In this document: piece by piece, positions 1 through 64,000 of the stretch
Position numbering within the stretch: position 1 is the stretch's first letter
How the letters are laid out: each line of letters begins with the position of its first letter
Assembly (NCBI GenBank): GCA_910575775.1
Contig: CAJTEY010000009.1
Coordinates: 1 to 64,000, forward strand
Length of the DNA stretch: 64,000 nucleotides
Source: Lachnospiraceae bacterium
GTDB lineage: Bacteria; Bacillota; Clostridia; Lachnospirales; Lachnospiraceae
Direction of reading: 5' to 3'
Program-made: the position numbers and the translations under genes
The notes under the pieces: model-generated
Seen by the model: the letters and a program-made list of their open reading frames with translations, nothing else
What the model was told of the DNA's origin: nothing
The model's database searches: none

Positions 1-120
1 GCCTAATCCTTTCTTCAGATTCCACCTCACGATGGACACCCTTGGCTTCGGCTGTATCCTTCCCACTGCCGGGCGGATTGGGGACTTTCACCCGTTAGAA
101 CGTGTGCCCACCGGGCACAC
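1..120 (-). mobile_element. Group IIC (bacterial class C) intron, 5' part only, cut by the window edge
   Basis: Read on the minus strand, the segment begins GTGTGCCCGG at position 120, the conserved 5' end of a class C group II intron. It continues with a GGGTGAAAGTCCC block and the stretch AAGGGTGTCC, then TGGAATCTGAAG. From memory these blocks match, in the same order, the domain I start of the Oceanobacillus iheyensis group IIC intron. The first intron base follows directly the T-tract of the terminator at 122-159, the typical insertion site of class C introns. The reverse transcriptase gene and the catalytic domains V and VI would lie beyond the left edge and cannot be judged, so whether the intron is active is unknown. 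Confidence 0.85.
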
Positions 121-121
121 C

Positions 122-159
122 AAAAAAGTGTCGGTTCCCACAGCTTCAGGAACCGGCAC
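122..159 (-). terminator. Intrinsic terminator of the sensor kinase operon, and intron target
   Basis: On the minus strand an 11-bp stem (GTGCCGGTTCC pairing with GGAACCGACAC, one G-U pair) is followed by TTTTTTG. It starts 8 bases after the stop codon of the hybrid kinase. The group IIC intron begins at the next base after this G. Confidence 0.9.
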
Positions 160-167
160 CTCCTTGA

Positions 168-3161
168 TCAGTTTCCACGTTTCTTTAACAGCCACCTTGC
201 CAGCATCCGCTGCAGCTGGTCAACGTCCAGCGGCTTTGACATATGTTCATTCATACCGCAGGCTTTTGACTGCTGTATGTCCTCCAAAAAAGCATTCGCC
301 GTCATGGCCACAATGGGCACTTTTCCGGCATCCTCCCTCTCCATAGCGCGGATTGTCGTTGTCGCCTCATATCCGTTCATCACCGGCATCTGCAGATCCA
401 TAAGTATCAGATCGTAATATCCCTCTTCGGAAGCAAGCACCATATCTACGGCTTCCTTTCCGTTTTCTGCAGTCTCAATCATAGCTCCTGTCATGGAAAG
501 GATTTCCATGGCGATTTCCCTGTTTAAATCGTTGTCCTCTACCACCAGAATCCGTTTATCAGAATAGTCTGCCTCTCCGATCTGTTCAAGCGTCACTTCC
601 CCTTCCGCCGGCTTTACTACTTCTCTTGGAATAAAATTCCGAAATGCGGTTAACAGTCTGGTCTTGTCAAACGGTTTTCTGATAAACGCATTTACGCCAG
701 CCAGCCGCGCTTCCACTTCTATATCCACCCACTCGTGAGCAGAAACGAAAATAATCGGAATTTCCACGCCTTCCTGTCTGCGTATTGCCTTCGCCGTCTC
801 CATACCGTTCATACCGGGCATATTCACGTCCAACAGAATGGCAAAAACGTCTTCCATTTTCCGACGTTTTTCCTTCATATAGTCTAGCGCTTCTTCTCCG
901 GACTGCACCCATTCACCGCGCATCCCAAGGTTACTTAAAAGAACATTGGTTGTCTCCCCCGCAAAAGGTGAGTCATCCACCACAAGAACCGTTCTTCCCG
1001 CAAGGTCTTCTCTGTTCACCACACCCGGCACCTGATACTTTAAAGGCACGGTGATCGTGACAGTCGTCCCGATCCCCAGTTCGCTCTCAATCTGAATATC
1101 TCCACCCATCATCTGGATAATATTCCGGCTGATGGTCATGCCAAGGCCGGTACCTTGTATCTTGCTGGTACGCACATCATCTGCCCGTTCAAAGGGATCG
1201 TAAATATGCTGCAGAAACTTCTTCGACATGCCGATACCATTATCTTTAAACACAAACTCATAACATCCGACATGCTCCTGCTGAGAGGCCTTTTCCGTAA
1301 TTTCTATGCTGATTTTCCCTCCCTCTTCGGTGTACTTGATGGAATTGCTTATCACGTTCGCGAAGATCTGCTGCAGCCGTCTCGCATCTCCCCGCACATT
1401 GGTATTCTGAACGCCATGAGCGCGAAATACGATCTTCTGCCTCTTATCTCTTGCGGCAGCAGAAAGCATATTAACCATGTTGTCTATAATATTCAGAAGG
1501 TTAAATTCCTCCTCGTCCAGCGTCATCGCACCCGACTCAATCCTGCTCATGTCGAGCACCTCATTGATGAGCGAGAGCAGATGCTGGCTGGCCGTTGAAA
1601 CCTTTGCCAGACATTCCTCCATCCCGTCAGGGTCATGCAGCTTAGTACCCGCGATGGCTGTCATACCGATAATCGCATTCATGGGCGTCCTGATATCATG
1701 GGACATCTTGGAGAGGAAATCCGTCTTGGCACAGCTCGCCCTGTCCGCAGCCTCGTAAGCATCCAGGAGTGCTTTCTTCGTCTCCCTGTCCTTTTTTCGG
1801 ATATCCGTGATATCTTTGGCCGTGTTAAGAGCCAGAATATCGCCGCTTATGCCGTCCTTTGTGAGCAGAATCGTGTGTCTTAAAACCACAGGCTGTTCGT
1901 CCGCACCTGAAGTCTCAATTTCCATAATCAGCTCATTTTCTCCCCGCTCATAAGCTTCCAGCAAATGCCTGGTGTTTATAGTCTGTACATAGACTTCCCT
2001 GTCTTCCGGAAAAATCCGCTCCTTCCCCCAGCGAAGGAAAAAATCATCCGCGTTGCACGGAGCCTGCATCCCCATCCGGGACAGCACCGGCTCCATCTCC
2101 CCTCCTACAATCTCGTAAAACTCTTCCTCAATGAGATTTTTCGTTACATTTACATTAAACACAAAGACCGCCTCGGAGACGATCGCCTGCCTGTACTGTT
2201 CCTCAACGCTCAGTGCACGGCGCAGTTTTTCGTTCGACTCCCGAATCTTCGCATTTGCTTCCTCCAGCTCCTTCTTGGCCTGAAACAGTTCTGCGTTTTT
2301 CCGCAGCATCTGGTCTGTCATCTCTGTCTCTCTGGCCTTTTCCTCCGTGATATTTTTTACATACCACATCAATCTGGCGTTTTCTTCACTGAAATTTTCC
2401 ACAGGTACCAGATCGGTCCGCACCCATTTCCACTCACCCTCCACCAGACGCAGATAACTGAAATGAATGGATGAGGCATCCTCCATAAACACTCTTTTTA
2501 AATTCTCCGCCGACATAACGTTCAAAAAGCTGACCCGGTCCTTTTCCTCCACATGATTCTGGGCACAGGAAGCAATGGTCATTCTGAAATCACCGTTTAA
2601 CCGCTCCACCTCCAGCGCTTCACTCTCCACAAACTTCAGATCCACAATGGTATTCTTGTTCAGATTCACCTCACTGATCCTGAAATATGTATCCCGAAGC
2701 ATCCGAAAAGCCTCGTTGGACAACTGGATATCTCTGCGTTCCTCGTCAATCAGCCTGACTGCGCTGATCCAGATTCTTCTACCATCGCTTGCGACAGACT
2801 CCATTCGAATCTCACGCACCCATACCGGCTCGCCTTTTCCGTTTATGATGCGGTACTCCCTGTTCTCCTCCTCTCCCAGAAGAAAAACCTTCGTGAACAC
2901 ATTTCGATCCGGCTCATAGACAGCTTGTAGAAAGCTGCCTCCTGTTTTCTCCATAAACTGCTCGTAGGTCATCCCTATGTTGTTGAGTGCAAAAGCACTG
3001 ATAAAATAGACGGGAAATCCTTCCTCATAGAATCCGCCGACTACACCGACCGCTACGTTTTTGCCGAGCAGTTCTACGATCCTGTCTTGATTTTCATCCG
3101 AAAGACGCTTTTCCTCTGTGGTAAAAAACACTTCCTCCTTATAAAACCACCGCTTGGCCAT
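168..3161 (-). CDS. Soluble hybrid sensor histidine kinase with PAS region and two receiver domains
   Basis: The 997-residue protein has no signal peptide or membrane segment, so it should sense in the cytoplasm or through a partner. Residues 30-275 and 320-455 look like PAS-type sensory units, separated by a helical coiled-coil linker (about 272-325). The HisKA box carries the phospho-accepting His488 (KMSHDIRTPMNAI). The ATPase domain shows the N box (NVISNSIKY), DNGIGMS and GTGLGM. Two receiver domains follow, with predicted acceptors Asp778 (LLDVNMPG) and Asp922 (LMDLQMP). There is no Hpt domain, so a separate phosphotransfer protein may exist, or the second receiver is regulatory. It is the last gene of a run MCP, small membrane protein, OmpR-type regulator, kinase. 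Start ATG has GGGAGG just upstream. Confidence 0.95.
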   Translation of the reverse strand: MAKRWFYKEEVFFTTEEKRLSDENQDRIVELLGKNVAVGVVGGFYEEGFPVYFISAFALNNIGMTYEQFMEKTGGSFLQAVYEPDRNVFTKVFLLGEEENREYRIINGKGEPVWVREIRMESVASDGRRIWISAVRLIDEERRDIQLSNEAFRMLRDTYFRISEVNLNKNTIVDLKFVESEALEVERLNGDFRMTIASCAQNHVEEKDRVSFLNVMSAENLKRVFMEDASSIHFSYLRLVEGEWKWVRTDLVPVENFSEENARLMWYVKNITEEKARETEMTDQMLRKNAELFQAKKELEEANAKIRESNEKLRRALSVEEQYRQAIVSEAVFVFNVNVTKNLIEEEFYEIVGGEMEPVLSRMGMQAPCNADDFFLRWGKERIFPEDREVYVQTINTRHLLEAYERGENELIMEIETSGADEQPVVLRHTILLTKDGISGDILALNTAKDITDIRKKDRETKKALLDAYEAADRASCAKTDFLSKMSHDIRTPMNAIIGMTAIAGTKLHDPDGMEECLAKVSTASQHLLSLINEVLDMSRIESGAMTLDEEEFNLLNIIDNMVNMLSAAARDKRQKIVFRAHGVQNTNVRGDARRLQQIFANVISNSIKYTEEGGKISIEITEKASQQEHVGCYEFVFKDNGIGMSKKFLQHIYDPFERADDVRTSKIQGTGLGMTISRNIIQMMGGDIQIESELGIGTTVTITVPLKYQVPGVVNREDLAGRTVLVVDDSPFAGETTNVLLSNLGMRGEWVQSGEEALDYMKEKRRKMEDVFAILLDVNMPGMNGMETAKAIRRQEGVEIPIIFVSAHEWVDIEVEARLAGVNAFIRKPFDKTRLLTAFRNFIPREVVKPAEGEVTLEQIGEADYSDKRILVVEDNDLNREIAMEILSMTGAMIETAENGKEAVDMVLASEEGYYDLILMDLQMPVMNGYEATTTIRAMEREDAGKVPIVAMTANAFLEDIQQSKACGMNEHMSKPLDVDQLQRMLARWLLKKRGN

Positions 3162-3206
3162 TTCTACCTCCCGTCATTCCTGCCTTTTTCCGACAAATGA
3201 CTTGAT

Positions 3207-3884
3207 TTATTCTCCCTCAAATTTATATCCCATGCCCCAGATCGTTTTGATCAGTTCACCTTTTTCTCCCATCTTGCTGCGAAGTTTTTTCACATGCGTA
3301 TCAATCGTTCTGGCATCTCCGAAATAATCATAATTCCAGACACTGTTTAAAATCTTTTCGCGTGAAAGGGCAATTCCTCTATTTTCCATAAAGTATGCAA
3401 GCAGCTCAAATTCTTTGTAACTCAAATCAACCGGCTTTCCTTCCACCATCACACTGTGCGCCTGTTTGTCCAGCCGGATTCCTCCCGCTTCCACAATCAT
3501 CTCCCCGGCCGCCTGCCCTGTTCTGCGAAGAATCGCCTCCACCCGCGCCACAAGAATTTTCGGACTGAATGGTTTGGAGATGTATTCGTCCACGCCCAGC
3601 TCAAAACCCAGAAGTTCATCTCTCTCATCTGATTTGGCCGTAAGCATAATGATGGGCGCCTTGGAGTACGCGCGTATCTCCCTGCACACCTGCCAGCCGT
3701 CCATTTTGGGCATCATCACATCCAGAATCACCAGGTCAATGTCATTTATCTCAAAAAACAGGTCGAGCGCCTCTTCTCCGTCCGCTGCCTCCACAACCTC
3801 ATAATTGTTTTTTACCAGGAAATCCCGAACCAGCTTACGCATACGGCTCTCATCGTCCACCACGAGGATCTTCGACTTCTCCAT
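3207..3884 (-). CDS. OmpR/PhoB-family response regulator
   Basis: This 225-residue protein has an N-terminal receiver domain (KILVVDDE, predicted acceptor Asp55 in LVILDVMMPK, Lys in YISKPF) and a C-terminal winged helix (about residues 128-225; SYKEFELLAYFMENRGIALS, then DTHVKKLRSKMG and the IKTIWGMGYKF wing). It lies 45 bases upstream of the hybrid kinase, the obvious partner. That kinase ends in its own receivers rather than being a simple transmembrane kinase, so direct phosphotransfer is inferred, not shown. Target genes are unknown. Confidence 0.95.
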   Translation of the reverse strand: MEKSKILVVDDESRMRKLVRDFLVKNNYEVVEAADGEEALDLFFEINDIDLVILDVMMPKMDGWQVCREIRAYSKAPIIMLTAKSDERDELLGFELGVDEYISKPFSPKILVARVEAILRRTGQAAGEMIVEAGGIRLDKQAHSVMVEGKPVDLSYKEFELLAYFMENRGIALSREKILNSVWNYDYFGDARTIDTHVKKLRSKMGEKGELIKTIWGMGYKFEGE

Positions 3885-3907
3885 TTACCGCCATGCCTCT
3901 CTTCCTA

Positions 3908-4474
3908 TTACTGCTCATTTAACTTCTCAGATTCTAAATTGCGCTGCGCCTCGCGAACGGCCTGCTCACGTCTGGTGAGCTCCTGCTCCCACTCCGAATA
4001 TTCATTCACCACAGCCTGTCTGTAATTCACAATATTTGGTGTTTCACTGTTCCACGCAATCAGCATCATCGCCGCCACAAGTATCACCAGCACCACATTG
4101 ATCAGCACGGACGTCACAAAACGTCCCTGGTATTCCGGGTGTCTGTTGGCAACGCTCATCTTGATCGAGCGGCTGTTTGCCGTCTTGTTGCTGAATGTCC
4201 CACGCAGCGGCACCGGCTGTACTTTATCCGCCGGCACTCCCCACTTCACCATTTCCTTCTGCATCCTCTGCAGATAGCTCAAACCGATGGGCGTCAGAAA
4301 CACCTGATTTTCCACCGCACGGTTGTAGACAAGCAGCACATTCTGAGGCTTCCGGTAATCGAGCCTCTGCTCCAGATTCTCCACCTTTTTTATTTCCATT
4401 CTGGCCGTCTCCGCATCTGCGATTGTAGCAAAGCGGTAACCGCCGACGACCAGATCATCCTCTCTTTTTTCCAT
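3908..4474 (-). CDS. Small single-pass membrane protein of unknown function
   Basis: I do not recognise this 188-residue protein. Residues 1-110 are soluble and mixed alpha/beta (GGYRFATIADAETARMEIKK, then a YNRA..VFLTPIGLSYLQ segment). One hydrophobic helix follows (SVLINVVLVILVAAMMLIAW, about 123-142). The C terminus is a charged helix rich in Glu, Arg and Gln, likely a coiled coil. The start at 4474 is preferred because GAGGGG lies 5 bases upstream; a GTG two codons earlier overlaps that site. It sits 16 bases after the chemoreceptor and 23 bases before the response regulator, so it may link the receptor to the soluble kinase. That role is inference from gene order only. Confidence 0.8.
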   Translation of the reverse strand: MEKREDDLVVGGYRFATIADAETARMEIKKVENLEQRLDYRKPQNVLLVYNRAVENQVFLTPIGLSYLQRMQKEMVKWGVPADKVQPVPLRGTFSNKTANSRSIKMSVANRHPEYQGRFVTSVLINVVLVILVAAMMLIAWNSETPNIVNYRQAVVNEYSEWEQELTRREQAVREAQRNLESEKLNEQ

Positions 4475-4496
4475 AAACACCCCTCAAAGACATTCG

Positions 4497-6221
4497 TCAG
4501 ATTTTGAAGACGCTCATGCTCTGTTCCAGATGCTCCGCCACCTCCTTGAGCTTCGTCGCATTTTCGGAAATGCTGTACACAATGGTCGAAACTTCCGTGA
4601 CGGAAGCGGATGTCTCCTCCGTACTCGCCGCATTCTCCTCTGCAATGGCCGTCAGATTCTGCACCACATCCACCACATTCACTCTTGCCTCATCAAGTCT
4701 TCTCGTCTTATCTGCAATCTGGTTTACGCCGTCAAGGGACTGGGTGATGCCGTTCCTGACCTGTGTGAAGCTTTCATTTGTCCGGCCCACGCTCTCGCTC
4801 TGGCTCTCCATGATCTTCTTCACATCCTCCATCGTCTCCACAGACTTCTGGGAATCCTCAATCAGAGAATCTATGATATTCTCAATCTGTCTGGCAGAAT
4901 CGTTAGACTGCTCCGCCAGCTTCTGAATCTGGCTCGCCACCACTGCAAAACCTCTGCCCTGCTCACCTGCCCTGGCTGCCTCTATGCTGGCATTCAGGGA
5001 CAGTAGATTGGTTTCCTCCGCAATGGAGGTAATCAGAGAAGTGGCCTGTCTGATCTTCATGGCTGACTCGTTCGTCGTGTTGGTCTGTTCGTAAATCACG
5101 TCAATGGCCTCTCTCGCTCTGTCGTTAATCTTCTCAAGATTCTGCAAGGTCTCGAAAGCCTCATCACTGGATTTTCTCATGGCATTGGCATTGTCCGTGA
5201 GTTCCTCCACCTGTCTGCTCGTCTCCTCCACCATGCTGCCCATCAGAATTACATTCTCCGTCGCTTTCTGTGTCTCATCCGCCTGGGAGGATGCCCCGTC
5301 GGATATTTCCGAAACCGCTTTCTCCACCTGCTCCACCGTGATCGCAGTCTCGGATGCATTGCTGTTTAGCACATCGGATGCCTCGTACAGCATTTCGCTC
5401 TGCCCCCGAAGCTTCGTCACCATTTCCACAAGCTGTCTTCGAAGCTCCGCCACGGCCCGGCTCATCTGCCCCGTCTCATCCGCCCGTGCCGTCAGCTTCT
5501 CCTGTCCGTCGATCTCAGAGAAATCCATGTGAGCCAGCTGCCCTACCACATCCGTCACCTTGGTGAGCGGCTTCACGATCTGATTCACAAATAAAAAGCC
5601 CAAAATACTGGCAATGATAACCATAATAACCGTACAGGCTGTACCCGTAAGCGTAACCCGGTGCACGGTGCCCATCAGCTCATCCTTATCCACGGAGATC
5701 ACCAGAATACAATGGCCGCGCTCCGTGACATAGTAAGCCGCGTATTTCATGGCGCCATTAAACGAATACTCCACCACATTCGGCTCAGGAACAACGCCTG
5801 TAGCGATCTCCGCCGCCACAGCCTTTACCACTTCGTTCTCTACCGGCTGTCCGACTTTCTCCTTGGTCGGATGATAGAGCATAATCCCTTCCGCCGAAAC
5901 CAGATAAGCATAGCTGGTTTCCACGCCTTTCAGCCCGACTTCACTGAGGGAATCTGCCAGACTATTATAATGGGTCGCCGTATTATATCCCTTCTGCTCA
6001 ATCTCCGACTGCATTTTTTCCCCGTAGGCCAGCGCCAGATCATAGAGATAACTCTGGTTGATATTCATCAGAGGAATCCGCAGATTCCTGATCAGCACCA
6101 CAGAAAGACACACCGACAAAATAACCATCGCCAATATCATGGCTCCTACTATTTTTGTCCTCACAGAATGCATGACATTACTCTTTTTGTTCCTTTTTGT
6201 AACCCTTTTTTCTTCCTCCAT
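4497..6221 (-). CDS. Methyl-accepting chemotaxis protein
   Basis: The 574-residue receptor has the standard layout: membrane helix at about 20-40, an extracytoplasmic Cache-type sensor (about 41-190, with [18 protein letters not shown]), a second helix near 192-212, a HAMP linker, and a long cytoplasmic signalling domain. The hairpin tip is conserved ([20 protein letters not shown], then GRGFAVVA). The ligand cannot be read from sequence. No che genes are nearby. It heads a four-gene run with a response regulator and hybrid kinase, which raises the possibility that it controls something other than flagella. Confidence 0.95.
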
Positions 6222-6266
6222 TATACGCCCCTCTTCCCTTCATTTGCATATACCGTATTACTTTTT

Positions 6267-6295
6267 ATTTTACCGCCAAACGGGAACGATGTCCA
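6267..6295 (-). promoter_or_regulatory. Putative SigA promoter of the MCP operon
   Basis: On the minus strand TGGACA and TAAAAT are separated by 17 bases, about 45 bases upstream of the start codon. Confidence 0.5.
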
Positions 6296-6362
6296 GTGAA
6301 TTGTGAAAGAGTCCCACCTGCGTCCGTATATGCACATACAGGGCCCATTGTGTTTTTCACGC

Positions 6363-6409
6363 AAAAAAGTTCTTAAAACACCACTATCTCTGGCATTTTA
6401 AGAACTTTT
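6363..6409 (-). terminator. Terminator of tmRNA
   Basis: An 11-bp stem (AGTTCTTAAAA with TTTTAAGAACT) is followed on the minus strand by TTTTTTGCG. It begins 5 bases after the tmRNA 3' end. Confidence 0.85.
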
Positions 6410-6413
6410 CCAG

Positions 6414-6760
6414 TGGACCAGACGGGAGTCGAACCCGTGTCCAAAAGCCCATTCCCTGTCCTTCTACTATCATAGTCACTCGTTGCGGATGACTCCTCAT
6501 TCCCTCCTCCACAAGGAGAGCGACACCCCCGTGGATTCAGTAGCCTCTGATACGCCCGCAGGTAAGAGGCGTCCCCTGCGTCGTTTCCTACATAGTCGAT
6601 GCCCGGATCTTAATGTATAGGTGCACTAAGGCGGACAGCTGCCATTAGGCAGCGTATGCTAAATTGTCTTCAGCGTTTGTATTTAAGTTTGCGATTTGAC
6701 GCATCAGCCTGCGGATAGCTTCTCCAGCTGCAAGACCCCTGTCGAAACCTTGACTGGCCC
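6414..6760 (-). ncRNA. ssrA: Transfer-messenger RNA (tmRNA)
   Basis: The RNA rescues stalled ribosomes together with SmpB. The 5' end GGGCCAG (from 6760) pairs with CTGGTCC near the 3' end, followed by the discriminator A at 6414. The T-arm GGGTTCGACTCCC is intact at the 3' side. CCA is not encoded, so it must be added. The tag reading frame runs from 6692 to the TAA at 6645-6647 and gives ANLNTNAEDNLAYAA, a 15-residue tag. The next gene upstream on this strand is smpB. Confidence 0.95.
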
Positions 6761-6835
6761 GTATTCATAATTTTGCCTGTTCGCAGCGCCGCTCAAAAAA
6801 ACTGACACAGCGCACTGCTCGTAGCTTTCGCGCAT

Positions 6836-6864
6836 ATTATACCACGCTTCTTCATTCTATGCAA
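6836..6864 (-). promoter_or_regulatory. Promoter of ssrA
   Basis: TTGCAT and a perfect TATAAT are 17 bases apart on the minus strand. The -35 box starts within 2 bases of the smpB stop codon. The predicted start lies about 70 bases before the mature 5' end, leaving a leader that would be removed by 5' processing. Confidence 0.8.
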
Positions 6865-6865
6865 T

Positions 6866-7330
6866 CTACAGGTTTTTGATTTTAAATTCTCTTTCGTGTT
6901 CCCTGCGCAGATCTTTCTTTGCAATATCCTGACGCTTGTCATAAAGCTTTTTGCCTTTCGCAAGGCCGATCTCTATCTTCGCCCTGCCATCCTTAAAGTA
7001 GACCTGCAGCGGAACCACCGTATAACCCTGCTCAGACATCCTTCCCGCCAGTTTTCTTATCTCAAGCTTATGCAGCAGAAGTTTCCTCGGACGGAGCGGG
7101 TCTTTGTTAAATATATTGCCCTTCTCATAGGGGCTTATATTCATGCCGTAAACAAACGTCTCCCCGTTCTCGATCCGCACATATGCCTCCTTGATGCTGC
7201 ACTTTCCCATGCGCAGGGATTTTACCTCCGTGCCGTGGAGCGCAAGTCCAGCCTCATATTTTTCTTCTATGAAATAATCATGGTAGGCTTTTTTATTGTT
7301 CGCCACCAGTTTCATGGCCTCTTTCGCCAT
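6866..7330 (-). CDS. smpB: SsrA-binding protein
   Basis: The 154-residue protein is of normal family length and has the SmpB core ([41 protein letters not shown]) and the basic C-terminal tail that enters the ribosomal decoding channel. It binds tmRNA and delivers it to stalled ribosomes. It lies directly upstream of ssrA and 26 bases downstream of rnr, so rnr, smpB and ssrA form a natural trans-translation and RNA-decay group. Confidence 0.97.
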
Positions 7331-7356
7331 AGTCTCTCCTCCCTTTGTTTTGCCTG

Positions 7357-9495
7357 TCAGATTCGGTCCTGCTGAACTGGAAACACAAAATCCACCGTCC
7401 TCGCCAGGCGGTCCACCCCTTTCACCTGTATGGCAACGCGCTGTCCAAGCTTATACGCGATGCCGCTCTCCCTGCCAACCATCTCGCAGGCCTCCTCGTC
7501 ATAATAGAAATAATCGCCCGCAAGCGAGGATACATGGATCAATCCCTCCACGGTATTTGGAAGCTCCACATAAATCCCCCACTGGGTAATGCCGCAGATC
7601 ACACCGTCATAACTTGCTCCAATGCGCTCCTCCATATATTCCGCTTTTTTCAGCTTGTCGGTCTCCCGCTCCGCCTCTGCGGCGCGCCGCTCCATCTTTG
7701 AGGCGTGCTTCGCCGCCTCCGGCAGTTTTTCTTCATAGTGACTGATCCGCTCTTCAGAAAGTTTTCCCCGAAGCTGCTCCTTGATGATGCGGTGTATCTG
7801 CAGATCCGGGTAGCGCCTGATGGGCGAGGTAAAATGGCAGTAATACTGGCAGGCCAGTCCGAAATGCCCTGTGCACTCCACCGTATATTTTGCCTGTTTC
7901 ATGCTTCTGAGCGTCAGCCGGCTGATCAGCGTCTCCTCGTCGGTATCCGCAATTTTATCGAGGAGTTTCTGCAGCTCCTTGGGATGGATTTCTTCTCCCG
8001 TCTGCTTGATATGATAGCCGAAATTTCTGATAAAGGTCGAAAGTTTCTTTATTTTATCTTTATCAGGCTTTTCGTGGGTCCGATATACAAAGGGCGTCTC
8101 CAGCCAGAAAAAGTGCTGCGCCACGGTCTCGTTGGCAATCAGCATAAAATCCTCAATCATTCTGGTCGCCACGTTGCGCTCGTAAGGTCTGATCTCCAAA
8201 GGACGTCCTTTTTCATCCAGAATAATCTTACTCTCCGCGAAATCAAAGTCTATGGAGCCGCGCTTATGCCGCTTCTTTCTGAGAAGCGCCGCCAGTTCCT
8301 CCATCTGCTCGAACATGGGGACAAGGGCCGCGTACTCTTTTCTCTCCTCCTCGTCCCTGTCCTCCAGAATCTTTTTGACGGAAGTGTAGGACATCCTGCG
8401 GTCCACCCGGATCACGGTTTCCGCAATCTCATAGTCTGTCACTTCCCCTTTTTCATTTATTGTCATCAGACAGCTCAATGCCAGCCTGTCCACTCCCTGG
8501 TTCAAGGAACAGATCCCGTTGGAAAGTTTGTGGGGCAGCATGGGAATCACCCGGTCCACGAGATAAACGCTTGTGCCGCGCTCCAGAGCCTCCCAGTCCA
8601 AAGCCGAATTTTCCTGCACATAGTTGGCTACATCCGCGATATGCACACCCAGATGAAACAGCCCTGCCTCATCCTGATAAAGGCTGACCGCATCGTCCAG
8701 ATCCTTGGCATCCTCCCCATCTATGGTCACCATCTGTAAATCACGCAGATCCATACGGCCCGCCCGGTCCGCCTCCGACACGGTTTCCGGCACACGATCC
8801 GCCTGGTTCATCACCTTTTCACCAAATTCTACGGGAAGCCCGAAGCCCCGCACGATGGACATGATGTCCACCCCGGGATCGTTGATATGCCCGAGAATCT
8901 CCACCACTCTGCCCTCCGGCTTATGCTGCCCGTCCCCGTAAGAAGTCAGTTCCACCACGACCTTGTGTCCCGTAACCGCCCCTTTTGAGCGCTCCTTCGG
9001 CACAAAGATATCCATGCCTATCTTGCCGTTATCGGGAATCACAAAGCCGAAATTCCGGGACTGCTCATATGTGCCCACCAGCTGCTTCGTGCCGCGCTCC
9101 AGAATCCGTACAACCTCCGCCTCCCGCCTTTGTCCGCGCCTTTCGCCCAGAAAAGCGATCTGCACCCTGTCCATGTGAAAAGCGCCGCCCGTTTTATCAT
9201 CGGGAATGAAAAAGTCCTCCTCATATCCCTCCACTTCCACAAAGCCAAAGCCTCTGGCGTGGCTGATAAAAGTGCCGACGGGACGGTTCGCGTCCGGCTT
9301 CACGTATCTGCCCTGTTTCGTAAGCTGTATTTTCCCTTCCGACAAAAGCGCGCCAAGCACCTCCCGAAACATTCCTTTGTCCGCCGGCGTCACCTGCATG
9401 AATGCAGCCAGCTCTTTTTCCTTCATTGGTACATACTGTTCGTCCGCCACCAGCTCACATATTAAATTTTTCCGTTTTTCAAATTGTGTGTCCAT
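7357..9495 (-). CDS. rnr: Ribonuclease R, 3'-5' exoribonuclease
   Basis: The enzyme degrades structured RNA and the mRNAs released by trans-translation. From the chosen start it has 712 residues: an N-terminal winged-helix-like region, two cold-shock OB folds, the RNB catalytic core and a C-terminal S1 domain ([20 protein letters not shown]). The catalytic acidic cluster is present ([11 protein letters not shown]). The start at 9495 (MDTQFEKRK) has AGGAACGG upstream; the 38-codon extension upstream runs into a structured repeat and has no family likeness. It is followed closely by smpB. Confidence 0.95.
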
Positions 9496-9532
9496 TCGCC
9501 TTCCGTTCCTGCTGTTCCTGCCGTCTTTACAT

Positions 9533-9648
9533 ATAAGCAGACTCGAGATGCTTCGCATCTCTCGTTCGCGTTGCTCGTCAGGAGCTTCCGTACACAGCCT
9601 TACATGCAAGCATGACGGCTATGCACGGAAGCTTCTGACTCTGCTTAT
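9533..9648 (-). repeat. Three-stem structured intergenic element between secG and rnr
   Basis: The outer 9-bp stem (ATAAGCAGA / TCTGCTTAT) encloses a 7-bp hairpin at 9545-9561 (GAGATGC-TTC-GCATCTC) and a long imperfect hairpin at 9578-9638 of about 20 pairs. The shape is a three-way junction. On the minus strand it starts shortly after the secG terminator T-tract. A reduced copy of the outer stem lies at 46118-46156. Confidence 0.75.
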
Positions 9649-9656
9649 ACGCGCAA

Positions 9657-9692
9657 GAAAGCACCCTCACCACATTCGTGCAAGAGTGCTTT
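9657..9692 (-). terminator. Probable terminator of secG
   Basis: On the minus strand AGCACTC pairs imperfectly with GAGGGTGCT, followed by TTTCTTG. The stem is modest, so readthrough into rnr is possible. Confidence 0.6.
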
Positions 9693-9706
9693 TCGTTCTC
9701 TAATCC

Positions 9707-9946
9707 TTAGAATAAAGTCAGATTTAAAACAACCGCCAGCAACATGAACCCGACCGCAAGCCCCGTCGTGATCTTGACGAGTTTTCCTTCCATCGAGCGG
9801 CCTTTGTTCTTGCCCCAGTAGGTTTCAGCCGCACCGCTGATCGCGCCAAGACCGGCTGCCTTTCCCTCCTGCATCAACACCAATATCACCAATGCGATAC
9901 ATATTAAAATATAAATCACTGTCAATATGATTCTCAATACACCCAT
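9707..9946 (-). CDS. secG: Protein translocase subunit SecG
   Basis: The 79-residue protein has two membrane helices (residues 3-25 and about 56-77) around the conserved LMQEGKAAGLGAISGAAETY loop. It is the small accessory subunit of the SecYEG channel. It has its own promoter and terminator and stands upstream of rnr, an order common in Firmicutes. Confidence 0.95.
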   Translation of the reverse strand: MGVLRIILTVIYILICIALVILVLMQEGKAAGLGAISGAAETYWGKNKGRSMEGKLVKITTGLAVGFMLLAVVLNLTLF

Positions 9947-10001
9947 TTTTATCCTCCATTCCGAAAAAACCGAAAATTCTTCCGTTATTCAAGCAGATTT
10001 C

Positions 10002-10030
10002 ATAATACCACAGAACCGGGCATTGTGCAA
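10002..10030 (-). promoter_or_regulatory. Promoter of secG
   Basis: TTGCAC and TATTAT are separated by 17 bases on the minus strand, about 55 bases upstream of the start codon. Confidence 0.7.
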
Positions 10031-10197
10031 GCCTTAAATTTCTTCGGTTTCACCCGGAAAAAATCTAAAATATGTTCATATATCTCCTGACAGTCCCCAG
10101 AGACAAATATATCCTCTTTGGATTTCAGTTCTATCCTTCCCTGCATCTTGAGTCATATCCCTTATAATTGTGACTCCTGGCAGAATTTCTATGCTCA

Positions 10198-10404
10198 TCA
10201 GCACACATTCAAAAAAGTAGAACCCCCGATAGATTTAACCCTATCTTCTATAACGGCTCGATCGACATTTTTACGATATTCATACCAAGGCGTCCTCTCC
10301 CCTGCGAAGCAATTATAATCCTCCATCGCCCCCGACCCGCTGATCGTCAGCATCCCATCCGCAAACTGCCAGGTCACATTCTCTCCGCAGCTTCCACAAG
10401 CAAC
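10198..10404 (-). pseudogene. Fragment of a BspA-like leucine-rich surface protein
   Basis: In the frame reading from 10404 the minus strand encodes about 68 residues: CGENVTWQFADGMLTISGSG, then GAMEDY, TPWYEYRKNV, AVIEDRVKSIGG and a stop. This is the recognisable first repeat unit of secreted BspA-like (LRR_5) proteins of Lachnospiraceae. There is no start codon with a ribosome site, no signal peptide and no further repeats. It overlaps, in another frame, the end of the AAA ATPase fragment. I read it as debris of a larger gene. Confidence 0.65.
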
Positions 10405-10589
10405 TCTGCATTGGCAAACTTCTCCGCTCCTATCGCCTGAAAATCCAACGCCATAACCACATAATCGTCTTTCAAATACTCTGCAAGAGCCCGGAGCGTC
10501 GTTGTCTTGCCGTATTGTCGTCCCCTGTTGATCATAAAATACTTTTTTCTATCCACATGCAAGCAAAACTGCACTGTCATAACGCTCAC
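10374..10589 (-). pseudogene. Truncated AAA ATPase fragment
   Basis: The 71-codon frame contains YFMINRGRQYGKTTTLRALA, a P-loop typical of the AAA-ATPase/nuclease-like proteins that are highly repeated in Lachnospiraceae genomes, followed by DDYVVMALDFQAIG. The normal N-terminal segment and several hundred C-terminal residues are absent, so it should be non-functional. It runs out of frame into the BspA-like fragment, suggesting a deletion that fused two unrelated genes. The region 9950-10660 holds no intact gene besides the secG promoter. Confidence 0.65.
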
Positions 10590-10667
10590 GACTTCTCTTC
10601 TTCATTTTGTTCCAGCATTGCCTTCCCGCCATGTAGAGAATAGACTTTCACGTGTGAGAAGCAGCCC

Positions 10668-11558
10668 TCACAGCGCAAATGCATCGAAAGCATCTTCCTG
10701 CCTGTGCTGCTCGCCGTGATACTTCATCAGATACGCCTTCATCTCGGTGTGGGCCTGCCCCATATCCTCCATCATCGACTGAAAATTCTCTCTGGTCACA
10801 CCGCCGAGCTGTGTGAGAAACTGATAATAGCGCAGGTCGTCCCCGTATTCCTCCAGCACCACGCGCCATGTTTCCTCTGTCTCACACCCTTTTATATGGG
10901 ATAGCAGATACTGTTCCAGTTTTTCGCGCACGGCCTGCTTAAGCCCGTAGTCGTGCATCAGCCGCAGCATGGCAAGCCTCACCTTTTCGCGCCTGCGCTG
11001 CTCCATGTAGTAATCCAGATTGTTCTCCCTGCTACCGTAATCCTCTTCCCCGCACAGCAGCATTTTGGAAAAGCCCTCCGCATCCCCTCTCTCCATCAGC
11101 GTCTGCATCCTTCCGTCCCACTGCCCAATCCACTCTGTCGTACCCGCGCTCTCAAAATCAAACAGATAAAAGGCGTCAAGCCTGCTCATCACAGCCGCCA
11201 GCAAAAAGGACGTGTCCACGCTTCTTTTCTCTGCCGTGTCCGCCTCCTCATCCACAATCTGTGCCAGTTGAAAGCAGTCCTTGAAAATCCCCTGTCCGAT
11301 CTCCATACGGTGATAGGGCAGAATGATCCGCTGCAGTTTCGCGCAGAAAGCGAAAGCCCAGTCGTCGATGCGCATCACGGACGCCGGAAGGGATATCTCC
11401 TTCAACAGTTTATTGCTCAAAAAAGCCTTCTTCCCGATACAGGTTACAGGACAGCCGACGATCGCAGAGGGCACTGTGATCTCCGTATCTTTTCCCCGAT
11501 ATCCTGTAATCTCCGCCGTCTCCTTGTCCGTCTTATATGACAGCACGCCCTGCGGCAT
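10668..11558 (-). CDS. Cytoplasmic leucine-rich-repeat (LRR_5-like) protein, third member of the MoxR/VWA cassette
   Basis: From the chosen start the protein has 296 residues. Residues 1-110 carry BspA-like repeats (ITVPSAIVGCPVTCIGKKAF, ISLPASVMRIDDWAFAFC, RIILPYHRMEIGQGIFKDC). The rest is helical with no family I know. No signal peptide is present, unlike secreted BspA proteins, so it should stay in the cytoplasm. The start at 11558 has GGGGAA 6 bases upstream; an ATG at 11591 has no clear ribosome site. It follows the VWA and MoxR genes, with a structured repeat in each gap. A scaffold or substrate-adaptor role is inference. Confidence 0.75.
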   Translation of the reverse strand: MPQGVLSYKTDKETAEITGYRGKDTEITVPSAIVGCPVTCIGKKAFLSNKLLKEISLPASVMRIDDWAFAFCAKLQRIILPYHRMEIGQGIFKDCFQLAQIVDEEADTAEKRSVDTSFLLAAVMSRLDAFYLFDFESAGTTEWIGQWDGRMQTLMERGDAEGFSKMLLCGEEDYGSRENNLDYYMEQRRREKVRLAMLRLMHDYGLKQAVREKLEQYLLSHIKGCETEETWRVVLEEYGDDLRYYQFLTQLGGVTRENFQSMMEDMGQAHTEMKAYLMKYHGEQHRQEDAFDAFAL

Positions 11559-11629
11559 ATCCAGTTCCCCATATCTTATTTTTCGTTCCATCGTTTCATT
11601 ACCATCGCTTCACTCTGCAGAATCCGTGC

Positions 11630-11725
11630 GGAGAATGCCGCATCTCAGGCATTCTCCTGCGTGAGATTTAGAACTTCTTGGCGTCCTGCCCAATGGCGGG
11701 ACGTCTTTAGAAGTTCTTCTCACGC
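11630..11725 (-). repeat. Two-hairpin structured element, copy 1 (behind the MoxR gene)
   Basis: On the minus strand a long bulged stem (outer GCGTGAGA / TCTCACGC; inner AGAACTTCT / AGAAGTTCT; tip GACGTCC / GGACG) is followed by a 10-bp hairpin GGAGAATGCC / GGCATTCTCC at 11630-11657. It starts 2 bases after the MoxR stop codon. No T-tract follows, so it is not an ordinary terminator. Confidence 0.8.
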
Positions 11726-11727
11726 GC

Positions 11728-13245
11728 CTATAGTTCCAGCTCATCAATCCGTGCGGTCAGCTCCGCCCCCCGTTCGGTGAGCATCAATTCCTCATTGTGT
11801 CTCTGGTAATCTTCACATCCGTAAAGACTGATAAATTTCGCGCAGTCCGCCTGTACCGTACACTCTGTCACTAGAATCAGCATCTCATTGCCGGAGCCGA
11901 AGGTGTCCTCCACAAACCGAAAGAGAAAATGCATCCGCTCCTTCACGCGCTCCGTATTTCGTTTATAGTCAGCCACTCTTGCGTCAAACTGTTCCTTCAC
12001 ACACGCAAATGCTGCCCCGCCGTCCGCCGACTCCGCAAGCCGCAGGTTCTTTTCGCAGGCGGAAAGGAAACCAGCTACCGCTCTGTTCAGACGCTTGTCG
12101 CGGACGGACAAAGCCCCCGCCTTCTGCAGAGACTCCATCGCCTTCTGCCTGCCCTGCGCCTGTTTTCCGGCAAGCTCTGAAAGCTCCTGTGCCGTCTCCC
12201 CAGCCTCCGCTTTCGCCTTCAAGGCTCTTAACGGAGGCATCAGCTCACTCAATATCTGGGAATCCTGCATATTTTCCCGGATATCCTGCTGCATGCTGTC
12301 AATCAGCATCCCCATCAGGGAAAGCCGTTCATCGAAATCGGCCTTCCTCGCCTTATCCTTCGCCTGTTCGCTGACCGTTCCGGTCAATATCTCTTCCGCC
12401 TTGTAGTCGTTCTGATACTTCCGATACAGATCATAATACGCCGTAAATTCCTTGACCACCCGGTCGTTTCGCAGATACTGTCCCACAAAGGACTCCTCCG
12501 CAGTGATCTGCTCCTCCTCATAGAGCTTCAGCATCTCAGAAAGATCCTCCCAGCCTCTGGCCGTAATGTAGCTTTTGCCCTTCACTGTGGTCTCCACCTG
12601 GTAAAAATCCTCTTTTTTCATATCCAGATAATTCAGAATAGCGGTGTGCACGCCGCGCTCCTTCGCATACTCCCGCCAGGCCGCATAGTCTGCCTCCACC
12701 TCCAGAATCTTGAGTCGGTCCATTGTCACGACATCAAACTCCCGCACCGATTTGTTGTACTCCGGCGGATTGCCTGCCGTCACAATCACCCAGCCCTCCG
12801 GCACCTGATGCCTGCCGAAAATCTTATACTGCAGAAATTGCAGCATGGAGGGCGCAAGCGTCTCCGACACACAGTTTATCTCATCCAAAAACAGGATGCC
12901 CTCCCGGATGCCGCTCTGGGCCATCACATCATAGACGGAGGCAATGATCTCGCTCATGGTATACTCCGACACATCGTATGCCTTTCCCTCATATTCTTTA
13001 TGCACGATAAAGGGAAGTCCCAGGGCCGACTGCCTCGTATGGTGGGTCATGGAATAGGACACCAGGGCAATCCCCAGTTCCTGTGCAATCTGCTCCATAA
13101 TCGCCGTCTTGCCGATGCCCGGCGCGCCCAGCAGAAAAATCGGCCGCTGTCTGACAACGGGAATCCGATACTCCCCCTCCTCATCCTTTTTCAGATAAAT
13201 CCTGACCGAATCCTTGATATAATTCTTCGCATCCTTAATATTCAT
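11728..13245 (-). CDS. MoxR-type AAA+ ATPase
   Basis: The 505-residue protein has a Walker A motif (LLGAPGIGKTAI, about residues 38-50) and Walker B (ILFLDEIN, about 118-125), and an AAA+ core to about residue 300. A long helical C-terminal part rich in Ala, Glu and Lys follows. MoxR ATPases act as chaperones that remodel partners of the VWA family. Here the partner gene (VWA with metallopeptidase-like domain) lies directly upstream and an LRR protein downstream. The start at 13245 (MNIKDAKNY) has AGGAGCG upstream; an ATG 7 codons earlier overlaps that ribosome site. Confidence 0.9.
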   Translation of the reverse strand: MNIKDAKNYIKDSVRIYLKKDEEGEYRIPVVRQRPIFLLGAPGIGKTAIMEQIAQELGIALVSYSMTHHTRQSALGLPFIVHKEYEGKAYDVSEYTMSEIIASVYDVMAQSGIREGILFLDEINCVSETLAPSMLQFLQYKIFGRHQVPEGWVIVTAGNPPEYNKSVREFDVVTMDRLKILEVEADYAAWREYAKERGVHTAILNYLDMKKEDFYQVETTVKGKSYITARGWEDLSEMLKLYEEEQITAEESFVGQYLRNDRVVKEFTAYYDLYRKYQNDYKAEEILTGTVSEQAKDKARKADFDERLSLMGMLIDSMQQDIRENMQDSQILSELMPPLRALKAKAEAGETAQELSELAGKQAQGRQKAMESLQKAGALSVRDKRLNRAVAGFLSACEKNLRLAESADGGAAFACVKEQFDARVADYKRNTERVKERMHFLFRFVEDTFGSGNEMLILVTECTVQADCAKFISLYGCEDYQRHNEELMLTERGAELTARIDELEL

Positions 13246-13279
13246 ATATCTGTACGCTCCTGTCATTCATCTCAAATAC

Positions 13280-13383
13280 GGAGAATGCCGTCTTTCAGGC
13301 ATTCTCCTGTGTGAGAAAAGTCTGCAAAGCAGACTTAGTACTTCCAAGCCAGCTCTGCTGAGCTTTAGAAGTCCTTCTCACAC
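13280..13383 (-). repeat. Two-hairpin structured element, copy 2 (overlapping the 3' end of the VWA gene)
   Basis: It has the same plan as the copy at 11630: outer stem GTGTGAGA / TCTCACAC, inner stem around GGACTTC / GAAGTAC, then the GGAGAATGCC / GGCATTCTCC hairpin at 13280-13307. An extra small hairpin (AGTCTGC / GCAGACT) sits inside the right arm. The element begins inside the coding sequence: the last VWA codons (Cys-Glu-Lys-Asp-Phe) and the TAA at 13365-13367 are part of its left arm. Confidence 0.8.
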
Positions 13384-14663
13384 GCCTCCAGAACAAGTCT
13401 GATCGCCCACGGCGGTACCTTCGGCGCGTTTTCATCGTCATGGAGAAACACAAAAGCCACATCGTAGTCCGGCATCTGCTCCGGGTAAATCCCGTACCCG
13501 TCGGTAAAGTAAAGCAGTCCCTTAAGCCGCGCAAGCTCTCCCTCCTCCCGCAGCTTTTCCACATAGGAGAACACCGGGCGAAAGTCCGTGGAACCGAAAC
13601 CCGTCAGTTTTCCCTGCTCCATAAACCGGTCAAACTCCTGCCTCTCCGTGATCTTGATGTCCTGCTGTACCTCGCTGTCGCACTGGATGATATGCACATT
13701 GATCTTGCAAAAAAAGCTCTCCGCCTCCTGCATGATATTGTAAGTTTTCTGCAAAAAAGCCTGTACTATTTCTCCCCGGCACGAAGCCGAAGTGTCCAGC
13801 GCAATCACAAAGTCCCGGATCTTATTGCTGTCCTTATACTCCAGAGGCTCCACCAGAGGCATATTGCCGTAGGTGTCCAGCCCGTAAGTGTAATAAATAT
13901 AGTCAAACTCATCGTCGTTGACCTGCACGGACTCGCCCATGACCATAAATTTTTTTAAGAAGCCTGCATAATCGTAACGTTCCCTTGTGGCCTCCTTCAA
14001 ATTCTGCTCTATGCTCTCGGCGTTATTCTTATCCCGGCTGAAGCTTTTCAAGTCCGCCTTGATGCGCTCGCTGACCTTGCGCCACTCCGCCTGGGATAGC
14101 TCCAGCTCTTCTCGCCTGTCCCAATAGATATGTTCGTCATAGTGACACAGCCTATGCCAGTCTTCCACTGCCTTTTCGGATGGTTCTTCCACCCGGAAAT
14201 GCCGGTAAATCTTCTCCGCCGTCAGACCGCCCGCCTGCTTCTTTAAAATTTCCAGACGATTCTTAAGCGTATCGTCCGTCTGCAGGCCGGTCAGATGCAG
14301 GTTGATGTCCAGAATCGTATTCTCCACCGCAATATCTGTGGCCAAATCCCAATACAGCCTGTTCATCTTATCTGTCTCATAACCGTGAAAGAAGACACAG
14401 TGCAGAAGCGTGTGCAGATAGAGCCTTGCAGCATAATTCGGCGATGCCTTATACTGTCTGAGCAGCCGCACCGGGTCATAGTACAACGCTGCACCGTCAA
14501 ACAGATGTGCACCCGTCTGCTGCCTGCACTCCAGCCTGAGCTTTGACAATGCCACATCCAGAAACCGCATATTGATCAGAAGGCCGTCATGGGCAAGGCG
14601 CAGAATCTCCTCCGCCAAACTCTCTATTTTCTGTTGTCTGTCAGAAGTTCCCTGTGTTCCCAC
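13365..14663 (-). CDS. VWA-domain protein with N-terminal metallopeptidase-like domain (DUF2201 type)
   Basis: The 432-residue protein starts at a GTG that has a perfect AGGAGG 9 bases upstream; an ATG-initiated extension of 20 codons lacks such a site. The N-terminal half resembles the putative metallopeptidase domain found with DUF2201, with His residues in HTLLHCVFFHG (about residues 84-94). The C-terminal VWA-like domain has an intact MIDAS motif DTSAS (Asp290, Ser292, Ser294) and a later TDG. It should bind a divalent metal ion and a protein partner. It is the first gene of the VWA, MoxR, LRR cassette. Its final residues are encoded by an intergenic repeat. Confidence 0.85.
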   Translation of the reverse strand: MGTQGTSDRQQKIESLAEEILRLAHDGLLINMRFLDVALSKLRLECRQQTGAHLFDGAALYYDPVRLLRQYKASPNYAARLYLHTLLHCVFFHGYETDKMNRLYWDLATDIAVENTILDINLHLTGLQTDDTLKNRLEILKKQAGGLTAEKIYRHFRVEEPSEKAVEDWHRLCHYDEHIYWDRREELELSQAEWRKVSERIKADLKSFSRDKNNAESIEQNLKEATRERYDYAGFLKKFMVMGESVQVNDDEFDYIYYTYGLDTYGNMPLVEPLEYKDSNKIRDFVIALDTSASCRGEIVQAFLQKTYNIMQEAESFFCKINVHIIQCDSEVQQDIKITERQEFDRFMEQGKLTGFGSTDFRPVFSYVEKLREEGELARLKGLLYFTDGYGIYPEQMPDYDVAFVFLHDDENAPKVPPWAIRLVLEACEKDF

Positions 14664-14750
14664 GTCAGATCGCCTCCTCTCTATCCGCACTGCCGCGCGC
14701 CGATAATATTTTATGTAAACCATATTCGCATAACTATTTTCTCTGATAGG

Positions 14751-15524
14751 CTATTTCACGTATATGTTATGTAAACTCACTTTCAGCAAATACAGAACCA
14801 GCAGATGCGCCGGATAAAAAAGGTAGAAAAACCATTTCGAAAAATGCCGTCCCTTTTTCGCCCGCTCTCCATTATAAAACACCAATACCACGACCGCTGC
14901 GGCAAGAATGCCGAGGCCGGAAAGCGCCGCGTGGGTGACGGCATATGCTGTCCAGTCCCCCTGCTCCCCGAACATATAGTTCTGTGTATTCAGCACCGCA
15001 AAAAGCAGATAAACCACACCAAAGCTCGCTGCCTGCTTTCTCCGATCCCCCATATTCCTGTAAAGCAGAAACGTCAGAAGCGGCGCGACAATCGGCCAGT
15101 CTCCATTCACCGTAGCCAAGATGAGACACATCACACATCCGGCCTGCAAGGTCCTGCTGCCCACGCGCTCCATCACAACAAGAATCAAATAACAGCAAAA
15201 CAGCGTGTAAATCATGTTAAGGCCGCGCTGCCCCAATGCCAGTTGGAAGGGAATCTGGGATAGAATCGCAAACAAAAACAATCGCAGCCCGTACTTCACC
15301 CTGGAACGCGTATAGTCATAGCCTTCCGCCAGGAAAAAGCACATCACCGGTGCCGTAAAGAATCCGATATCCTCCATAATCTCATAGAGCAGTGTCCCTC
15401 TCGTCAAAAACACATGCCCTGCGTGATTGAGCAGCATGGTAAACATGGCAATATATTTGATGACATCACGGTTCAGTAACCGCAGGCCACTTTCCTCTGT
15501 GTCCGTCTGTATCTGTCCGCCCAT
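14751..15524 (-). CDS. TraX-family membrane protein
   Basis: The 257-residue protein has about seven to eight hydrophobic helices and the TraX family opening (NRDVIKYIAMFTMLLNHAGH). In the F plasmid TraX acetylates pilin; chromosomal copies in Firmicutes are thought to be membrane acyltransferases of unknown substrate. The start at 15524 (MGGQIQ) has AGGGGAGT upstream, better than the ATG 22 codons earlier. No conjugation genes are near, so a pilin role is unlikely. Confidence 0.85.
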   Translation of the reverse strand: MGGQIQTDTEESGLRLLNRDVIKYIAMFTMLLNHAGHVFLTRGTLLYEIMEDIGFFTAPVMCFFLAEGYDYTRSRVKYGLRLFLFAILSQIPFQLALGQRGLNMIYTLFCCYLILVVMERVGSRTLQAGCVMCLILATVNGDWPIVAPLLTFLLYRNMGDRRKQAASFGVVYLLFAVLNTQNYMFGEQGDWTAYAVTHAALSGLGILAAAVVVLVFYNGERAKKGRHFSKWFFYLFYPAHLLVLYLLKVSLHNIYVK

Positions 15525-15734
15525 ATTCCACTCCCCTGTTTTGCAGACGCCGCTTTCTTCTGCCCCTGCCGTTTTTCCACAGCCAGGCATCCCAGCCTCT
15601 TTCTCTCATTACGTTGAGATAGGCGATCCACAGTCTCTGCAGTCGCCCATCTTTCGCTCATTCCTATCTCTTTTTATCTGTCCGCATCCGGCTCCTCTGC
15701 GTTCTGTATCTTAGCGGCCATCCGACGTCATTCG

Positions 15735-16367
15735 TCACTGTACAAACGGATTATATTCCTTCTCATGGCCGATGGTCGTCGACTCTCCATGTCCGGGATA
15801 AACCCTGGTGTCATCCGGCAGTACATACAGTTTGTCTTTGACCGACCTGGTCAGTGCACTCATACTTCCCGTCGCCAGATCCGTCCTGCCCACGGACTCC
15901 TGGAACAGCGTATCTCCCGCAAGGAGTATGCCCGCCTCCTCAAAATAATAACAGCAACTTCCCACGGTATGTCCCGGCGTGGCAATCAGCTTACAGGTCA
16001 TATTCGCTATCGTAATCTCTTCGTCCGCTTTCAAATATCTGTCGGGAATCACCGTATAGGGCCGTCCTACCTGGTCGGAAACGTTGGTGACTGCGTCCTC
16101 GCAGAGCGGCTTTTCCTCCTCATAGGCATAAATTGGCGCGCCTGACAGCTCCCGCAGTCTGTTACAGCCCCAGATGTGATCAAAATGGGCATGGGTCAGA
16201 AGAATGCCTTTGACCTGAAAGCCCTTTCCCTGCAATGTCTCATAGATATAATCGCCCTTATCTGCCGGATCAAAGAAAATCACATCCTTCGTGCCCTCTC
16301 TGTACACAAAATAGCAGTTTGTCTGGCAGATGCCGAGCATCAGCCTGCCTATTTTTAAATCTGACAT
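15735..16367 (-). CDS. MBL-fold metallo-hydrolase (glyoxalase II-like)
   Basis: The 210-residue protein has the metal-binding HAHFDH motif, a further His in TPGHTVGS, an Asp in LAGDTLF and a C-terminal YPGHGESTT. This matches the YcbL/GloB-like group of hydrolases; the substrate is not certain. The start at 16367 (MSDLKIGRLM) has GAGAGAGG upstream. A longer frame exists but would begin inside a structured repeat. It lies just downstream of relA, an arrangement common in Clostridia. Confidence 0.9.
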   Translation of the reverse strand: MSDLKIGRLMLGICQTNCYFVYREGTKDVIFFDPADKGDYIYETLQGKGFQVKGILLTHAHFDHIWGCNRLRELSGAPIYAYEEEKPLCEDAVTNVSDQVGRPYTVIPDRYLKADEEITIANMTCKLIATPGHTVGSCCYYFEEAGILLAGDTLFQESVGRTDLATGSMSALTRSVKDKLYVLPDDTRVYPGHGESTTIGHEKEYNPFVQ

Positions 16368-16397
16368 CTTCCCTGTTCCTCTCTCTTCCCCTATGCA

Positions 16398-16491
16398 GAG
16401 AATGCCGCATTTCAGGCATTCTCCCAAGCGAAACATAGAACTTCTTGGCGAGGCAGCCTCTGCTGCAGAGCTTTAGAAGTTCTTTTCGCTT
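16398..16491 (-). repeat. Two-hairpin structured element, copy 3 (behind relA)
   Basis: On the minus strand: outer stem AAGCGAAA / TTTCGCTT, inner stem AGAACTTCT / AGAAGTTCT, apical stem rich in CTGC, then hairpin GAGAATGCC / GGCATTCTC at 16398-16423. It starts 2 bases after the relA stop codon. The outer stem sequence differs from copies 1 and 2 in both arms. Confidence 0.8.
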
Positions 16492-16493
16492 TG

Positions 16494-18809
16494 TTAACCG
16501 CTTGTTCTCTCAATATCTATAATGCTCTCTATGGTTCTGATCTTGTCAATGATCCGCTGCAGTTCTTCCCTGCTGCCGACCTCAAAGCTGACCATGATGG
16601 TGGCCGTCCCCTGCTTGTTCACCCGCGTATTGAGTGCCTGAATGTCAATCTCCTTCTCGGTGAGCGCCCGGGACACATCCGCCAGAAGGCCGTTCCTGTT
16701 ATTGGCATAAATACTGATTTCCACCAGATACTTCTCGCCGGCCGCTGCCCCTTCCGCCTGCTGCCACTCCGCGTCGATCAGACGGTTTCTGTCTATTTCC
16801 GGCAGATTCATCAGATTTACACAGTCCGTCCGATGGATGGAAATGCCTCTTCCTCTTGTGACAAAACCTACGATCTCATCCCCCGGCACCGGGCTGCAGC
16901 ACTTGGAAAAGCGGACTGCTACATCGTGGATGCCTTTCACCACGATCGCGCTTGTACTCTTACCCGGTTTGGCGCGGTTGATCCGAACACTCTCCTCGAT
17001 CTCCGCCAGCACCTCGGCATCCGTCATCTCCCGCTTATGGTCTTTCTCGTAAAGCTCATGCATGCGGTTGATGATCTGCCCTTCCTTGAGCGCGCCGTGT
17101 CCCACCGCCGCCAGCACAGAGTCCCAGTTCTGGAAACCGTATTTCTTTATGACCGCCTCCTCATACTTAGGCGTCAGAACATCGGCAGCGTTGATCGCTT
17201 TCGCTTTACAGTAAGCGTGAATCAGCTCGCGTCCTTTGACAATATTGTCTTCTTTCAGTTCGTTTTTAAACCACTGGTTGATTTTATTTTTGGCCTGCGT
17301 GCTCTTCACCACGTTCAGCCAGTCACGGCTCGGACCTTTGGAGTTCTGGGAAGTCATAATCTCTACCCGGTCGCCGTTTTTGATCTCGTAGTCTATGGTC
17401 ACGAGCTTGCCGTTGACCCTCGCGCCAATCATCTTATTTCCCACCGCGCTGTGCACGCTGTAGGCAAAATCAATGGGCGTGGAACCCGCAGGCAGGCTCT
17501 TCACATCCCCTGTCGGGGTAAAGCAGAATACCGTGTCGGCAAAGAGGTTTAAGTCATCCTTTAACAGATTCATAAACTCCTTATTGTCCGTCATATCCTG
17601 CTGCCATTCCAGAATCTGGCGCAGCCATACGAGCTTCTCTTCCTCCTGCGTCTCCACCTTCCTGCCGTCGGAGGCCTCCTTATATTTCCAGTGGGCCGCA
17701 ATACCGTACTCCGCCGCCTTGTGCATCTCATAAGTGCGGATCTGTATCTCAAAGGGCTGTCCGCTTGCGCCGATCAGCGTGGTGTGGAGGGACTGATACA
17801 TGTTCGACTTCGGCATGGCAATATAATCCTTGAAACGGCCGGGAATCGGCTTATACATCTCATGGATCACACCCAGCGCGGCATAACAGTCCTTCACTGA
17901 ATCCACAATGATACGCACCGCAAACAGATCATAGATCTGGTCTATGGACTTGTTCTGGTTCTTCATCTTCTTGTATATGCTGAAAAAATGCTTGATGCGG
18001 CCGTCGATCTGGGATTTGATCCCCGCATTTTTGATGTGCACACTGACCTCGTCCACAATCGTTTGAATATAACGCTCCCGCTCGCTCTTTCTGACGGCAA
18101 TTTTATCTACCAGATCATAGTAAGCGTCGGGTTCCAGATATTTTAATGACAAATCGTCTAATTCCACCTTAATCTTTGAAATGCCCAGTCTCTGGGCAAT
18201 GGGAGAATAAATGTCAAGCGTCTCCCTCGCAATTTCCTGCTGTTTCTCCGGCCGCATATGCTGCAATGTACGCATATTGTGCAGACGATCCGCCAGCTTT
18301 ATCAGTATGACGCGGATATCTCTCGCCATAGCGAGGAACATTTTGCGCAGATTTTCCGCCTGCCGCTCCAGCTTCTCCGCGTCCTTGTCGTAATTTCCGT
18401 GTTCTCCGTGAAAATTCAGCTTATCCAGTTTCGTGACGCCGTCCACCAGATGGGCCACGTCCTCCCCGAACTGCTCACTGATCTCCTCGTCCGTCATAAT
18501 GGTGTCTTCCACCACATCGTGCAGAAGCCCCGCGACAATCGTCTCCTTATCCAGCTCCAGATCTGCGAGGATAATGGACACATACAGCGGATGGATGATA
18601 TAGGGCTCCCCTGATTTCCTGGCCTGGCCCTTGTGGGCATCCGATGCAACCCGGTAGGCCTTTTTGATCAGGCTGATATCCGTCGAAGGGTGGTATTTGC
18701 GCACACGGGCAATAAGCTCCTCGTAAAGCTGCCCGGGAGTCTGAAATTCTTCTATCGATTCTATTCTGCCGTCGTCAAAGACCAGCTCAGTCTTTTCTTC
18801 TGTCGCCAT
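16494..18809 (-). CDS. relA: Bifunctional (p)ppGpp synthetase/hydrolase (Rel)
   Basis: The 771-residue enzyme makes and breaks the stringent-response alarmone. Domains in order: HD hydrolase (AGLLHDVVEDT near residue 90), synthetase (SIYKKMKNQNKSI and MYQSLHTTLI), TGS (FTPTGDVKSLPAGSTPIDFA), a conserved-Cys region (FSKCCSPVPGDEIVGFVTRG) and a C-terminal ACT domain. Both catalytic halves look intact. It has its own promoter and is followed by the metallo-hydrolase gene. Confidence 0.97.
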   Translation of the reverse strand: MATEEKTELVFDDGRIESIEEFQTPGQLYEELIARVRKYHPSTDISLIKKAYRVASDAHKGQARKSGEPYIIHPLYVSIILADLELDKETIVAGLLHDVVEDTIMTDEEISEQFGEDVAHLVDGVTKLDKLNFHGEHGNYDKDAEKLERQAENLRKMFLAMARDIRVILIKLADRLHNMRTLQHMRPEKQQEIARETLDIYSPIAQRLGISKIKVELDDLSLKYLEPDAYYDLVDKIAVRKSERERYIQTIVDEVSVHIKNAGIKSQIDGRIKHFFSIYKKMKNQNKSIDQIYDLFAVRIIVDSVKDCYAALGVIHEMYKPIPGRFKDYIAMPKSNMYQSLHTTLIGASGQPFEIQIRTYEMHKAAEYGIAAHWKYKEASDGRKVETQEEEKLVWLRQILEWQQDMTDNKEFMNLLKDDLNLFADTVFCFTPTGDVKSLPAGSTPIDFAYSVHSAVGNKMIGARVNGKLVTIDYEIKNGDRVEIMTSQNSKGPSRDWLNVVKSTQAKNKINQWFKNELKEDNIVKGRELIHAYCKAKAINAADVLTPKYEEAVIKKYGFQNWDSVLAAVGHGALKEGQIINRMHELYEKDHKREMTDAEVLAEIEESVRINRAKPGKSTSAIVVKGIHDVAVRFSKCCSPVPGDEIVGFVTRGRGISIHRTDCVNLMNLPEIDRNRLIDAEWQQAEGAAAGEKYLVEISIYANNRNGLLADVSRALTEKEIDIQALNTRVNKQGTATIMVSFEVGSREELQRIIDKIRTIESIIDIERTSG

Positions 18810-18855
18810 ACATTCACCAAACCCTTATCGGATTACATAATATTACATATTAGCA

Positions 18856-18884
18856 ATTTTACGCCATTCTCGTATTATTTGCAA
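18856..18884 (-). promoter_or_regulatory. Promoter of relA
   Basis: TTGCAA and TAAAAT are 17 bases apart on the minus strand, about 45 bases before the start codon. Confidence 0.7.
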
Positions 18885-18936
18885 GAAAAATCAAAATAAT
18901 TTAGCAGCGCATCCCATAATATTTGAGCTCTGCACT

Positions 18937-19001
18937 AAAAAAAGCGCCCTTTTTGGCGATTGCTCACAGAGCAGGATCGTCAGGGGCGCCTGGTAAGACA
19001 G
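18937..19001 (-). ncRNA. Candidate small RNA of about 65 nt with its own promoter and terminator
   Basis: On the minus strand TTGGCA (19030-19035) and TATCAT (19008-19013) are 16 bases apart. They are followed by a compact folded unit: GCGCCC / GGGCGC outer stem, CGAT / ATCG and GCTC / GAGC inner stems, then seven T residues at 18943-18937. No coding frame fits. It lies between the divergent relA and XRE-like genes, so it does not terminate a known gene. Within 18810-19120 I see only this, the relA promoter and a weak -10 (TATACT) near 19085 for the plus-strand gene. Confidence 0.45.
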
Positions 19002-19123
19002 CTTTTTATGATAGCAAATCACACAAGCTTGCCAATTCCACCCAAATTCGCCTTACAGAGGATGTCATTGCGCGCCCCAAAATGCTATACTTGCCATAGA
19101 AAAACAACTGGAGGTACATGAAC

Positions 19124-19477
19124 ATGGATCAGACAGCAACAGGCAAATTTATTACGAAAAAGCGCAAAGAACTGAACACGACGCTGGCCGAGCTTATGAA
19201 CGGGGAAGCGGATGATAAAAGCATACACACCTATGACAATGAGCAGATCATGGAGATGATGAAAGAAATGCAGGAGCTGAAAAATGCTAAAATCACGTTT
19301 ACCGGCTATATTCTGATTATCGTTGGTATTGTTATGTTAACCTTATCCCAACTGTTTGGCGGGACAGAATTTCAGGATTTTCTCTCGGGCTTCATGCTGG
19401 GATTATCTTTTTGTCAGATGTTGGTTGGTATTTTTGTTGTCAGCCGGCAGATGGCCGGTAAAACCAGAAACAAATAG
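19124..19477 (+). CDS. Small membrane protein derived from an XRE-type regulator lacking its DNA-binding core
   Basis: The 117-residue protein opens with MDQTATGKFITKKRKELNTT, which resembles helix 1 of an XRE regulator. It then jumps to LAELMNGEADDKS, which resembles the segment that normally follows the helix-turn-helix. The recognition helices seem to have been deleted in frame. Two hydrophobic helices follow (about residues 58-79 and 85-107). GGAGGT lies 8 bases before the chosen ATG. It probably no longer binds DNA. The function is unknown. Confidence 0.7.
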   Translation: MDQTATGKFITKKRKELNTTLAELMNGEADDKSIHTYDNEQIMEMMKEMQELKNAKITFTGYILIIVGIVMLTLSQLFGGTEFQDFLSGFMLGLSFCQMLVGIFVVSRQMAGKTRNK

Positions 19478-19494
19478 GAAATACCATCTGCTCG

Positions 19495-19536
19495 CAAAAA
19501 ATGCGCCTTCTCGAGCAAGCTCGGAAAGCGCATTTT
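19495..19536. terminator. Bidirectional terminator between the XRE-like gene and groEL
   Basis: A stem of AATGCGC / GCGCATT with a GAGC / GCTC inner stem has A-rich and T-rich flanks on both sides. On the minus strand the T-tract reads TTTTTTGCG. Confidence 0.8.
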
Positions 19537-19539
19537 CTC

Positions 19540-19685
19540 CTCACATCCGCTGCGCCGCAGCTTATTACGTTATACTCGCAAAGCCGCGCTTACGCGCTTT
19601 CTGTCCGTCTCCGACAGACCTTTGCTCGTTTACGGCGCGGGAAAAACAAATGTCGCTTCGCGCCGCTTGTTTTTCCTTCTGCGCC
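19540..19685 (-). repeat. Array of stable hairpins downstream of groEL
   Basis: Directly after the groEL stop the minus strand carries a hairpin GGAAAAACAA / TTGTTTTTCC inside a GGCGC / GCGCC clamp (about 19633-19685). A three-way element follows at about 19573-19632, where GAGCAAAGG closes with GCTTTGC around CTGTCGGAGACGGACAG and GCGCGTAAGCGCG. The whole stretch is non-coding and could protect the groEL mRNA 3' end. Confidence 0.65.
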
Positions 19686-21347
<1,662 letters not shown>

Positions 21348-21363
21348 TCAATTTATTCCATGC

Positions 21364-21457
21364 GGAGAATGCTTCTTTTCAGGCATTCTCCTGCGTGAGA
21401 TTTAGTACTTCTTGGCGTTCCGTCCTATGGCGGAACGTCTTTAGAAGTGCTTCTCAC
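21364..21457 (-). repeat. Two-hairpin structured element, copy 4 (between groES and groEL)
   Basis: Outer stem GTGAGA / TCTCAC, inner stem GCACTTCT / AGAAGTAC, apical stem GACGTTCCG / CGGAACG, then hairpin GGAGAATGC / GCATTCTCC at 21364-21391. The groES stop codon TGA (21454-21456) lies inside the left arm of the outer stem. It could split groES and groEL mRNA stability or translation. Confidence 0.8.
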
Positions 21458-21741
21458 TCTATGACCGCCAGAATATCATTCTGTCTCACGATGATATATT
21501 CCTCATCCTCGCCGAGCTTCACCTCCGTGCCCGAATATTTGGAGTAGATGACCTGATCGCCGACCTTCACTTCCATCTTCACTTCCTTGCCGTCCACAAC
21601 GCCGCCCGGTCCTACCGCGATCACTTCAGCCTGCTGGGGTTTCTCTTTGCTCTGTCCCGGCAGAACAATTCCTGATTTCGTAGTCTCCTCCGCTTCCAAC
21701 TGCTTTAATACAACTCTGTCGCCAAGTGGTGTTAACTTCAT
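21454..21741 (-). CDS. groES: Co-chaperonin GroES
   Basis: The 95-residue lid of the GroEL cage has the typical [19 protein letters not shown] start and the mobile loop ([18 protein letters not shown]). AAGGAGG lies 9 bases upstream of the chosen ATG; the upstream extension crosses the regulatory CIRCE region and is not coding. The stop codon is supplied by the structured repeat that follows. Confidence 0.97.
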
Positions 21742-21796
21742 AATAACTGCCTCCTTCTTAATTATGTGATACATTTCATGCTTATCCTGTAGTCTG

Positions 21797-21823
21797 TTAG
21801 CACTCACCTTATATGAGTGCTAA
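21797..21823. promoter_or_regulatory. CIRCE operator (HrcA site) of groESL
   Basis: The perfect consensus TTAGCACTC-N9-GAGTGCTAA is present between the promoter and groES. HrcA represses the operon here at normal temperature. Confidence 0.97.
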
Positions 21824-21834
21824 CTCTGGAACAT

Positions 21835-21863
21835 ATATTATCTTCATATGCGGGTGTTTGCAA
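21835..21863 (-). promoter_or_regulatory. Promoter of groESL
   Basis: TTGCAA and TAATAT are 17 bases apart on the minus strand, 11 bases upstream of CIRCE. No gene is seen between here and 22100. Confidence 0.75.
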
Positions 21864-22100
21864 ATGGTTTCACATGCACATATATGCGTTTATCTCTCAT
21901 TTTTTCATCTTTTCTATTATTTTCTCTCATTATCTCGTTTTTATCCAGAAAAAGGGATTTTATACTTATTTTATATTTTCTGTATCCATCCGAAGAAACG
22001 CCCGGATTTCTTCCTTTACAAAGGCATAGTCTCCGTCCCATTTTCTGACTCTGCCTTCTGACATTTTCCAGCATAAGCAGATCGGCAGTTCTATACACGC

Positions 22101-22130
22101 AAAAAGAGCCGGCCTTTCAGCAGCCAGCTC
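22101..22130 (-). terminator. Terminator of the GGDEF gene
   Basis: On the minus strand GAGCTGGCT pairs with GGCCGGCTC and is followed by TTTTTGCG. Confidence 0.8.
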
Positions 22131-22154
22131 TCTCTCATGTCCCCTCGGGAATGT

Positions 22155-23081
22155 TTATTTCTTCTTTTCCAGCCGTTCTCTATATCCCGGCGCATTCTTC
22201 ACTTCAAACTTGTTGTTGAACATCTCGTACTCTGCGTCGTCGAGCTTATCTGCTATCTTTTCCTCCACATTCGTCTTATAGACAACGCCGCAGGCGACAG
22301 AAGGCGCAAGAAACGCATCTTCATAGGACAGGCATGCCTGCTGCACTCTACTACAGTAAGCTTCTGCCTCACCGTCCTCAGCCGCAGGAATCAGTACGAT
22401 AAATACATCCCCATCCACACGGCCGATGATATAATCCGGCTTCTTCTCCTGCTTCAGTATGTCCGCGATGGTTTTGATCAGACGATCGCTCTCCTCGTCC
22501 CCAAAATGATCGTTTGCATATTTCCAGTCATTGATGTTCACGTTGATCACAGCAACAGGCACTACTTCCGCCCTGTCTATCGCACGCATGCGCTCCTCAA
22601 AATACAGCTTATGGTAGACCCCGGTGAGCGCGTCCTCGTTCTCCCCTCTGGCTGTCTGCACATGTTTTACGCCCAGCTTCTGCTCCAGCTCATCCACATA
22701 GATCGCCGTCTCCGTATGTAGATAGGTCGCCTCTCCCCAATGGGAAAGCATGGCGGCAAAACCGTCCAGCATTCTCTCCACAGCCTGCCGTTTTTCCTCC
22801 GGCACACTGCCTGTCTCGGCATACAGATGCGCAATGGTCCTGCCGTATACTCTGACCTTGCGCCCCGGCTCTCCGACCACGTCCGGTGTAAAGCCCGCAA
22901 ACCCACCGACCGACACGATCTTTTCCCCATGTCTCTCGGTAATCAGAATCGCCACATCCGCCACCGCACAGAACGCCTTGCAGTATTCTGTCAGCACATC
23001 CAGCGCATAAAGATTCTCGAGCGAATAGCTTCTGATATTCTCCTTGATTCTCTGTTCAAACGGAATTACTTTATAGTCCAT
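22155..23081 (-). CDS. GGDEF-domain protein with degenerate active site
   Basis: The 308-residue protein has an N-terminal sensor-like domain without membrane segments (residues 1-150) and a C-terminal GGDEF fold starting near ALTGVYHKLYFEERM. The signature loop reads GRVDGDVFIV near residue 224 instead of GGDEF, so the catalytic glycine and glutamate pattern is lost and cyclase activity is unlikely. It could bind c-di-GMP or GTP as a receptor. It lies downstream of the corrinoid genes, separated by about 130 bases, so membership in that operon is uncertain. Confidence 0.85.
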   Translation of the reverse strand: MDYKVIPFEQRIKENIRSYSLENLYALDVLTEYCKAFCAVADVAILITERHGEKIVSVGGFAGFTPDVVGEPGRKVRVYGRTIAHLYAETGSVPEEKRQAVERMLDGFAAMLSHWGEATYLHTETAIYVDELEQKLGVKHVQTARGENEDALTGVYHKLYFEERMRAIDRAEVVPVAVINVNINDWKYANDHFGDEESDRLIKTIADILKQEKKPDYIIGRVDGDVFIVLIPAAEDGEAEAYCSRVQQACLSYEDAFLAPSVACGVVYKTNVEEKIADKLDDAEYEMFNNKFEVKNAPGYRERLEKKK

Positions 23082-23209
23082 ATGTCCCCAATTCTCCTGT
23101 CCACGCTTTTTCGTTATGCACCTTCCATACCCCGCTCAGTCCATAACTTTATTCTAACAAATAACGCCGCTCTTGTGAAGTTGAAAATGGATGGAAACCC
23201 TATTAAAAT

Positions 23210-23725
23210 TTATCTGTAATTCCGACTGTGGTATGCGTGCTCCTCCACCCCGTTCATGACATTGAGTTTCAACGCAAGCAAAAAGAAATAGCCGGAGAGC
23301 AGATTGGCGAGATCCAGAAGTCCGTCAGGAACTTCTCCTCCCCGCTGCCGGTATCTATATAACAGGCGTACCAGACATTTGGCCCTGACCCGCAAAAGAT
23401 GCGCCGTGCAGGCGCTCTGACAGCCACATGGCAGCACAAAGCCGTGCACATTGGTCTCCGCCTGCAGCCTCTCCACTGCGGCGGCCAGTCGGGTAGTCTC
23501 CTCCCCCGTCACCGTAAAAGAAGTGCGCAGGGTCGGATTCATATGGTAAATCAGTTCGCAGACCCACAAAAGTTCATCCGTAAGCGTCTGTTCAGTGATC
23601 CGGCTTCGCAGCAGTCCGGCACCGCTCGCCAGTTCATCCGTAAGCAGTTCAAAATCGCAGCGTAGATCATCGTCCGCGTCGCACAAAAAAGGGTATGCCT
23701 CATAAGGGCTTCTGTAAGCCGACAT
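23210..23725 (-). CDS. Probable ATP:cob(I)alamin adenosyltransferase, divergent
   Basis: The 171-residue helical protein ends in a segment resembling the C-terminal helices of PduO-type enzymes (LRVRAKCLVRLLYRYRQRGG, then LLDLANLLSGYFFLLALKLN, compare the usual LNRLSDYLFVLAR). The N-terminal nucleotide-binding Thr-Arg-x-Gly motif of PduO is not visible, so it is a distant or specialised member. It lies 12 bases after the corrinoid ABC ATPase and below a cobalamin riboswitch, which supports a role in converting imported corrinoid to the adenosyl form. Confidence 0.6.
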   Translation of the reverse strand: MSAYRSPYEAYPFLCDADDDLRCDFELLTDELASGAGLLRSRITEQTLTDELLWVCELIYHMNPTLRTSFTVTGEETTRLAAAVERLQAETNVHGFVLPCGCQSACTAHLLRVRAKCLVRLLYRYRQRGGEVPDGLLDLANLLSGYFFLLALKLNVMNGVEEHAYHSRNYR

Positions 23726-23737
23726 GTTCTCTCCTCC

Positions 23738-24508
23738 TCACTCCCACCTTCCATACATCCTTCTCATAAACCGGCGCACATCCATACCGTAGAGCCGGTC
23801 CAGCAGTCGGCTGTCCAGCTCCTCCACCGGGCCGCACGCGAGCTTCCTTCCCCCCTCCAGCAAAAGAACCTTATCTGCAAAGGCCAGCGCCAGACTGATA
23901 TCGTGAAACACCCCTGCCATGCACCGCCGACGATCCGCCGTCCAGTCCCGCAGACTTTCCAGAAGTTCCGCCTGACAGCGCAGATCCAGATGGTTCGCCG
24001 GTTCGTCCAGAAGGATAATCTGCGGCTCCTGGGCGAAAGTTCTGGCCAGAAACACCCGCTGCATCTGCCCGCCGGAAAGCTTTGTCACCGGCTTCTCCCT
24101 CAGTTCCCATACGCCGGTACGCCGCAGGGCGTCCTGCACAGCCTCACGATCTGCCGCTGTCTCAGCCGGAAAAAGAGTCCTGTGCCGATGCGCATACCGT
24201 CCAAGCATCACGGCCTCGTAAACCGTATAGTCAAAAGCCGCCTGGGAAAACTGGCTCATAAGCGCAATCTTTTTCGCCCTCTGTTTCGGGGACAGCCCGC
24301 GCAAAGAAACGCCGTCCGCCTCCACACTGCCCTGCCATGATATCACCCCTGCAAGGGCGCGTAAAAGCGTCGTCTTGCCGCAGCCGTTCGGCCCGAGAAT
24401 GCACAGCCGCTCTCCCTCCCTTACCCGAAAGGAAAGACCGTGTATCACCTCTGCTTTTCCGTAGCCGCAGGATAAATTTTCTACCTCAAGCATCGCTGTT
24501 TTATCCAT
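23738..24508 (-). CDS. btuD: Corrinoid/iron-type ABC transporter ATP-binding protein
   Basis: The 256-residue ATPase has Walker A (GPNGCGKTTLL), the ABC signature (LSGGQMQR) and Walker B (IILLDEPANHLD). It belongs to the FecE/BtuD group. The start at 24508 is chosen for the GGAG 6 bases upstream; an in-frame ATG 4 codons earlier overlaps it. It works with the permease and binding protein genes just upstream under the cobalamin riboswitch. Confidence 0.9.
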   Translation of the reverse strand: MDKTAMLEVENLSCGYGKAEVIHGLSFRVREGERLCILGPNGCGKTTLLRALAGVISWQGSVEADGVSLRGLSPKQRAKKIALMSQFSQAAFDYTVYEAVMLGRYAHRHRTLFPAETAADREAVQDALRRTGVWELREKPVTKLSGGQMQRVFLARTFAQEPQIILLDEPANHLDLRCQAELLESLRDWTADRRRCMAGVFHDISLALAFADKVLLLEGGRKLACGPVEELDSRLLDRLYGMDVRRFMRRMYGRWE

Positions 24509-24568
24509 GCCATACTCCATTTTCTTCTGTCATTGCGTAAATCCTCCGTCGTCTGGGCAGAAGGTTCC

Positions 24569-25591
24569 TCAACCGTCTTTCCGCCTGCCAAAAAAGAGAT
24601 ACAAAAAGAACGGCGCGCCAAGAAACGCCGTGATGGAACCGATCGGTATCTCATGGGGCGGTGTGAGGGTTCTTGCCGCAAGGTCACACAGAACAAGAAA
24701 CATTCCTCCAATCAGCGCGCAGGCCGGAAGCATGCGTCTGTGAGCCGCGCCGAAAAACCGCCTTGCGATATGAGGCACAATCAAATCCACAAAGCCGATA
24801 ATCCCCACAAAGGCTACCGCCGTCCCCGTAAGCGCCGCCACCGCCGTCATCAGCCTGCCTCTGACACGGCGCAGATCCACCCCCATAGCGGACGCCTGTT
24901 CCTCCCCGAAGGTCATCACGTCAAGTTCCCCCGCATAGCGCAGAAAATAGAGAAAGACCACAGCCGTGACAGGAAGAAGCGCCCACACCGCGCTCCACTC
25001 CCGCATGGAAAAGCTGCCGAGCTGCCAGAGCTGGATGCGCTGCGCATGGGCTGGCGCCCCGGTCGCCAGCAGCGACATGACCGCGTTGCAAAACAGGGAA
25101 ACCACCATGCCTACCAGTATGACAGTCACATTGGACATTCTCCGATCCAGTTTTGCCGCAAGGAGCAGCACAAAAAACACGGTGCCAAGCGCGAAACCCA
25201 GACTGACCGCAGGCAAAAGAAACGTGCCGAGCCCTGCCGAGGCACCCCCCATAACTATGACGAGAGCCGCGCCCAGTCCCGCACCGGAGGATACCCCCAG
25301 CCCAAAGGGAGACGCCAGTTGGTTTTGTAAAAGCGACTGCATCACGCCGCCGCAGACAGCAAGCGCAGCACCCGTCAAAAAGGCAAGCAGCACCCGCGGC
25401 AGGCGCATATCTAACACCATGACGCTGTAATTCGCAGGAATGTGCTCCGGCAGCGGCATGTGAAAGATACGCCCCGCCACAATCGCCAGAATATCCCCCG
25501 GCGGTACATACACACTGCCCACACCGATTCCAAGCAGCACCGCCGCCAATGCCGCAAGGAAGAGCGTTCCCATTTTTACGCCCGTTCTCAT
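24569..25591 (-). CDS. btuC: Corrinoid/iron-type ABC transporter permease (FecCD family)
   Basis: The 340-residue protein has about ten membrane helices and the family motifs RLPRVLLAFLTGAALAVCGG and GFVDLIVPHIARRFFGAAHR. Its start codon overlaps the stop codon of the binding-protein gene by four bases (ATGA), so translation is coupled. Family members carry iron siderophores, haem or cobalamin; the riboswitch upstream selects corrinoid. Confidence 0.92.
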   Translation of the reverse strand: MRTGVKMGTLFLAALAAVLLGIGVGSVYVPPGDILAIVAGRIFHMPLPEHIPANYSVMVLDMRLPRVLLAFLTGAALAVCGGVMQSLLQNQLASPFGLGVSSGAGLGAALVIVMGGASAGLGTFLLPAVSLGFALGTVFFVLLLAAKLDRRMSNVTVILVGMVVSLFCNAVMSLLATGAPAHAQRIQLWQLGSFSMREWSAVWALLPVTAVVFLYFLRYAGELDVMTFGEEQASAMGVDLRRVRGRLMTAVAALTGTAVAFVGIIGFVDLIVPHIARRFFGAAHRRMLPACALIGGMFLVLCDLAARTLTPPHEIPIGSITAFLGAPFFLYLFFGRRKDG

Positions 25592-26667
25592 TCTTCCCCG
25601 AATCGCTCCGGGTAGAGCGCCTGCGCCATCTGTTCCACCGCCTTTACGATATTCTGGTCCGGCAGAGAAGACGCCATATTGTCGATATAGTAAACCTCCT
25701 TATTCTGCACGGCGGATACACCGGCCCAGCCCTCTCTGCCGAGGATTTCCTCCACAGGCGCATCCATATAATTTACATTTGTGAAAATAACGTCCGGGTT
25801 GGCCGCCACCACGGTCTCGCCCTCAACGGAAAGCCAGCCGCTCTGGTCAGCCAGCACGTTCCTGCCTCCCGCCAGCTCAATCAGCTCATGCAGATAAGTG
25901 CCGCTGCCGCTGCTATATAAGTAGGGCGCAGGGGAAATTTCAAAATAGACACTCTTTTGCTCTTCCGCCGGGATATCGGAAACAATATCGGAAAGTCTGG
26001 CAAGCTCCGCATCCATCTCCGCGATCACACGTTCTCCCTCTTCCGGCACACGCAGGGCCGATGCCAAAAACCGAATGTCACTGCGCACCCCTTCCACGCT
26101 CTCACTGGTGGGCACGCAGATCACGCACACGCCCGCATCGATCAACGGCTGATAGGGCGCTTCCTGATCGTAGAGGGAAAGGTTTGATACCAGAAGCATA
26201 TCCGGCGCAAGTGCGGTCAGTTGTTCTATATCCGGGTTTACTGTATCAAAGGTCGGAACGCCCTCCGGCAGTCCCACAAGACCTGCGCTCTGTAAATCGT
26301 AGCCGGTTATCTTCTCCTCCACGCCCAGAGCCACCAGTGTTTCGCAGATCGAGGGCGCAAGCGCCACCACGGAATCTACCTGATCCGGGATTGCTATGGC
26401 CGCACCGCTCGGGTCTGTTGTTGGCAGCGCCTGCGACAGTTCTGTCGCAGCCTCCGTTTCCGCAGACTGTGTTTCCGCCAATTCCGTTTGCGAGGACTGT
26501 GCCTCCGTCGATTCCGTTTGTGCAGACCGGGCTTCCGATGCCGCTTTGTCAGGCTGCGCTGCAGGTGTTTCCCCGCCACAGGCCGGCAGGGCAAGCAGCA
26601 GCATGCCAAGCGCCCATGCCATAATCCTCGTTTTCATCTTACGCTGTTTTGTCGTTTCTCTTTTCAT
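25588..26667 (-). CDS. btuF: Corrinoid-type ABC transporter substrate-binding lipoprotein
   Basis: The protein has 359 residues from the chosen start. A lipoprotein signal ends in LLALPACGG, followed by a Ser/Thr/Glu/Ala-rich linker and the helical-backbone metal receptor fold (VVALAPSICETLVALGVEEK, LTALAPDMLLVSNLSLYD, ILGREGWAGVSAVQNKEVYY). The start at 26667 has GGAG 7 bases upstream. A long in-frame extension covers the riboswitch and is not coding. Corrinoid specificity rests on the riboswitch, not on binding residues. Confidence 0.9.
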   Translation of the reverse strand: MKRETTKQRKMKTRIMAWALGMLLLALPACGGETPAAQPDKAASEARSAQTESTEAQSSQTELAETQSAETEAATELSQALPTTDPSGAAIAIPDQVDSVVALAPSICETLVALGVEEKITGYDLQSAGLVGLPEGVPTFDTVNPDIEQLTALAPDMLLVSNLSLYDQEAPYQPLIDAGVCVICVPTSESVEGVRSDIRFLASALRVPEEGERVIAEMDAELARLSDIVSDIPAEEQKSVYFEISPAPYLYSSGSGTYLHELIELAGGRNVLADQSGWLSVEGETVVAANPDVIFTNVNYMDAPVEEILGREGWAGVSAVQNKEVYYIDNMASSLPDQNIVKAVEQMAQALYPERFGEE

Positions 26668-26944
26668 GTTTTTCTCCATTTCTGCGCTGCTTTTTGCGCA
26701 TATCGAGTTTATGGCAAGCAACGCGCAGACATAAATCTCGCGATTGAAAATTTTAATTTTCAATCTTTTCTCCTCGTTCTCTTCTGTCATACTTTCCGGA
26801 TGCCGTGCGCAGGCATCATCTTGAGCCTCATCCGCAGACTCAGGATGATGCGCGGAAAAAGCGTCCTGTACCGAAGCACAGAACGCCAAAGACCCTGCCG
26901 CAGACGCGGCAAGGCCGAAAAGGAAGCAGTTCTGGTTTCGGCAG

Positions 26945-27071
26945 AATGCCATCAGACTGCCATGTATCTGACTTATCCTTTTACAAGGCTTCACAGTGAC
27001 CGACTCGCAGGGCTTTTCACCCTATTCCATGTGCCGCAAAAGCGGCTGCATCTGATGCCGTATCCAATTAT
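26945..27071 (-). promoter_or_regulatory. Cobalamin riboswitch
   Basis: The minus-strand leader carries the B12-box region: AATAGGGTGAAAAGCCC, then GTCGGTCACTGTGAAGCC and AAGGATAAGTCAGATACATG. This matches the core of the adenosylcobalamin riboswitch class. It controls the binding protein, permease and ATPase genes below. The 280 bases between it and the first gene hold several stems, including CATCATCCTGAG / CTCAAGATGATG (about 26811-26846) and a perfect GATTGAAAATT hairpin near 26742-26765. None has a clear T-tract, so the switching mode is not obvious. Confidence 0.85.
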
Positions 27072-27077
27072 GGTGCC

Positions 27078-27106
27078 AGTGTAACACAGTCCCCCCTTTT
27101 TGTCAA
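27078..27106 (-). promoter_or_regulatory. Promoter of the corrinoid uptake operon
   Basis: TTGACA and TACACT are 17 bases apart on the minus strand, placing the transcript start just before the riboswitch. Confidence 0.8.
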
Positions 27107-27166
27107 AACTCTGTTCACGGGCAGGCTGTCTGCTGTATTTCAGCCTTGCGCCTAATGTCAGCGCAG

Positions 27167-28753
27167 CTATCTTAGTTTCACTACCACCGTACCATCCAAC
27201 ATTTTCACATAACCAGACTGGGGATAAGACGGCATCTTTAACACTTCCTCGTCCTCCCCGGCTCCTGCATCGAAAACTACCTTCACATCCCGCAGCATCA
27301 CGTTCTCAAAATAAGCCGGATATGTGCCCGCATAGGTAATTGCCGTTGATTTGTTACAGCCGGATATGCCCATCAGCCGCTGTGATCCTGGCATCTCCTG
27401 CAAAATCTCAGATACCTGCCCGACAAAAAGAACCTCCGTCTCACCCGGCACATACCCTTCTGTCCGTTCCACCTCCGCCAGGATCTCTGTCATCAGAGAG
27501 AGCGTTGCCTTGCTCTCCACCTCCTTTTTCACATACACGGCATTGTCTGTCTGGATATAAGAAAATACAATAAAAGAGAGAAGGATCACAATAAAAGCGT
27601 GAACTGTCCGATCTGCGGCGTTCTCCTTCGAAGTCCACTTCCAAAGTAAAAGCGGAAGAAGATACAGAAGCCACACCGCATATACCATCAGATCATGTAC
27701 ACTCGTGTTTAGCAGCCTCATCATGTAAGCCGCAAAGGGCAGGACTGCCGCCAAAAGCGTCAACAAAAGCCATTCCGTTTTTACCCCCCCCCCTCTTTCA
27801 AACTGGGTTTTTCTCTGCCTTACCAGACGCACGGCAAGATATACGCACACACCAAAGAGCAGCATATTTACAGTCCATACGACAGGATAAGGATAGATGT
27901 TTTCATCTTTTGCCAGAAAATGTGCAGCCCCTTCCTTAATACACGAAACCATCCGGCTCCAGACATTTTCCTGGTTATCCCACAAATTTGTCACACTGTC
28001 ATAATATCCTTCCGCCAGAGGAGTCCCCGCCAGCCCGCAGACTATTTTCATCAGCAAATAGTATATGCCTCCTCCCGCCGCCAGCATACCGACACCAGAA
28101 ACGCCGTCCCAAAACACTTTCGGCGCTCCTTTGTTCTCTATAATGCTCTGTACGGAAAGCAGTATCATCAATACGACAGATACCGCAAAATAGCACTGGT
28201 AAAGGGCCAGGGAACAGGTAACGGCAAGTGCGCCCGTCACCAGGTATCGGAGCCTGTGACTGCCGGCATACATCCGCCAGCCGTATGCGCCCATGACCGC
28301 TAAGAACAACGCAAACATATCTACTGCCAGCCACGGCATATAAGAAGCCGCCACGGCTGTTACCGAAATATTCACCGTCATAATTCCAGCCGTGAGAAGT
28401 ACTTCCGGCCAGCTGGAAAGGCAGAACATTTTACAGACCAGAACTACTGCAAGCCCTGTCCAGAAAAAAGCCGCCATCCCAACACTCCAAGGCATCAATA
28501 ACCCCGATCCCGTCGCTTCCCTGTACAAAGGTTCAAGTACCCTCCCCAAACCGATCTGATGTTGATGTGCCTCAATAGAATCATAAAAATCAAACACAGC
28601 ATCGTGGGAAATGCTCAAATTGAACAGCGCAAACCCATGTGCAAAGAGTCCCAGCAAATAGGTGCAGATCATTCCCCTTACCAGAAGTTTCCTGTCCTCA
28701 TCATAAAAACCAAATGTATGAAATATTGAATTTCTGTTCTCAGCAGTATCCAT
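27167..28753 (-). CDS. Multi-pass membrane glucosyltransferase-like protein (GtrII family)
   Basis: The 528-residue protein has about ten to twelve membrane helices. The segment NLSISHDAVFDFYDSIEAHQ, then GRVLEPLYREATG, resembles the GtrII domain of enzymes that move glucose from a lipid carrier onto surface polymers. AGGAGG lies 12 bases before the chosen ATG; an upstream extension lacks a site. A hairpin ATATCGCTG / CAGCGATAT lies in its leader at 28811-28838. It stands alone with no cell-wall genes beside it. Confidence 0.75.
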   Translation of the reverse strand: MDTAENRNSIFHTFGFYDEDRKLLVRGMICTYLLGLFAHGFALFNLSISHDAVFDFYDSIEAHQHQIGLGRVLEPLYREATGSGLLMPWSVGMAAFFWTGLAVVLVCKMFCLSSWPEVLLTAGIMTVNISVTAVAASYMPWLAVDMFALFLAVMGAYGWRMYAGSHRLRYLVTGALAVTCSLALYQCYFAVSVVLMILLSVQSIIENKGAPKVFWDGVSGVGMLAAGGGIYYLLMKIVCGLAGTPLAEGYYDSVTNLWDNQENVWSRMVSCIKEGAAHFLAKDENIYPYPVVWTVNMLLFGVCVYLAVRLVRQRKTQFERGGGVKTEWLLLTLLAAVLPFAAYMMRLLNTSVHDLMVYAVWLLYLLPLLLWKWTSKENAADRTVHAFIVILLSFIVFSYIQTDNAVYVKKEVESKATLSLMTEILAEVERTEGYVPGETEVLFVGQVSEILQEMPGSQRLMGISGCNKSTAITYAGTYPAYFENVMLRDVKVVFDAGAGEDEEVLKMPSYPQSGYVKMLDGTVVVKLR

Positions 28754-28844
28754 ACTTCCAGTGTTCCTCCTTACTTTAAATTGTATACCTTTACTAAAAC
28801 AAAGGATTTTATATCGCTGCATGCGGGTTCAGCGATATAGCCGT

Positions 28845-28890
28845 AAAAAGGCGCTGAATATAGGTTCTACCTAATATCCGGCGCCTTTTT
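28845..28890. terminator. Bidirectional terminator behind tpiA
   Basis: A long stem (GGCGC with an AT-rich middle CTGAATATAGG / CCTAATATCCG) is flanked by AAAAA and TTTTT. Confidence 0.85.
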
Positions 28891-28912
28891 CATATCACTT
28901 TACATGCTTATC

Positions 28913-29659
28913 TTATGCGTTCACAATCTGCCCAAAATCTGCCTTTAAGGACGCGCCGCCGATCAGGCCGCCGTCAATGTCAGGCTTTGCAAGAAGCTCC
29001 GCTGCATTGGCTGCATTCATGGAGCCGCCGTACTGGATACGCACTGCCTCTGCAGTCGCCTCGTCATACATCTCAGCGATGCAGTCACGGATGCCCTTGC
29101 AGACTTCCTGTGCCTGGTCGGAAGTTGCGGTCTTGCCTGTTCCGATCGCCCAGATAGGCTCGTAGGCGATAACCATACCCTTCACCTGGTCAGCGGTAAC
29201 GCCTGCCAGATCGGACTTGATCTGCAGTCTGATCCAGTCCATCGTCACGTTCATCTCTCTCTGCTCCAAGGACTCGCCGCAGCAAAGAATAGGCACAATG
29301 CCCGCCTCCAACGCCTTCCGTACTTTCTTGTTCAGGAAAGCGTCATCCTCCTTGAAGTACTCTCTTCTCTCAGAGTGGCCGATGATCACATACTCCACGC
29401 CTGCATCTTTCAGCATGGGAGCGGAAATCTCGCCCGTGTACGCGCCCTTGTCTTCGATATAGAAGTTCTCAGCGCCCACATGTACGTTTGTGCCCTTGAC
29501 AGCCTCAGCCACAGGCACAATGTCGATCGCAGGTACACAGTAAACCACGTCAACCGCATCGTTCACTACCAGATCCTTTAAAGTCGCGCAAAGCGCAACT
29601 GCCTCACTGGGAGTCATGTTCATCTTCCAGTTACCGGCAATAATTCTTCTTCTAGCCAT
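28913..29659 (-). CDS. tpiA: Triosephosphate isomerase
   Basis: The 248-residue glycolytic enzyme interconverts dihydroxyacetone phosphate and glyceraldehyde 3-phosphate. Family motifs: [13 protein letters not shown] (catalytic Lys), [10 protein letters not shown] (His), the active-site Glu in [13 protein letters not shown], and the phosphate loop [14 protein letters not shown] lies 9 bases before the chosen ATG. It follows pgk by about 105 bases that contain a GCTGCC / GGCAGC hairpin. Confidence 0.97.
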
Positions 29660-29764
29660 TGTCGTTATCTCCTTATTTTTCTTTATTCTCGCTCTGCTCA
29701 TCGCATTATTTGTCATCCGCTGCCTACAACGTGGCGTAGTGGCAGCTTCCACATATAGAAAGGC

Positions 29765-30997
29765 TTATTTATCGTCTGCTGCCACTACGCCGGGAAGCTC
29801 CTTGCCCTCCAGGAACTCAAGGGAAGCGCCGCCGCCTGTGGAAATGTGGGACATCTTGTCTGCAAAACCGAGCTGGTTGCATGCCGCTGCAGAATCGCCA
29901 CCGCCGATAATGGTAGTAGCATCCGTCTCAGCCAGAGCCTTCGCAACAGCGATAGTACCCTTTGCCAGAGTGGGGTTCTCGAACACGCCCATAGGTCCGT
30001 TCCACACAACGGTCTTCGCGCTCTTCACTGCGTTCGCAAACAGTTCCTGGGTCTTAGGTCCGATATCAAGACCTTCCTTGTCAGCAGGAATCTGGTCGGA
30101 ATCCACATACTCTACATCAATAGGCGCATCAATGGGATTCGGGAAGCCGGAAGCCACGCCGGTATCAATGGGAAGTAAAAGCTGCTTGCCGAGCTTTTCA
30201 GCCTTCTCCATCATCTCTTTACAGTAGTCGATCTTCTCCTCGTCCACGAGGGAATTGCCGATCTCATAGCCTTTCGCCTTTAAGAAGGTGAACGCCATGC
30301 CGCCGCCGATAATCAGCGTATCGCACTTCTCTAACAGGTTGTTGATTACGTTTAACTTATCTGCAACTTTTGCGCCGCCAAGAATTGCCACAAAAGGTCT
30401 TACCGGGTTCTCCACTGCGTTGCCGAGGAAGTCGATCTCCTTCTGCATCAGATAGCCGACAGCGTTCTCGCCGCCCTTATCCGTGATATACTTGGTAACA
30501 ACCGCAACGGAAGCATGCGCTCTGTGAGCGGAACCGAAAGCGTCACATACATAGACGTCAGCCAGATCAGCCAGTTCTTTTGCAAAAGCCTCTCCTGCCT
30601 CCTTGGGTTTGGTCTCCTCTTTGCCTCGGAAACGGGTATTCTGTAAGAGCACCACATCGCCCTCATTCATAGCTGCAACAGCCGCCGTAGCCGCCTCGCC
30701 GGTCACGTTGTCGTCTTTTACGAAATTAACGGGCTTACCAAGCTTCTCGGAAAGTCTCTCCGCAACGGGTGCTAAAGACTCACCCTCGTTGGGGCCGTTT
30801 TTCACCTTGCCAAGGTGAGAGCAGAGAACTACCTTGCCGCCGTCAGCAAGGAGCTTGTTGATGGTGGGAAGTGCAGCCACGATACGGGTCTCGTCCGTGA
30901 TCTTGCCTTCCTTTAAGGGTACGTTGAAGTCGCATCTTACGAGAACGCGTTTGCCCTTAACATTGATATCATCTACCGATTTCTTATTTAATGACAT
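29765..30997 (-). CDS. pgk: Phosphoglycerate kinase
   Basis: The 410-residue enzyme makes ATP from 1,3-bisphosphoglycerate. It starts [20 protein letters not shown], contains [20 protein letters not shown], and ends with [14 protein letters not shown] and [18 protein letters not shown]. It lies between gap and tpiA. AGGAGG precedes the ATG. Confidence 0.98.
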
Positions 30998-31097
30998 GTT
31001 TAAATCCTCCTGTATTGTGATTTTTTATGCAGGCAGGGGACTCCCTGTCCGCCGCGCGGGCGTCACGCTGTGAAACAGCAATGTCGCGTGTGCGCAC

Positions 31098-31135
31098 ATA
31101 AGAGAAGAGACCCGGCCCAGCGGCCGAGCCTCTTT
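31098..31135 (-). terminator. Probable terminator between gap and pgk
   Basis: On the minus strand a stem of AGAGGCTCGGCC with GGGCCGGGTCTCT is followed by TCTCTT. The T-tract is poor. The pgk leader (31003-31097) holds GC-rich hairpins and no gene. Confidence 0.55.
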
Positions 31136-31161
31136 GATTTACCGACTATATTTCACAGTGC

Positions 31162-31247
31162 GCAGGTTTGTCTTTTTCAAACCTGCCGATCAAAACTTAG
31201 AATTTGTTAGACGTTGTCTTTTGACGTCTTATAAATTCTTTTTGATC
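31162..31247 (-). repeat. Two-hairpin structured element, copy 5 (divergent, behind gap)
   Basis: On the minus strand the outer stem is GATCAAAA / TTTTGATC, the inner stem AGAATTT / AAATTCT, the apical stem GACGT / ACGTC, and the trailing hairpin GCAGGTTTG / CAAACCTGC at 31162-31186. The order and spacing match the other copies, but almost every stem base differs in both arms. It overlaps the last base of the gap stop codon. Confidence 0.7.
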
Positions 31248-32248
31248 TATGCCAGCTCAGAGAAGTACTTGATGGTACGAACCATCTGAGAGGTGTAGCT
31301 GTTCTCATTGTCATACCAGGAAACAACCTGAACCAGATTGTCCTCGCCTACCATAGTCTGGGTAGCATCGAAGATCGAACCATAGGTGCTGCCTACGATA
31401 TCGGAAGAAACGATCTCATCCTCATTGTAAGCAAAAGACTCTGTAGCTGCTGCCTTCATTGCTGCGTTGATCTCGTCCTTGGTTACGGACTTCTCTACGG
31501 TTGCAACCAGAATGGTTGTGGAACCTGTAGGGGTAGGAACACGCTGTGCGGAACCGATCAGCTTGCCGTTCAGCTCAGGGATAACAAGGCCAATAGCCTT
31601 AGCTGCACCAGTGCTGTTGGGAACGATGTTGATCGCGCCTGCGCGGGATCTTCTCAGGTCACCCTTTCTCTGAGGACCGTCAAGGATCATCTGATCGCCT
31701 GTGTAAGCGTGGATGGTGCTCATAATACCAGACTTGATGCCTGCCAGATCGTTGAGTGCCTTAGCCATAGGAGCCAGGCAGTTCGTTGTGCAGGATGCTG
31801 CGGAAATGATGGTATCGTCAGCCTTCAGTGTCTCGTGGTTTACGTTGTATACGATGGTAGGAAGATCGTTTCCTGCGGGAGCAGAGATAACAACCTTTCT
31901 TGCGCCTGCATTGATATGGGCCTGAGCCTTCTCTTTGCTGGTGTAGAAGCCGGAGCACTCCAGAACAACGTCAACCTTGAGCTCACCCCAAGGGCAGTTG
32001 TTTGCATCGGGCTCTTTGTAGATCTTTAATGTCTTACCATCAACCGTGATGGAATCCTCGCCTGCGGTTACGGTATCTGCCAGAGCATATTTACCCTGGG
32101 AAGAATCGTACTTTAACAGATGTGCCAGCATCTTAGGGCTTGTCAGATCGTTGATTGCTACAACCTCATAACCTTCTGCTCCGAACATCTGTCTGAATGC
32201 CAGACGACCGATACGGCCAAAACCATTAATTGCTACTCTTACTGCCAT
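31247..32248 (-). CDS. gap: Glyceraldehyde-3-phosphate dehydrogenase
   Basis: The 333-residue NAD-dependent type I enzyme has [17 protein letters not shown] at the start, the catalytic Cys in [15 protein letters not shown], and the WYDNENSY motif near the end. The structured element that follows its stop and the operator in its promoter suggest separate control from pgk and tpiA. Confidence 0.98.
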
Positions 32249-32318
32249 TTTTCGTTCCTCCTGAATCTTGTTTTTTTGTTACTTTGCTATATCATTTTGT
32301 CAACCAAATTGGATAAGA

Positions 32319-32336
32319 TTGACAAAATTTTGTCAA
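32319..32336. promoter_or_regulatory. Palindromic operator upstream of gap
   Basis: The perfect 18-bp palindrome TTGACAAAATTTTGTCAA lies just downstream of the predicted gap promoter. A further half site (TTTTGTCAA) is at 32295-32303. A redox (Rex-like) or sugar-responsive repressor is conceivable. The bound protein is not known from sequence. Confidence 0.6.
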
Positions 32337-32343
32337 CGATTTT

Positions 32344-32372
32344 ATTTTACCCAATTTGTCCCAAAAATTCAA
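32344..32372 (-). promoter_or_regulatory. Promoter of gap
   Basis: TTGAAT and TAAAAT are 17 bases apart on the minus strand, with the palindromic operator right after the expected start. Confidence 0.65.
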
Positions 32373-32419
32373 GACGTAAATCAAAATATTTTAGGAAATG
32401 GCCGCAAAAAAATTGCTGT

Positions 32420-32448
32420 TTGTATTTTTTCCCCGCATCTACTATACT
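32420..32448 (+). promoter_or_regulatory. Promoter of the PHP phosphatase gene
   Basis: TTGTAT and TATACT are 17 bases apart on the plus strand, about 50 bases before the start codon. Confidence 0.65.
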
Positions 32449-32499
32449 TGTGGTAGCAGCAGTAAAAGCGTCTTACGCTTGCTGGGAAAGGAGTTTTCC

Positions 32500-33318
32500 A
32501 TGTCAATCACAGCAGATTTTCACTTACATTCTTCTTTTTCCGGGGATTCCGACACGCCTATGGAGCAGATGGTCCTCAGAGGGATCGAACTGGGACTGAC
32601 CGAAATGTGTTTCACAGAGCACAATGACTTTGACTACCCGGTGACCGCCCGGGAGACCGACGGTTTTTTCGAGCTGAATCCCGACGCCTATCTGTATGAT
32701 TTTCTGAAACTCCGTGATATATACGCTGGCCGCATCGCGCTTCTTTTCGGCGTAGAGCTTGGCTTGCAGCCGCACCTCTCCAAACGCAATGCAGCCTTTG
32801 CCAAAGAACACGATTACGACTTCATCATAGGCTCCTCCCATATCTGCCACGGAAAAGATCCCTATTATCCCGCTTTTTATGAGGGACGCCCTCAGGAGGA
32901 GGCTTATCTGGAATACTTTACCTCCATCCTGGAAAATCTGAACGCTTACAGCAATTTTGATATATATGGCCATCTGGACTATGTGGTGCGCTACGGCCCG
33001 ACAAAGGATCAATGCTACTCATACGAAATGTACCGGGAAATATTTGATCAGATTTTGAGGAAGCTGATCTCCCTGGAAAAGGGAATCGAGATCAATACCG
33101 CCGCTCTGGCAAAAGGGATGCGGGAACCGAATCCGTGCACCGGCATCCTGAAACGTTACCATGCGCTTGGCGGGGAAATTATTACTGTGGGGAGCGATGC
33201 CCATGTACCGGGCCAGATCGCCCACGCCTTTGATAAAGCTGCCGAAATTCTGAAAGACTGCGGTTTTCGCTATTATGCCACCTATGAGAAAAGAACACCC
33301 GTTTTCCACAAAATATAG
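32500..33318 (+). CDS. PHP-domain histidinol-phosphatase (HisJ/HisK family)
   Basis: The 272-residue protein has the metal-binding PHP motifs: DFHLHSSFSGD at the start, FTEHNDFDYP, GVELGLQPH, IIGSSHICHGKDP, DIYGHLDYVVRYG and VGSDAHVPGQIAHAF. Such enzymes hydrolyse histidinol phosphate in histidine synthesis, but no other his gene is near, so another phosphoester substrate is possible. AAAGGAG lies 6 bases before the chosen ATG. Confidence 0.9.
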   Translation: MSITADFHLHSSFSGDSDTPMEQMVLRGIELGLTEMCFTEHNDFDYPVTARETDGFFELNPDAYLYDFLKLRDIYAGRIALLFGVELGLQPHLSKRNAAFAKEHDYDFIIGSSHICHGKDPYYPAFYEGRPQEEAYLEYFTSILENLNAYSNFDIYGHLDYVVRYGPTKDQCYSYEMYREIFDQILRKLISLEKGIEINTAALAKGMREPNPCTGILKRYHALGGEIITVGSDAHVPGQIAHAFDKAAEILKDCGFRYYATYEKRTPVFHKI

Positions 33319-33344
33319 CCCCTTTCACACCAGAGGACACTCTT

Positions 33345-35096
33345 ATGAAAAAAATAACAAGGCCCACTCACAAAACAATAAAGAAAACATTATTTACCGT
33401 CTATGCCTTTGTCAGTATCTGCATCACCACATTTATGATTGACCGCATGTTCTCAAATGACTATCCATCCATTTCCCAGCATGTCTCCCTAAACGATTCC
33501 TGGGATATCACAATCAACAATCAGACCCATCGGAACGTTTCACTTGACGAGTTCCGTTTTGATATCGTCAACAAAGGCGATACCATCACCATGATGAGGC
33601 CCCTGCCCAGCCGTCTTGATTGTGTGGGAAACGCCCTTCTGCTGCAGATCCGGCAGAGCGCAGTCAAAATATACGTTGATGCCGACCAGATCTATCAGTA
33701 CGGCTTCGACAGAATCAACCAGAACAAAACCGTAGGCAGCGGATACCTTCCTGTGGAACTCCCCGATAACTATGCCGGAAAAACGCTGAAGCTCCATCTC
33801 ACTGTGGCGGAAGATCAGGCCTTCATCCGGTTCGATCCGATTCGTATTTATGAGTGGAAGAACATCTACCGCGTCATTCTGACGGAAAACAGGGTACCTT
33901 TGTTTCTCGGCTGTTTCCTGTCAATCTTCGGCCTTGTCACCTGCTGCATCACCATTTTCGCCCTGTTGTTCTCCAGCAAATTCCAGCGCATCCTATGCAT
34001 TTCCCTGTTCTCCATCTGCATAGGGCTGTGGACGCTTTGTTATTATAATCTGCTCCTGATCTTTTCCATGCCGCTCTATCTGATCTGTCTGTTAGAGTAT
34101 ATATCCCTCTATCTGGCTCCTCTCCCCCTGCTCATCTATCTGCGGGAAGATGTGACAGCCTTAAACCGTCCCATTATGTATGTGATATACCGCATACTCT
34201 TTATCCTGCAGTCTGCCGCCACCACATGTTTTCTGGCCATCCACGCCCTCAATCTGGTTCACTTTACGGAAACATTAAAATACATGCAGATTTTGATCCT
34301 CTGCCATCTGATCTACTTTGTTATCGTGGAATTTATGAATCTGCAGATCAGCCAAAAGCTCGTTCACAGACTCTTTCTTCTGGGTATGCTTTTGCTTTCA
34401 AGCTGTGTTGGATATGATCTGGTCTTCTATTACTTTGACCGTTATCGTGGTATCACGATCTCTTCCACGAAGGGAGTTGCCTCCCTCGGTCTGGTACTTT
34501 TCATTTTCATTCTGCTTGTCTCATTCTATATCACTCTGACCCAGAACCTGATGCGTGAAACAGAGCGGAATTCCCTTATCAAAAGCGCCTACACCGACGA
34601 GCTGACGCAGATCCACAACCGCCGCTTCTGCATGGAATATATGAGCCGTGTCAGGGAAATGGAAAAACCAAACCATACCGTTTTCTGCTTTGACCTGAAC
34701 AATCTGAAAATAACCAACGATACCTACGGTCACGCACAAGGAGATATTCTGATCAAAAGCGCTGCCGAGGTCATCGTCAAAGCCTTTGAGCCGCACGGTA
34801 TCGTTGCACGGATGGGCGGCGATGAGTTCATCGCCATCGCTGAAACCAACAGCTCGGGGGAAATCTCTTCTATGATAGGAGAGTTTTTGAATGGCATTTC
34901 TCAAAAAAATGTTGAAATCCCGGATCTGCATTTGTCTATTGCCTACGGCTATGCCTCCTGCGGCCCAGAAGAATACAATATCGAAAAAATCTATCAAATC
35001 GCTGATGACAGGATGTATGAGAATAAGCAGGCCATAAAACGATCGGGCGCTTCGCTTTCTCCCGCTCAGATGATGGTTCCCCCGCCAAGTACATAG
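33345..35096 (+). CDS. Membrane diguanylate cyclase with extracytoplasmic sensor and seven-helix domain
   Basis: The 583-residue protein has a membrane anchor at about residues 15-32, an extracytoplasmic beta-rich region to about 185, seven hydrophobic helices (about 185-405; 7TMR-DISM-like plan), and a GGDEF domain. The active loop is intact (ARMGGDEFIAIAE, near residue 491). I see no RxxD inhibitory site before it. It should make c-di-GMP in response to an external signal. It follows the PHP gene by 26 bases. Its last 31 bases overlap the 3' end of mnmA, which is read in the opposite direction. Confidence 0.9.
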   Translation: MKKITRPTHKTIKKTLFTVYAFVSICITTFMIDRMFSNDYPSISQHVSLNDSWDITINNQTHRNVSLDEFRFDIVNKGDTITMMRPLPSRLDCVGNALLLQIRQSAVKIYVDADQIYQYGFDRINQNKTVGSGYLPVELPDNYAGKTLKLHLTVAEDQAFIRFDPIRIYEWKNIYRVILTENRVPLFLGCFLSIFGLVTCCITIFALLFSSKFQRILCISLFSICIGLWTLCYYNLLLIFSMPLYLICLLEYISLYLAPLPLLIYLREDVTALNRPIMYVIYRILFILQSAATTCFLAIHALNLVHFTETLKYMQILILCHLIYFVIVEFMNLQISQKLVHRLFLLGMLLLSSCVGYDLVFYYFDRYRGITISSTKGVASLGLVLFIFILLVSFYITLTQNLMRETERNSLIKSAYTDELTQIHNRRFCMEYMSRVREMEKPNHTVFCFDLNNLKITNDTYGHAQGDILIKSAAEVIVKAFEPHGIVARMGGDEFIAIAETNSSGEISSMIGEFLNGISQKNVEIPDLHLSIAYGYASCGPEEYNIEKIYQIADDRMYENKQAIKRSGASLSPAQMMVPPPST

Positions 35097-36142
35097 TCAT
35101 CTTCGTAAAATACCACGGCCTGTCCGGGGGTTATTGCCCGGACGGGCTTTTTGAATGTAACACGGATCTGGTCTTCGCCCGCTTTCTCAATCACACATTT
35201 TTCTCCCGCATGGGCATAACGTATCTTGGCAGTCACCTCTCTCGGTTCCGGCAGATCCGCCATCCCCATATAATTGATGCGGCCGCAGTACAGCGTATCA
35301 CCGAACACGTCCAGCGCCTCGCCGATCACCACCTCGTCTGTCTCTGGTCTGATCTCTGTGACAAACACGGGCCGCCCCATTGCCAGGTTTAATCCCTTGC
35401 GCTGTCCTACCGTGTAGTGGGTAATGCCCAGATGATGCCCCAGAGTCTCCCCGTCCTTCGTCACAAAGCGGCCGGGCTTTGGCACCCGCTCTCCCGCCTC
35501 TCTGTCGATAAAGGCCGCATAGTCATTGTCTGGGATAAAGCAGATTTCCTGACTGTCCGGCTTGTGCGCCACCATAAGTCCCGCTTCCGCAGCCATCTGC
35601 CGGATCTCCTCCTTCGTGTACGCCCCCACCGGCATGAGCGTATGGGCGAGCTGTTCCTGTGTGAGACTGTAGAGAGCGTAAGTCTGATCCTTTTTCGCCG
35701 TCACCGCGTTTCGAATGGCATATCTGCCGTTTGCAAGCCGCACGATCCCCGCGTAGTGTCCCGTGGCGATATAATCCGCCCCGATCTCCAGACTCCTGTG
35801 GAGCATGGCCTCCCACTTCACATAACGGTTGCAGGCGATGCATGGATTGGGCGTGCGCCCGGCCAGATACTCCGCCACGAAATAATCCATGACTTTTTCC
35901 CGAAACTCCCGTCTGAAATTCATCACATAATGGGGAATATCCAGCGTCTCTGCCACCCGTCTGGCATCCTCCACCGCACTGAACCCGCAGCAGCCTCCCT
36001 GCTCCCCTGCCGCCGCAGGCGTTTCTTCCTGCCAGATCTGCATCGTAACGCCCACCACGTCATAGCCCTGTCTTTTCAATAAAAGGGCTGCCACGGAGGA
36101 ATCCACGCCTCCGGACATGCCCACCACTACTTTTTCTGCCAT
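35066..36142 (-). CDS. mnmA: tRNA-specific 2-thiouridylase MnmA
   Basis: The 358-residue enzyme thiolates U34 of Lys, Glu and Gln tRNAs. It has the PP-loop (VVGMSGGVDSSVAALLL), the catalytic Cys in RTPNPCIACNRYVKW and the second Cys in SQEICFIPDNDY. The C-terminal beta-barrel is complete. The GGAG site is 6 bases before the ATG. Its 3' end overlaps the convergent cyclase gene. Confidence 0.97.
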   Translation of the reverse strand: MAEKVVVGMSGGVDSSVAALLLKRQGYDVVGVTMQIWQEETPAAAGEQGGCCGFSAVEDARRVAETLDIPHYVMNFRREFREKVMDYFVAEYLAGRTPNPCIACNRYVKWEAMLHRSLEIGADYIATGHYAGIVRLANGRYAIRNAVTAKKDQTYALYSLTQEQLAHTLMPVGAYTKEEIRQMAAEAGLMVAHKPDSQEICFIPDNDYAAFIDREAGERVPKPGRFVTKDGETLGHHLGITHYTVGQRKGLNLAMGRPVFVTEIRPETDEVVIGEALDVFGDTLYCGRINYMGMADLPEPREVTAKIRYAHAGEKCVIEKAGEDQIRVTFKKPVRAITPGQAVVFYEDDYVLGGGTII

Positions 36143-36238
36143 ACTAATCTCCGTTCCGAAACGTTTTCATATCTGCGACGCCAGCCGCAAATGTGCTGCG
36201 GCACGAGCAAATCTGCGGTGCGCCTGCATCTGTCTGCG

Positions 36239-36817
36239 TCAGTTTTTCGTAAAGCCCTTCCCCGGTTCTCCCCACGCGCCCAAAACTTCCCCCGTATAAG
36301 AAAAGTAAGTCTCGCAGGTCGTCGAGACGGGGGCGATCGTTCTCAGCCGTTCGCCCACCGAACTGCTTTCATCCGCAAGCATCTCGTCGTAAAGCACATT
36401 TTTTATCCGGCATAAAAACACCTCGCCGTCTTCAAGCGGAATGCTCTGTGCGACCTCCAGCTCAAAATTGACAGGGCTCTCCGTCAGAATCGGCACGTTC
36501 AGTATCTCACCCTTGCCGATGTCCGCCTGAAAGTTCATTTTATCCGCATCATATCCCGATTTCATTCCAAGATAATCGGCCATAGGAAGCATTTTTTCTG
36601 TGACAAGGTTTGCCGAAAAAACATGTCCCGCCTTGATCCTGTCCTTGGTCAGCTTTTCCCCGCCTATGCAGACCATCGCTCCGAGTGTCTTGTCCCAGCA
36701 GTAGCTGAACCAGCAGAACAGACCGAAATCCGGCGCCCCATCCTCCTTGTATGTGCCATATAAAAACAACGTCTGTGGACAAAAATCATTGGTCCCCTGT
36801 CTTGATATTTTCGCCAT
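36239..36817 (-). CDS. Flavin reductase-family (FMN-binding) protein
   Basis: The 192-residue protein resembles flavin reductase-like and FlaRed proteins (QTLFLYGTYKEDGAPDFGLF, CIGGEKLTKDRIKAGHVFSA, ANLVTEKMLPMADYLG). These bind FMN and act in flavin or small-molecule reduction. It starts 2 bases after the stop codon of the MarR gene, whose last codons carry its AAGGAGG ribosome site. So the two are translationally linked, and the reductase is probably the regulated effector. Confidence 0.85.
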   Translation of the reverse strand: MAKISRQGTNDFCPQTLFLYGTYKEDGAPDFGLFCWFSYCWDKTLGAMVCIGGEKLTKDRIKAGHVFSANLVTEKMLPMADYLGMKSGYDADKMNFQADIGKGEILNVPILTESPVNFELEVAQSIPLEDGEVFLCRIKNVLYDEMLADESSSVGERLRTIAPVSTTCETYFSYTGEVLGAWGEPGKGFTKN

Positions 36818-36819
36818 AA

Positions 36820-37251
36820 CTACAATTCCTCCTTCACATTATCCGCTACTCTTCTCAGATACCCCTCAAACGCAAGTATCTCCTCCGCGCTGAAATTTTT
36901 GAAATATACCTCATGCATCTTTGCTGAAACTTTGTCGTAGCTTTCTTTCAGATTCTCCGCTTTCCCGGTCAGCGCGATCAGGTTCTTGCGCCTGTCCCCC
37001 GGATCCGGCAGACGTCGTAACAGCCCCGCCGCCTCCATCCTGTCAAGCATGCTGGTGAGCGTTGTATTCGCAAGCCCGGTAAGCCTTGACAACTCTATGA
37101 TCGAGATATGGTCGTGCTGCCAGAGAACATAAAGAATCTTGCCCTGCGCCCCGTTAAACTCGCTGATGTTTTCCTGTTGTAAAATTTTTTCAAACACCCG
37201 TCCGCCGATCTGCTTGATCTGCGTGATCAAAAAGCCTGCCTGTGTTTCCAT
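36820..37251 (-). CDS. MarR-family transcriptional regulator (first of two)
   Basis: The 143-residue protein has the winged-helix core (ISIIELSRLTGLANTTLTSM, LDRMEAAGLLRRLPDPGDRR). GGAGG lies 5 bases before the chosen ATG (METQAGF); an earlier in-frame ATG overlaps that site. It is co-transcribed with the flavin reductase gene and probably represses both from the palindrome in their promoter. Confidence 0.92.
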   Translation of the reverse strand: METQAGFLITQIKQIGGRVFEKILQQENISEFNGAQGKILYVLWQHDHISIIELSRLTGLANTTLTSMLDRMEAAGLLRRLPDPGDRRKNLIALTGKAENLKESYDKVSAKMHEVYFKNFSAEEILAFEGYLRRVADNVKEEL

Positions 37252-37344
37252 TTCTGCCTCCATAGGTCAAGCGAACATGCCTGCATGTTCCTTTCATCCC
37301 CCATCAAAGTTAAAAGAATTTCTTTCAAATTCCTCCCGTGTAAA

Positions 37345-37375
37345 ATAATACCATATGGTATTATTTCTGTCAATC
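37345..37375 (-). promoter_or_regulatory. Promoter and 24-bp palindromic operator of the MarR/flavin reductase unit
   Basis: On the minus strand TTGACA (37370-37375) and TATTAT (37347-37352) are 17 bases apart. The spacer and -10 box are covered by a perfect 24-bp palindrome at 37345-37368 centred on CCATATGG. This placement fits steric repression by the MarR protein. Confidence 0.85.
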
Positions 37376-37503
37376 TATTGTATTTTCCCGTCTAAATCGC
37401 GCTGTTTTTGCCCGTTTCATACAAACAATATTCGGTCACAAAATTCTATTTTTCTTCATTCCGGCATAAACATAGACCATATCTCACACTTAGATGGTGC
37501 TCT

Positions 37504-38958
37504 ATGACGTTAAAAAAATGGAATCACCCTTTGGTGGCCGGAACCGTTATTCTGACCGTAACCGGATTAGTCAGCCGTTTTATCGGCTTTTTTTACCGCA
37601 TTTTCCTATCCAATGTATTTGGCGCGGAAGGTATGGGCCTCTACCAGCTCATCTCCCCCGTGCTGGCCCTCTCGTTTTCGCTTACCGTGTCCGGCATACA
37701 GACCGCCATCTCCAAATATGTGGCCAGCGAAACGAGCACCCGCGATTATAAAAATTCTTTCCGTACACTCTGGGCAGGCTTTCTTGTGGCGATGGCGCTC
37801 TCCGCAGCCTGCGCGCTCGGCATCTATGTATATGCGGAACCGATCGCAGCGAATCTTCTTCTGGAGGAGCGGACTGCCCCGCTTCTTCGCATCATTGCGC
37901 TCTCCATTCCTATGGCCAGTGTACACTCCTGCATCAACGGCTATTTCTACGGCATCCGCAGGACTGCCATTCCCGCCTTTTCCCAGCTCGCGGAACAGGT
38001 TTTCCGGGTTGGCAGCGTATACCTGATCTATTTTGTCTGCCAGAAACATGGACTTACGCCTACCATCAGCTTCGCCGTAGTGGGCCTGGTAATTGGTGAA
38101 AGCGCCTCCATGATCGTCTCAGTAGTGGCAATTTTAGCCCGCGCGCACCAGGTATTTCCCGCCTGCGGACACACTGTTTCCCCGGGATTGTCCCGCTTCC
38201 CGGCACAGTCCACACATGCGCCCCGACTTTTTGGACGCTATCAGGTGTCCCGGCCGCTTCCCTCCGTGCTTTCCATCTACCGGCGCATCACGGGGCAGCT
38301 CTTACAGCTCGCCGTCCCGCTTTCAGCCAACCGTCTGGTACTGAACCTTTTGCAGAGTGTGGAGGCAATCTACATACCGAACCGTCTGATGGCATACGGC
38401 TTAAGCAACGCGGACGCCCTGAGCGTCTACGGTGTGCTCACCGGCATGAGCCTGCCGTTAATTCTGTTCCCCTCCGCCATCACCAACTCCGTCTCCGTAC
38501 TGCTCCTGCCCATCGTGTCCGAAGCGGACGCCGGCGGCAACAAAAACGCGGTGCGGCGCGCCATCTTTACCTCGATCCGCCTCTGCCTCCTGCTGGGCTT
38601 TTTCTTCACCGCCCTGTTTCTGGTATTCGGCAGACTTGCCGGACGCCTGCTCTTCCACTCGGAGCTGGCGGGCAGTTTTATCCTGACGCTCAGTTTCCTG
38701 TGCCCTTTCATGTACATTGCCAGTATGCTTAACAGTATCTTAAACGGGCTCGGCAAGACCATCCGCACCTTCCTGTTCAGTGTGGCAAGCCTGCTTCTGC
38801 GTCTGTTGTTCGTATTTTTTGCCATTCCGCGTTGCGGCATACAGGGATATCTCTGGGGAATGCTCGCCAGTCAGATACTGCAGACGCTTCTGTGTACCGT
38901 GTCAGCGCTCCGCTTTTCGCGCACTTTTACTTGCGATTCTTCACGCAATATACTATAA
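37504..38958 (+). CDS. SpoVB-like polysaccharide/lipid flippase (MVF family)
   Basis: The 484-residue protein has about twelve to fourteen membrane helices and a SpoVB-type beginning (VAGTVILTVTGLVSRFIGFF, YRIFLSNVFGAEGMGLYQLI). SpoVB acts in spore cortex synthesis, and related proteins flip lipid-linked cell-wall precursors. The start at 37504 is chosen by family likeness; the ribosome site is weak. It is followed by the DAHP synthase gene, whose promoter lies in its 3' end. Confidence 0.85.
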   Translation: MTLKKWNHPLVAGTVILTVTGLVSRFIGFFYRIFLSNVFGAEGMGLYQLISPVLALSFSLTVSGIQTAISKYVASETSTRDYKNSFRTLWAGFLVAMALSAACALGIYVYAEPIAANLLLEERTAPLLRIIALSIPMASVHSCINGYFYGIRRTAIPAFSQLAEQVFRVGSVYLIYFVCQKHGLTPTISFAVVGLVIGESASMIVSVVAILARAHQVFPACGHTVSPGLSRFPAQSTHAPRLFGRYQVSRPLPSVLSIYRRITGQLLQLAVPLSANRLVLNLLQSVEAIYIPNRLMAYGLSNADALSVYGVLTGMSLPLILFPSAITNSVSVLLLPIVSEADAGGNKNAVRRAIFTSIRLCLLLGFFFTALFLVFGRLAGRLLFHSELAGSFILTLSFLCPFMYIASMLNSILNGLGKTIRTFLFSVASLLLRLLFVFFAIPRCGIQGYLWGMLASQILQTLLCTVSALRFSRTFTCDSSRNIL

Positions 38959-38959
38959 T
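38931..38959 (+). promoter_or_regulatory. Promoter of the DAHP synthase gene
   Basis: TTGCGA and a perfect TATAAT are 17 bases apart, overlapping the end of the flippase gene. A weak stem AACGG / CCGTT occurs in the leader. I see no Trp or Phe leader peptide. Confidence 0.7.
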
Positions 38960-39033
38960 GTAGATGTTTTTGCGAGAGAAACGAAACTATGATAAAGGCG
39001 AAACGGTAATCCCGTTTTTGCCGGGAGGTAACC

Positions 39034-40062
39034 ATGTCATTTCAATATGTAGCTAAATTACCCACCCCCGACGAGATCCGCGAGCGTTTTCCCATGCCCG
39101 CCCATCTGGTGGAGGTAAAGAGAGAAAGAGATATCGAGATCCGGGACGTGATCACCGGAAAGAGCAAAAAATTTATCGTGATCATCGGTCCCTGCTCCGC
39201 CGACAACGAGGAGGCGGTCTGTGATTATGTAAACCGCTTGGCGAAAGTCAACGAAAAAGTAAAGGACAAGCTGATACTTGTCCCCCGTATTTATACGAAC
39301 AAGCCCCGTACCACAGGCGAAGGCTATAAAGGCATTGTAAGCCAGCCCGACCCGGAGAAGAAACCCGATTTTACAAGCGGCCTGATCGCCATGCGCAAAA
39401 TGCACATCCGCGCCATAGAGGAAACAGGACTGACCGCCGCCGACGAGATGCTCTACCCCGACAACTGGGGCTATGTGGAGGACATCCTATCCTATGTGGC
39501 AATCGGCGCGCGCTCCGTGGAGGACCAGCAGCACCGCATGACCGTCAGCGGCTTCGACGTAGCCGCCGGAATGAAAAATCCCACCAGCGGCACCCTCTCC
39601 GTGATGCTAAACTCCATCTACGCGGCACAGCATCCCCACGAGTTCACCTACAGAGGCTATGAAGTCAGCACAGGCGGCAACCCGCTGGCACACGCGGTAC
39701 TCCGTGGTTCCACGAACAAACACGGCAGAAGCCTGCCGAATTATCACTACGAAGACCTAAACACCCTGTTTATGCTGTATCAGGATTACGATCTGGTCAA
39801 CCCCGCATGTGTCATCGATGCGAACCACAATAACTCCGACAAGAAGTACGAGCAGCAGATCCGTATCGTCAAAGAGGTCATGCACAGCCGGAGATTAAAC
39901 AAGGACATTCACAGCATGGTCAAAGGCGTGATGATTGAAAGCTATATCGAGGAAGGCTGCCAGAAAATCGGCGAAGGCATTTACGGCAAGTCCATCACCG
40001 ACCCCTGTCTTGGCTGGGAAGCGTCGGAACGGCTGATTTATGATATTGCGGAATACGAATAA
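39034..40062 (+). CDS. aroF: 3-deoxy-7-phosphoheptulonate synthase (DAHP synthase, class I AroG type)
   Basis: The 342-residue enzyme catalyses the first step of the shikimate pathway, joining phosphoenolpyruvate and erythrose 4-phosphate. Family motifs include VIIGPCSADNEEAV, RIYTNKPRTTGEGYKG, LRGSTNKHGRSLPNYHYED and CVIDANHNNSDKK. GGGAGG lies 7 bases before the ATG. No other aromatic synthesis genes are in the window. Confidence 0.95.
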   Translation: MSFQYVAKLPTPDEIRERFPMPAHLVEVKRERDIEIRDVITGKSKKFIVIIGPCSADNEEAVCDYVNRLAKVNEKVKDKLILVPRIYTNKPRTTGEGYKGIVSQPDPEKKPDFTSGLIAMRKMHIRAIEETGLTAADEMLYPDNWGYVEDILSYVAIGARSVEDQQHRMTVSGFDVAAGMKNPTSGTLSVMLNSIYAAQHPHEFTYRGYEVSTGGNPLAHAVLRGSTNKHGRSLPNYHYEDLNTLFMLYQDYDLVNPACVIDANHNNSDKKYEQQIRIVKEVMHSRRLNKDIHSMVKGVMIESYIEEGCQKIGEGIYGKSITDPCLGWEASERLIYDIAEYE

Positions 40063-40080
40063 AGCAAATAACCGACTGCT

Positions 40081-40109
40081 GCGCCCCGTTTTGCGGGGCG
40101 TTTATTTTT
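40081..40109 (+). terminator. Terminator of the DAHP synthase gene
   Basis: CGCCCCG, a TTTTG loop and CGGGGCG form a stem followed by TTTATTTTT. Confidence 0.9.
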
Positions 40110-40111
40110 GC

Positions 40112-40166
40112 TTGACTTTGGTATGAAATCGTACTATAATCCCTTCAATAGTATGATTTCATACTA
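40112..40166 (+). promoter_or_regulatory. Promoter with two operators for the MarR/MATE unit
   Basis: TTGACT (40112-40117) and TATAAT (40135-40140) are 17 bases apart. Two matching 18-bp inverted-repeat sites, at 40119-40136 and 40149-40166 (TAGTATGATTTCATACTA), lie in the spacer and at the transcript start. The first is the reverse complement of the second with two changes. This is a classic repressor arrangement. Confidence 0.85.
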
Positions 40167-40217
40167 TTTTAATGATCCCTCATACACACTGACGCCGGAA
40201 ACATGGAGGACGAAGAA

Positions 40218-40664
40218 ATGACCCCTGATTTTTCAAAAGAACTGCGACGATTCAATTATCTGCTGAGCGAAACGGAGTCCGCCTACCATGAAGCAGCATC
40301 CAGACTGGGTCTTCCCGAAAGCTCCATGATGGTTCTCTACGCCGTCTGTCACGCCGGAACTTCCTGCCCTCTCCGGGACATATGCCGCAACGCCGGCGTC
40401 AGCAAACAGACCATCAATTCCGCGCTCCGCAGGCTGGAGGCGGAAGGACTCATCTATCTGGAAAATACAGGCGGCAAAAATAAAACCGTATTTCTTACCA
40501 CGGAAGGGCAAAAGCTGGCCGGACGGACCGCCGCCAAAGTCATTGCCATAGAGAATGAAATTTTTGCCTCGTGGGCGAAAGAAGATGTGAAGCAGTATCT
40601 GTCGCTGACAGAACGGTATTTAGAAGATTTCCGGGAACGTTTGCGGTACTTGAAACAAGATTAG
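40218..40664 (+). CDS. MarR-family transcriptional regulator (second of two)
   Basis: The 148-residue protein has the winged-helix core (CRNAGVSKQTINSALRRLEA, EGLIYLENTGGKNKTVFLT). The start at 40218 has GGAGG 8 bases upstream; an earlier ATG overlaps that site. It sits 39 bases before a MATE exporter and is expected to repress both genes from the two operators upstream. Confidence 0.93.
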   Translation: MTPDFSKELRRFNYLLSETESAYHEAASRLGLPESSMMVLYAVCHAGTSCPLRDICRNAGVSKQTINSALRRLEAEGLIYLENTGGKNKTVFLTTEGQKLAGRTAAKVIAIENEIFASWAKEDVKQYLSLTERYLEDFRERLRYLKQD

Positions 40665-40703
40665 TTTACATAACACTATTTCTATATCAAAGGATGTGAT
40701 TTT

Positions 40704-42041
40704 ATGAAGAAAAGTATACAGTTATCAGACCACTTTACTTACAATAAGCTTCTGCGCTTTACCATGCCCTCCATCATTATGATGGTATTTACCTCCATCT
40801 ACGGCGTGGTGGACGGGTTCTTTGTGTCCAACTTTGCGGGAAAGACCGCCTTTGCCTCCGTCAATCTGATTTTTCCCTTCATTATGATTCTCGGCGGCAT
40901 GGGCTTTATGATCGGCACCGGCGGCACGGCTCTGGTCTCCCTTGTGCTCGGCACAGGTGACCAGGAAAAGGCTGACCGCTATTTTTCCATGATGGTTTAC
41001 CTTACCCTGCTTCTCGGCATTGTCCTGTCTGTGGCCGGTTTTCTTTTTACACGCCCTATGGCTTCCTTTCTGGGCGCAACGCCGGAGATGATGGAGGACT
41101 GTGTCCTTTACGGACGCATTGTCTTCTGTTTTATCACCACATTCATGCTGCAGAATGTGTTCCAGAGCTTTCTGATTGCGGCGGAACGGCCGAAGCTTGG
41201 CCTTCTGGCAACCATAAGCGCGGGCGTGACCAATATGTTTCTCGACGCCCTCTTTGTGGGCGTATTCCGATGGAGTGTGGCGGGCGCAGCCCTTGCCACG
41301 GGCATCAGCCAGTGCGTGGGCGGCATGCTTCCCCTGCTCTATTTTATCCGCCCCAACACAAGCCTTCTGCGGCTCACTCCGGCAAAGCTGGAAATCAAGC
41401 CAATCCTGCAGGCGTGCGCCAACGGCTCGTCGGAACTGATGAGCAACATTTCCGCCTCCGTTGTCAGTATGATCTATAATTTTCAGCTTTTAAAGTATGT
41501 CGGTGAAAACGGTGTCTCCGCATACGGCGTGCTGATGTATGTGCAGTTTATCTTTATCGCCATCTACATCGGCTACTCCATCGGCGCATCGCCCATTGTC
41601 AGCTACCACTACGGCGCGGGAAACGACGGAGAACTGAAAAATATGTTCAAAAAGAGCGTGCTGCTGATGGCCGGAACAAGCATCGTGCTTACCGCCGCCG
41701 CCTTTCTGCTGGCCGCCCCGCTCTCCGGCATATTTGTGGGCTATGATGCGGAGTTGTTTGCGCTGACATGCCATGCGTTCCGGCTCTTTGCCTTCTCCTT
41801 CCTGCTGGCAGGCTTTAATATTTTCGCCTCGTCCTTTTTTACCGCCCTCAACAACGGCGCGGTTTCGGCAGCGATCTCCTTTATGCGGACACTGATTTTC
41901 CAGACTGCGTCCGTGCTGATCCTGCCGCTCCTCTTCGGTGTGGACGGCATCTGGTGGGCGATCACTGCCGCCGAGATGTTCGCCTTCGCGCTCTCCGCCG
42001 CCTTCCTGTTTGCAAAACGCGGAAAGTACCATTATATATAA
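40704..42041 (+). CDS. MATE-family efflux transporter
   Basis: The 445-residue protein has twelve membrane helices in two related halves, with the typical start (LLRFTMPSIIMMVFTSIYGV, VDGFFVSNFAGKTAFASVNL). It should export cationic drugs or metabolites by Na+ or H+ exchange. It is co-regulated with the MarR gene just upstream, so the exported compound may be the inducer. Confidence 0.93.
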   Translation: MKKSIQLSDHFTYNKLLRFTMPSIIMMVFTSIYGVVDGFFVSNFAGKTAFASVNLIFPFIMILGGMGFMIGTGGTALVSLVLGTGDQEKADRYFSMMVYLTLLLGIVLSVAGFLFTRPMASFLGATPEMMEDCVLYGRIVFCFITTFMLQNVFQSFLIAAERPKLGLLATISAGVTNMFLDALFVGVFRWSVAGAALATGISQCVGGMLPLLYFIRPNTSLLRLTPAKLEIKPILQACANGSSELMSNISASVVSMIYNFQLLKYVGENGVSAYGVLMYVQFIFIAIYIGYSIGASPIVSYHYGAGNDGELKNMFKKSVLLMAGTSIVLTAAAFLLAAPLSGIFVGYDAELFALTCHAFRLFAFSFLLAGFNIFASSFFTALNNGAVSAAISFMRTLIFQTASVLILPLLFGVDGIWWAITAAEMFAFALSAAFLFAKRGKYHYI

Positions 42042-42071
42042 CGCTTCCGGGTAAAACGGCTGCTCATTTTC

Positions 42072-42126
42072 GACACCCCTGCTTATACGTGTGAACAGAC
42101 GCAAAAAAGCACGGGGTGTTTTTTGA
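42072..42126 (+). terminator. Terminator of the MATE gene
   Basis: ACACCCC pairs with GGGGTGT, followed by TTTTTTG, with a partly paired loop of about 37 bases that contains GCTTATACGTG. The rest of 42127-42226 holds nothing recognisable. Confidence 0.75.
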
Positions 42127-42226
42127 AACAGTCCCATGCCTTCCATTGCTTGGCTTTATATCACACTGTCATTCCATTTTGTCCACGCTACAGCCAAATC
42201 TTCGCCGCCCGCAGTCTCCTGCCCTG

Positions 42227-43111
42227 TCATCCACGCGGGTGCGCCTTTGCATACACCTCTCTGATATGATTGTGGTTTAAGTTTGCGTAAATCTGTGTGG
42301 TGGAAATATCGGAATGTCCGAGCATTTCCTGAACGCTCCGCAGATCCGCACCGTTCTCTACCAGATGCGCCGCGAAAGAATGCCGCAGTGTATGCGGTGT
42401 AATATCCGCCTGAATATCCGCCTTCTTCGCATAGTGCTTGATCAGCTTCCAGAACCCCTGTCTGCTCATGGGCTGCCCCGAACAGTTCGCAAACAGCACC
42501 TCCGACTTCTTATTCTCCAACATTTCCTCCCTGGTGCCGTCCAGATACCGGGCCATCGCGTTCTTGGCCGCCGCACCGAAAGGAATGATCCGCTCCTTGT
42601 TGCGGTCACGGCAGAGAATAAAGCTCATCTGCATATTCACATCGGAAAGGTTCAGCGTGATTAACTCTGTCACGCGGATTCCCGTGGCGTAGAGAAGCTC
42701 TAACATCGCTTTGTCCCGGATCTCTTTGGGACTGTTCCCCGAAGGCTGTTCCAAAAGCCGCACCACCTCATCCGGCGACATAATCTCCGGCGCCTTCTTC
42801 TCGATCTTTGGCGCCTTGAGCTTATCGGCGATATCCTCCTCCACCAGTCCCTCCTGCACCATATAATGATAGAACGCCTTCAAAGATGCGATATTGCGTG
42901 AAACCGTAGCCGCCGCAAACTTACTGTCCTCCAGAAACCTCACATAGTCCGTCAGATCCTGCGCTTTCATATTCTTCGCCTCACAGATGCCCCTCGACTC
43001 CATAAAATGCGATACCTTTTCCAGATCCCTTCTATAAGACATCTCCGTATTCCCGGAAGTATTCTTCACATTATGTAAATACGTGATAAATGCACCAATC
43101 TCTTTTTCCAT
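42227..43111 (-). CDS. xerD: Site-specific tyrosine recombinase XerD
   Basis: The 294-residue recombinase resolves chromosome dimers at dif. The N-terminal SAM-like domain is followed by the catalytic domain with Arg in LLYATGIRVTELITLNLSDV, the His-x-x-Arg of TPHTLRHSFAAHL, His in LGHSDISTTQIY and the Tyr nucleophile. No integrated element or second recombinase is nearby, and the gene lies next to spoIIM as in other Firmicutes, so it is the housekeeping enzyme rather than a phage integrase. Confidence 0.93.
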   Translation of the reverse strand: MEKEIGAFITYLHNVKNTSGNTEMSYRRDLEKVSHFMESRGICEAKNMKAQDLTDYVRFLEDSKFAAATVSRNIASLKAFYHYMVQEGLVEEDIADKLKAPKIEKKAPEIMSPDEVVRLLEQPSGNSPKEIRDKAMLELLYATGIRVTELITLNLSDVNMQMSFILCRDRNKERIIPFGAAAKNAMARYLDGTREEMLENKKSEVLFANCSGQPMSRQGFWKLIKHYAKKADIQADITPHTLRHSFAAHLVENGADLRSVQEMLGHSDISTTQIYANLNHNHIREVYAKAHPRG

Positions 43112-43172
43112 TTACTCGGAGGCCCTTCCCTGTGCGTTCTCTTTATGTAAATCAAAACGTCGTCTGAGTACC

Positions 43173-43201
43173 ATTATAATCAGATTTTTTTAGAAAAGCA
43201 A
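43173..43201 (-). promoter_or_regulatory. Promoter of xerD
   Basis: TTGCTT and TATAAT are 17 bases apart on the minus strand, about 60 bases before the start codon. Confidence 0.7.
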
Positions 43202-43318
43202 ATGGAATTTTTCTTGAATTTACGGGCATTTGCGCCCTTTTTCTGAAGAAGCACAACATATCGTCCATATATGATTTTATGTCTACTACATCTTGAAAAA
43301 AGCAATCATAAAATTTTT

Positions 43319-43924
43319 TCAGAAGATTTTTAAGACAAAATGCAGAATACCAGGATTGACATAACTCTCCAACAGACATCCCATTATGACAACTATCATA
43401 ATACCAATGATCTGCGCACCTTTTCTCAGATAAAAGCGACTGCTGTACCTCTCATATCCCTCCATCTGCGTCCCTCTCGCATAAAGCGTCCGATTTACAT
43501 CAGCCGCCCAAAAAAAGAGCAGGATATACGCAGGAACAAGCAGCAGCGCCTGGGGAAAGAGAACCGCCGCCATGAACAAAAGGCCCCGTATTCCGTAACG
43601 GATCACCGCCACAGACAAAAGGCATCCCGCTGAAAGGCCCATATAACAAATATAAGCACAAAGAAACGGCATACCGATCAGAGTCGTGGAAACCAGACAC
43701 AAAAAACAGCCCGTAAAGAGCCGGTGCCTGAGAATATATCCCACCAGGCCCTCTCCCGCCGGTCTGCTGCTTTTCAGTCTGTTCATCATCTCCGCCCCCA
43801 ACAGGCTGCCGTTTCTGATCCAGGTCTCATGTCCCAGATTCACAAGCAGAATTCCTATAAAAAGACCGATCATAAACAGATACGCCATATAGTAGCCGTT
43901 CTTGATCCCAAACTGTCTGCGCAA
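43319..43924 (-). CDS. spoIIM: Stage II sporulation protein M
   Basis: The 201-residue protein has five or so membrane helices and the SpoIIM pattern (AYLFMIGLFIGILLVNLGHE, LFPQALLLVPAYILLFFWA). It is part of the SpoIIDMP complex that drives engulfment of the forespore. The start is a TTG preceded by GGCGGTG, which is unusual but is where family similarity begins. Position between nudF and xerD matches Bacillus and Clostridium and supports a spore-forming host. Confidence 0.88.
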   Translation of the reverse strand: MRRQFGIKNGYYMAYLFMIGLFIGILLVNLGHETWIRNGSLLGAEMMNRLKSSRPAGEGLVGYILRHRLFTGCFLCLVSTTLIGMPFLCAYICYMGLSAGCLLSVAVIRYGIRGLLFMAAVLFPQALLLVPAYILLFFWAADVNRTLYARGTQMEGYERYSSRFYLRKGAQIIGIMIVVIMGCLLESYVNPGILHFVLKIF

Positions 43925-44022
43925 GATCGCACCGCCTTTTCCAAGTTTCTATAGGACAGTATATGTCCGGGAAGGACGAGGCATGACTGCATCCTGCGCA
44001 TTTTTAGTTTACATAACACATC

Positions 44023-44565
44023 TTACTTACCGTACTTCGCCTTGTATGCGAGAATGGCGGACACAGTCTTTCCATCCTGAATCTTGCAGTCATAAATCAT
44101 CTGTACCAGCTCGTCAAGATCATGACTTTCCGCATTCAAAAATTCATCCTCATCCAGATGCTGGCTGCCAGGCTTTAAATCTGTTGCAAGATACACATCT
44201 ATCTTTTCATTGCAGAAAGCAACGGTCGTGCGCAATGTCAGGAGAAGTTCCAGATTACCCGCCACATAGCCGGTCTCCTCCTCCAGTTCCCTGGCCGCCG
44301 CCTCTTTTGTCGGTTCATCTACGCTGTTGAGCCCGCCTGCCGGAATTTCCAGCGTCTCCCGGTCCAGCGCATTGCGGTATTGTCTCACCATCAGGAGCTT
44401 CCCGTCTTCCTTCACAGCCACGACTGCCGCCGCGCCCTTGTGATCAATCAGATCCCACTTGACCACATTGCCGTTTGCCACGCGGATCGTATCCTGATAA
44501 TAATCAATGATTGCACCCTTGTGTATCAGTTCCCTGCCTAAACGTTCATAATGATTGTCTGCCAT
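44023..44565 (-). CDS. nudF: NUDIX hydrolase, ADP-ribose pyrophosphatase type
   Basis: The 180-residue enzyme has a complete Nudix box (Gly-Gly-Leu at the start, then AAARELEEETGYVAG) after the LEIPAG segment typical of ADP-ribose pyrophosphatases. It removes ADP-ribose. It is upstream of spoIIM with the same order as in Bacillus subtilis. Confidence 0.93.
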   Translation of the reverse strand: MADNHYERLGRELIHKGAIIDYYQDTIRVANGNVVKWDLIDHKGAAAVVAVKEDGKLLMVRQYRNALDRETLEIPAGGLNSVDEPTKEAAARELEEETGYVAGNLELLLTLRTTVAFCNEKIDVYLATDLKPGSQHLDEDEFLNAESHDLDELVQMIYDCKIQDGKTVSAILAYKAKYGK

Positions 44566-44645
44566 TTTATCTGTATCCTTTTCTCAAACCGTTACCGTTT
44601 CCACCGTATCGTTCCCACTCAAACGGGCAGTCCGCCCGCTTCCTT

Positions 44646-45947
44646 TCAAGCAGTCTCTGCAACCGCCTCCTGCAGCAGCTTCTCCACACTGACCATCTTC
44701 ACGCACAGCACGAACACATCTGTTGCCTGCGCCATCTCCTCCGCCGTCGGATAGGTGGGAGCAATACGGATATTGCTGTCTTTCGGATCTTTTCCGTAAG
44801 GGAAAGTTGCTCCCGCTCCTGTCAGAACCACCCCCAGCTCCTTACATCTGGACACGATCTCTTTCGCACAGCCCTCCAGCGCTTCAAAGGAGATGAAATA
44901 GCCGCCAAGCGGTTTCGTCCACTCGCCTATCCCCAGTCCGCCAAGTTCCTGCTCCAGAACCGTAAGCACCGCCTCAAACTTGGGTCTGATGATGTCTGCA
45001 TGCTTCTTCATATGGGCGAGCATCCCTTCCAGATTCTGAAAATATCTGGCATGACGCAGCTGGTTCACCTTATCATAACCGATCGTCCGCAGCGTCAAAG
45101 TCTTCTTGATATCCGCCAGATTAGCCGGGGATGACGCCATCGCCGCTATACCTGCGCCGGAGAATGTGATTTTGGAAGTGGAGCAGAACTCATAAACCAT
45201 GTCAGGACTACCCGCTTTCTCACACTCCGTTAAAATTTCAAGAAGCGTATCCTGCTTATCCTCATAGAGATGATGCACGGCGTAAGCGTTATCCCAGTAA
45301 ATACGGAAATCTGCCGCTGCCGGCTTTAGAGCCGCAAACCGTCTCACAGTCTCATCGGAGTAAGTGATACCCTGCGGATTGGAATACTTGGGCACACACC
45401 AGATTCCTTTCACTGTCTCGTCCTTTGACACATATTTTTCTACCAGATCCATATCGGGACCGCTGGCTGTCATAGGAATCGGAATCATCTCGATGCCAAA
45501 ATGCTGGGTGATTGCAAAATGCCTGTCATAGCCCGGAACAGGACATAAAAATTTAACTTTATCCAGTCTGCACCAGGGAGTCGCCCCCATCACGCCATGC
45601 GTAACGGAGCGGGAAATCATATCATACATAATAGAAAGGCTGGAATTGCCAAAGACAATCACACTGTCCGCCGAAACTCCCATCACATCCGCCATCAGAT
45701 GCTTCGCCTCCGTGATGCCATCCATCAGACCGTAGTTTCTTGTGTCCATGCCTTCCATAGACTTCATATCCGACTCGGAATTTAAAACATCCAAAAGACC
45801 CATCCCCATATCGAGCTGTGCCGGCTCCGGCTTGCCTCTGGACATATCAAGCTGTAATCCCTTTCCTTTCGCCTCGACAAACTGCCTGTCAAGCTCTGCC
45901 TTCTGTGCCATGAGCTCTTTTCTGGTCATCACATTGTACGCTTTCAT
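44646..45947 (-). CDS. PLP-dependent aspartate/alanine-type aminotransferase (MocR-like class)
   Basis: The 433-residue class I/II aminotransferase has the Asn/Pro block (YSNPQGITYSDETVRRFAAL), the Asp-Asn of YWDNAYAVHHLYED and the PLP lysine in CSTSKITFSGAGIAAMAS. It resembles the large bacterial aspartate aminotransferases often grouped with MocR domains but has no DNA-binding part. AGGAGG precedes the chosen ATG (MKAYNVMTRKE). The substrate preference is not certain. Confidence 0.9.
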   Translation of the reverse strand: MKAYNVMTRKELMAQKAELDRQFVEAKGKGLQLDMSRGKPEPAQLDMGMGLLDVLNSESDMKSMEGMDTRNYGLMDGITEAKHLMADVMGVSADSVIVFGNSSLSIMYDMISRSVTHGVMGATPWCRLDKVKFLCPVPGYDRHFAITQHFGIEMIPIPMTASGPDMDLVEKYVSKDETVKGIWCVPKYSNPQGITYSDETVRRFAALKPAAADFRIYWDNAYAVHHLYEDKQDTLLEILTECEKAGSPDMVYEFCSTSKITFSGAGIAAMASSPANLADIKKTLTLRTIGYDKVNQLRHARYFQNLEGMLAHMKKHADIIRPKFEAVLTVLEQELGGLGIGEWTKPLGGYFISFEALEGCAKEIVSRCKELGVVLTGAGATFPYGKDPKDSNIRIAPTYPTAEEMAQATDVFVLCVKMVSVEKLLQEAVAETA

Positions 45948-46012
45948 AGTACCCTCCTGCATCCTTGTAATCATGCTATTGAATAATTGTATACAATCAT
46001 ACACTGGTATTT

Positions 46013-46041
46013 ATTCTACTATAAGTATGCCAATTTCACAA
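46013..46041 (-). promoter_or_regulatory. Promoter of the aminotransferase gene
   Basis: TTGTGA and TAGAAT are 17 bases apart on the minus strand. A short palindrome (TTGTATACAA) lies downstream at about 45986-45995. Confidence 0.6.
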
Positions 46042-46117
46042 GTATGCATATACGACAATTTTCTGTATTTCTATGGCCATTTTATGGTAAAAATGTTAAA
46101 TACATATGGGGCTGTGT

Positions 46118-46156
46118 GCATAAGCAGACTCGAAACGCTTCTGACTCTGCTTATGC
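46118..46156 (-). repeat. Short stem-loop behind the rny terminator, related to the element at 9533
   Basis: An 11-bp stem GCATAAGCAGA / TCTGCTTATGC encloses a short loop containing GTCAGAAGC. On the minus strand it follows the rny T-tract as TTTTTTGCGC, like the secG element. Confidence 0.65.
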
Positions 46157-46161
46157 GCGCA

Positions 46162-46196
46162 AAAAACCCCGCAGAATAAAATCTGCGGGGTTTTGT
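46162..46196. terminator. Terminator of rny
   Basis: A 9-bp stem CCCCGCAGA / TCTGCGGGG is flanked by AAAAAA and TTTT, so it can act on both strands. On the minus strand the tail reads TTTTTTGCG. Confidence 0.92.
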
Positions 46197-46197
46197 A

Positions 46198-47748
46198 CTA
46201 TTTGGCATAGTCTATGACACGACTCTCTCGGATCACATTTACCTTGATCTGTCCGGGATATTCCAATTCTGCCTCAATCTGCTTGGAAATATCTCTCGCG
46301 AGCAGCACCATATCAGAATCATTGATCTGTTCCGGAACTACCATTACACGAATCTCTCTACCTGCCTGAATAGCAAAAGATTTGTCCACACCTTTGAAAT
46401 TGTTTGTGATGTCTTCTAATTGTTTCAGTCTTGTTGTATATGTCTCTAATGTCTCTCTTCTTGCACCCGGTCTCGCCGCAGAAATCGTATCGGCCGCCTG
46501 CACCAGACATGCAATCAGAGTCTGGGCTTCCACATCCCCGTGATGGGATTCCACCGCGTTAATGACAACCGGCCCTTCTTTATACTTCCTGCAAAGTTCT
46601 ACGCCAAGCTGGATATGAGATCCTTCCATCTCGTGATCCACTGCTTTACCGATATCGTGCAGCAGTCCCGCACGCTTGGCCATTCTGACATCCAGCCCCA
46701 TCTCCGCTGCCAGCAAGCCCGAAAGCTGTGCCACTTCAATGGAATGCTTCAGAGCGTTCTGGCCATAGCTGGTTCTGAACTTCATCTTACCAAGCAGTCT
46801 CACCAATTCTGGATGAATACCATGTACGCCGACTTCGAGGGTGGCAGCTTCGCCCTCCTCTTTCATCATTACTTCGACTTCCTTCTGCGCCTTCTCGACC
46901 ATTTCCTCGATTCTGGCCGGATGAATACGCCCGTCCACAATCAGCTTCTCGAGTGCGATCCTTGCCACTTCCCTGCGGATCGGGTCAAAACCGGAGAGAA
47001 TAACCGCTTCGGGCGTATCGTCAATGATTAAGTCCACGCCCGTCATCGTCTCGAGAGTTCTGATATTACGTCCCTCTCTTCCGATGATCCTGCCCTTCAT
47101 TTCATCATTGGGAAGCTGTACCACGGAAATCGTGGTCTCGGACACATGATCTGCCGCACATTTCTGAATGGCAGTAACGACGTACTCTTTCGCCTTCTTG
47201 TCCGCTTCCTCCTTCGCCCTGCTCTCCATCTCCTTAACCATGACAGCAGTTTCGTGTTTTACTTCATCCTCAACAATTTTCAACAGATAATCTTTTGCCT
47301 GTTCGGAGGTCAACCCAGAGATTCGTTCCAGTTCCTGTAATCTTTGCTCGCTCAGTTTAGAAATTTCTTCGCGCTGCTTGGACAGAGCTTCTTCCTTCTG
47401 CGCCAAACTTGCTTCCTTCTTCTCAATAGCGTCGGCCTTCTTGTCGATGTTCTCTTCCTTCTGCTGAACGCGCCGCTCATAGCGCTGCGCTTCGGCGCGA
47501 CGTTCCTTGATTTCCTTGTCCAGTTCATTCTTCGTGCGAATGGACTCTTCCTTGACCTCAAGCAGCGACTCTCGCTTCTTCGTCTCAGCAGTTTTGAGAG
47601 CTTCGTCGATAATCTCTCTGGCTTTCTCGTCCGCGTTACCGAGCTTTGCTTCCACCATCTTTTTCTGATAGTTTATCGCAATCACCGCAGTAGCCGGAAC
47701 AGCGATCACCAGTGTGACGCCTATTGCCAACAAAACTTGCCACCACAT
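46198..47748 (-). CDS. rny: Ribonuclease Y
   Basis: The 516-residue endoribonuclease starts mRNA decay in Firmicutes. It has an N-terminal membrane anchor (residues 3-24), a long coiled coil rich in Glu, Lys and Arg (about 30-200), a KH domain ([20 protein letters not shown]) and an HD domain ([15 protein letters not shown]). GGAGG precedes the ATG. It has its own promoter at the 3' end of recX. Confidence 0.97.
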
Positions 47749-47860
47749 TACAGGAGCACCTCCTTATTTAGTTTTCATTGTACATTACCAAATCTATTGA
47801 CGGCTGTCATCTGTTTCCAAATAATAACAGCCCGATAGTTAGCAAAACTACAACAAATTA

Positions 47861-47889
47861 ATTCTATACTGAATTTTATGTTATGTCAA
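47861..47889 (-). promoter_or_regulatory. Promoter of rny
   Basis: TTGACA and TAGAAT are 17 bases apart on the minus strand; the -35 box overlaps the last codons of recX. Confidence 0.75.
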
Positions 47890-48493
47890 GCAAAAGAGCT
47901 CTGTTAATCGCCTCAGAATGAAAGCCTTTTCGGTATAGAAAAGCGTACATTCTCTGTTTCTCCTGTCTGTCGGAAGTTTGGGCGTCATATTTTTTCTTTT
48001 CCAGCAGGCTTCTTATCATAGCCGTCTCATCCTGCCTCGTCCCTTCCTCCTCCAGCTCCTCGAAAACGGCGCGGATCATATCTTTGCTGATCCCTTTTCG
48101 AAGCAGATCCTGCTCGATCCGCGTCCGGCTCTTTCTGTCCATATGATAGACGACAAAGTCCTTTGTATAGCGCAGATCATCCACATAACCGTAGGATTCC
48201 ACATAGGCGAGGGCCTCCTCGATACACGGCTCCGGGTATTCTCCGTCCCGCAGCTTCTCCCGCAGCCCGGCCGATGTATATTGCCTTTTCTGCAGCAGAT
48301 TCATGGCCCGCTTCTTCGCCCGCAGCGGCAGAATTTCCTCCCGGATCTCACGCAGACTCTCCTCCGTGATCTCTTCCCCTGTTCTGATTCCCAGCCGGTT
48401 CAACTCTCCTCTGTAAAGCACGAAGGCCGGACGTTCCTCTATGTATACCTTATAGCGGCCTTTTCCCATTTCCGTAAGCTGTGTAACGATCAT
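47876..48493 (-). CDS. recX: Regulatory protein RecX
   Basis: The 205-residue all-helical protein binds RecA filaments and limits their activity. It has the RecX repeats (ALAYVESYGYVDDLRYTKDF, LLRKGISKDMIRAVFEELEE). It lies 102 bases downstream of recA, the usual partner, and should share its SOS control. Confidence 0.9.
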   Translation of the reverse strand: MIVTQLTEMGKGRYKVYIEERPAFVLYRGELNRLGIRTGEEITEESLREIREEILPLRAKKRAMNLLQKRQYTSAGLREKLRDGEYPEPCIEEALAYVESYGYVDDLRYTKDFVVYHMDRKSRTRIEQDLLRKGISKDMIRAVFEELEEEGTRQDETAMIRSLLEKKKYDAQTSDRQEKQRMYAFLYRKGFHSEAINRALLLDIT

Positions 48494-48595
48494 AGCATTT
48501 CCTCTGCGGCTTCCGCCCTATTCTTCTTTGCGCATCCTTTCTCGTTCTGCCCCGTTCACCTTTGAGCGGCTTTTCTCATTTCTGGCCCCGTTCTC

Positions 48596-49687
48596 TTATT
48601 TCTCGCCTTCCTTATCGTCCTTGGCCGCCTTGGCAGACTTCGATGTCTTTTCGGACGATGCCTTTTCTGCCGGCGCCTCCTCCACGGAATCTGTCTCCAT
48701 ATTAAAGAGCTCCCTGACCTTTCTCTCCACCTCTGCACAGATCTGCGGGTTATCCTTCAGATACTGCTTCGCGTTCTCCCTGCCCTGTCCGATCTTATTT
48801 CCTTCGTAAGCATACCATGCGCCGCTCTTGTTGATGATATTATTCTCCGCCGCCAGATCCAGAATATCTCCCTGCGTGGAAATTCCCTGTCCGAACATAA
48901 TATCAAATTCCGCCTCCTTGAAGGGCGGAGCCACCTTATTTTTAACGATCTTGACGCGGGTTCTGTTACCAATCACCTCACCGCCCTGCTTGAGCGCTTC
49001 GATCCTTCTGACATCCAGTCTGACGGAAGAGTAGAATTTCAAGGCACGGCCGCCCGTGGTCGTCTCCGGGTTTCCGAACATAACGCCCACTTTTTCACGG
49101 AGCTGGTTGATAAAAATAACCGTACAGTTGGATTTGCTGATCACCGCCGTCAGTTTTCTGAGTGCCTGGGACATCAGTCGGGCCTGCAGACCCACATGAC
49201 TGTCGCCCATATCACCGTCAATCTCCGCCTTCGGCACAAGAGCCGCCACAGAGTCCACTACAATGATGTCCACAGCCCCCGAGCGCACCATCGTCTCCGT
49301 AATCTCCAGAGCCTGCTCACCGCAGTCCGGCTGGGAAATATACAAATTATCAATATCCACGCCGATATTTTTCGCGTAGACGGGATCTAATGCATGCTCC
49401 GCGTCAATAAACCCGGCAATGCCGCCGCGCTTTTGTACCTCTGCAATCATATGCAGGGTAACCGTGGTTTTACCGCTGGACTCAGGGCCGTAAATCTCAA
49501 TCACTCTCCCCTTCGGTATACCGCCAAGTCCCAGTGCGATATCCAGACTTAAGGATCCCGTGGGAATCGTCTCCACATTCATCTGCACGGAAGGATCGCC
49601 CAGCTTCATAATGGCTCCCTTTCCGAACTGTCTCTCTATCTGGCCTAAGGCCGCATCCAACGCTTTTAATTTTTCATCTCTTTCCAT
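48596..49687 (-). CDS. recA: Recombinase RecA
   Basis: The 363-residue recombinase has Walker A (GPESSGKTT, about residues 67-75), the [20 protein letters not shown] loop 2 region and a C-terminal tail rich in Ala, Lys and Glu. GGAGGG lies 4 bases before the chosen ATG ([10 protein letters not shown]); the 16-codon extension upstream is not conserved. Two LexA boxes in the promoter indicate SOS induction. Confidence 0.97.
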
Positions 49688-49728
49688 GATTCCCTCCATG
49701 TCAAGGCGGTATCTCCGCCTCCGTTTGT

Positions 49729-49777
49729 AGAACATCTGTTCTTATCATAGAATAAAACAAATGTTCGTTTTTGTCAA
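49729..49777 (-). promoter_or_regulatory. SOS promoter of recA with two LexA boxes
   Basis: TTGACA (49772-49777) and TATTCT (49749-49754) are 17 bases apart on the minus strand. A LexA box CGAACATTTGTTTT (49754-49767) fills the spacer, and a second, AGAACAGATGTTCT (49729-49742), lies at the transcript start. Confidence 0.88.
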
Positions 49778-49789
49778 CTTCCAATTTAA

Positions 49790-50046
49790 TAAAACGATCT
49801 TATCACTTTCTATGTCCCATAAATGACACTTTACCTCCTTTCCTCTGCAAATTTGAACCTACATGGAAATCGTGGCGAAATGCCGGACATGCATATGCAT
49901 ACAGATTCCATTTTCTCAGATAAAATCAGTCTACCAGAGAAGCCCGAAAACCGCAAGCGTTTCTTTGTAAACACCCGGAAACACCCAAAAAATCCCGGAA
50001 ATCATACATTTTTTCTTCTCTCACTCACTGTCTTTTTATGCGACAG
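49790..50046. other. Gene-free stretch between recA and the nucleoside operon
   Basis: I see no coding region on either strand. The sequence is AT-rich near recA and contains the self-complementary ATGCATATGCAT near 49890. No clear second promoter or RNA gene is visible. Confidence 0.5.
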
Positions 50047-50086
50047 AAAAAAGCCCCTGAAACTTCGGCTCTGTTCCAGGGACTTT
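50047..50086 (-). terminator. Terminator of the nucleoside operon
   Basis: On the minus strand GTCCCTGGAAC pairs with GTTTCAGGGGC and is followed by TTTTTTCTG. It lies 25 bases after the stop codon of the last gene. Confidence 0.85.
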
Positions 50087-50110
50087 TCTTCTTTTTTGGT
50101 TTTTCTCTTT

Positions 50111-50719
50111 TTAGATCTTCCGTTCGTATACGCCGTTCTCCTTCACGAACCCGACCTTTTTCAGATACTCCTCGTGTCCGCCCGGTGCATTCGGGAAAGA
50201 AAGCTTTGCAATTCCCTGCCCGCTGAGCTCACCGTAAAGATATCTTCCCACAGAGCAGTCACGGTACTGCGGCGTCGTGTAATCCAAAGCGATCTCCAGA
50301 CTTTTGTCCGCTTTCACCCGCCCGATCAGCACCCCTGCCGGAACGGTGTCGTGCACGACCATGTAGGCAGCGGCATCCTCTATCTTTCCGGGGCAAAAAT
50401 CAGGGAAAAATTTTTTGATATCTTCCGCATAATGGTTTAAGAAATACTTAAGTCCTGCCGCCTCCGGCTCCTCGCATATCACTTCGTAGTGTTTCGGTGA
50501 TTTCAAAAGCTTATACAGGTTGTACATATTAATCCCTACCAGGCAGAGGTTCATAAGCGCTGTGGGATAAGACCCGATAATGGTCGCATACACCGTAAAA
50601 ATAATCGCTCCAACGGAATTGACTATCCTCAGCCTGATCACTGAAGTCATCAGGAAGGACACCAGCACGAGCAGCGACGAAAAATAGCCGATCAGCTCCA
50701 CAATCATATGTGTATCCAT
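50111..50719 (-). CDS. Membrane protein with YgjV-like N-terminus and GNAT-like C-terminus
   Basis: The 202-residue protein has three hydrophobic helices (residues 3-78; IVELIGYFSSLLVLVSFLMT, VNSVGAIIFTVYATIIGSYP) similar to the YgjV family. It is followed by a soluble domain resembling an acetyltransferase fold (AAYMVVHDTVPAGVLIGRVK, YRDCSVGRYLYGEL, FVKENGVYER). It is the last gene of the nucleoside operon. AAAGGAG lies 10 bases before the chosen ATG; another ATG overlaps the deoC stop codon and is an alternative start. Its role in nucleoside use is unknown. Confidence 0.75.
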   Translation of the reverse strand: MDTHMIVELIGYFSSLLVLVSFLMTSVIRLRIVNSVGAIIFTVYATIIGSYPTALMNLCLVGINMYNLYKLLKSPKHYEVICEEPEAAGLKYFLNHYAEDIKKFFPDFCPGKIEDAAAYMVVHDTVPAGVLIGRVKADKSLEIALDYTTPQYRDCSVGRYLYGELSGQGIAKLSFPNAPGGHEEYLKKVGFVKENGVYERKI

Positions 50720-50724
50720 TGCCG

Positions 50725-51366
50725 TCATACTCCTTTCGCAAGCCTGCTTGTCCCAAGCCTGTCGGCGCCGAGTCTGATAAACTCCTCCGCATCCTTAAAG
50801 TCTGCAATGCCTCCGGCCGCCTTGATCTTCACATGCTCTCCCACATTTTCTTTCATAAGGGCGATGTCCGCAAAGGTGGCTCCGCCCGTGGAAAAGCCGG
50901 TTGAAGTTTTGATGTACTCAGCCCCTGATTTCGTGACAATCTCACACATCTTTTTCTTTTCCTCTTCTGTCAGCAGGCAGGTCTCGATGATGACCTTCAG
51001 GATTTTGCCGTCACATGCCTCATGCACCTTTCGGATCTCCTCCTCCACCTCGTCATAGAGGCCGTCCTTCAAGAGACCGATGTTGATAACCATGTCAATC
51101 TCCGCCGCGCCGTTAGCCACAGCATCCTTCGTCTCGAACACCTTCACCGCCGTGGTGCTGTAGCCGTTTGGGAAACCGATCACGGTACAGATGGGCAGTT
51201 TTCCCTGCACATAGTCCGCCGCCCGCTTCACATAGGAAGCCGGGATACAGGCGGACGCCGTCTCATACTGCATACCCGCATCAAGAATTGCCTTAATCTC
51301 CTCCCAGGTGGCCGTCTGTGCAAGCAGCGTGTGATCTACCTTTTTTAAAATCTCTTTCTTGTCCAT
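50725..51366 (-). CDS. deoC: Deoxyribose-phosphate aldolase
   Basis: The 213-residue aldolase splits deoxyribose 5-phosphate into glyceraldehyde 3-phosphate and acetaldehyde. Motifs: [44 protein letters not shown], the catalytic Lys in [17 protein letters not shown] and the Schiff-base Lys in [17 protein letters not shown]. It follows deoB, the preceding step in the pathway. Confidence 0.96.
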
Positions 51367-51409
51367 AGCAATACCTCTTTCTACCTATTATAATTTGATG
51401 ATACCGCGC

Positions 51410-52600
51410 TTACTTCAGTTCCCCGAGCACAGACTTTCCGATCGTCCCCTCCGGCATCTGCAGGCCGAAATTGTCCGCGATGGTGGCGCCGATCAGTGCA
51501 AAGCAGTCTCCGTCAGCCAGCCGGCCCGCCCCCTGCATGGAAGGAGAGTATGCCAGAAACGGCACTCTTTCCCTGGTATGATCCGTCCCTGTATGGGTCG
51601 GGTCGTTCCCGTGGTCCGCTGTGAGGATGAGCAGGTCGTCCTCCTGTAAAAGGAGAAGCAGTTCTCCCAGCTTCTCATCGAAGTTTTCAAGCTCCTTTGC
51701 GTAGCCGGCCACATCCCTGCGGTGCCCCCACAGTGCGTCGAAGTCCACGAGGTTTACATAACACAACCCGGTAAAGTCCCTCTTCGCAATCTCAATGGTC
51801 TGCTCCATGCCGTGCACGGAACTCTTGGATTTATTGGACTCAGTCAGTCCTTCCCCGTCGAAAATATCAAATATCTTGCCCACGGATATGACGGAAAGCC
51901 CGGCGTCTTTTAGCGCGTTGAGAGCGGTCTTGCCGAAAGGCTTTAATGCATAGTCGTGGCGGTTGCTGGTCCGTTTAAATTCGCCCCGCTTCTTGCCCAC
52001 ATAAGGTCGCGCAATGACCCTGCCGACTTTCCACTCGTCCCGCATGGTAAGCTCCCTTGCAATCTCACAGCAGCGGTACAGCTCGTCAAGTCCGAAGGTC
52101 TCCTCATTGCCGCAGATCTGCAGCACGGAGTCCGCCGAAGTGTACACAATCATATGCCCGGTAGCAATCTCCTCCTCAGCCAGCTCTTCCAGAATTTCTG
52201 TGCCGCTGGCGCTCTTGTTGCCGATGATGGTGCGCCCGGTTCTGGCGGACAGCTCATCAATCAGCTCCTTCGGAAAGCCCGTCTCCGTAAAGGTCTGGAA
52301 CGGCGTGGTGACATGCAGTCCCATCATCTCCCAATGCCCGGTCATGGTATCCTTGCCCGCGCTCGCCTCATTCAGCTTCGCGAAGTATGCAAGGGGTTTC
52401 TCCACAGGCTCCACACCCTTGAGGGGATGCAGATTCGCCATACCCAGTTTCTGCAGATTCGGAATGCGAAACGGATCCGTATTCGCCGCGATATGCCCAA
52501 GCGTATCCGTCCCTGCATCGCCGTAAGCCTGCGCATCAGGAAGCGCGCCCACGCCGAGGGAATCAATAACAATCGTAAATATTCTCTTATACTTGCTCAT
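51410..52600 (-). CDS. deoB: Phosphopentomutase
   Basis: The 396-residue metalloenzyme converts (deoxy)ribose 1-phosphate to the 5-phosphate. It starts [20 protein letters not shown] with the metal-binding Asp, has [20 protein letters not shown] and ends with the metal site [20 protein letters not shown] followed by [11 protein letters not shown]. It links the phosphorylase DeoD and the aldolase DeoC in this operon. Confidence 0.97.
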
Positions 52601-52626
52601 TTTTTACCTCTTTTCTTCTTACAAAC

Positions 52627-53547
52627 TTATCTTCTACCCTTCACATAGGGCACGCCGTCCGCTTTAGGAGCCACGGACTTGCCGATGAAGAGAATCAGAA
52701 TCACGATGGTCAGCACATAAGGAAGCATCGCCAGAATTTCTGTCGGAACAGCAACTGCCCCGCCGCCAAGCACCACCGTCAGCGCCTGGGAGAATCCGAA
52801 GATCAGACATGCCCTGTACGCGCCCAGGGGCTTCCATTTACCGAAGATCACGGCAGCCAGCGCGATAAATCCCTGTCCTGCGACGGATGTCTGTGTAAAC
52901 TGCGCCACAATACCGAGTGTCACTGTGGCTCCGCCGATTCCTGCCAGAATGCCTGAAAGGATCACACATATATAACGGGTTTTGTATACATTGATGCCGA
53001 GCGTATCCGCCGCCGCAGGATTCTCACCTACTGCAAGAATGCGCATGCCCCATTTGGTGCGGTAGAGCACAAACCACATCGCCACAGCGAACAGCAATGC
53101 CACAATCACCATGATATCCACATTCAGGTTCGCCCATATGCCTTCCGCACCGCTTCCGAAGATCTTCGGGAGCTTATTTGCCACCGGGTAGGACATGGTC
53201 GCGCCGTCAAAGGCGAGCCGGCAGAAGAATACCGCAAGAGCCGGGCCAAGCAGGTTGATCGCCACACCGCTTATGGTCTGATCCGCCTGACAGGTGATCG
53301 CCGCCACCGCGTGAAGCAGAGCCAGAATACCGCCGGCAAGAGCCGCACACAGCACACCGATCCAGGGACTGCCGCTGTAATATCCCGCCGCTGCCCCGGC
53401 AAAAGCGCCGAAGGTCATCATGCCCTCTATGCCGATGTTAACAACGCCGGACCGCTCTGACAGCACGCCGCCCAGTGCACCGAATACCATCGGTGTGGAG
53501 TACAGCAGCGTGACACCGAGTAACAACGTAATCGTATTCATCATCAT
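52627..53547 (-). CDS. nupQ: Nucleoside ABC transporter permease, second subunit
   Basis: The 306-residue protein has about eight to ten membrane helices and the family segment SERSGVVNIGIEGMMTFGAF. It is the NupQ/YufQ-like permease. Its start codon overlaps the stop codon of the other permease (ATGA), so the two are translated together. It should form the channel for purine or pyrimidine nucleosides. Confidence 0.92.
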   Translation of the reverse strand: MMMNTITLLLGVTLLYSTPMVFGALGGVLSERSGVVNIGIEGMMTFGAFAGAAAGYYSGSPWIGVLCAALAGGILALLHAVAAITCQADQTISGVAINLLGPALAVFFCRLAFDGATMSYPVANKLPKIFGSGAEGIWANLNVDIMVIVALLFAVAMWFVLYRTKWGMRILAVGENPAAADTLGINVYKTRYICVILSGILAGIGGATVTLGIVAQFTQTSVAGQGFIALAAVIFGKWKPLGAYRACLIFGFSQALTVVLGGGAVAVPTEILAMLPYVLTIVILILFIGKSVAPKADGVPYVKGRR

Positions 53548-54659
53548 TTTACACCTCTTTTCCCCATTTTATCAACCAGAACCGGCACCATATCCTTGAG
53601 CGCGATCAAAAATACAATCGTACCGATCAGAATACTGATAATCTCCGACGGAGCGCCTACCACATACTGGATGGACTGTCCGCCATACAAAAGGCCGCCG
53701 AACAGAAGTCCCGCAAAGATACATCCAATGGGGGAACCGCCCGCTATGAACGCCACCGACAGGCCATTCAGACCGTTTGACTCAAAGGCGGAAAGCTGGG
53801 AAATCCCGTGAGGATTGTTGCCCGCTATGGCGATCGATGCAGCGATTCCAGACAGGGCGCCCGCAATCAGCATGGTCTGCACCATATTTTTTCCCACATT
53901 GATGCCTGCAAACTCCGCCGCGTCCCTGTTGCTTCCAACCGCGCGCAGCTCATACCCCTTGGTCGTCTTGTAGAGCAGGAAAGAAACCGCAAAGGTGAGG
54001 GCAATGGCAATGAAGATACCGGCATTGGCATCCGTCCGCAGGATATCGCCGATCACGGGGTGCTCCTGCACAAACTCTGCCGCCGCTTCGGTGGTCTTCC
54101 AGTTCGTGAAAAAGGAGATAAATCCAGACTCATTGATCGCGTAGGTGCCGTCCGAGTCCGGCTTGTGGAACCGCTCTATGTTGCACACGAAATTGGAGAA
54201 ATAGAGCGCCATCCAGTTCAGCATGATACCCACAATCACTTCGTTGATGTTATATTTCGCCTTCAGCCACCCGGCAATTCCTCCGTAGAGCGCGCCCGCC
54301 GCTGCGCCCACAAGCAGCACGAGAGGCACTTCGATGATGGCAGGAAAGTCACAGACGATGCCCACCACATTGGCCGCCACCGCGCCCACAATGAACTGTC
54401 CCTCCGCACCGATATTGAACAGGCCCATCTTGTATGCAAACGCCACGCTGACACCTGTCAGAATAATGGGTGTGCTCTTGATAATCACGTTGGAAATATA
54501 CTTCGGTCTTCCGAAAATGCCGCCCAGCAGCGCGCCGAATGCCTCAAAAGGATTGTAACCCGAAGCCGCCAGAATTACCGTCGCCACCAGAAATCCGCAG
54601 AATATGGCAATCAGAGTGGCGGTAATCGGTTTCTTTAAGATTTTAACTGTTTTTTCCAT
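53544..54659 (-). CDS. nupP: Nucleoside ABC transporter permease, first subunit
   Basis: The 371-residue protein has nine or so membrane helices and the motif MGLFNIGAEGQFIVGAVAAN of this BPD-like family. Its start overlaps the 3' end of the ATPase gene by 17 bases. It works with NupQ, NupO and the lipoprotein. Confidence 0.92.
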   Translation of the reverse strand: MEKTVKILKKPITATLIAIFCGFLVATVILAASGYNPFEAFGALLGGIFGRPKYISNVIIKSTPIILTGVSVAFAYKMGLFNIGAEGQFIVGAVAANVVGIVCDFPAIIEVPLVLLVGAAAGALYGGIAGWLKAKYNINEVIVGIMLNWMALYFSNFVCNIERFHKPDSDGTYAINESGFISFFTNWKTTEAAAEFVQEHPVIGDILRTDANAGIFIAIALTFAVSFLLYKTTKGYELRAVGSNRDAAEFAGINVGKNMVQTMLIAGALSGIAASIAIAGNNPHGISQLSAFESNGLNGLSVAFIAGGSPIGCIFAGLLFGGLLYGGQSIQYVVGAPSEIISILIGTIVFLIALKDMVPVLVDKMGKRGVK

Positions 54660-56184
54660 CTAATGTTCCTCCTGCCATAATTAATCCAATTGTCTTTTCG
54701 TCCACCTCACCCTGTTTAAAGGTACAGCGGATGGCGCCGTCGTAAATGACCCCGATGGTGTCCGAAACGTTCATCACCTCGTCCAGCTCCAGCGAGATGA
54801 GAAGCACTGCCTTCCCTTTGTCCCGCTCCCTGACAAGCATCTTGTGAACGTACTCGATGGCTCCCACATCCAGTCCTCTGGTAGGCTGCACAGCGATCAA
54901 AAGGTCGGGATTGTTGGCGATTTCCCTGCCGATAATCACCTTCTGCTGGTTGCCGCCGGAAAGTCCTCTGATCGCCAGCTCCTCGCAGGAGTCCGGGCGC
55001 ACATCGTAGTCCTTCAAAAGACCGGAGGCAAATTTGCGGATTTCCTTTCTGTTTAAAATGCTCTTCTGTGAAAAAGGCTCTTTCATGTATGTGTCAAGCA
55101 CCGCATTGTCCTCCACCGAAAAATCCAGAACAAGTCCCCGTTTCTGCCGGTCCTCGTGGATCGTTGCAATGCCCGCATCCATAGTCTCCCGCGTGGTTCT
55201 GTTTTCAATATTGTTTCCATTGATGCGGATGGTTCCGCTCTCCACCTTAATCAGGTTTGTGATCGCCTCCACCAGCTCCTTCTGCCCGTTGCCGTCAATT
55301 CCTGCAATGCCGAAGATTTCTCCCCGCCTCACCTGCATGGACAGATTCTTGAGCACATACACGCCGCAGTTATCTTTCGCAGTCAGCCCGCTGACCTCAA
55401 ACACCACGTCTCCGGGCTTCGCCTCCTCCTTATCCACCACCAGCTTCACCCGGTGTCCCACCATCATGTCCGCAAGCTCCTCCTGGGACACCTTAGCCAC
55501 CTCCACGGTGTCAATGTACTTTCCTCTACGAATGATGCTGCAGTAGTCGGCGGAAGCCTTGATCTCCTTCAGCTTATGGGTAATGATGATGATGGTCTTC
55601 CCGTCGTCCACCAGCCTGTGCATGATATCGATCAGGTCACCGATCTCCTGCGGCGTCAGCACTGCCGTCGGCTCATCCAGAATCAGTATATCCACGCCCC
55701 GGTACAGCGCCTTTAAGATTTCCACTCTCTGTTGCATACCGACGGAAATATCTGAGATGTACGCGTCCGGGTCCACCTCGAGACCGTATTTTTTCACGAT
55801 TCCCATGACCTCTTCCCTTGCTTTCTTAAGGTCCACCACGCCGCCCGCTTTTGTCGTCTCATGTCCGAGAATGATGTTCTGCGTCACCGTGAAATTGTCC
55901 ACAAGCATAAAGTGCTGGTGCACCATGCCGATCCCATGGGCAATCGCCACGTTGGGATTTTTCATTTCCACCTTTTCCCCGTACAGGTAAATGTCGCCCC
56001 CGTTTGCCTGATACAGCCCGTATAAAATGTTCATCAGTGTGGTCTTTCCTGCCCCGTTTTCTCCCAGAACCGCATGGATGGAACCTTTTTTCACATCGAG
56101 CTGCACCTGGTCCAACGCCGTATAGGAGCCGAATTTTATCGTGATATCATGCATTTGAACCGCATAGTCTTTTCTTACTTCCAT
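54643..56184 (-). CDS. nupO: Nucleoside ABC transporter ATPase with two ABC domains
   Basis: The 513-residue protein contains two ABC domains. The first has a full Walker A (GENGAGKTTLM), an ABC signature-like ISVGMQQRVEILKAL and Walker B (ILILDEPTAVLTPQE). The second has a divergent Walker A (GIDGNGQKEL) and LSGGNQQKVIIGREI, the usual asymmetry of this sugar/nucleoside family. AGGAGAG lies before the chosen ATG (MEVRKDYAV), which removes an apparent overlap with the lipoprotein gene. Confidence 0.93.
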   Translation of the reverse strand: MEVRKDYAVQMHDITIKFGSYTALDQVQLDVKKGSIHAVLGENGAGKTTLMNILYGLYQANGGDIYLYGEKVEMKNPNVAIAHGIGMVHQHFMLVDNFTVTQNIILGHETTKAGGVVDLKKAREEVMGIVKKYGLEVDPDAYISDISVGMQQRVEILKALYRGVDILILDEPTAVLTPQEIGDLIDIMHRLVDDGKTIIIITHKLKEIKASADYCSIIRRGKYIDTVEVAKVSQEELADMMVGHRVKLVVDKEEAKPGDVVFEVSGLTAKDNCGVYVLKNLSMQVRRGEIFGIAGIDGNGQKELVEAITNLIKVESGTIRINGNNIENRTTRETMDAGIATIHEDRQKRGLVLDFSVEDNAVLDTYMKEPFSQKSILNRKEIRKFASGLLKDYDVRPDSCEELAIRGLSGGNQQKVIIGREIANNPDLLIAVQPTRGLDVGAIEYVHKMLVRERDKGKAVLLISLELDEVMNVSDTIGVIYDGAIRCTFKQGEVDEKTIGLIMAGGTLDGKNS

Positions 56185-56197
56185 ATGTCCTTCTCTC

Positions 56198-57226
56198 CTA
56201 TTTCCCCAACCCTTCCACAAAGGCTTGGTAAGTTTCCTCCGATACCGGGGGTGTCAGTTCCTCGTCAATAATCATCTGCTGCAGCTCCATCGCCTTTTCA
56301 TAAACCGCAGGATCCATGATCTTGTTCTCTTCAGGAATGCCCACACACCCTTCCTTCAGCCCATAACTGTAGGTGTTGCCACCGATTTCCTCACCGTTCA
56401 TCGCCATGGTGGACACAAGCTCCACCGCAATGTTCGTGTTCTTCATGCCGGAAGTCAGTACGTTGTCCGGCGCCAGATGGGACTGATCCGTATCGACGCC
56501 GATGACAAGTTTTCCGTTCTCCTTGGCGGATTCGATCACGCCGTAACCCGCGCCGCCCGCAGAGTGAAAGATAATGTCACAGCCGTTAGAGTACATCTTG
56601 TTGGAGATCGCCTTCGCTTTCGCCGCATCAGAGTAACTCTCCGTAAACTGCGACTGCACCTCAATCTCACGCCCCTGTACATATCCGGCGTATGCCACGC
56701 CGCCCATGTAGCCGTACTGGAACTGGTCGTTTAAGAAGCTCTTCATCGGCCCCACATAGCCCACCTTATCCGTCTTCGTGGTGAGTCCAGCGATATAACC
56801 TAACAGGAAGGATGACTCCTGCGCACGGAATACCACGCCCGTACAGTTTTGAGGGCTCTCATCAAACGCAAAATCCACGATGGCAAAATTGATATCCGGA
56901 TTCATCTTCGCGATGGTCAGCATGGGATCTGCCAGCGAATAGCCAAGAGCCCACACAAGGTCACTGTAAGTGTCCGTCGCCCTGTCAATGTTTGTCAGAT
57001 AATCCGATGCCTGTTTGGATTCCAGCACCCTCACATCCGCACCCGTATGTTCCCCAAAACTCTGCAGTCCCTCCCAAGAGATCTGATTAAAGGACTGGTC
57101 GTTGATGCCTCCTGTGCCCGCTACCATAGACACCCGGTATACCGAATCATCTTTTTCAGCCATACCGCAGCCCGCTAATGTACATGCCATCAGAACTGCC
57201 GGTATCACCTTTTTCCATTTTTTCAT
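56198..57226 (-). CDS. nupN: BMP-family nucleoside-binding lipoprotein
   Basis: The 342-residue protein has a lipoprotein signal (VLMACTLAGCG; lipid on the Cys) and the BMP family pattern (SMVAGTGGINDQSFNQISWE, DVRVLESKQASDYLTNIDRA, DIIFHSAGGAGYGVIESAKE). Family members bind purine or other nucleosides outside the cell. It is followed by its ATPase and two permeases. Confidence 0.94.
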   Translation of the reverse strand: MKKWKKVIPAVLMACTLAGCGMAEKDDSVYRVSMVAGTGGINDQSFNQISWEGLQSFGEHTGADVRVLESKQASDYLTNIDRATDTYSDLVWALGYSLADPMLTIAKMNPDINFAIVDFAFDESPQNCTGVVFRAQESSFLLGYIAGLTTKTDKVGYVGPMKSFLNDQFQYGYMGGVAYAGYVQGREIEVQSQFTESYSDAAKAKAISNKMYSNGCDIIFHSAGGAGYGVIESAKENGKLVIGVDTDQSHLAPDNVLTSGMKNTNIAVELVSTMAMNGEEIGGNTYSYGLKEGCVGIPEENKIMDPAVYEKAMELQQMIIDEELTPPVSEETYQAFVEGLGK

Positions 57227-57289
57227 TTGCCCACCTTTCTTTCTACACTAATCGTAATGTCACAGCTTCGCTGTGACTCAAATCAGTAC

Positions 57290-57402
57290 GGAGAATGCCG
57301 TATTTTAGGCATTCTCCTGCGTGAAACGGAGTTGCAACGCAACTCCTAGTACTTCTTAACGAAGCAGCTTCTGCTGCTGAGTTCTGGAAGTACTTTTCAC
57401 GC
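57290..57402 (-). repeat. Two-hairpin structured element, copy 6 (overlapping the deoD stop)
   Basis: Outer stem GCGTGAAA / TTTCACGC, inner stem AGTACTTCC / GAAGTACT, an extra hairpin GGAGTTGC / GCAACTCC, then hairpin GGAGAATGCC / GGCATTCTCC at 57290-57317. The deoD stop codon TGA (57397-57399) lies inside the left arm. A separate small hairpin CACAGC / GCTGTG follows at 57261-57275. Confidence 0.8.
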
Positions 57403-58107
57403 TATCTCCAGCGCAATCTTCATCATATCCGTAAATCCTGTCTGACGGTCCTCCACCGACAGGGATTCCCCCCTGAAGGGCGCATCGGAAATGGTCAGCA
57501 TGCAGAGCGCTCTTTTGCCCGCATGCGCCGCATTCATATAAAGTGCCGCCGCTTCCATCTCGGCAGCAAGAACGCCCATCTTCGCCCACTTGCTCAGCGC
57601 GTCCTCATCGTTATTGTAGAAAATGTCCGAGGAGAGGATGTTGCCCGCCACAGTTCTGATGCCGAGACGTTCCCCGGTTTCCACCGCTTTCCTCGCCAGG
57701 TCAAAATCTGCAATCGGTGCAAAGGTGCCGGGCAGGTTGTACTGTGCCGCATAGGCGGAATCGGTGCTTGCTCCCACGCCGATGACCACGTCGCGCAGGT
57801 TGACTTTGTCACTTAACGTACCCGCTGTGCCGATGCGGACGATCTGCTCCACTTCGTAAAAGTTGAAAAGTTCGTAAGTATAAATGCCAACGGACGGGAT
57901 ACCCATGCCGCCTCCTGCGACCGTTACTCTCTTGCCCTGATAATTTCCCGTGAATGCCAGCATGTTTCTGACCGTGTTGACGCACTCAAAATCTGTGAGA
58001 AAATTCTCTGCGATAAATTTTGCTCTCAAAGGATCTCCCGGCATCAATACCGTCTTTGCAATCTGTTCCTTAGCTGCTCCGATGTGTGGTGTAGGTGTTT
58101 TGCTCAT
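57397..58107 (-). CDS. deoD: Purine-nucleoside phosphorylase, DeoD type
   Basis: The 236-residue enzyme splits purine (deoxy)nucleosides into base and pentose 1-phosphate. Motifs: VLMPGDPLRAKFIAENFL, GNYQGKRVTVAGGGMGIPS, RIGTAGTLSD and the EMEAAALYMNA segment that binds the ribose; SDAPFRGE lies near the end. It is the second gene after the Crp-type regulator, and its product feeds DeoB and DeoC. Confidence 0.97.
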   Translation of the reverse strand: MSKTPTPHIGAAKEQIAKTVLMPGDPLRAKFIAENFLTDFECVNTVRNMLAFTGNYQGKRVTVAGGGMGIPSVGIYTYELFNFYEVEQIVRIGTAGTLSDKVNLRDVVIGVGASTDSAYAAQYNLPGTFAPIADFDLARKAVETGERLGIRTVAGNILSSDIFYNNDEDALSKWAKMGVLAAEMEAAALYMNAAHAGKRALCMLTISDAPFRGESLSVEDRQTGFTDMMKIALEIA

Positions 58108-58134
58108 AATTTGTTTCTCCTTCCATTTTTGGTT

Positions 58135-58860
58135 TTAGTGAATCAGGTCTGTCTCCCGATATGCCTTAAGTTTCTCGTACTGCTCCTGCGATATGCACAA
58201 TTTGCTTCCCCGGCAGGAAAGGAACCCTTCCTCTTCCAGCTTCCGGATGCTCCTCTGTACCGTCCGCACGTTCATCCCGATACGCTGTGCAAGCTGCGCC
58301 TGGGTCTTTTGCAGAACATACTCTCCTGTCCCTTCCCATTTTCCGTAGGCTTGGGTCAGGTACAGCACCAGACGGTCCTTGCCGTTTAGGAGCAGATATT
58401 TCCTCTCGCTGGAAATCTCCTGCGCCAGCGTCTGTGCAAAGATCCGCGCCCGCATGAAGAGCGCCCTGCTGTCCTGTCTCATCCAGCGCATGTAACCGGC
58501 CGTTGGAATCTTAAGCGCCTCACAATCCGTCACGGCGTGGATCGTGTTCTGGAACTCTGTCAGTCCTGCGAAAGGTTCATAGTCACCGATGATGATGATA
58601 CTGAAACCCGAACTCTCCACAAAACTGTACACATTGCCTAACATCTGAATATCCGTTACGCTGATCTCTCCTTTGATGATCCCCCAGACATAGCCGCAGT
58701 CCATTCCTGCCTGCATGATCCTCTGGCCTCTGGGAATCCTCTCGTACTGTATGGTGTGAACCAGATCATCGGGACAGTTCTCAAAAAAATCATTCAGGTA
58801 CTGCCGCCGCTCTCCGCCCCATCTGGTGATCACCTGTGTCAATTCCTGTTTTGATTTCAT
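58135..58860 (-). CDS. Crp/Fnr-family transcriptional regulator heading the nucleoside operon
   Basis: The 241-residue protein has an N-terminal cyclic-nucleotide-binding-like beta barrel (IPRGQRIMQAGMDCGYVWGI) and a C-terminal winged helix (TQAQLAQRIGMNVRTVQRSI, RKLEEEGFLSCRG). No Fnr-type cysteine cluster is seen at the N terminus, so the effector is more likely a small molecule. It starts 27 bases before deoD and is probably in the same transcript. GGAGGAGG precedes the ATG. Confidence 0.92.
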   Translation of the reverse strand: MKSKQELTQVITRWGGERRQYLNDFFENCPDDLVHTIQYERIPRGQRIMQAGMDCGYVWGIIKGEISVTDIQMLGNVYSFVESSGFSIIIIGDYEPFAGLTEFQNTIHAVTDCEALKIPTAGYMRWMRQDSRALFMRARIFAQTLAQEISSERKYLLLNGKDRLVLYLTQAYGKWEGTGEYVLQKTQAQLAQRIGMNVRTVQRSIRKLEEEGFLSCRGSKLCISQEQYEKLKAYRETDLIH

Positions 58861-58958
58861 TGTTCACCTCCTCCGTTTTTACTATTTCCATATGCCGGTC
58901 TCAAAAATCATCTCTCGCATTCGTCATATTTACCATTTCGCCCGCAAGTCATATCTAT

Positions 58959-59001
58959 GTTATATACAAATTTTCCAAAACAAGATACGACATGTGTCGC
59001 A
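58959..59001 (-). promoter_or_regulatory. Predicted activator site and -10 box of the nucleoside operon
   Basis: An inverted repeat TGCGACACATGTCGTA (58986-59001) is centred 41.5 bases upstream of the start predicted from the -10 box TATAAC (58959-58964). No good -35 box exists. This spacing is the one used by Crp/Fnr proteins as class II activators. The Crp-type protein encoded downstream is the likely binder. Confidence 0.55.
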
Positions 59002-59070
59002 ATTTGTGCTCTTCATTTTCCATTCTCTGTTTTATACAATATACAAAACAGCAGATTGGATATTTTGCAC

Positions 59071-59107
59071 AAAAAAAGAAGCACGGACATCCACCGATGT
59101 CTGTGCT
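59071..59107 (-). terminator. Terminator of the repeat-rich surface protein gene
   Basis: On the minus strand AGCACAGACATC pairs with GATGTCCGTGCT and is followed by TCTTTTTTT. Confidence 0.88.
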
Positions 59108-59129
59108 CCGCTGCTTTTCGCTTTCCTCT

Positions 59130-60749
59130 TCAAAATACCTTCAAGTACTTCTCATATTCCTCATAGGTGACCGTTACCCAGCCCTCCTCATAGTTAAAAC
59201 CGATCTCCATGCCCTTGGGCGTGTAGAAGACTATGATATCGTCGGATTTGAAATAATCCGTAATCTGCTGATCCGTCATATAGGTAAGATAAGAAATTTC
59301 CCCATTCTGTTCATCGCTCTTCTGCCTGAACTCCACGGAAAAATCGTCGTCAACCGCAAGGATATCTGCATTGTCCAGAACGACTCCGTTCTTCATGTCA
59401 ATATTAATGCTGCGCAGATAGACGCCGCCGGTCCTGTCGTTGTACATCTCCTCCTGGTAAGCGATGCTCAGCTTATCCTCATCCATATAGGTCACATAGC
59501 CGAGCAGGGACGCCATGAAATAGTTTTCCTCACTCTCCTTGATGTGGGACTCATACTCCTCCTCAAAGAGCGTCGTCATATCCTCCACTTCTGCCCTGAT
59601 AGCCTTGTTGATCTTATCCAGATTAGGCACATTTTCCCCGGAAATAACAGGAATGCTCGCTATCACTATGACGTTCTCATATTCGGACTCATACTCAAAT
59701 TCTTCCACTTCCACCTGATAGGACAAATCTGACCTGATTTCGTCATGCAGATTATAATACCGGTCATCATATTCAGCATCCTCATAATAATCGCCGTCAT
59801 AAAAATCATCGTAATTAAAATAATCGTCGTAGCTATCGTCATCATAATCAAAATCGTAATCATCGTTCCTGTCGTGATAATTAAAATCGGAATCATCATT
59901 AAAATCATATACCTCACGACGGATATCTTGCTTCTCCTTCTCAGAGAGCATATTTACCGCCCTGCTTGCCAGCGCAAATACTGCCACCAGAAACAGAACA
60001 ATAATGCCGATGACAATGCCCACAATCAGCCCTGTGTTCTGCTTTTTAGGCATGGCATAAGGACTGTAAGGATCATATGGAGGCTGCCCTCCGAAAGGCG
60101 GCTGTCCTCCATAACCGCCCCCTGCCTGCCGGCTTCCGTATGGGGACTGCGCATCATAAACACCACTCTGATTCTGGTTCCCGTAAGAGGGCTGCGCACC
60201 ATAACCGCCGCTCTGATTCTGGTTCCCATAGGGGGGCTGTGCACCATAACCGCCGCTCTGATTCTGGTTCCCATAGGGGGGCTGCGCACCATAACCGCCG
60301 CTCTGATTCTGGTTCCCATAGGGGGGCTGTGCACCGTAGACTCCTCCCGGATTCTGATTCCCATAAGAAGACTGCGCGCCGTAGCTGCCGGTCTGCTCCT
60401 GATTCCCGTAAGATGTCTGTACACCATATGCGCCATTCTGATTCCCACAAGGAGGCTGCATACCGTAGGCGCCGCCAGAATTCTGATTTCCATAAGGGGA
60501 CTGTGCGCCATAATTTCCGTTCTGACTCCCGTAAGGAATCTGGCTGTCCGCCTGGTTTCCAGAAAAGAGACCGTGTGTGTCCGCCACAACTGCCGCAGGT
60601 TCTGTCTCCTCTACGACAACGGCTGTCTCCATCACTTCCGGCGTTGTGTAAATATCCCTGCTGCTGTCAGACATGTAGGGATCCACATTAATCTCGTTCT
60701 CCCTGCCAGTGCCTTGCTGCAGCCCTTCCCACTTATCAGACTCGTTCAT
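59130..60749 (-). CDS. Membrane-anchored DUF3298-like protein with Gly/Tyr/Gln/Asn-rich repeats
   Basis: The 539-residue protein has no N-terminal signal peptide. Residues 1-70 are acidic; about 72-225 are tandem repeats of the 15-residue type YGNQNQSGGYGAQPP. One membrane helix follows (TGLIVGIVIGIIVLFLVAVF, about 240-262), then an Asp/Tyr-rich linker (about 278-335), and a C-terminal domain resembling DUF3298/RsiV-like extracellular domains (GGVYLRSINIDMKNGVVLDN, YFKSDDIIVFYTPKGMEIGF). The repeats should face the cytoplasm and the C-terminal domain the outside. Function unknown. Confidence 0.8.
   Translation of the reverse strand: MNESDKWEGLQQGTGRENEINVDPYMSDSSRDIYTTPEVMETAVVVEETEPAAVVADTHGLFSGNQADSQIPYGSQNGNYGAQSPYGNQNSGGAYGMQPPCGNQNGAYGVQTSYGNQEQTGSYGAQSSYGNQNPGGVYGAQPPYGNQNQSGGYGAQPPYGNQNQSGGYGAQPPYGNQNQSGGYGAQPSYGNQNQSGVYDAQSPYGSRQAGGGYGGQPPFGGQPPYDPYSPYAMPKKQNTGLIVGIVIGIIVLFLVAVFALASRAVNMLSEKEKQDIRREVYDFNDDSDFNYHDRNDDYDFDYDDDSYDDYFNYDDFYDGDYYEDAEYDDRYYNLHDEIRSDLSYQVEVEEFEYESEYENVIVIASIPVISGENVPNLDKINKAIRAEVEDMTTLFEEEYESHIKESEENYFMASLLGYVTYMDEDKLSIAYQEEMYNDRTGGVYLRSINIDMKNGVVLDNADILAVDDDFSVEFRQKSDEQNGEISYLTYMTDQQITDYFKSDDIIVFYTPKGMEIGFNYEEGWVTVTYEEYEKYLKVF
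60130..60540 (-). repeat. 45-bp tandem repeats inside the DUF3298-like gene
   Basis: Units of 45 bases encode 15 residues each. Three consecutive units starting at 60196, 60241 and 60286 are nearly identical at the DNA level, while flanking units have diverged. This suggests recent expansion in the centre of the array. Confidence 0.85.
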
Positions 60750-60763
60750 TCTTTTCTCCTTTT

Positions 60764-62035
60764 TTATTTATCCTTGCCACCGAAAGTCACTTCACTGTAA
60801 TACTGCAGGATACATTCCCGCATCAGGGATAACGCCGCAGATACCGTACTCTCTCTGATTTTCTCCCGGCTCCCGTGGAAACGGCACTCTTTCACCGTCG
60901 TTCTTCCACACACGTTACAGGCGATATACACCAGTCCTACCGGCTTTTCGGGCGTACCGCCATCCGGCCCTGCAATGCCTGTGGTGGAGACGCTCACATC
61001 GGTTCTTGCAAGGACAGCCGCCGTCTTTGCCATCTCCCTGGCAATCTGCTCACTGACTGCACCGTGCTTCATCAGATTATTCTTCTTGATTCCTAAAAGT
61101 TTGCGTTTGGATTTATTGGAATACGTCACATAGCCGGACTTAAACACTTCCGACACACCGGGCACATTGATTAGTCTGGCAGAAAGCATGCCGCCCGTAC
61201 AGGACTCCACTGTGCAGGCTGTCAGTTTATTGGCCGCAAGCAGATCCACCACCGCCTTCTCCAGCGTCACTTCACTGTCCGTCGTGTAAACATGATTGCC
61301 AAAGCGCCCTTTCAGCTCCTTGACCATAGGTTTCACCAGCTTTTTCGCCTCTTTCTCATCCGGCGCCGTGGCCGTCACACGAAGATGTACCTCCCCGGTC
61401 TTGGCATAGGTTGCAATGGTTGGATTGTTCTGCGCGCTGACCAGATCTTCCACCATGCTCTCCGCCTTGCTCTCCCCCACACCGCAGATTTTCACGGTCT
61501 GGGAATAGATGACGCCCGATGTAAGCCCCGCAAGATAAGGCATGATCGACTTTTCAAACATGGGGATCAGCTCCCCGGGCGGTCCCGGCATCAGCACCAC
61601 ATGCTTACCGTTCTCCGCGATAATGATACCGGGAGCAGTGCCGCCCGGATTTTCCACCACAACAGCCCCTTCCGGCACCATGGCCTGCTTCCAGTTATTT
61701 TCCGTGATTTCCAGATTGCGCTCGGCAAAAAACTGACGGATCGCCTCCCTGGAAGGCTCATGCAGATACAGTTCTTTCCCCATCACCTTCGCCGCCGCCT
61801 CTTTGGTCAGATCGTCCTGTGTGGGTCCTAAGCCCCCGGAAAGAAGAATGATATCCGCCCTGGTTAGTGCCAGACGAATGGTCTCCATCAGTCTCTCTTC
61901 ATTGTCGCCAACCACATCCTGATGATAACAGGAAAGACCGAGTCCTGCGCATTTCTCCGCAAGATAGGCGGCGTTTGTGTTTACAATGTTGCCAAGCAGT
62001 ATCTCTGTTCCGACCGCAATAATCTCTACTGTCAT
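60764..62035 (-). CDS. cinA: CinA-like protein with molybdopterin-binding and nicotinamide-nucleotide amidase domains
   Basis: The 423-residue protein has the MoCF-like N-terminal domain (EIIAVGTEILLGNIVNTNAA, LSGGLGPTQDDLTKEAAAKV) and a C-terminal PncC amidase domain (TVESCTGGMLSARLINVPG, STTGIAGPDGGTPEKPVGLV). It takes part in NAD by-product repair and in some species in competence. AAAGGGGGTGAT precedes the chosen ATG; another ATG two codons earlier is possible. recA is not adjacent here. Confidence 0.94.
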   Translation of the reverse strand: MTVEIIAVGTEILLGNIVNTNAAYLAEKCAGLGLSCYHQDVVGDNEERLMETIRLALTRADIILLSGGLGPTQDDLTKEAAAKVMGKELYLHEPSREAIRQFFAERNLEITENNWKQAMVPEGAVVVENPGGTAPGIIIAENGKHVVLMPGPPGELIPMFEKSIMPYLAGLTSGVIYSQTVKICGVGESKAESMVEDLVSAQNNPTIATYAKTGEVHLRVTATAPDEKEAKKLVKPMVKELKGRFGNHVYTTDSEVTLEKAVVDLLAANKLTACTVESCTGGMLSARLINVPGVSEVFKSGYVTYSNKSKRKLLGIKKNNLMKHGAVSEQIAREMAKTAAVLARTDVSVSTTGIAGPDGGTPEKPVGLVYIACNVCGRTTVKECRFHGSREKIRESTVSAALSLMRECILQYYSEVTFGGKDK

Positions 62036-62080
62036 AGCCAATCACCCCCTTTGTCAAAACATTACACTTGTTACTGTATT

Positions 62081-62617
62081 CTATTTTTTATTATCCTGCA
62101 TCACGCTCTTATTCTTGATCAGATAATCTACCAGAGAAATCACCGTCAGAGCAAGCGCCACCCACATCACAATCTGTGTGATCAAGATAAGCGGCTCCAG
62201 ATCCGCAATCATCAGACAGATCATGACAATCTGGAAGGTTGTCTTAAACTTCCCCCAGTAACTGGCTGCAATCACCACCCCATTATCGGAAGCCACCAGC
62301 CGGAACCCGCTGATGATAAATTCCCTGGCGATGATGACAATCACCACCCATGCCGGAATCCGTGCAAGCTCCACCAGACAGATCATGGCTGAGCAGACCA
62401 GCAGTTTGTCGGCCAGTGGATCCATAAACTTGCCAAAATTTGTCACCAGATTATACTTTCTGGCGATATAGCCGTCCAGAAAATCTGTCAGACTGGCAAC
62501 AATAAAAATAGCCAGAGCGATCCACTTGTCATATGCTGTGATATCGAACAGCAAAAGCACCACAAAAAAAGGAATCAATATCACACGAAAAATTGTCAAT
62601 TTATTCGGCAGATTCAT
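62081..62617 (-). CDS. pgsA: CDP-diacylglycerol-glycerol-3-phosphate phosphatidyltransferase
   Basis: The 178-residue membrane enzyme makes phosphatidylglycerol phosphate. It has four to five helices and the CDP-alcohol transferase motif (Asp-Phe-Leu-Asp-Gly-Tyr-Ile-Ala-Arg, then FGKFMDPLADK). Its first 17 bases overlap the 3' end of rimO, so the two are translated from one transcript. Confidence 0.95.
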   Translation of the reverse strand: MNLPNKLTIFRVILIPFFVVLLLFDITAYDKWIALAIFIVASLTDFLDGYIARKYNLVTNFGKFMDPLADKLLVCSAMICLVELARIPAWVVIVIIAREFIISGFRLVASDNGVVIAASYWGKFKTTFQIVMICLMIADLEPLILITQIVMWVALALTVISLVDYLIKNKSVMQDNKK

Positions 62618-63959
62618 CTTCCAACTCTCCCATCAAATCATACTCATGGGAACCTGTGATCCTGACCCGCACAAAATCGCCGGTCATCAGCTCCCTGTCC
62701 GTCTGTACAAACAAATATCCGTCCACATCCGGCGCATCCTTATAGGTTCTCGCCACATAGACATCCTCGTCCGCTACCCTGCCCTCAATCATGGCCATCA
62801 CGAGGCGTCCCTCCATAGCCTCCGCCGCTTCAAAAGCAATTTCCCGCTGCAGCGACATCAGCTCGTCGCAGCGCGCCTGCTTCACCTCGTCGGGAACCTG
62901 ATCCGGCATATCCGCCGCCGGCGTGTCCTCCTCCTGGGAATAAGGAAATACCCCCAGACGGTCAAAGGCCATCTCATCCACAAAGTCAAGGAGGGTTTCG
63001 AAGTCCCTCTCCGTCTCCCCCGGAAATCCCGCAATCAGTGTAGTTCTCAGACAAATATCCGAAATTTCCTGCCTCAGTTTATTGACTATTTCTGTCAGCT
63101 CCTGTCTGTCCGTCCTTCTTCCCATGCGTTTCAATACAGAATCGGAAGCGTGCTGAACCGGTATGTCAAGATAATGACAGATCTTTTCTTCTTTGCGCAT
63201 GACCTGAATCAACGCATCGTCTATCTCCTCGGGATAGCAGTACAGAATCCGAATCCATACAAGACCCTCTATCCTGCACAGCTTTTCCAGAAGCTCCGGC
63301 AGCGCTTTATGTCCGTAGATATCCTGCCCGTATACCGTAGTCTCCTGCGCCACCAGAATCAGTTCTTTCACACCTTGATCCGAAAGCGTCTGCGCCTCCT
63401 GCAGCAGACTTTCCATAGGAACGCTCCTGTACGATCCCCGCACCTTCGGAATAATGCAGTAAGTGCAGTGTTTATCGCATCCCTCCGCTATCTTCAGATA
63501 AGCAAAATGGCCACCGGTGGTCAGAATACGCTTTTTATCCGTAAGCGGTTTTTCGTCCAGACTATGATAGCAGTCTTCCGCTTTTCCAACAAAAGCAGCA
63601 TCCAGAACTTTTGGAAGCTCTTCGATTGCGGAAGTGCCGATCACGGCATCCACCTCTTCGATTTCCTTCCTGATCTCCTCCTGATATCTCTGTGCCAGAC
63701 ATCCCGTCACAATGAGCACTTTTACCTGCCCGCTTTTCTTCAGTTCCGCCATCTCCAGAATGGTGTTGACACTCTCCTCCTTGGCATCCCCGATGAAGCA
63801 GCAGGTATTCACGACTGCGGCGTCCGCCTCGTTTTCGTCATCCGTAAAGCAGTAGCCGTTCTCTGCCAGCATACCGAGCATCCTCTCGGAATCCACCAGA
63901 TTTTTATCACATCCCAGAGACTGGAACAGTACCTTTTTCTCCATAGAATAAATACCCAT
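62601..63959 (-). CDS. rimO: Ribosomal protein S12 methylthiotransferase RimO
   Basis: The 452-residue radical SAM enzyme modifies an Asp of ribosomal protein S12. It has the N-terminal UPF0004 cysteines (QSLGCDKNLVDSERM, VVNTCCFIGDAKEES), the CxxxCxxC cluster (EGCDKHCTYCIIPKVRG) and a C-terminal TRAM domain. The start at 63959 overlaps the stop codon of the upstream gene (TAATG); a second ATG five codons later is also possible. Confidence 0.95.
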   Translation of the reverse strand: MGIYSMEKKVLFQSLGCDKNLVDSERMLGMLAENGYCFTDDENEADAAVVNTCCFIGDAKEESVNTILEMAELKKSGQVKVLIVTGCLAQRYQEEIRKEIEEVDAVIGTSAIEELPKVLDAAFVGKAEDCYHSLDEKPLTDKKRILTTGGHFAYLKIAEGCDKHCTYCIIPKVRGSYRSVPMESLLQEAQTLSDQGVKELILVAQETTVYGQDIYGHKALPELLEKLCRIEGLVWIRILYCYPEEIDDALIQVMRKEEKICHYLDIPVQHASDSVLKRMGRRTDRQELTEIVNKLRQEISDICLRTTLIAGFPGETERDFETLLDFVDEMAFDRLGVFPYSQEEDTPAADMPDQVPDEVKQARCDELMSLQREIAFEAAEAMEGRLVMAMIEGRVADEDVYVARTYKDAPDVDGYLFVQTDRELMTGDFVRVRITGSHEYDLMGELEDESAE

Positions 63960-64000
63960 TACTCCCCGTCAGCCGCATCGGCCTCCTGTGCCGCCTCCGT
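63959..64000 (-). CDS. 3' end of an upstream gene, cut by the window edge
   Basis: The last 13 codons read TEAAQEADAADGE and end in TAA, overlapping the rimO start as TAATG. The acidic Ala-rich tail does not identify the protein. In related genomes an FtsK/SpoIIIE translocase gene often stands here, but that is only a guess from gene order. Confidence 0.6.
   Translation of the reverse strand, partial: TEAAQEADAADGE

Follow-up and report, generated by a model that had tools for sequence, protein, structure and literature searches.

Among the described repeats closest to the element analysed here, REPs are dispersed extragenic palindromes located close to the 3' end of the ORF upstream; those of the GTAG type often supply a TAG stop codon, and some sub-families carry alternative complementary stem residues (PMC3733652). 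Stop-proximal REPs are reported to act on translation, and by two quoted estimates about 11% or about half of the REPs in E. coli have a stop codon within 15 nt (PMC12306157). Firmicutes are not among the phyla listed for REPs in PMC3733652, although RepRanger, which uses a looser REP definition, lists candidates in Bacillota. For the BOX repeats of Streptococcus pneumoniae, 36 of 58 overlaps with a CDS are at the extreme 3' end with a repeat-encoded stop, and the evidence for truncation of the protein is described as not strong (PMC3049150). Here we describe a family of structured repeats in Lachnospiraceae that is absent from Rfam, reaches up to ~100 copies per genome and occurs even between essential genes.

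A preliminary description had placed six copies in the window (the whole 64,000-nt stretch of DNA that was analysed), on the strand of the genes, and reading of the sequence confirmed all six positions and the minus strand shared with their genes, except that the matches to our model, R1, start ~2 nt further 5'. Copy 1 (11630..11727; E 2.6e-23), of a 97-nt class, is flanked by a MoxR-like AAA gene and an LRR gene (Pfam); its hairpin 2 spans 11630-11657 and the stop codon, TAG, lies at 11728-11730. Copy 2 (13280..13385; E 2.0e-12) carries an extra hairpin in its bulge and holds the end of the upstream VWA-like gene, whose stop TAA (13365-13367) is inside the element. Copy 3 (16397..16493; E 6.1e-19), again of the 97-nt class, lies directly 3' of the stop TAA (16494-16496) of rel (RelA/SpoT-like), with a metallo-beta-lactamase-fold gene next, and copy 4 (21364..21461; E 4.8e-22) lies between groES and groEL, with the groES stop TGA (21454-21456) within its 5' arm. 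The divergent, A+T-rich copy 5 (31162..31249; E 4.0e-10) follows a GAPDH gene and has the stop TAG (31247-31249) as its first triplet; a terminator-like hairpin, judged by eye, stands farther downstream. Copy 6 (57290..57404; E 3.0e-16), of a 115-nt class, follows a phosphorylase-superfamily gene and contains the stop TGA (57397-57399) in its 5' arm; after its tail, GTACTGATTTGAG, the minus-strand sequence has a third hairpin (TCACAGCGAAGCTGTGA; 57260..57276), and a very similar hairpin ends the 145-nt tandem units of a relative (G003). Measured from the start of the model match, the upstream stops end at +0 (11728), +21 (13365), +0 (16494), +8 (21454), +3 (31247) and +8 (57397).

On the coding (minus) strand, the stop codon is followed by a long bulged stem, one or two bases and a short hairpin. 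This two-hairpin plan, as first proposed, stands in its main parts and needed amendment in others: in the copies at 13280 and 57290 the 3-nt bulge is replaced by an extra hairpin of ~18-19 nt, a third hairpin extends some copies, and the short hairpin of the 31162 copy differs from that of the other five. The full unit consists of a foot, YAR-N (often TAG), hairpin 1 (8 bp, a bulge of 3-4 nt or an extra hairpin, 9 bp and a variable tip), hairpin 2 (about 10 bp) and a tail, GCAYNGATTTGA, with hairpin 3 in complete units, which in G003 stand in tandem, head to tail, every 145 nt. The base before the YAR of the foot is A in 54% and G in 18%. Each of the six copies folds far better than its shuffles (z -6.2 to -9.3, with 0 of 200 shuffles as good), and the short hairpin GGAGAATGCC-N8-GGCATTCTCC occurs five times in the window with at most three mismatches, against 0.01 occurrences expected.

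The genome that contains the window (G000) has 103 dispersed model matches; its counts below refer to 99 copies, i.e. these matches minus the four weakest, whose DNA was not fetched. The element is present in 23 of 25 genomes of the genus and in 17 of 297 other genera sampled in Lachnospiraceae. Because the most alike pair of copies in G000 is only 90.8% identical, no recent insertion is seen there. In the Rfam search, only tmRNA and RNase P reached the gathering score; no family matched the element, and two sR39 matches fell far below that score. Spread by viruses was considered and set aside, as one exact element pattern had 0 matches in viral contigs. Besides the copy between groES and groEL, others lie between the ribosomal-protein genes S5-L30 and S14-S8, and from these positions the element could shift the expression of core genes.

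Anchoring at stop codons, which the preliminary description had claimed for the six copies, is seen in all of them, with the stops ending 0-21 nt past the element start, and copies elsewhere are likewise non-random relative to stop codons. ORFs were called by a simple rule of our own, which took the longest frame from 100 codons upwards (from 80 for the other-genera count), rather than by a gene finder. In G000, 80 of 99 copies have a same-strand gene that stops at an offset of -9 to +37 nt from the start of the element, compared with 0-5 of 99 in shifted controls, and offsets of -9 to +8 contain 68 of the 99; the anchoring is not universal, as for the remaining 19 no long same-strand ORF ends within the -9 to +37 interval. 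Antisense gene ends are not enriched in G000 (11 of 99 versus 2-15 in shifted controls). The same anchoring was found for 74 of 88 copies in other genomes (105 matches minus 4 opposite-strand duplicates, giving 101, minus 13 at contig edges) and for 29 of 42 copies in other genera (from 12 of the 17 positive genomes). Among the 46 copies with an offset of 0, 45 have TAA or TAG as the stop, while TGA makes up 68 of the 184 other stops in the fetched DNA of G000. A third of the non-stop copies begin at a TATAAT-like (-10-like) box, copies stand at the 3' end of rnpB in three genomes (G000, G003 and G043), and no tRNA gene was found as an alternative anchor in 32 loci scanned. The orientation is mostly sense relative to the gene, L060 being one of the apparent exceptions. 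An RNA function would equally give this orientation and the anchoring at stops.

An orthologous stop codon can carry the element in one species and lack it in another, and the end of the protein is mostly the same in both: the element follows groES at 6 of the 30 loci of the genus and rel at 5 of 30, and empty and deletion-remnant states are found at other genus loci. At orthologous stops, stem 1 has often been exchanged between conserved flanks: at three sites compared between G000 and G003, stem 1 is 53-74% identical, as against 86-96% for the upstream flanks and 89-96% for hairpin 2. There are counter-cases in which stem 1 is as similar as the flanks (groES, G000-G046, 93%; MoxR, G003-G076, 85%). 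The filled and empty sites compared gave no target-site duplication or exact empty-site boundary, because the spacers are too diverged.

With a probability of roughly 55%, we take the element to be an interspersed, non-autonomous repeat of palindromic DNA, similar to REP and BOX, whose insertions fall at gene boundaries. This corresponds to the first of the two suggestions made at the outset, that of mobile hairpins aimed at gene ends, and the ~100 dispersed copies, the filled and empty orthologous stops and the head-to-tail arrays favour it. The copies would spread and be renewed as hairpin DNA, either through one repeat being copied from another or through a single-strand transposase supplied in trans. 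A short T/A-rich stretch shared by foot and target (TATAAY, TAR or GTGA) would guide the join, and insertions elsewhere may be purged by selection. Hairpin 1 is seen to be replaced at old sites and units to be amplified head to tail. In the mRNA the hairpin would then stand against the ribosome at termination and may modulate the upstream gene in the manner of REPs; on this reading the RNA hairpin is a by-product of the landing site or a secondary use of the element. No mobiliser was found in the loci and genomes searched. A Y1 search, in which the E. coli positive control matched, gave no match in the element-rich genomes G002, G006 and G016 (completeness 94, 95 and 82%), and none of the 12 Y1 loci read, 8 of which are among the 31 Y1 matches of the genus, contains an R1 match. 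A RAYT/IS200 mobiliser was rejected, as Y1 genes do not track copy number and no element stands at the Y1 loci read, and so was a recurrent neighbouring transposase: the 528 ORFs around the elements were clustered, and none was recognised by eye from the names of the 14 largest clusters.

The other suggestion, an RNA element for 3'-end stability or translation termination, was weakened by the way in which the stems vary. The paired positions covary strongly in the element alignment, and a purely RNA-level function was first expected from this. Lack of covariation, an Rfam match and random placement relative to stop codons, which the preliminary description had named as refuting outcomes, were thus not seen. 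After omission of matches with <70% paired stem-1 cells (10 of 107 in alignment A4 and 2 of 105 in A5), the ratio of G-U to A-C in stem 1 was 34:24 (97 copies; elements already counted also entered A4 through some matches on the opposite strand, and part of these may remain in the count) and 41:23 (103 copies), and without the top pair it was 22:23 and 23:23. Both the model and the alignments fitted to it are biased towards canonical pairs. With the top pair included, G-U stands at 75 and A-C at 47. In hairpin 2, A-C equals or exceeds G-U (34 versus 21 and 22 versus 20). The same ratio in RNase P RNA is 302:9. Since G-U and A-C are about equally frequent in stem 1, unlike in RNase P RNA, the stem complementarity looks to be kept at the DNA level and not by selection on the sense RNA; the tolerance of G-U over A-C on the transcribed strand by which a functional RNA is recognised is scarcely seen, covariation notwithstanding. 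Under RNA folding rules the antisense strand is the more stable in 76 of 99 copies, compared with a better sense strand in 30 of 30 rnpB controls, and under DNA folding rules the strands are nearly equal (coding better in 43, the other in 54, of 99). This symmetry and the better antisense folding demoted the purely RNA-level function.

We therefore regard a functional RNA as unlikely, if still a serious contender. It would be a structure immediately behind the stop codon, kept by transcript-level selection, whose role is to stall or insulate ribosomes at termination, to block 3' exonucleases or to fix the ratio of neighbouring genes within an operon. Such an RNA would fit the sense orientation, the stop anchoring, the covariation, the architecture conserved in other genera, the slight surplus of G-U that the top pair gives stem 1 and the position between co-directional genes (a same-strand ORF starts within 150 nt downstream of 88 of 99 copies), and it has precedents in ribosome stalling by stop-proximal REPs (PMC12306157) and in the limiting of re-initiation by the ribosome termination structure, RTS (PMC7518266). 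It is at odds with the pairing symmetry and antisense folding above, with the patchy occurrence at orthologous stop codons, with copies that begin at a -10-like box or rnpB and have no stop codon, and with the reported depletion of RTS inside operons, where most copies of the element sit (PMC7518266).

Doubtful as well is a sharper form of the mobile reading, in which the insertion itself would be aimed at translation stops and promoter -10 boxes: the foot would read a TATAAY, TAR or GTGA target, possibly via DNA or RNA opened by transcription or by the terminating ribosome, an enzyme of undescribed kind would move the hairpin DNA, and hairpin 1 would be renewed by copying in place. It is improbable that the element is an RNA-processing or decay site, e.g. 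an RNase III target, separating co-transcribed units at gene ends, promoters and rnpB; the long, nearly perfect stems, the copies at the rnpB 3' end and at -10-like boxes, and the report of ERIC and Correia elements as putative cleavage sites (PMC3049150) agree with this, but the same strand symmetry speaks against it. Intrinsic terminators or attenuators, suggested by stable hairpins after stop codons, are rejected as very improbable because, as the preliminary description had noted, no T-tract follows the short hairpin in the six window copies and the G+C-rich hairpin with T-tract of such a terminator is thus not seen, a terminator scan of 11000-22000 listed none of the four copies there, and copies lie between groES and groEL, S5-L30 and S14-S8, mostly with same-strand ORFs close behind.

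The element, on the preferred reading a mobile palindromic DNA repeat, adds a family of structured repeats to a common gut bacterial group. Covariation alone would have classed the family as structured RNA, and the comparison of G-U with A-C offers a simple separator of DNA-level from RNA-level hairpin maintenance that is relevant to REP-like repeats generally. The plan had been called undescribed, and we did not find this architecture described in the open-access literature searched, but REP and BOX repeats are also reported at stop codons and even supply them. Among multi-copy structured repeats in Firmicutes, the bcr1-type and other stem-loop repeats of Bacillus and Clostridium are similar in kind by description (PMC2267715); the term "stop codon" is absent from that paper. 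RTS share the stable structure immediately 3' of stop codons (PMC7518266); they are a general folding tendency rather than a repeat family and are reported as depleted after mid-operon genes. The position of the element fits RTS, its mid-operon placement does not. BOX is likewise a modular interspersed repeat with strong structure that is reported to supply the stop codon; its boxA-boxB-boxC architecture sets it apart from the element by description, not by sequence, and its mobilisation has been proposed via an IS with similar ends. Like the REPs of REP/RAYT systems (GTAG and CGTC superfamilies), the element is a high-copy extragenic palindrome, with 103 matches in G000 and 80 of 99 copies at gene ends. 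REPs measure 20-40 bp and have an unpaired terminal GTAG (or GTGG), whereas the element has ~97-145 nt, two or three hairpins and a YAR foot, and the Y1 (RAYT) gene flanked by two inverted copies that belongs to REP systems was not found for it in the genomes and loci searched. REP systems have copies arranged in inverted head-head or tail-tail pairs; in those arrays of the element that were read, units follow one another head to tail. The element has mostly one orientation relative to the gene. Its stop anchoring, with 68 of 99 copies at -9 to +8, is stronger than the quoted ~11% or ~half of E. coli REPs within 15 nt, although the two are not the same measure. All in all, the element seems to be a hitherto unrecognised relative of the REP and BOX repeats found in other bacteria.

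The two-hairpin elements form a real family of palindromic repeats in Lachnospiraceae, placed at the boundaries of genes, and we read it, with a probability of roughly 0.55, as mobile DNA of the REP/BOX kind. All six copies in the window were confirmed and fold far better than their own shuffles; the stop-anchored units with a long bulged stem named in the preliminary description are borne out. Read on the minus strand, which is also the strand of their genes, each copy runs from the upstream stop codon through hairpin 1, one or two bases and hairpin 2. In hairpin 1, a first stem segment of 8 bp is separated by a 3-nt bulge in the 3' arm from a second of 7-9 bp with a variable tip, a hairpin of about 18-19 nt taking the place of the bulge in the copies at 13280 and 57290, while hairpin 2 is GGAGAATGCC-8 nt-GGCATTCTCC, exactly or nearly, in five copies. 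The upstream stops lie at 0, 21, 0, 8, 3 and 8 relative to the element start (the start of the covariance-model match), and the neighboring genes are ordinary ones (MoxR-like AAA, VWA-like, rel, groES/groEL, GAPDH, phosphorylase). The window also carries a tmRNA gene at 6411-6760 on the minus strand, with the tag AEDNLAYAA.

Rfam and covariance-model searches had been proposed at the outset; Rfam gave no match for the elements. The covariance model, built from 12 copies, gave 103 matches (E ≤ 0.01) in the window's own genome (G000, 4.88 Mb) and, at E ≤ 0.001, matched 23 of 25 genomes of the genus (1 to 96 matches each) and none of the 16 genomes of other families in the 41-genome set. Across a Lachnospiraceae-wide sample, 19 of 299 genomes matched at E ≤ 1e-4, including two from the genus itself (G000 and G068); because scoring was limited to 13 candidates in each genome, the copy numbers from this sample are minimum values. 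When named genomes were scanned with an exact pattern, 87 stretches came up; the titles of the 80 listed read Lachnospiraceae, Blautia, Roseburia, Clostridium or simply bacterium. A tail like GCAYNGATTTGA (≤3 mismatches) follows hairpin 2 on its 3' side in 41/99 own-genome copies, and 10/99 copies have one more hairpin (≥6 bp) downstream, compared with 2.1 in shuffles. Tandem arrays occur as well: genome G003 has a head-to-tail row of two full 145-nt units plus part of another (L217 2127-2475, G003:C18), and in another genus a 91-nt unit is repeated 3.3 times, also head to tail (L362 1216-1514, G104:C25). The units in these arrays are 98% alike, which suggests recent local amplification. One subfamily (L009, L019, L021, L023, L035, L057, L063, L083) has a doubled foot, e.g. 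TAGAGTGAA then AAGCGCGAGAAG, as if one element began just after the TGA of another.

With ORFs of at least 100 codons, 80 of the 99 own-genome copies have a same-strand stop at -9 to +37 nt of the element start, whereas moving the start by 100-400 nt left 0-5/99; antisense gene ends showed no enrichment (11/99 vs 2-15 in controls). Four of the remaining 19 copies lie, by eye, at stops of shorter ORFs or are part of a nested copy. Random placement of copies elsewhere, a doubt raised in the preliminary description, was not found: 74/88 copies in other genomes, mostly of the same genus, and 29/42 in 12 genomes of other genera (80-codon cut-off) are stop-anchored, one of these 12, G134, having merely 1/7. 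In the own genome the offsets peak at 0 (22 copies), 3 (21), 8 (18, or 16 if each copy is assigned a single ORF) and 21 (8). Many copies carry TAG or TAA at positions 1-3 and TGA at 6-8 of the foot, and the element can therefore itself supply the stop. Offset-0 copies are preceded by TAA or TAG in 45/46 cases; among the remaining stops of the own-genome DNA retrieved, 68/184 are TGA, and genes ending in TGA turn up in the offset-8 class, their stop coinciding with the element's own GTGA. These classes suggest, short of proof, a match of a few bases between foot and target. A same-strand ORF start lies within 150 nt of 88/99 copies, and in G000 elements sit between the ribosomal-protein genes for S5 and L30 and between those for S14 and S8 (Pfam; L050 1501-1596, L091 1501-1584). 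One copy (L060, G000:C13 49056-49170) is apparently antisense to its neighbors, with 3 nt between its 3' end and the stop codon of an ORF on the minus strand; few copies are placed this way.

Own and other genomes pooled, 31/187 copies lie away from the stop of any long ORF. In ten of these the element begins on the final T of a hexamer that agrees with TATAAT at 5/6 positions or more (four perfectly), compared with 14/156 stop-anchored copies, none perfect; the foot often has this T in any case, and short ORFs precede two of the ten. In G000, rnpB lies between two elements of the same orientation, one starting at its 3' end and the other just upstream (L016, G000:C9 about 102.7-103.4 kb), and G003 and G043 likewise have an element at the rnpB 3' end. 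The anchor is therefore a gene or transcript boundary, mostly a stop codon, rather than translation termination as such.

The main rival is a functional RNA kept by selection on the transcript. A selected transcript tolerates G-U and not A-C, whereas a DNA palindrome treats both alike. The covariation check, also proposed at the outset, found double changes at all 33 model pairs and 96.2% of cells paired, which no shuffle reached, in an alignment that leans towards structure because it was fitted to the model and its copies were fetched by their stem-1 pattern. Wobble is rare (G-U in 2.4% of cells). Stem 1 has a G-U:A-C ratio of 34:24 in 97 own copies and 41:23 in 103 from elsewhere, but the top pair alone accounts for 12 and 18 G-U cells, respectively, and without it the ratio is 22:23 and 23:23; hairpin 2 gives 21:34 and 20:22, and the inner tip 32:18 and 18:16. 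For comparison, the ratio is 302:9 in RNase P RNA from this genus (30 sequences, RNAalifold structure). Folding by RNA rules favors the antisense strand in 76/99 copies, compared with the sense strand in 30/30 for rnpB; under DNA rules the strands split 43 to 54. Because G-U and A-C are about equally frequent, unlike in RNase P RNA, and the antisense strand is more stable under RNA rules, we take this as evidence that complementarity arises and is maintained mostly as DNA, with copies afterwards decaying under no strong constraint on the RNA. Of the two options first entertained, mobile hairpins or RNA elements, the former stands as the more likely.

Orthologous copies in G000 and G003 point to turnover in place: at rel, groES and MoxR, respectively, the upstream flank is 96, 87 and 86% identical and hairpin 2 96, 96 and 89%, but stem 1 just 71, 53 and 74%. 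The diverged stems are nevertheless re-paired save for an occasional mismatch, with or without an extra hairpin. Between G000 and G002 at groES, stem 1 is 96% identical, the flank 88% and the next 60 nt 51%. From these alignments, point mutation alone would explain the stem-1 pattern poorly; a better fit is either that repeats are copied from one another or that an element re-inserts at exactly the same base. Other pairs show no stem-1 replacement (groES G000-G046, 93%; MoxR G003-G076, 85%), and these, together with the G-U excess at one stem-1 pair, are counted against the mobile-DNA reading.

Sites are filled in some relatives and empty in others. The element follows groES in 6/30 loci (G000, G002, G003, G046, G074 and G076, the last degenerate) and rel in 5/30 (G000, G002, G003, G073, G074); where the element is missing, GroES has an identical or similar C-terminal end, and many rel loci are empty, some with just 5-25 nt from stop to next gene (by eye). 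In the VWA gene of G000, the element replaces the last acidic codons (by eye). Only a fragment of the 3' end of hairpin 2 is left after rel in G045 and G016 (L272, L280), and a deleted or recombined remnant lies at the VWA stop in G074 (L301 near 18069; all by eye), suggesting decay by internal deletion. A different short, GTAAATCGCTTCGCGATTAACTT-like repeat occupies the groES-groEL spacers of element-free relatives (L253, L254, L260, L262, L264; by eye), perhaps another palindromic family at the same groES stop codon.

No mobilising enzyme was found for the element. Y1 transposase genes, of the RAYT/IS200 kind, occur in 15/41 genomes. Y1 was rejected as the mobiliser, since G002, G006 and G016 gave no Y1 match despite 28-34 element copies each and none of 12 Y1 loci examined held an element. 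No transposase was recognized among the 14 largest clusters of element-neighboring ORFs, and one exact element pattern had no match in viral contigs.

Our searches of an open-access library, which covers part of the literature, gave no earlier description of the element. RTS structures likewise come after stops, as passages of PMC7518266 describe, but are there reported as depleted inside operons, where most element copies sit (88/99 by the nearby ORF start). In the BOX elements, according to a section of PMC3049150, the repeat encodes the stop codon of 36 genes. REP repeats, in the part of PMC2817692 concerned with RAYTs, flank a Y1 gene; for our element this arrangement was not seen at the 12 Y1 loci examined, and it differs from REPs in size and in having no GTAG foot. 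It thus works like a REP or BOX repeat, yet is filed as neither.
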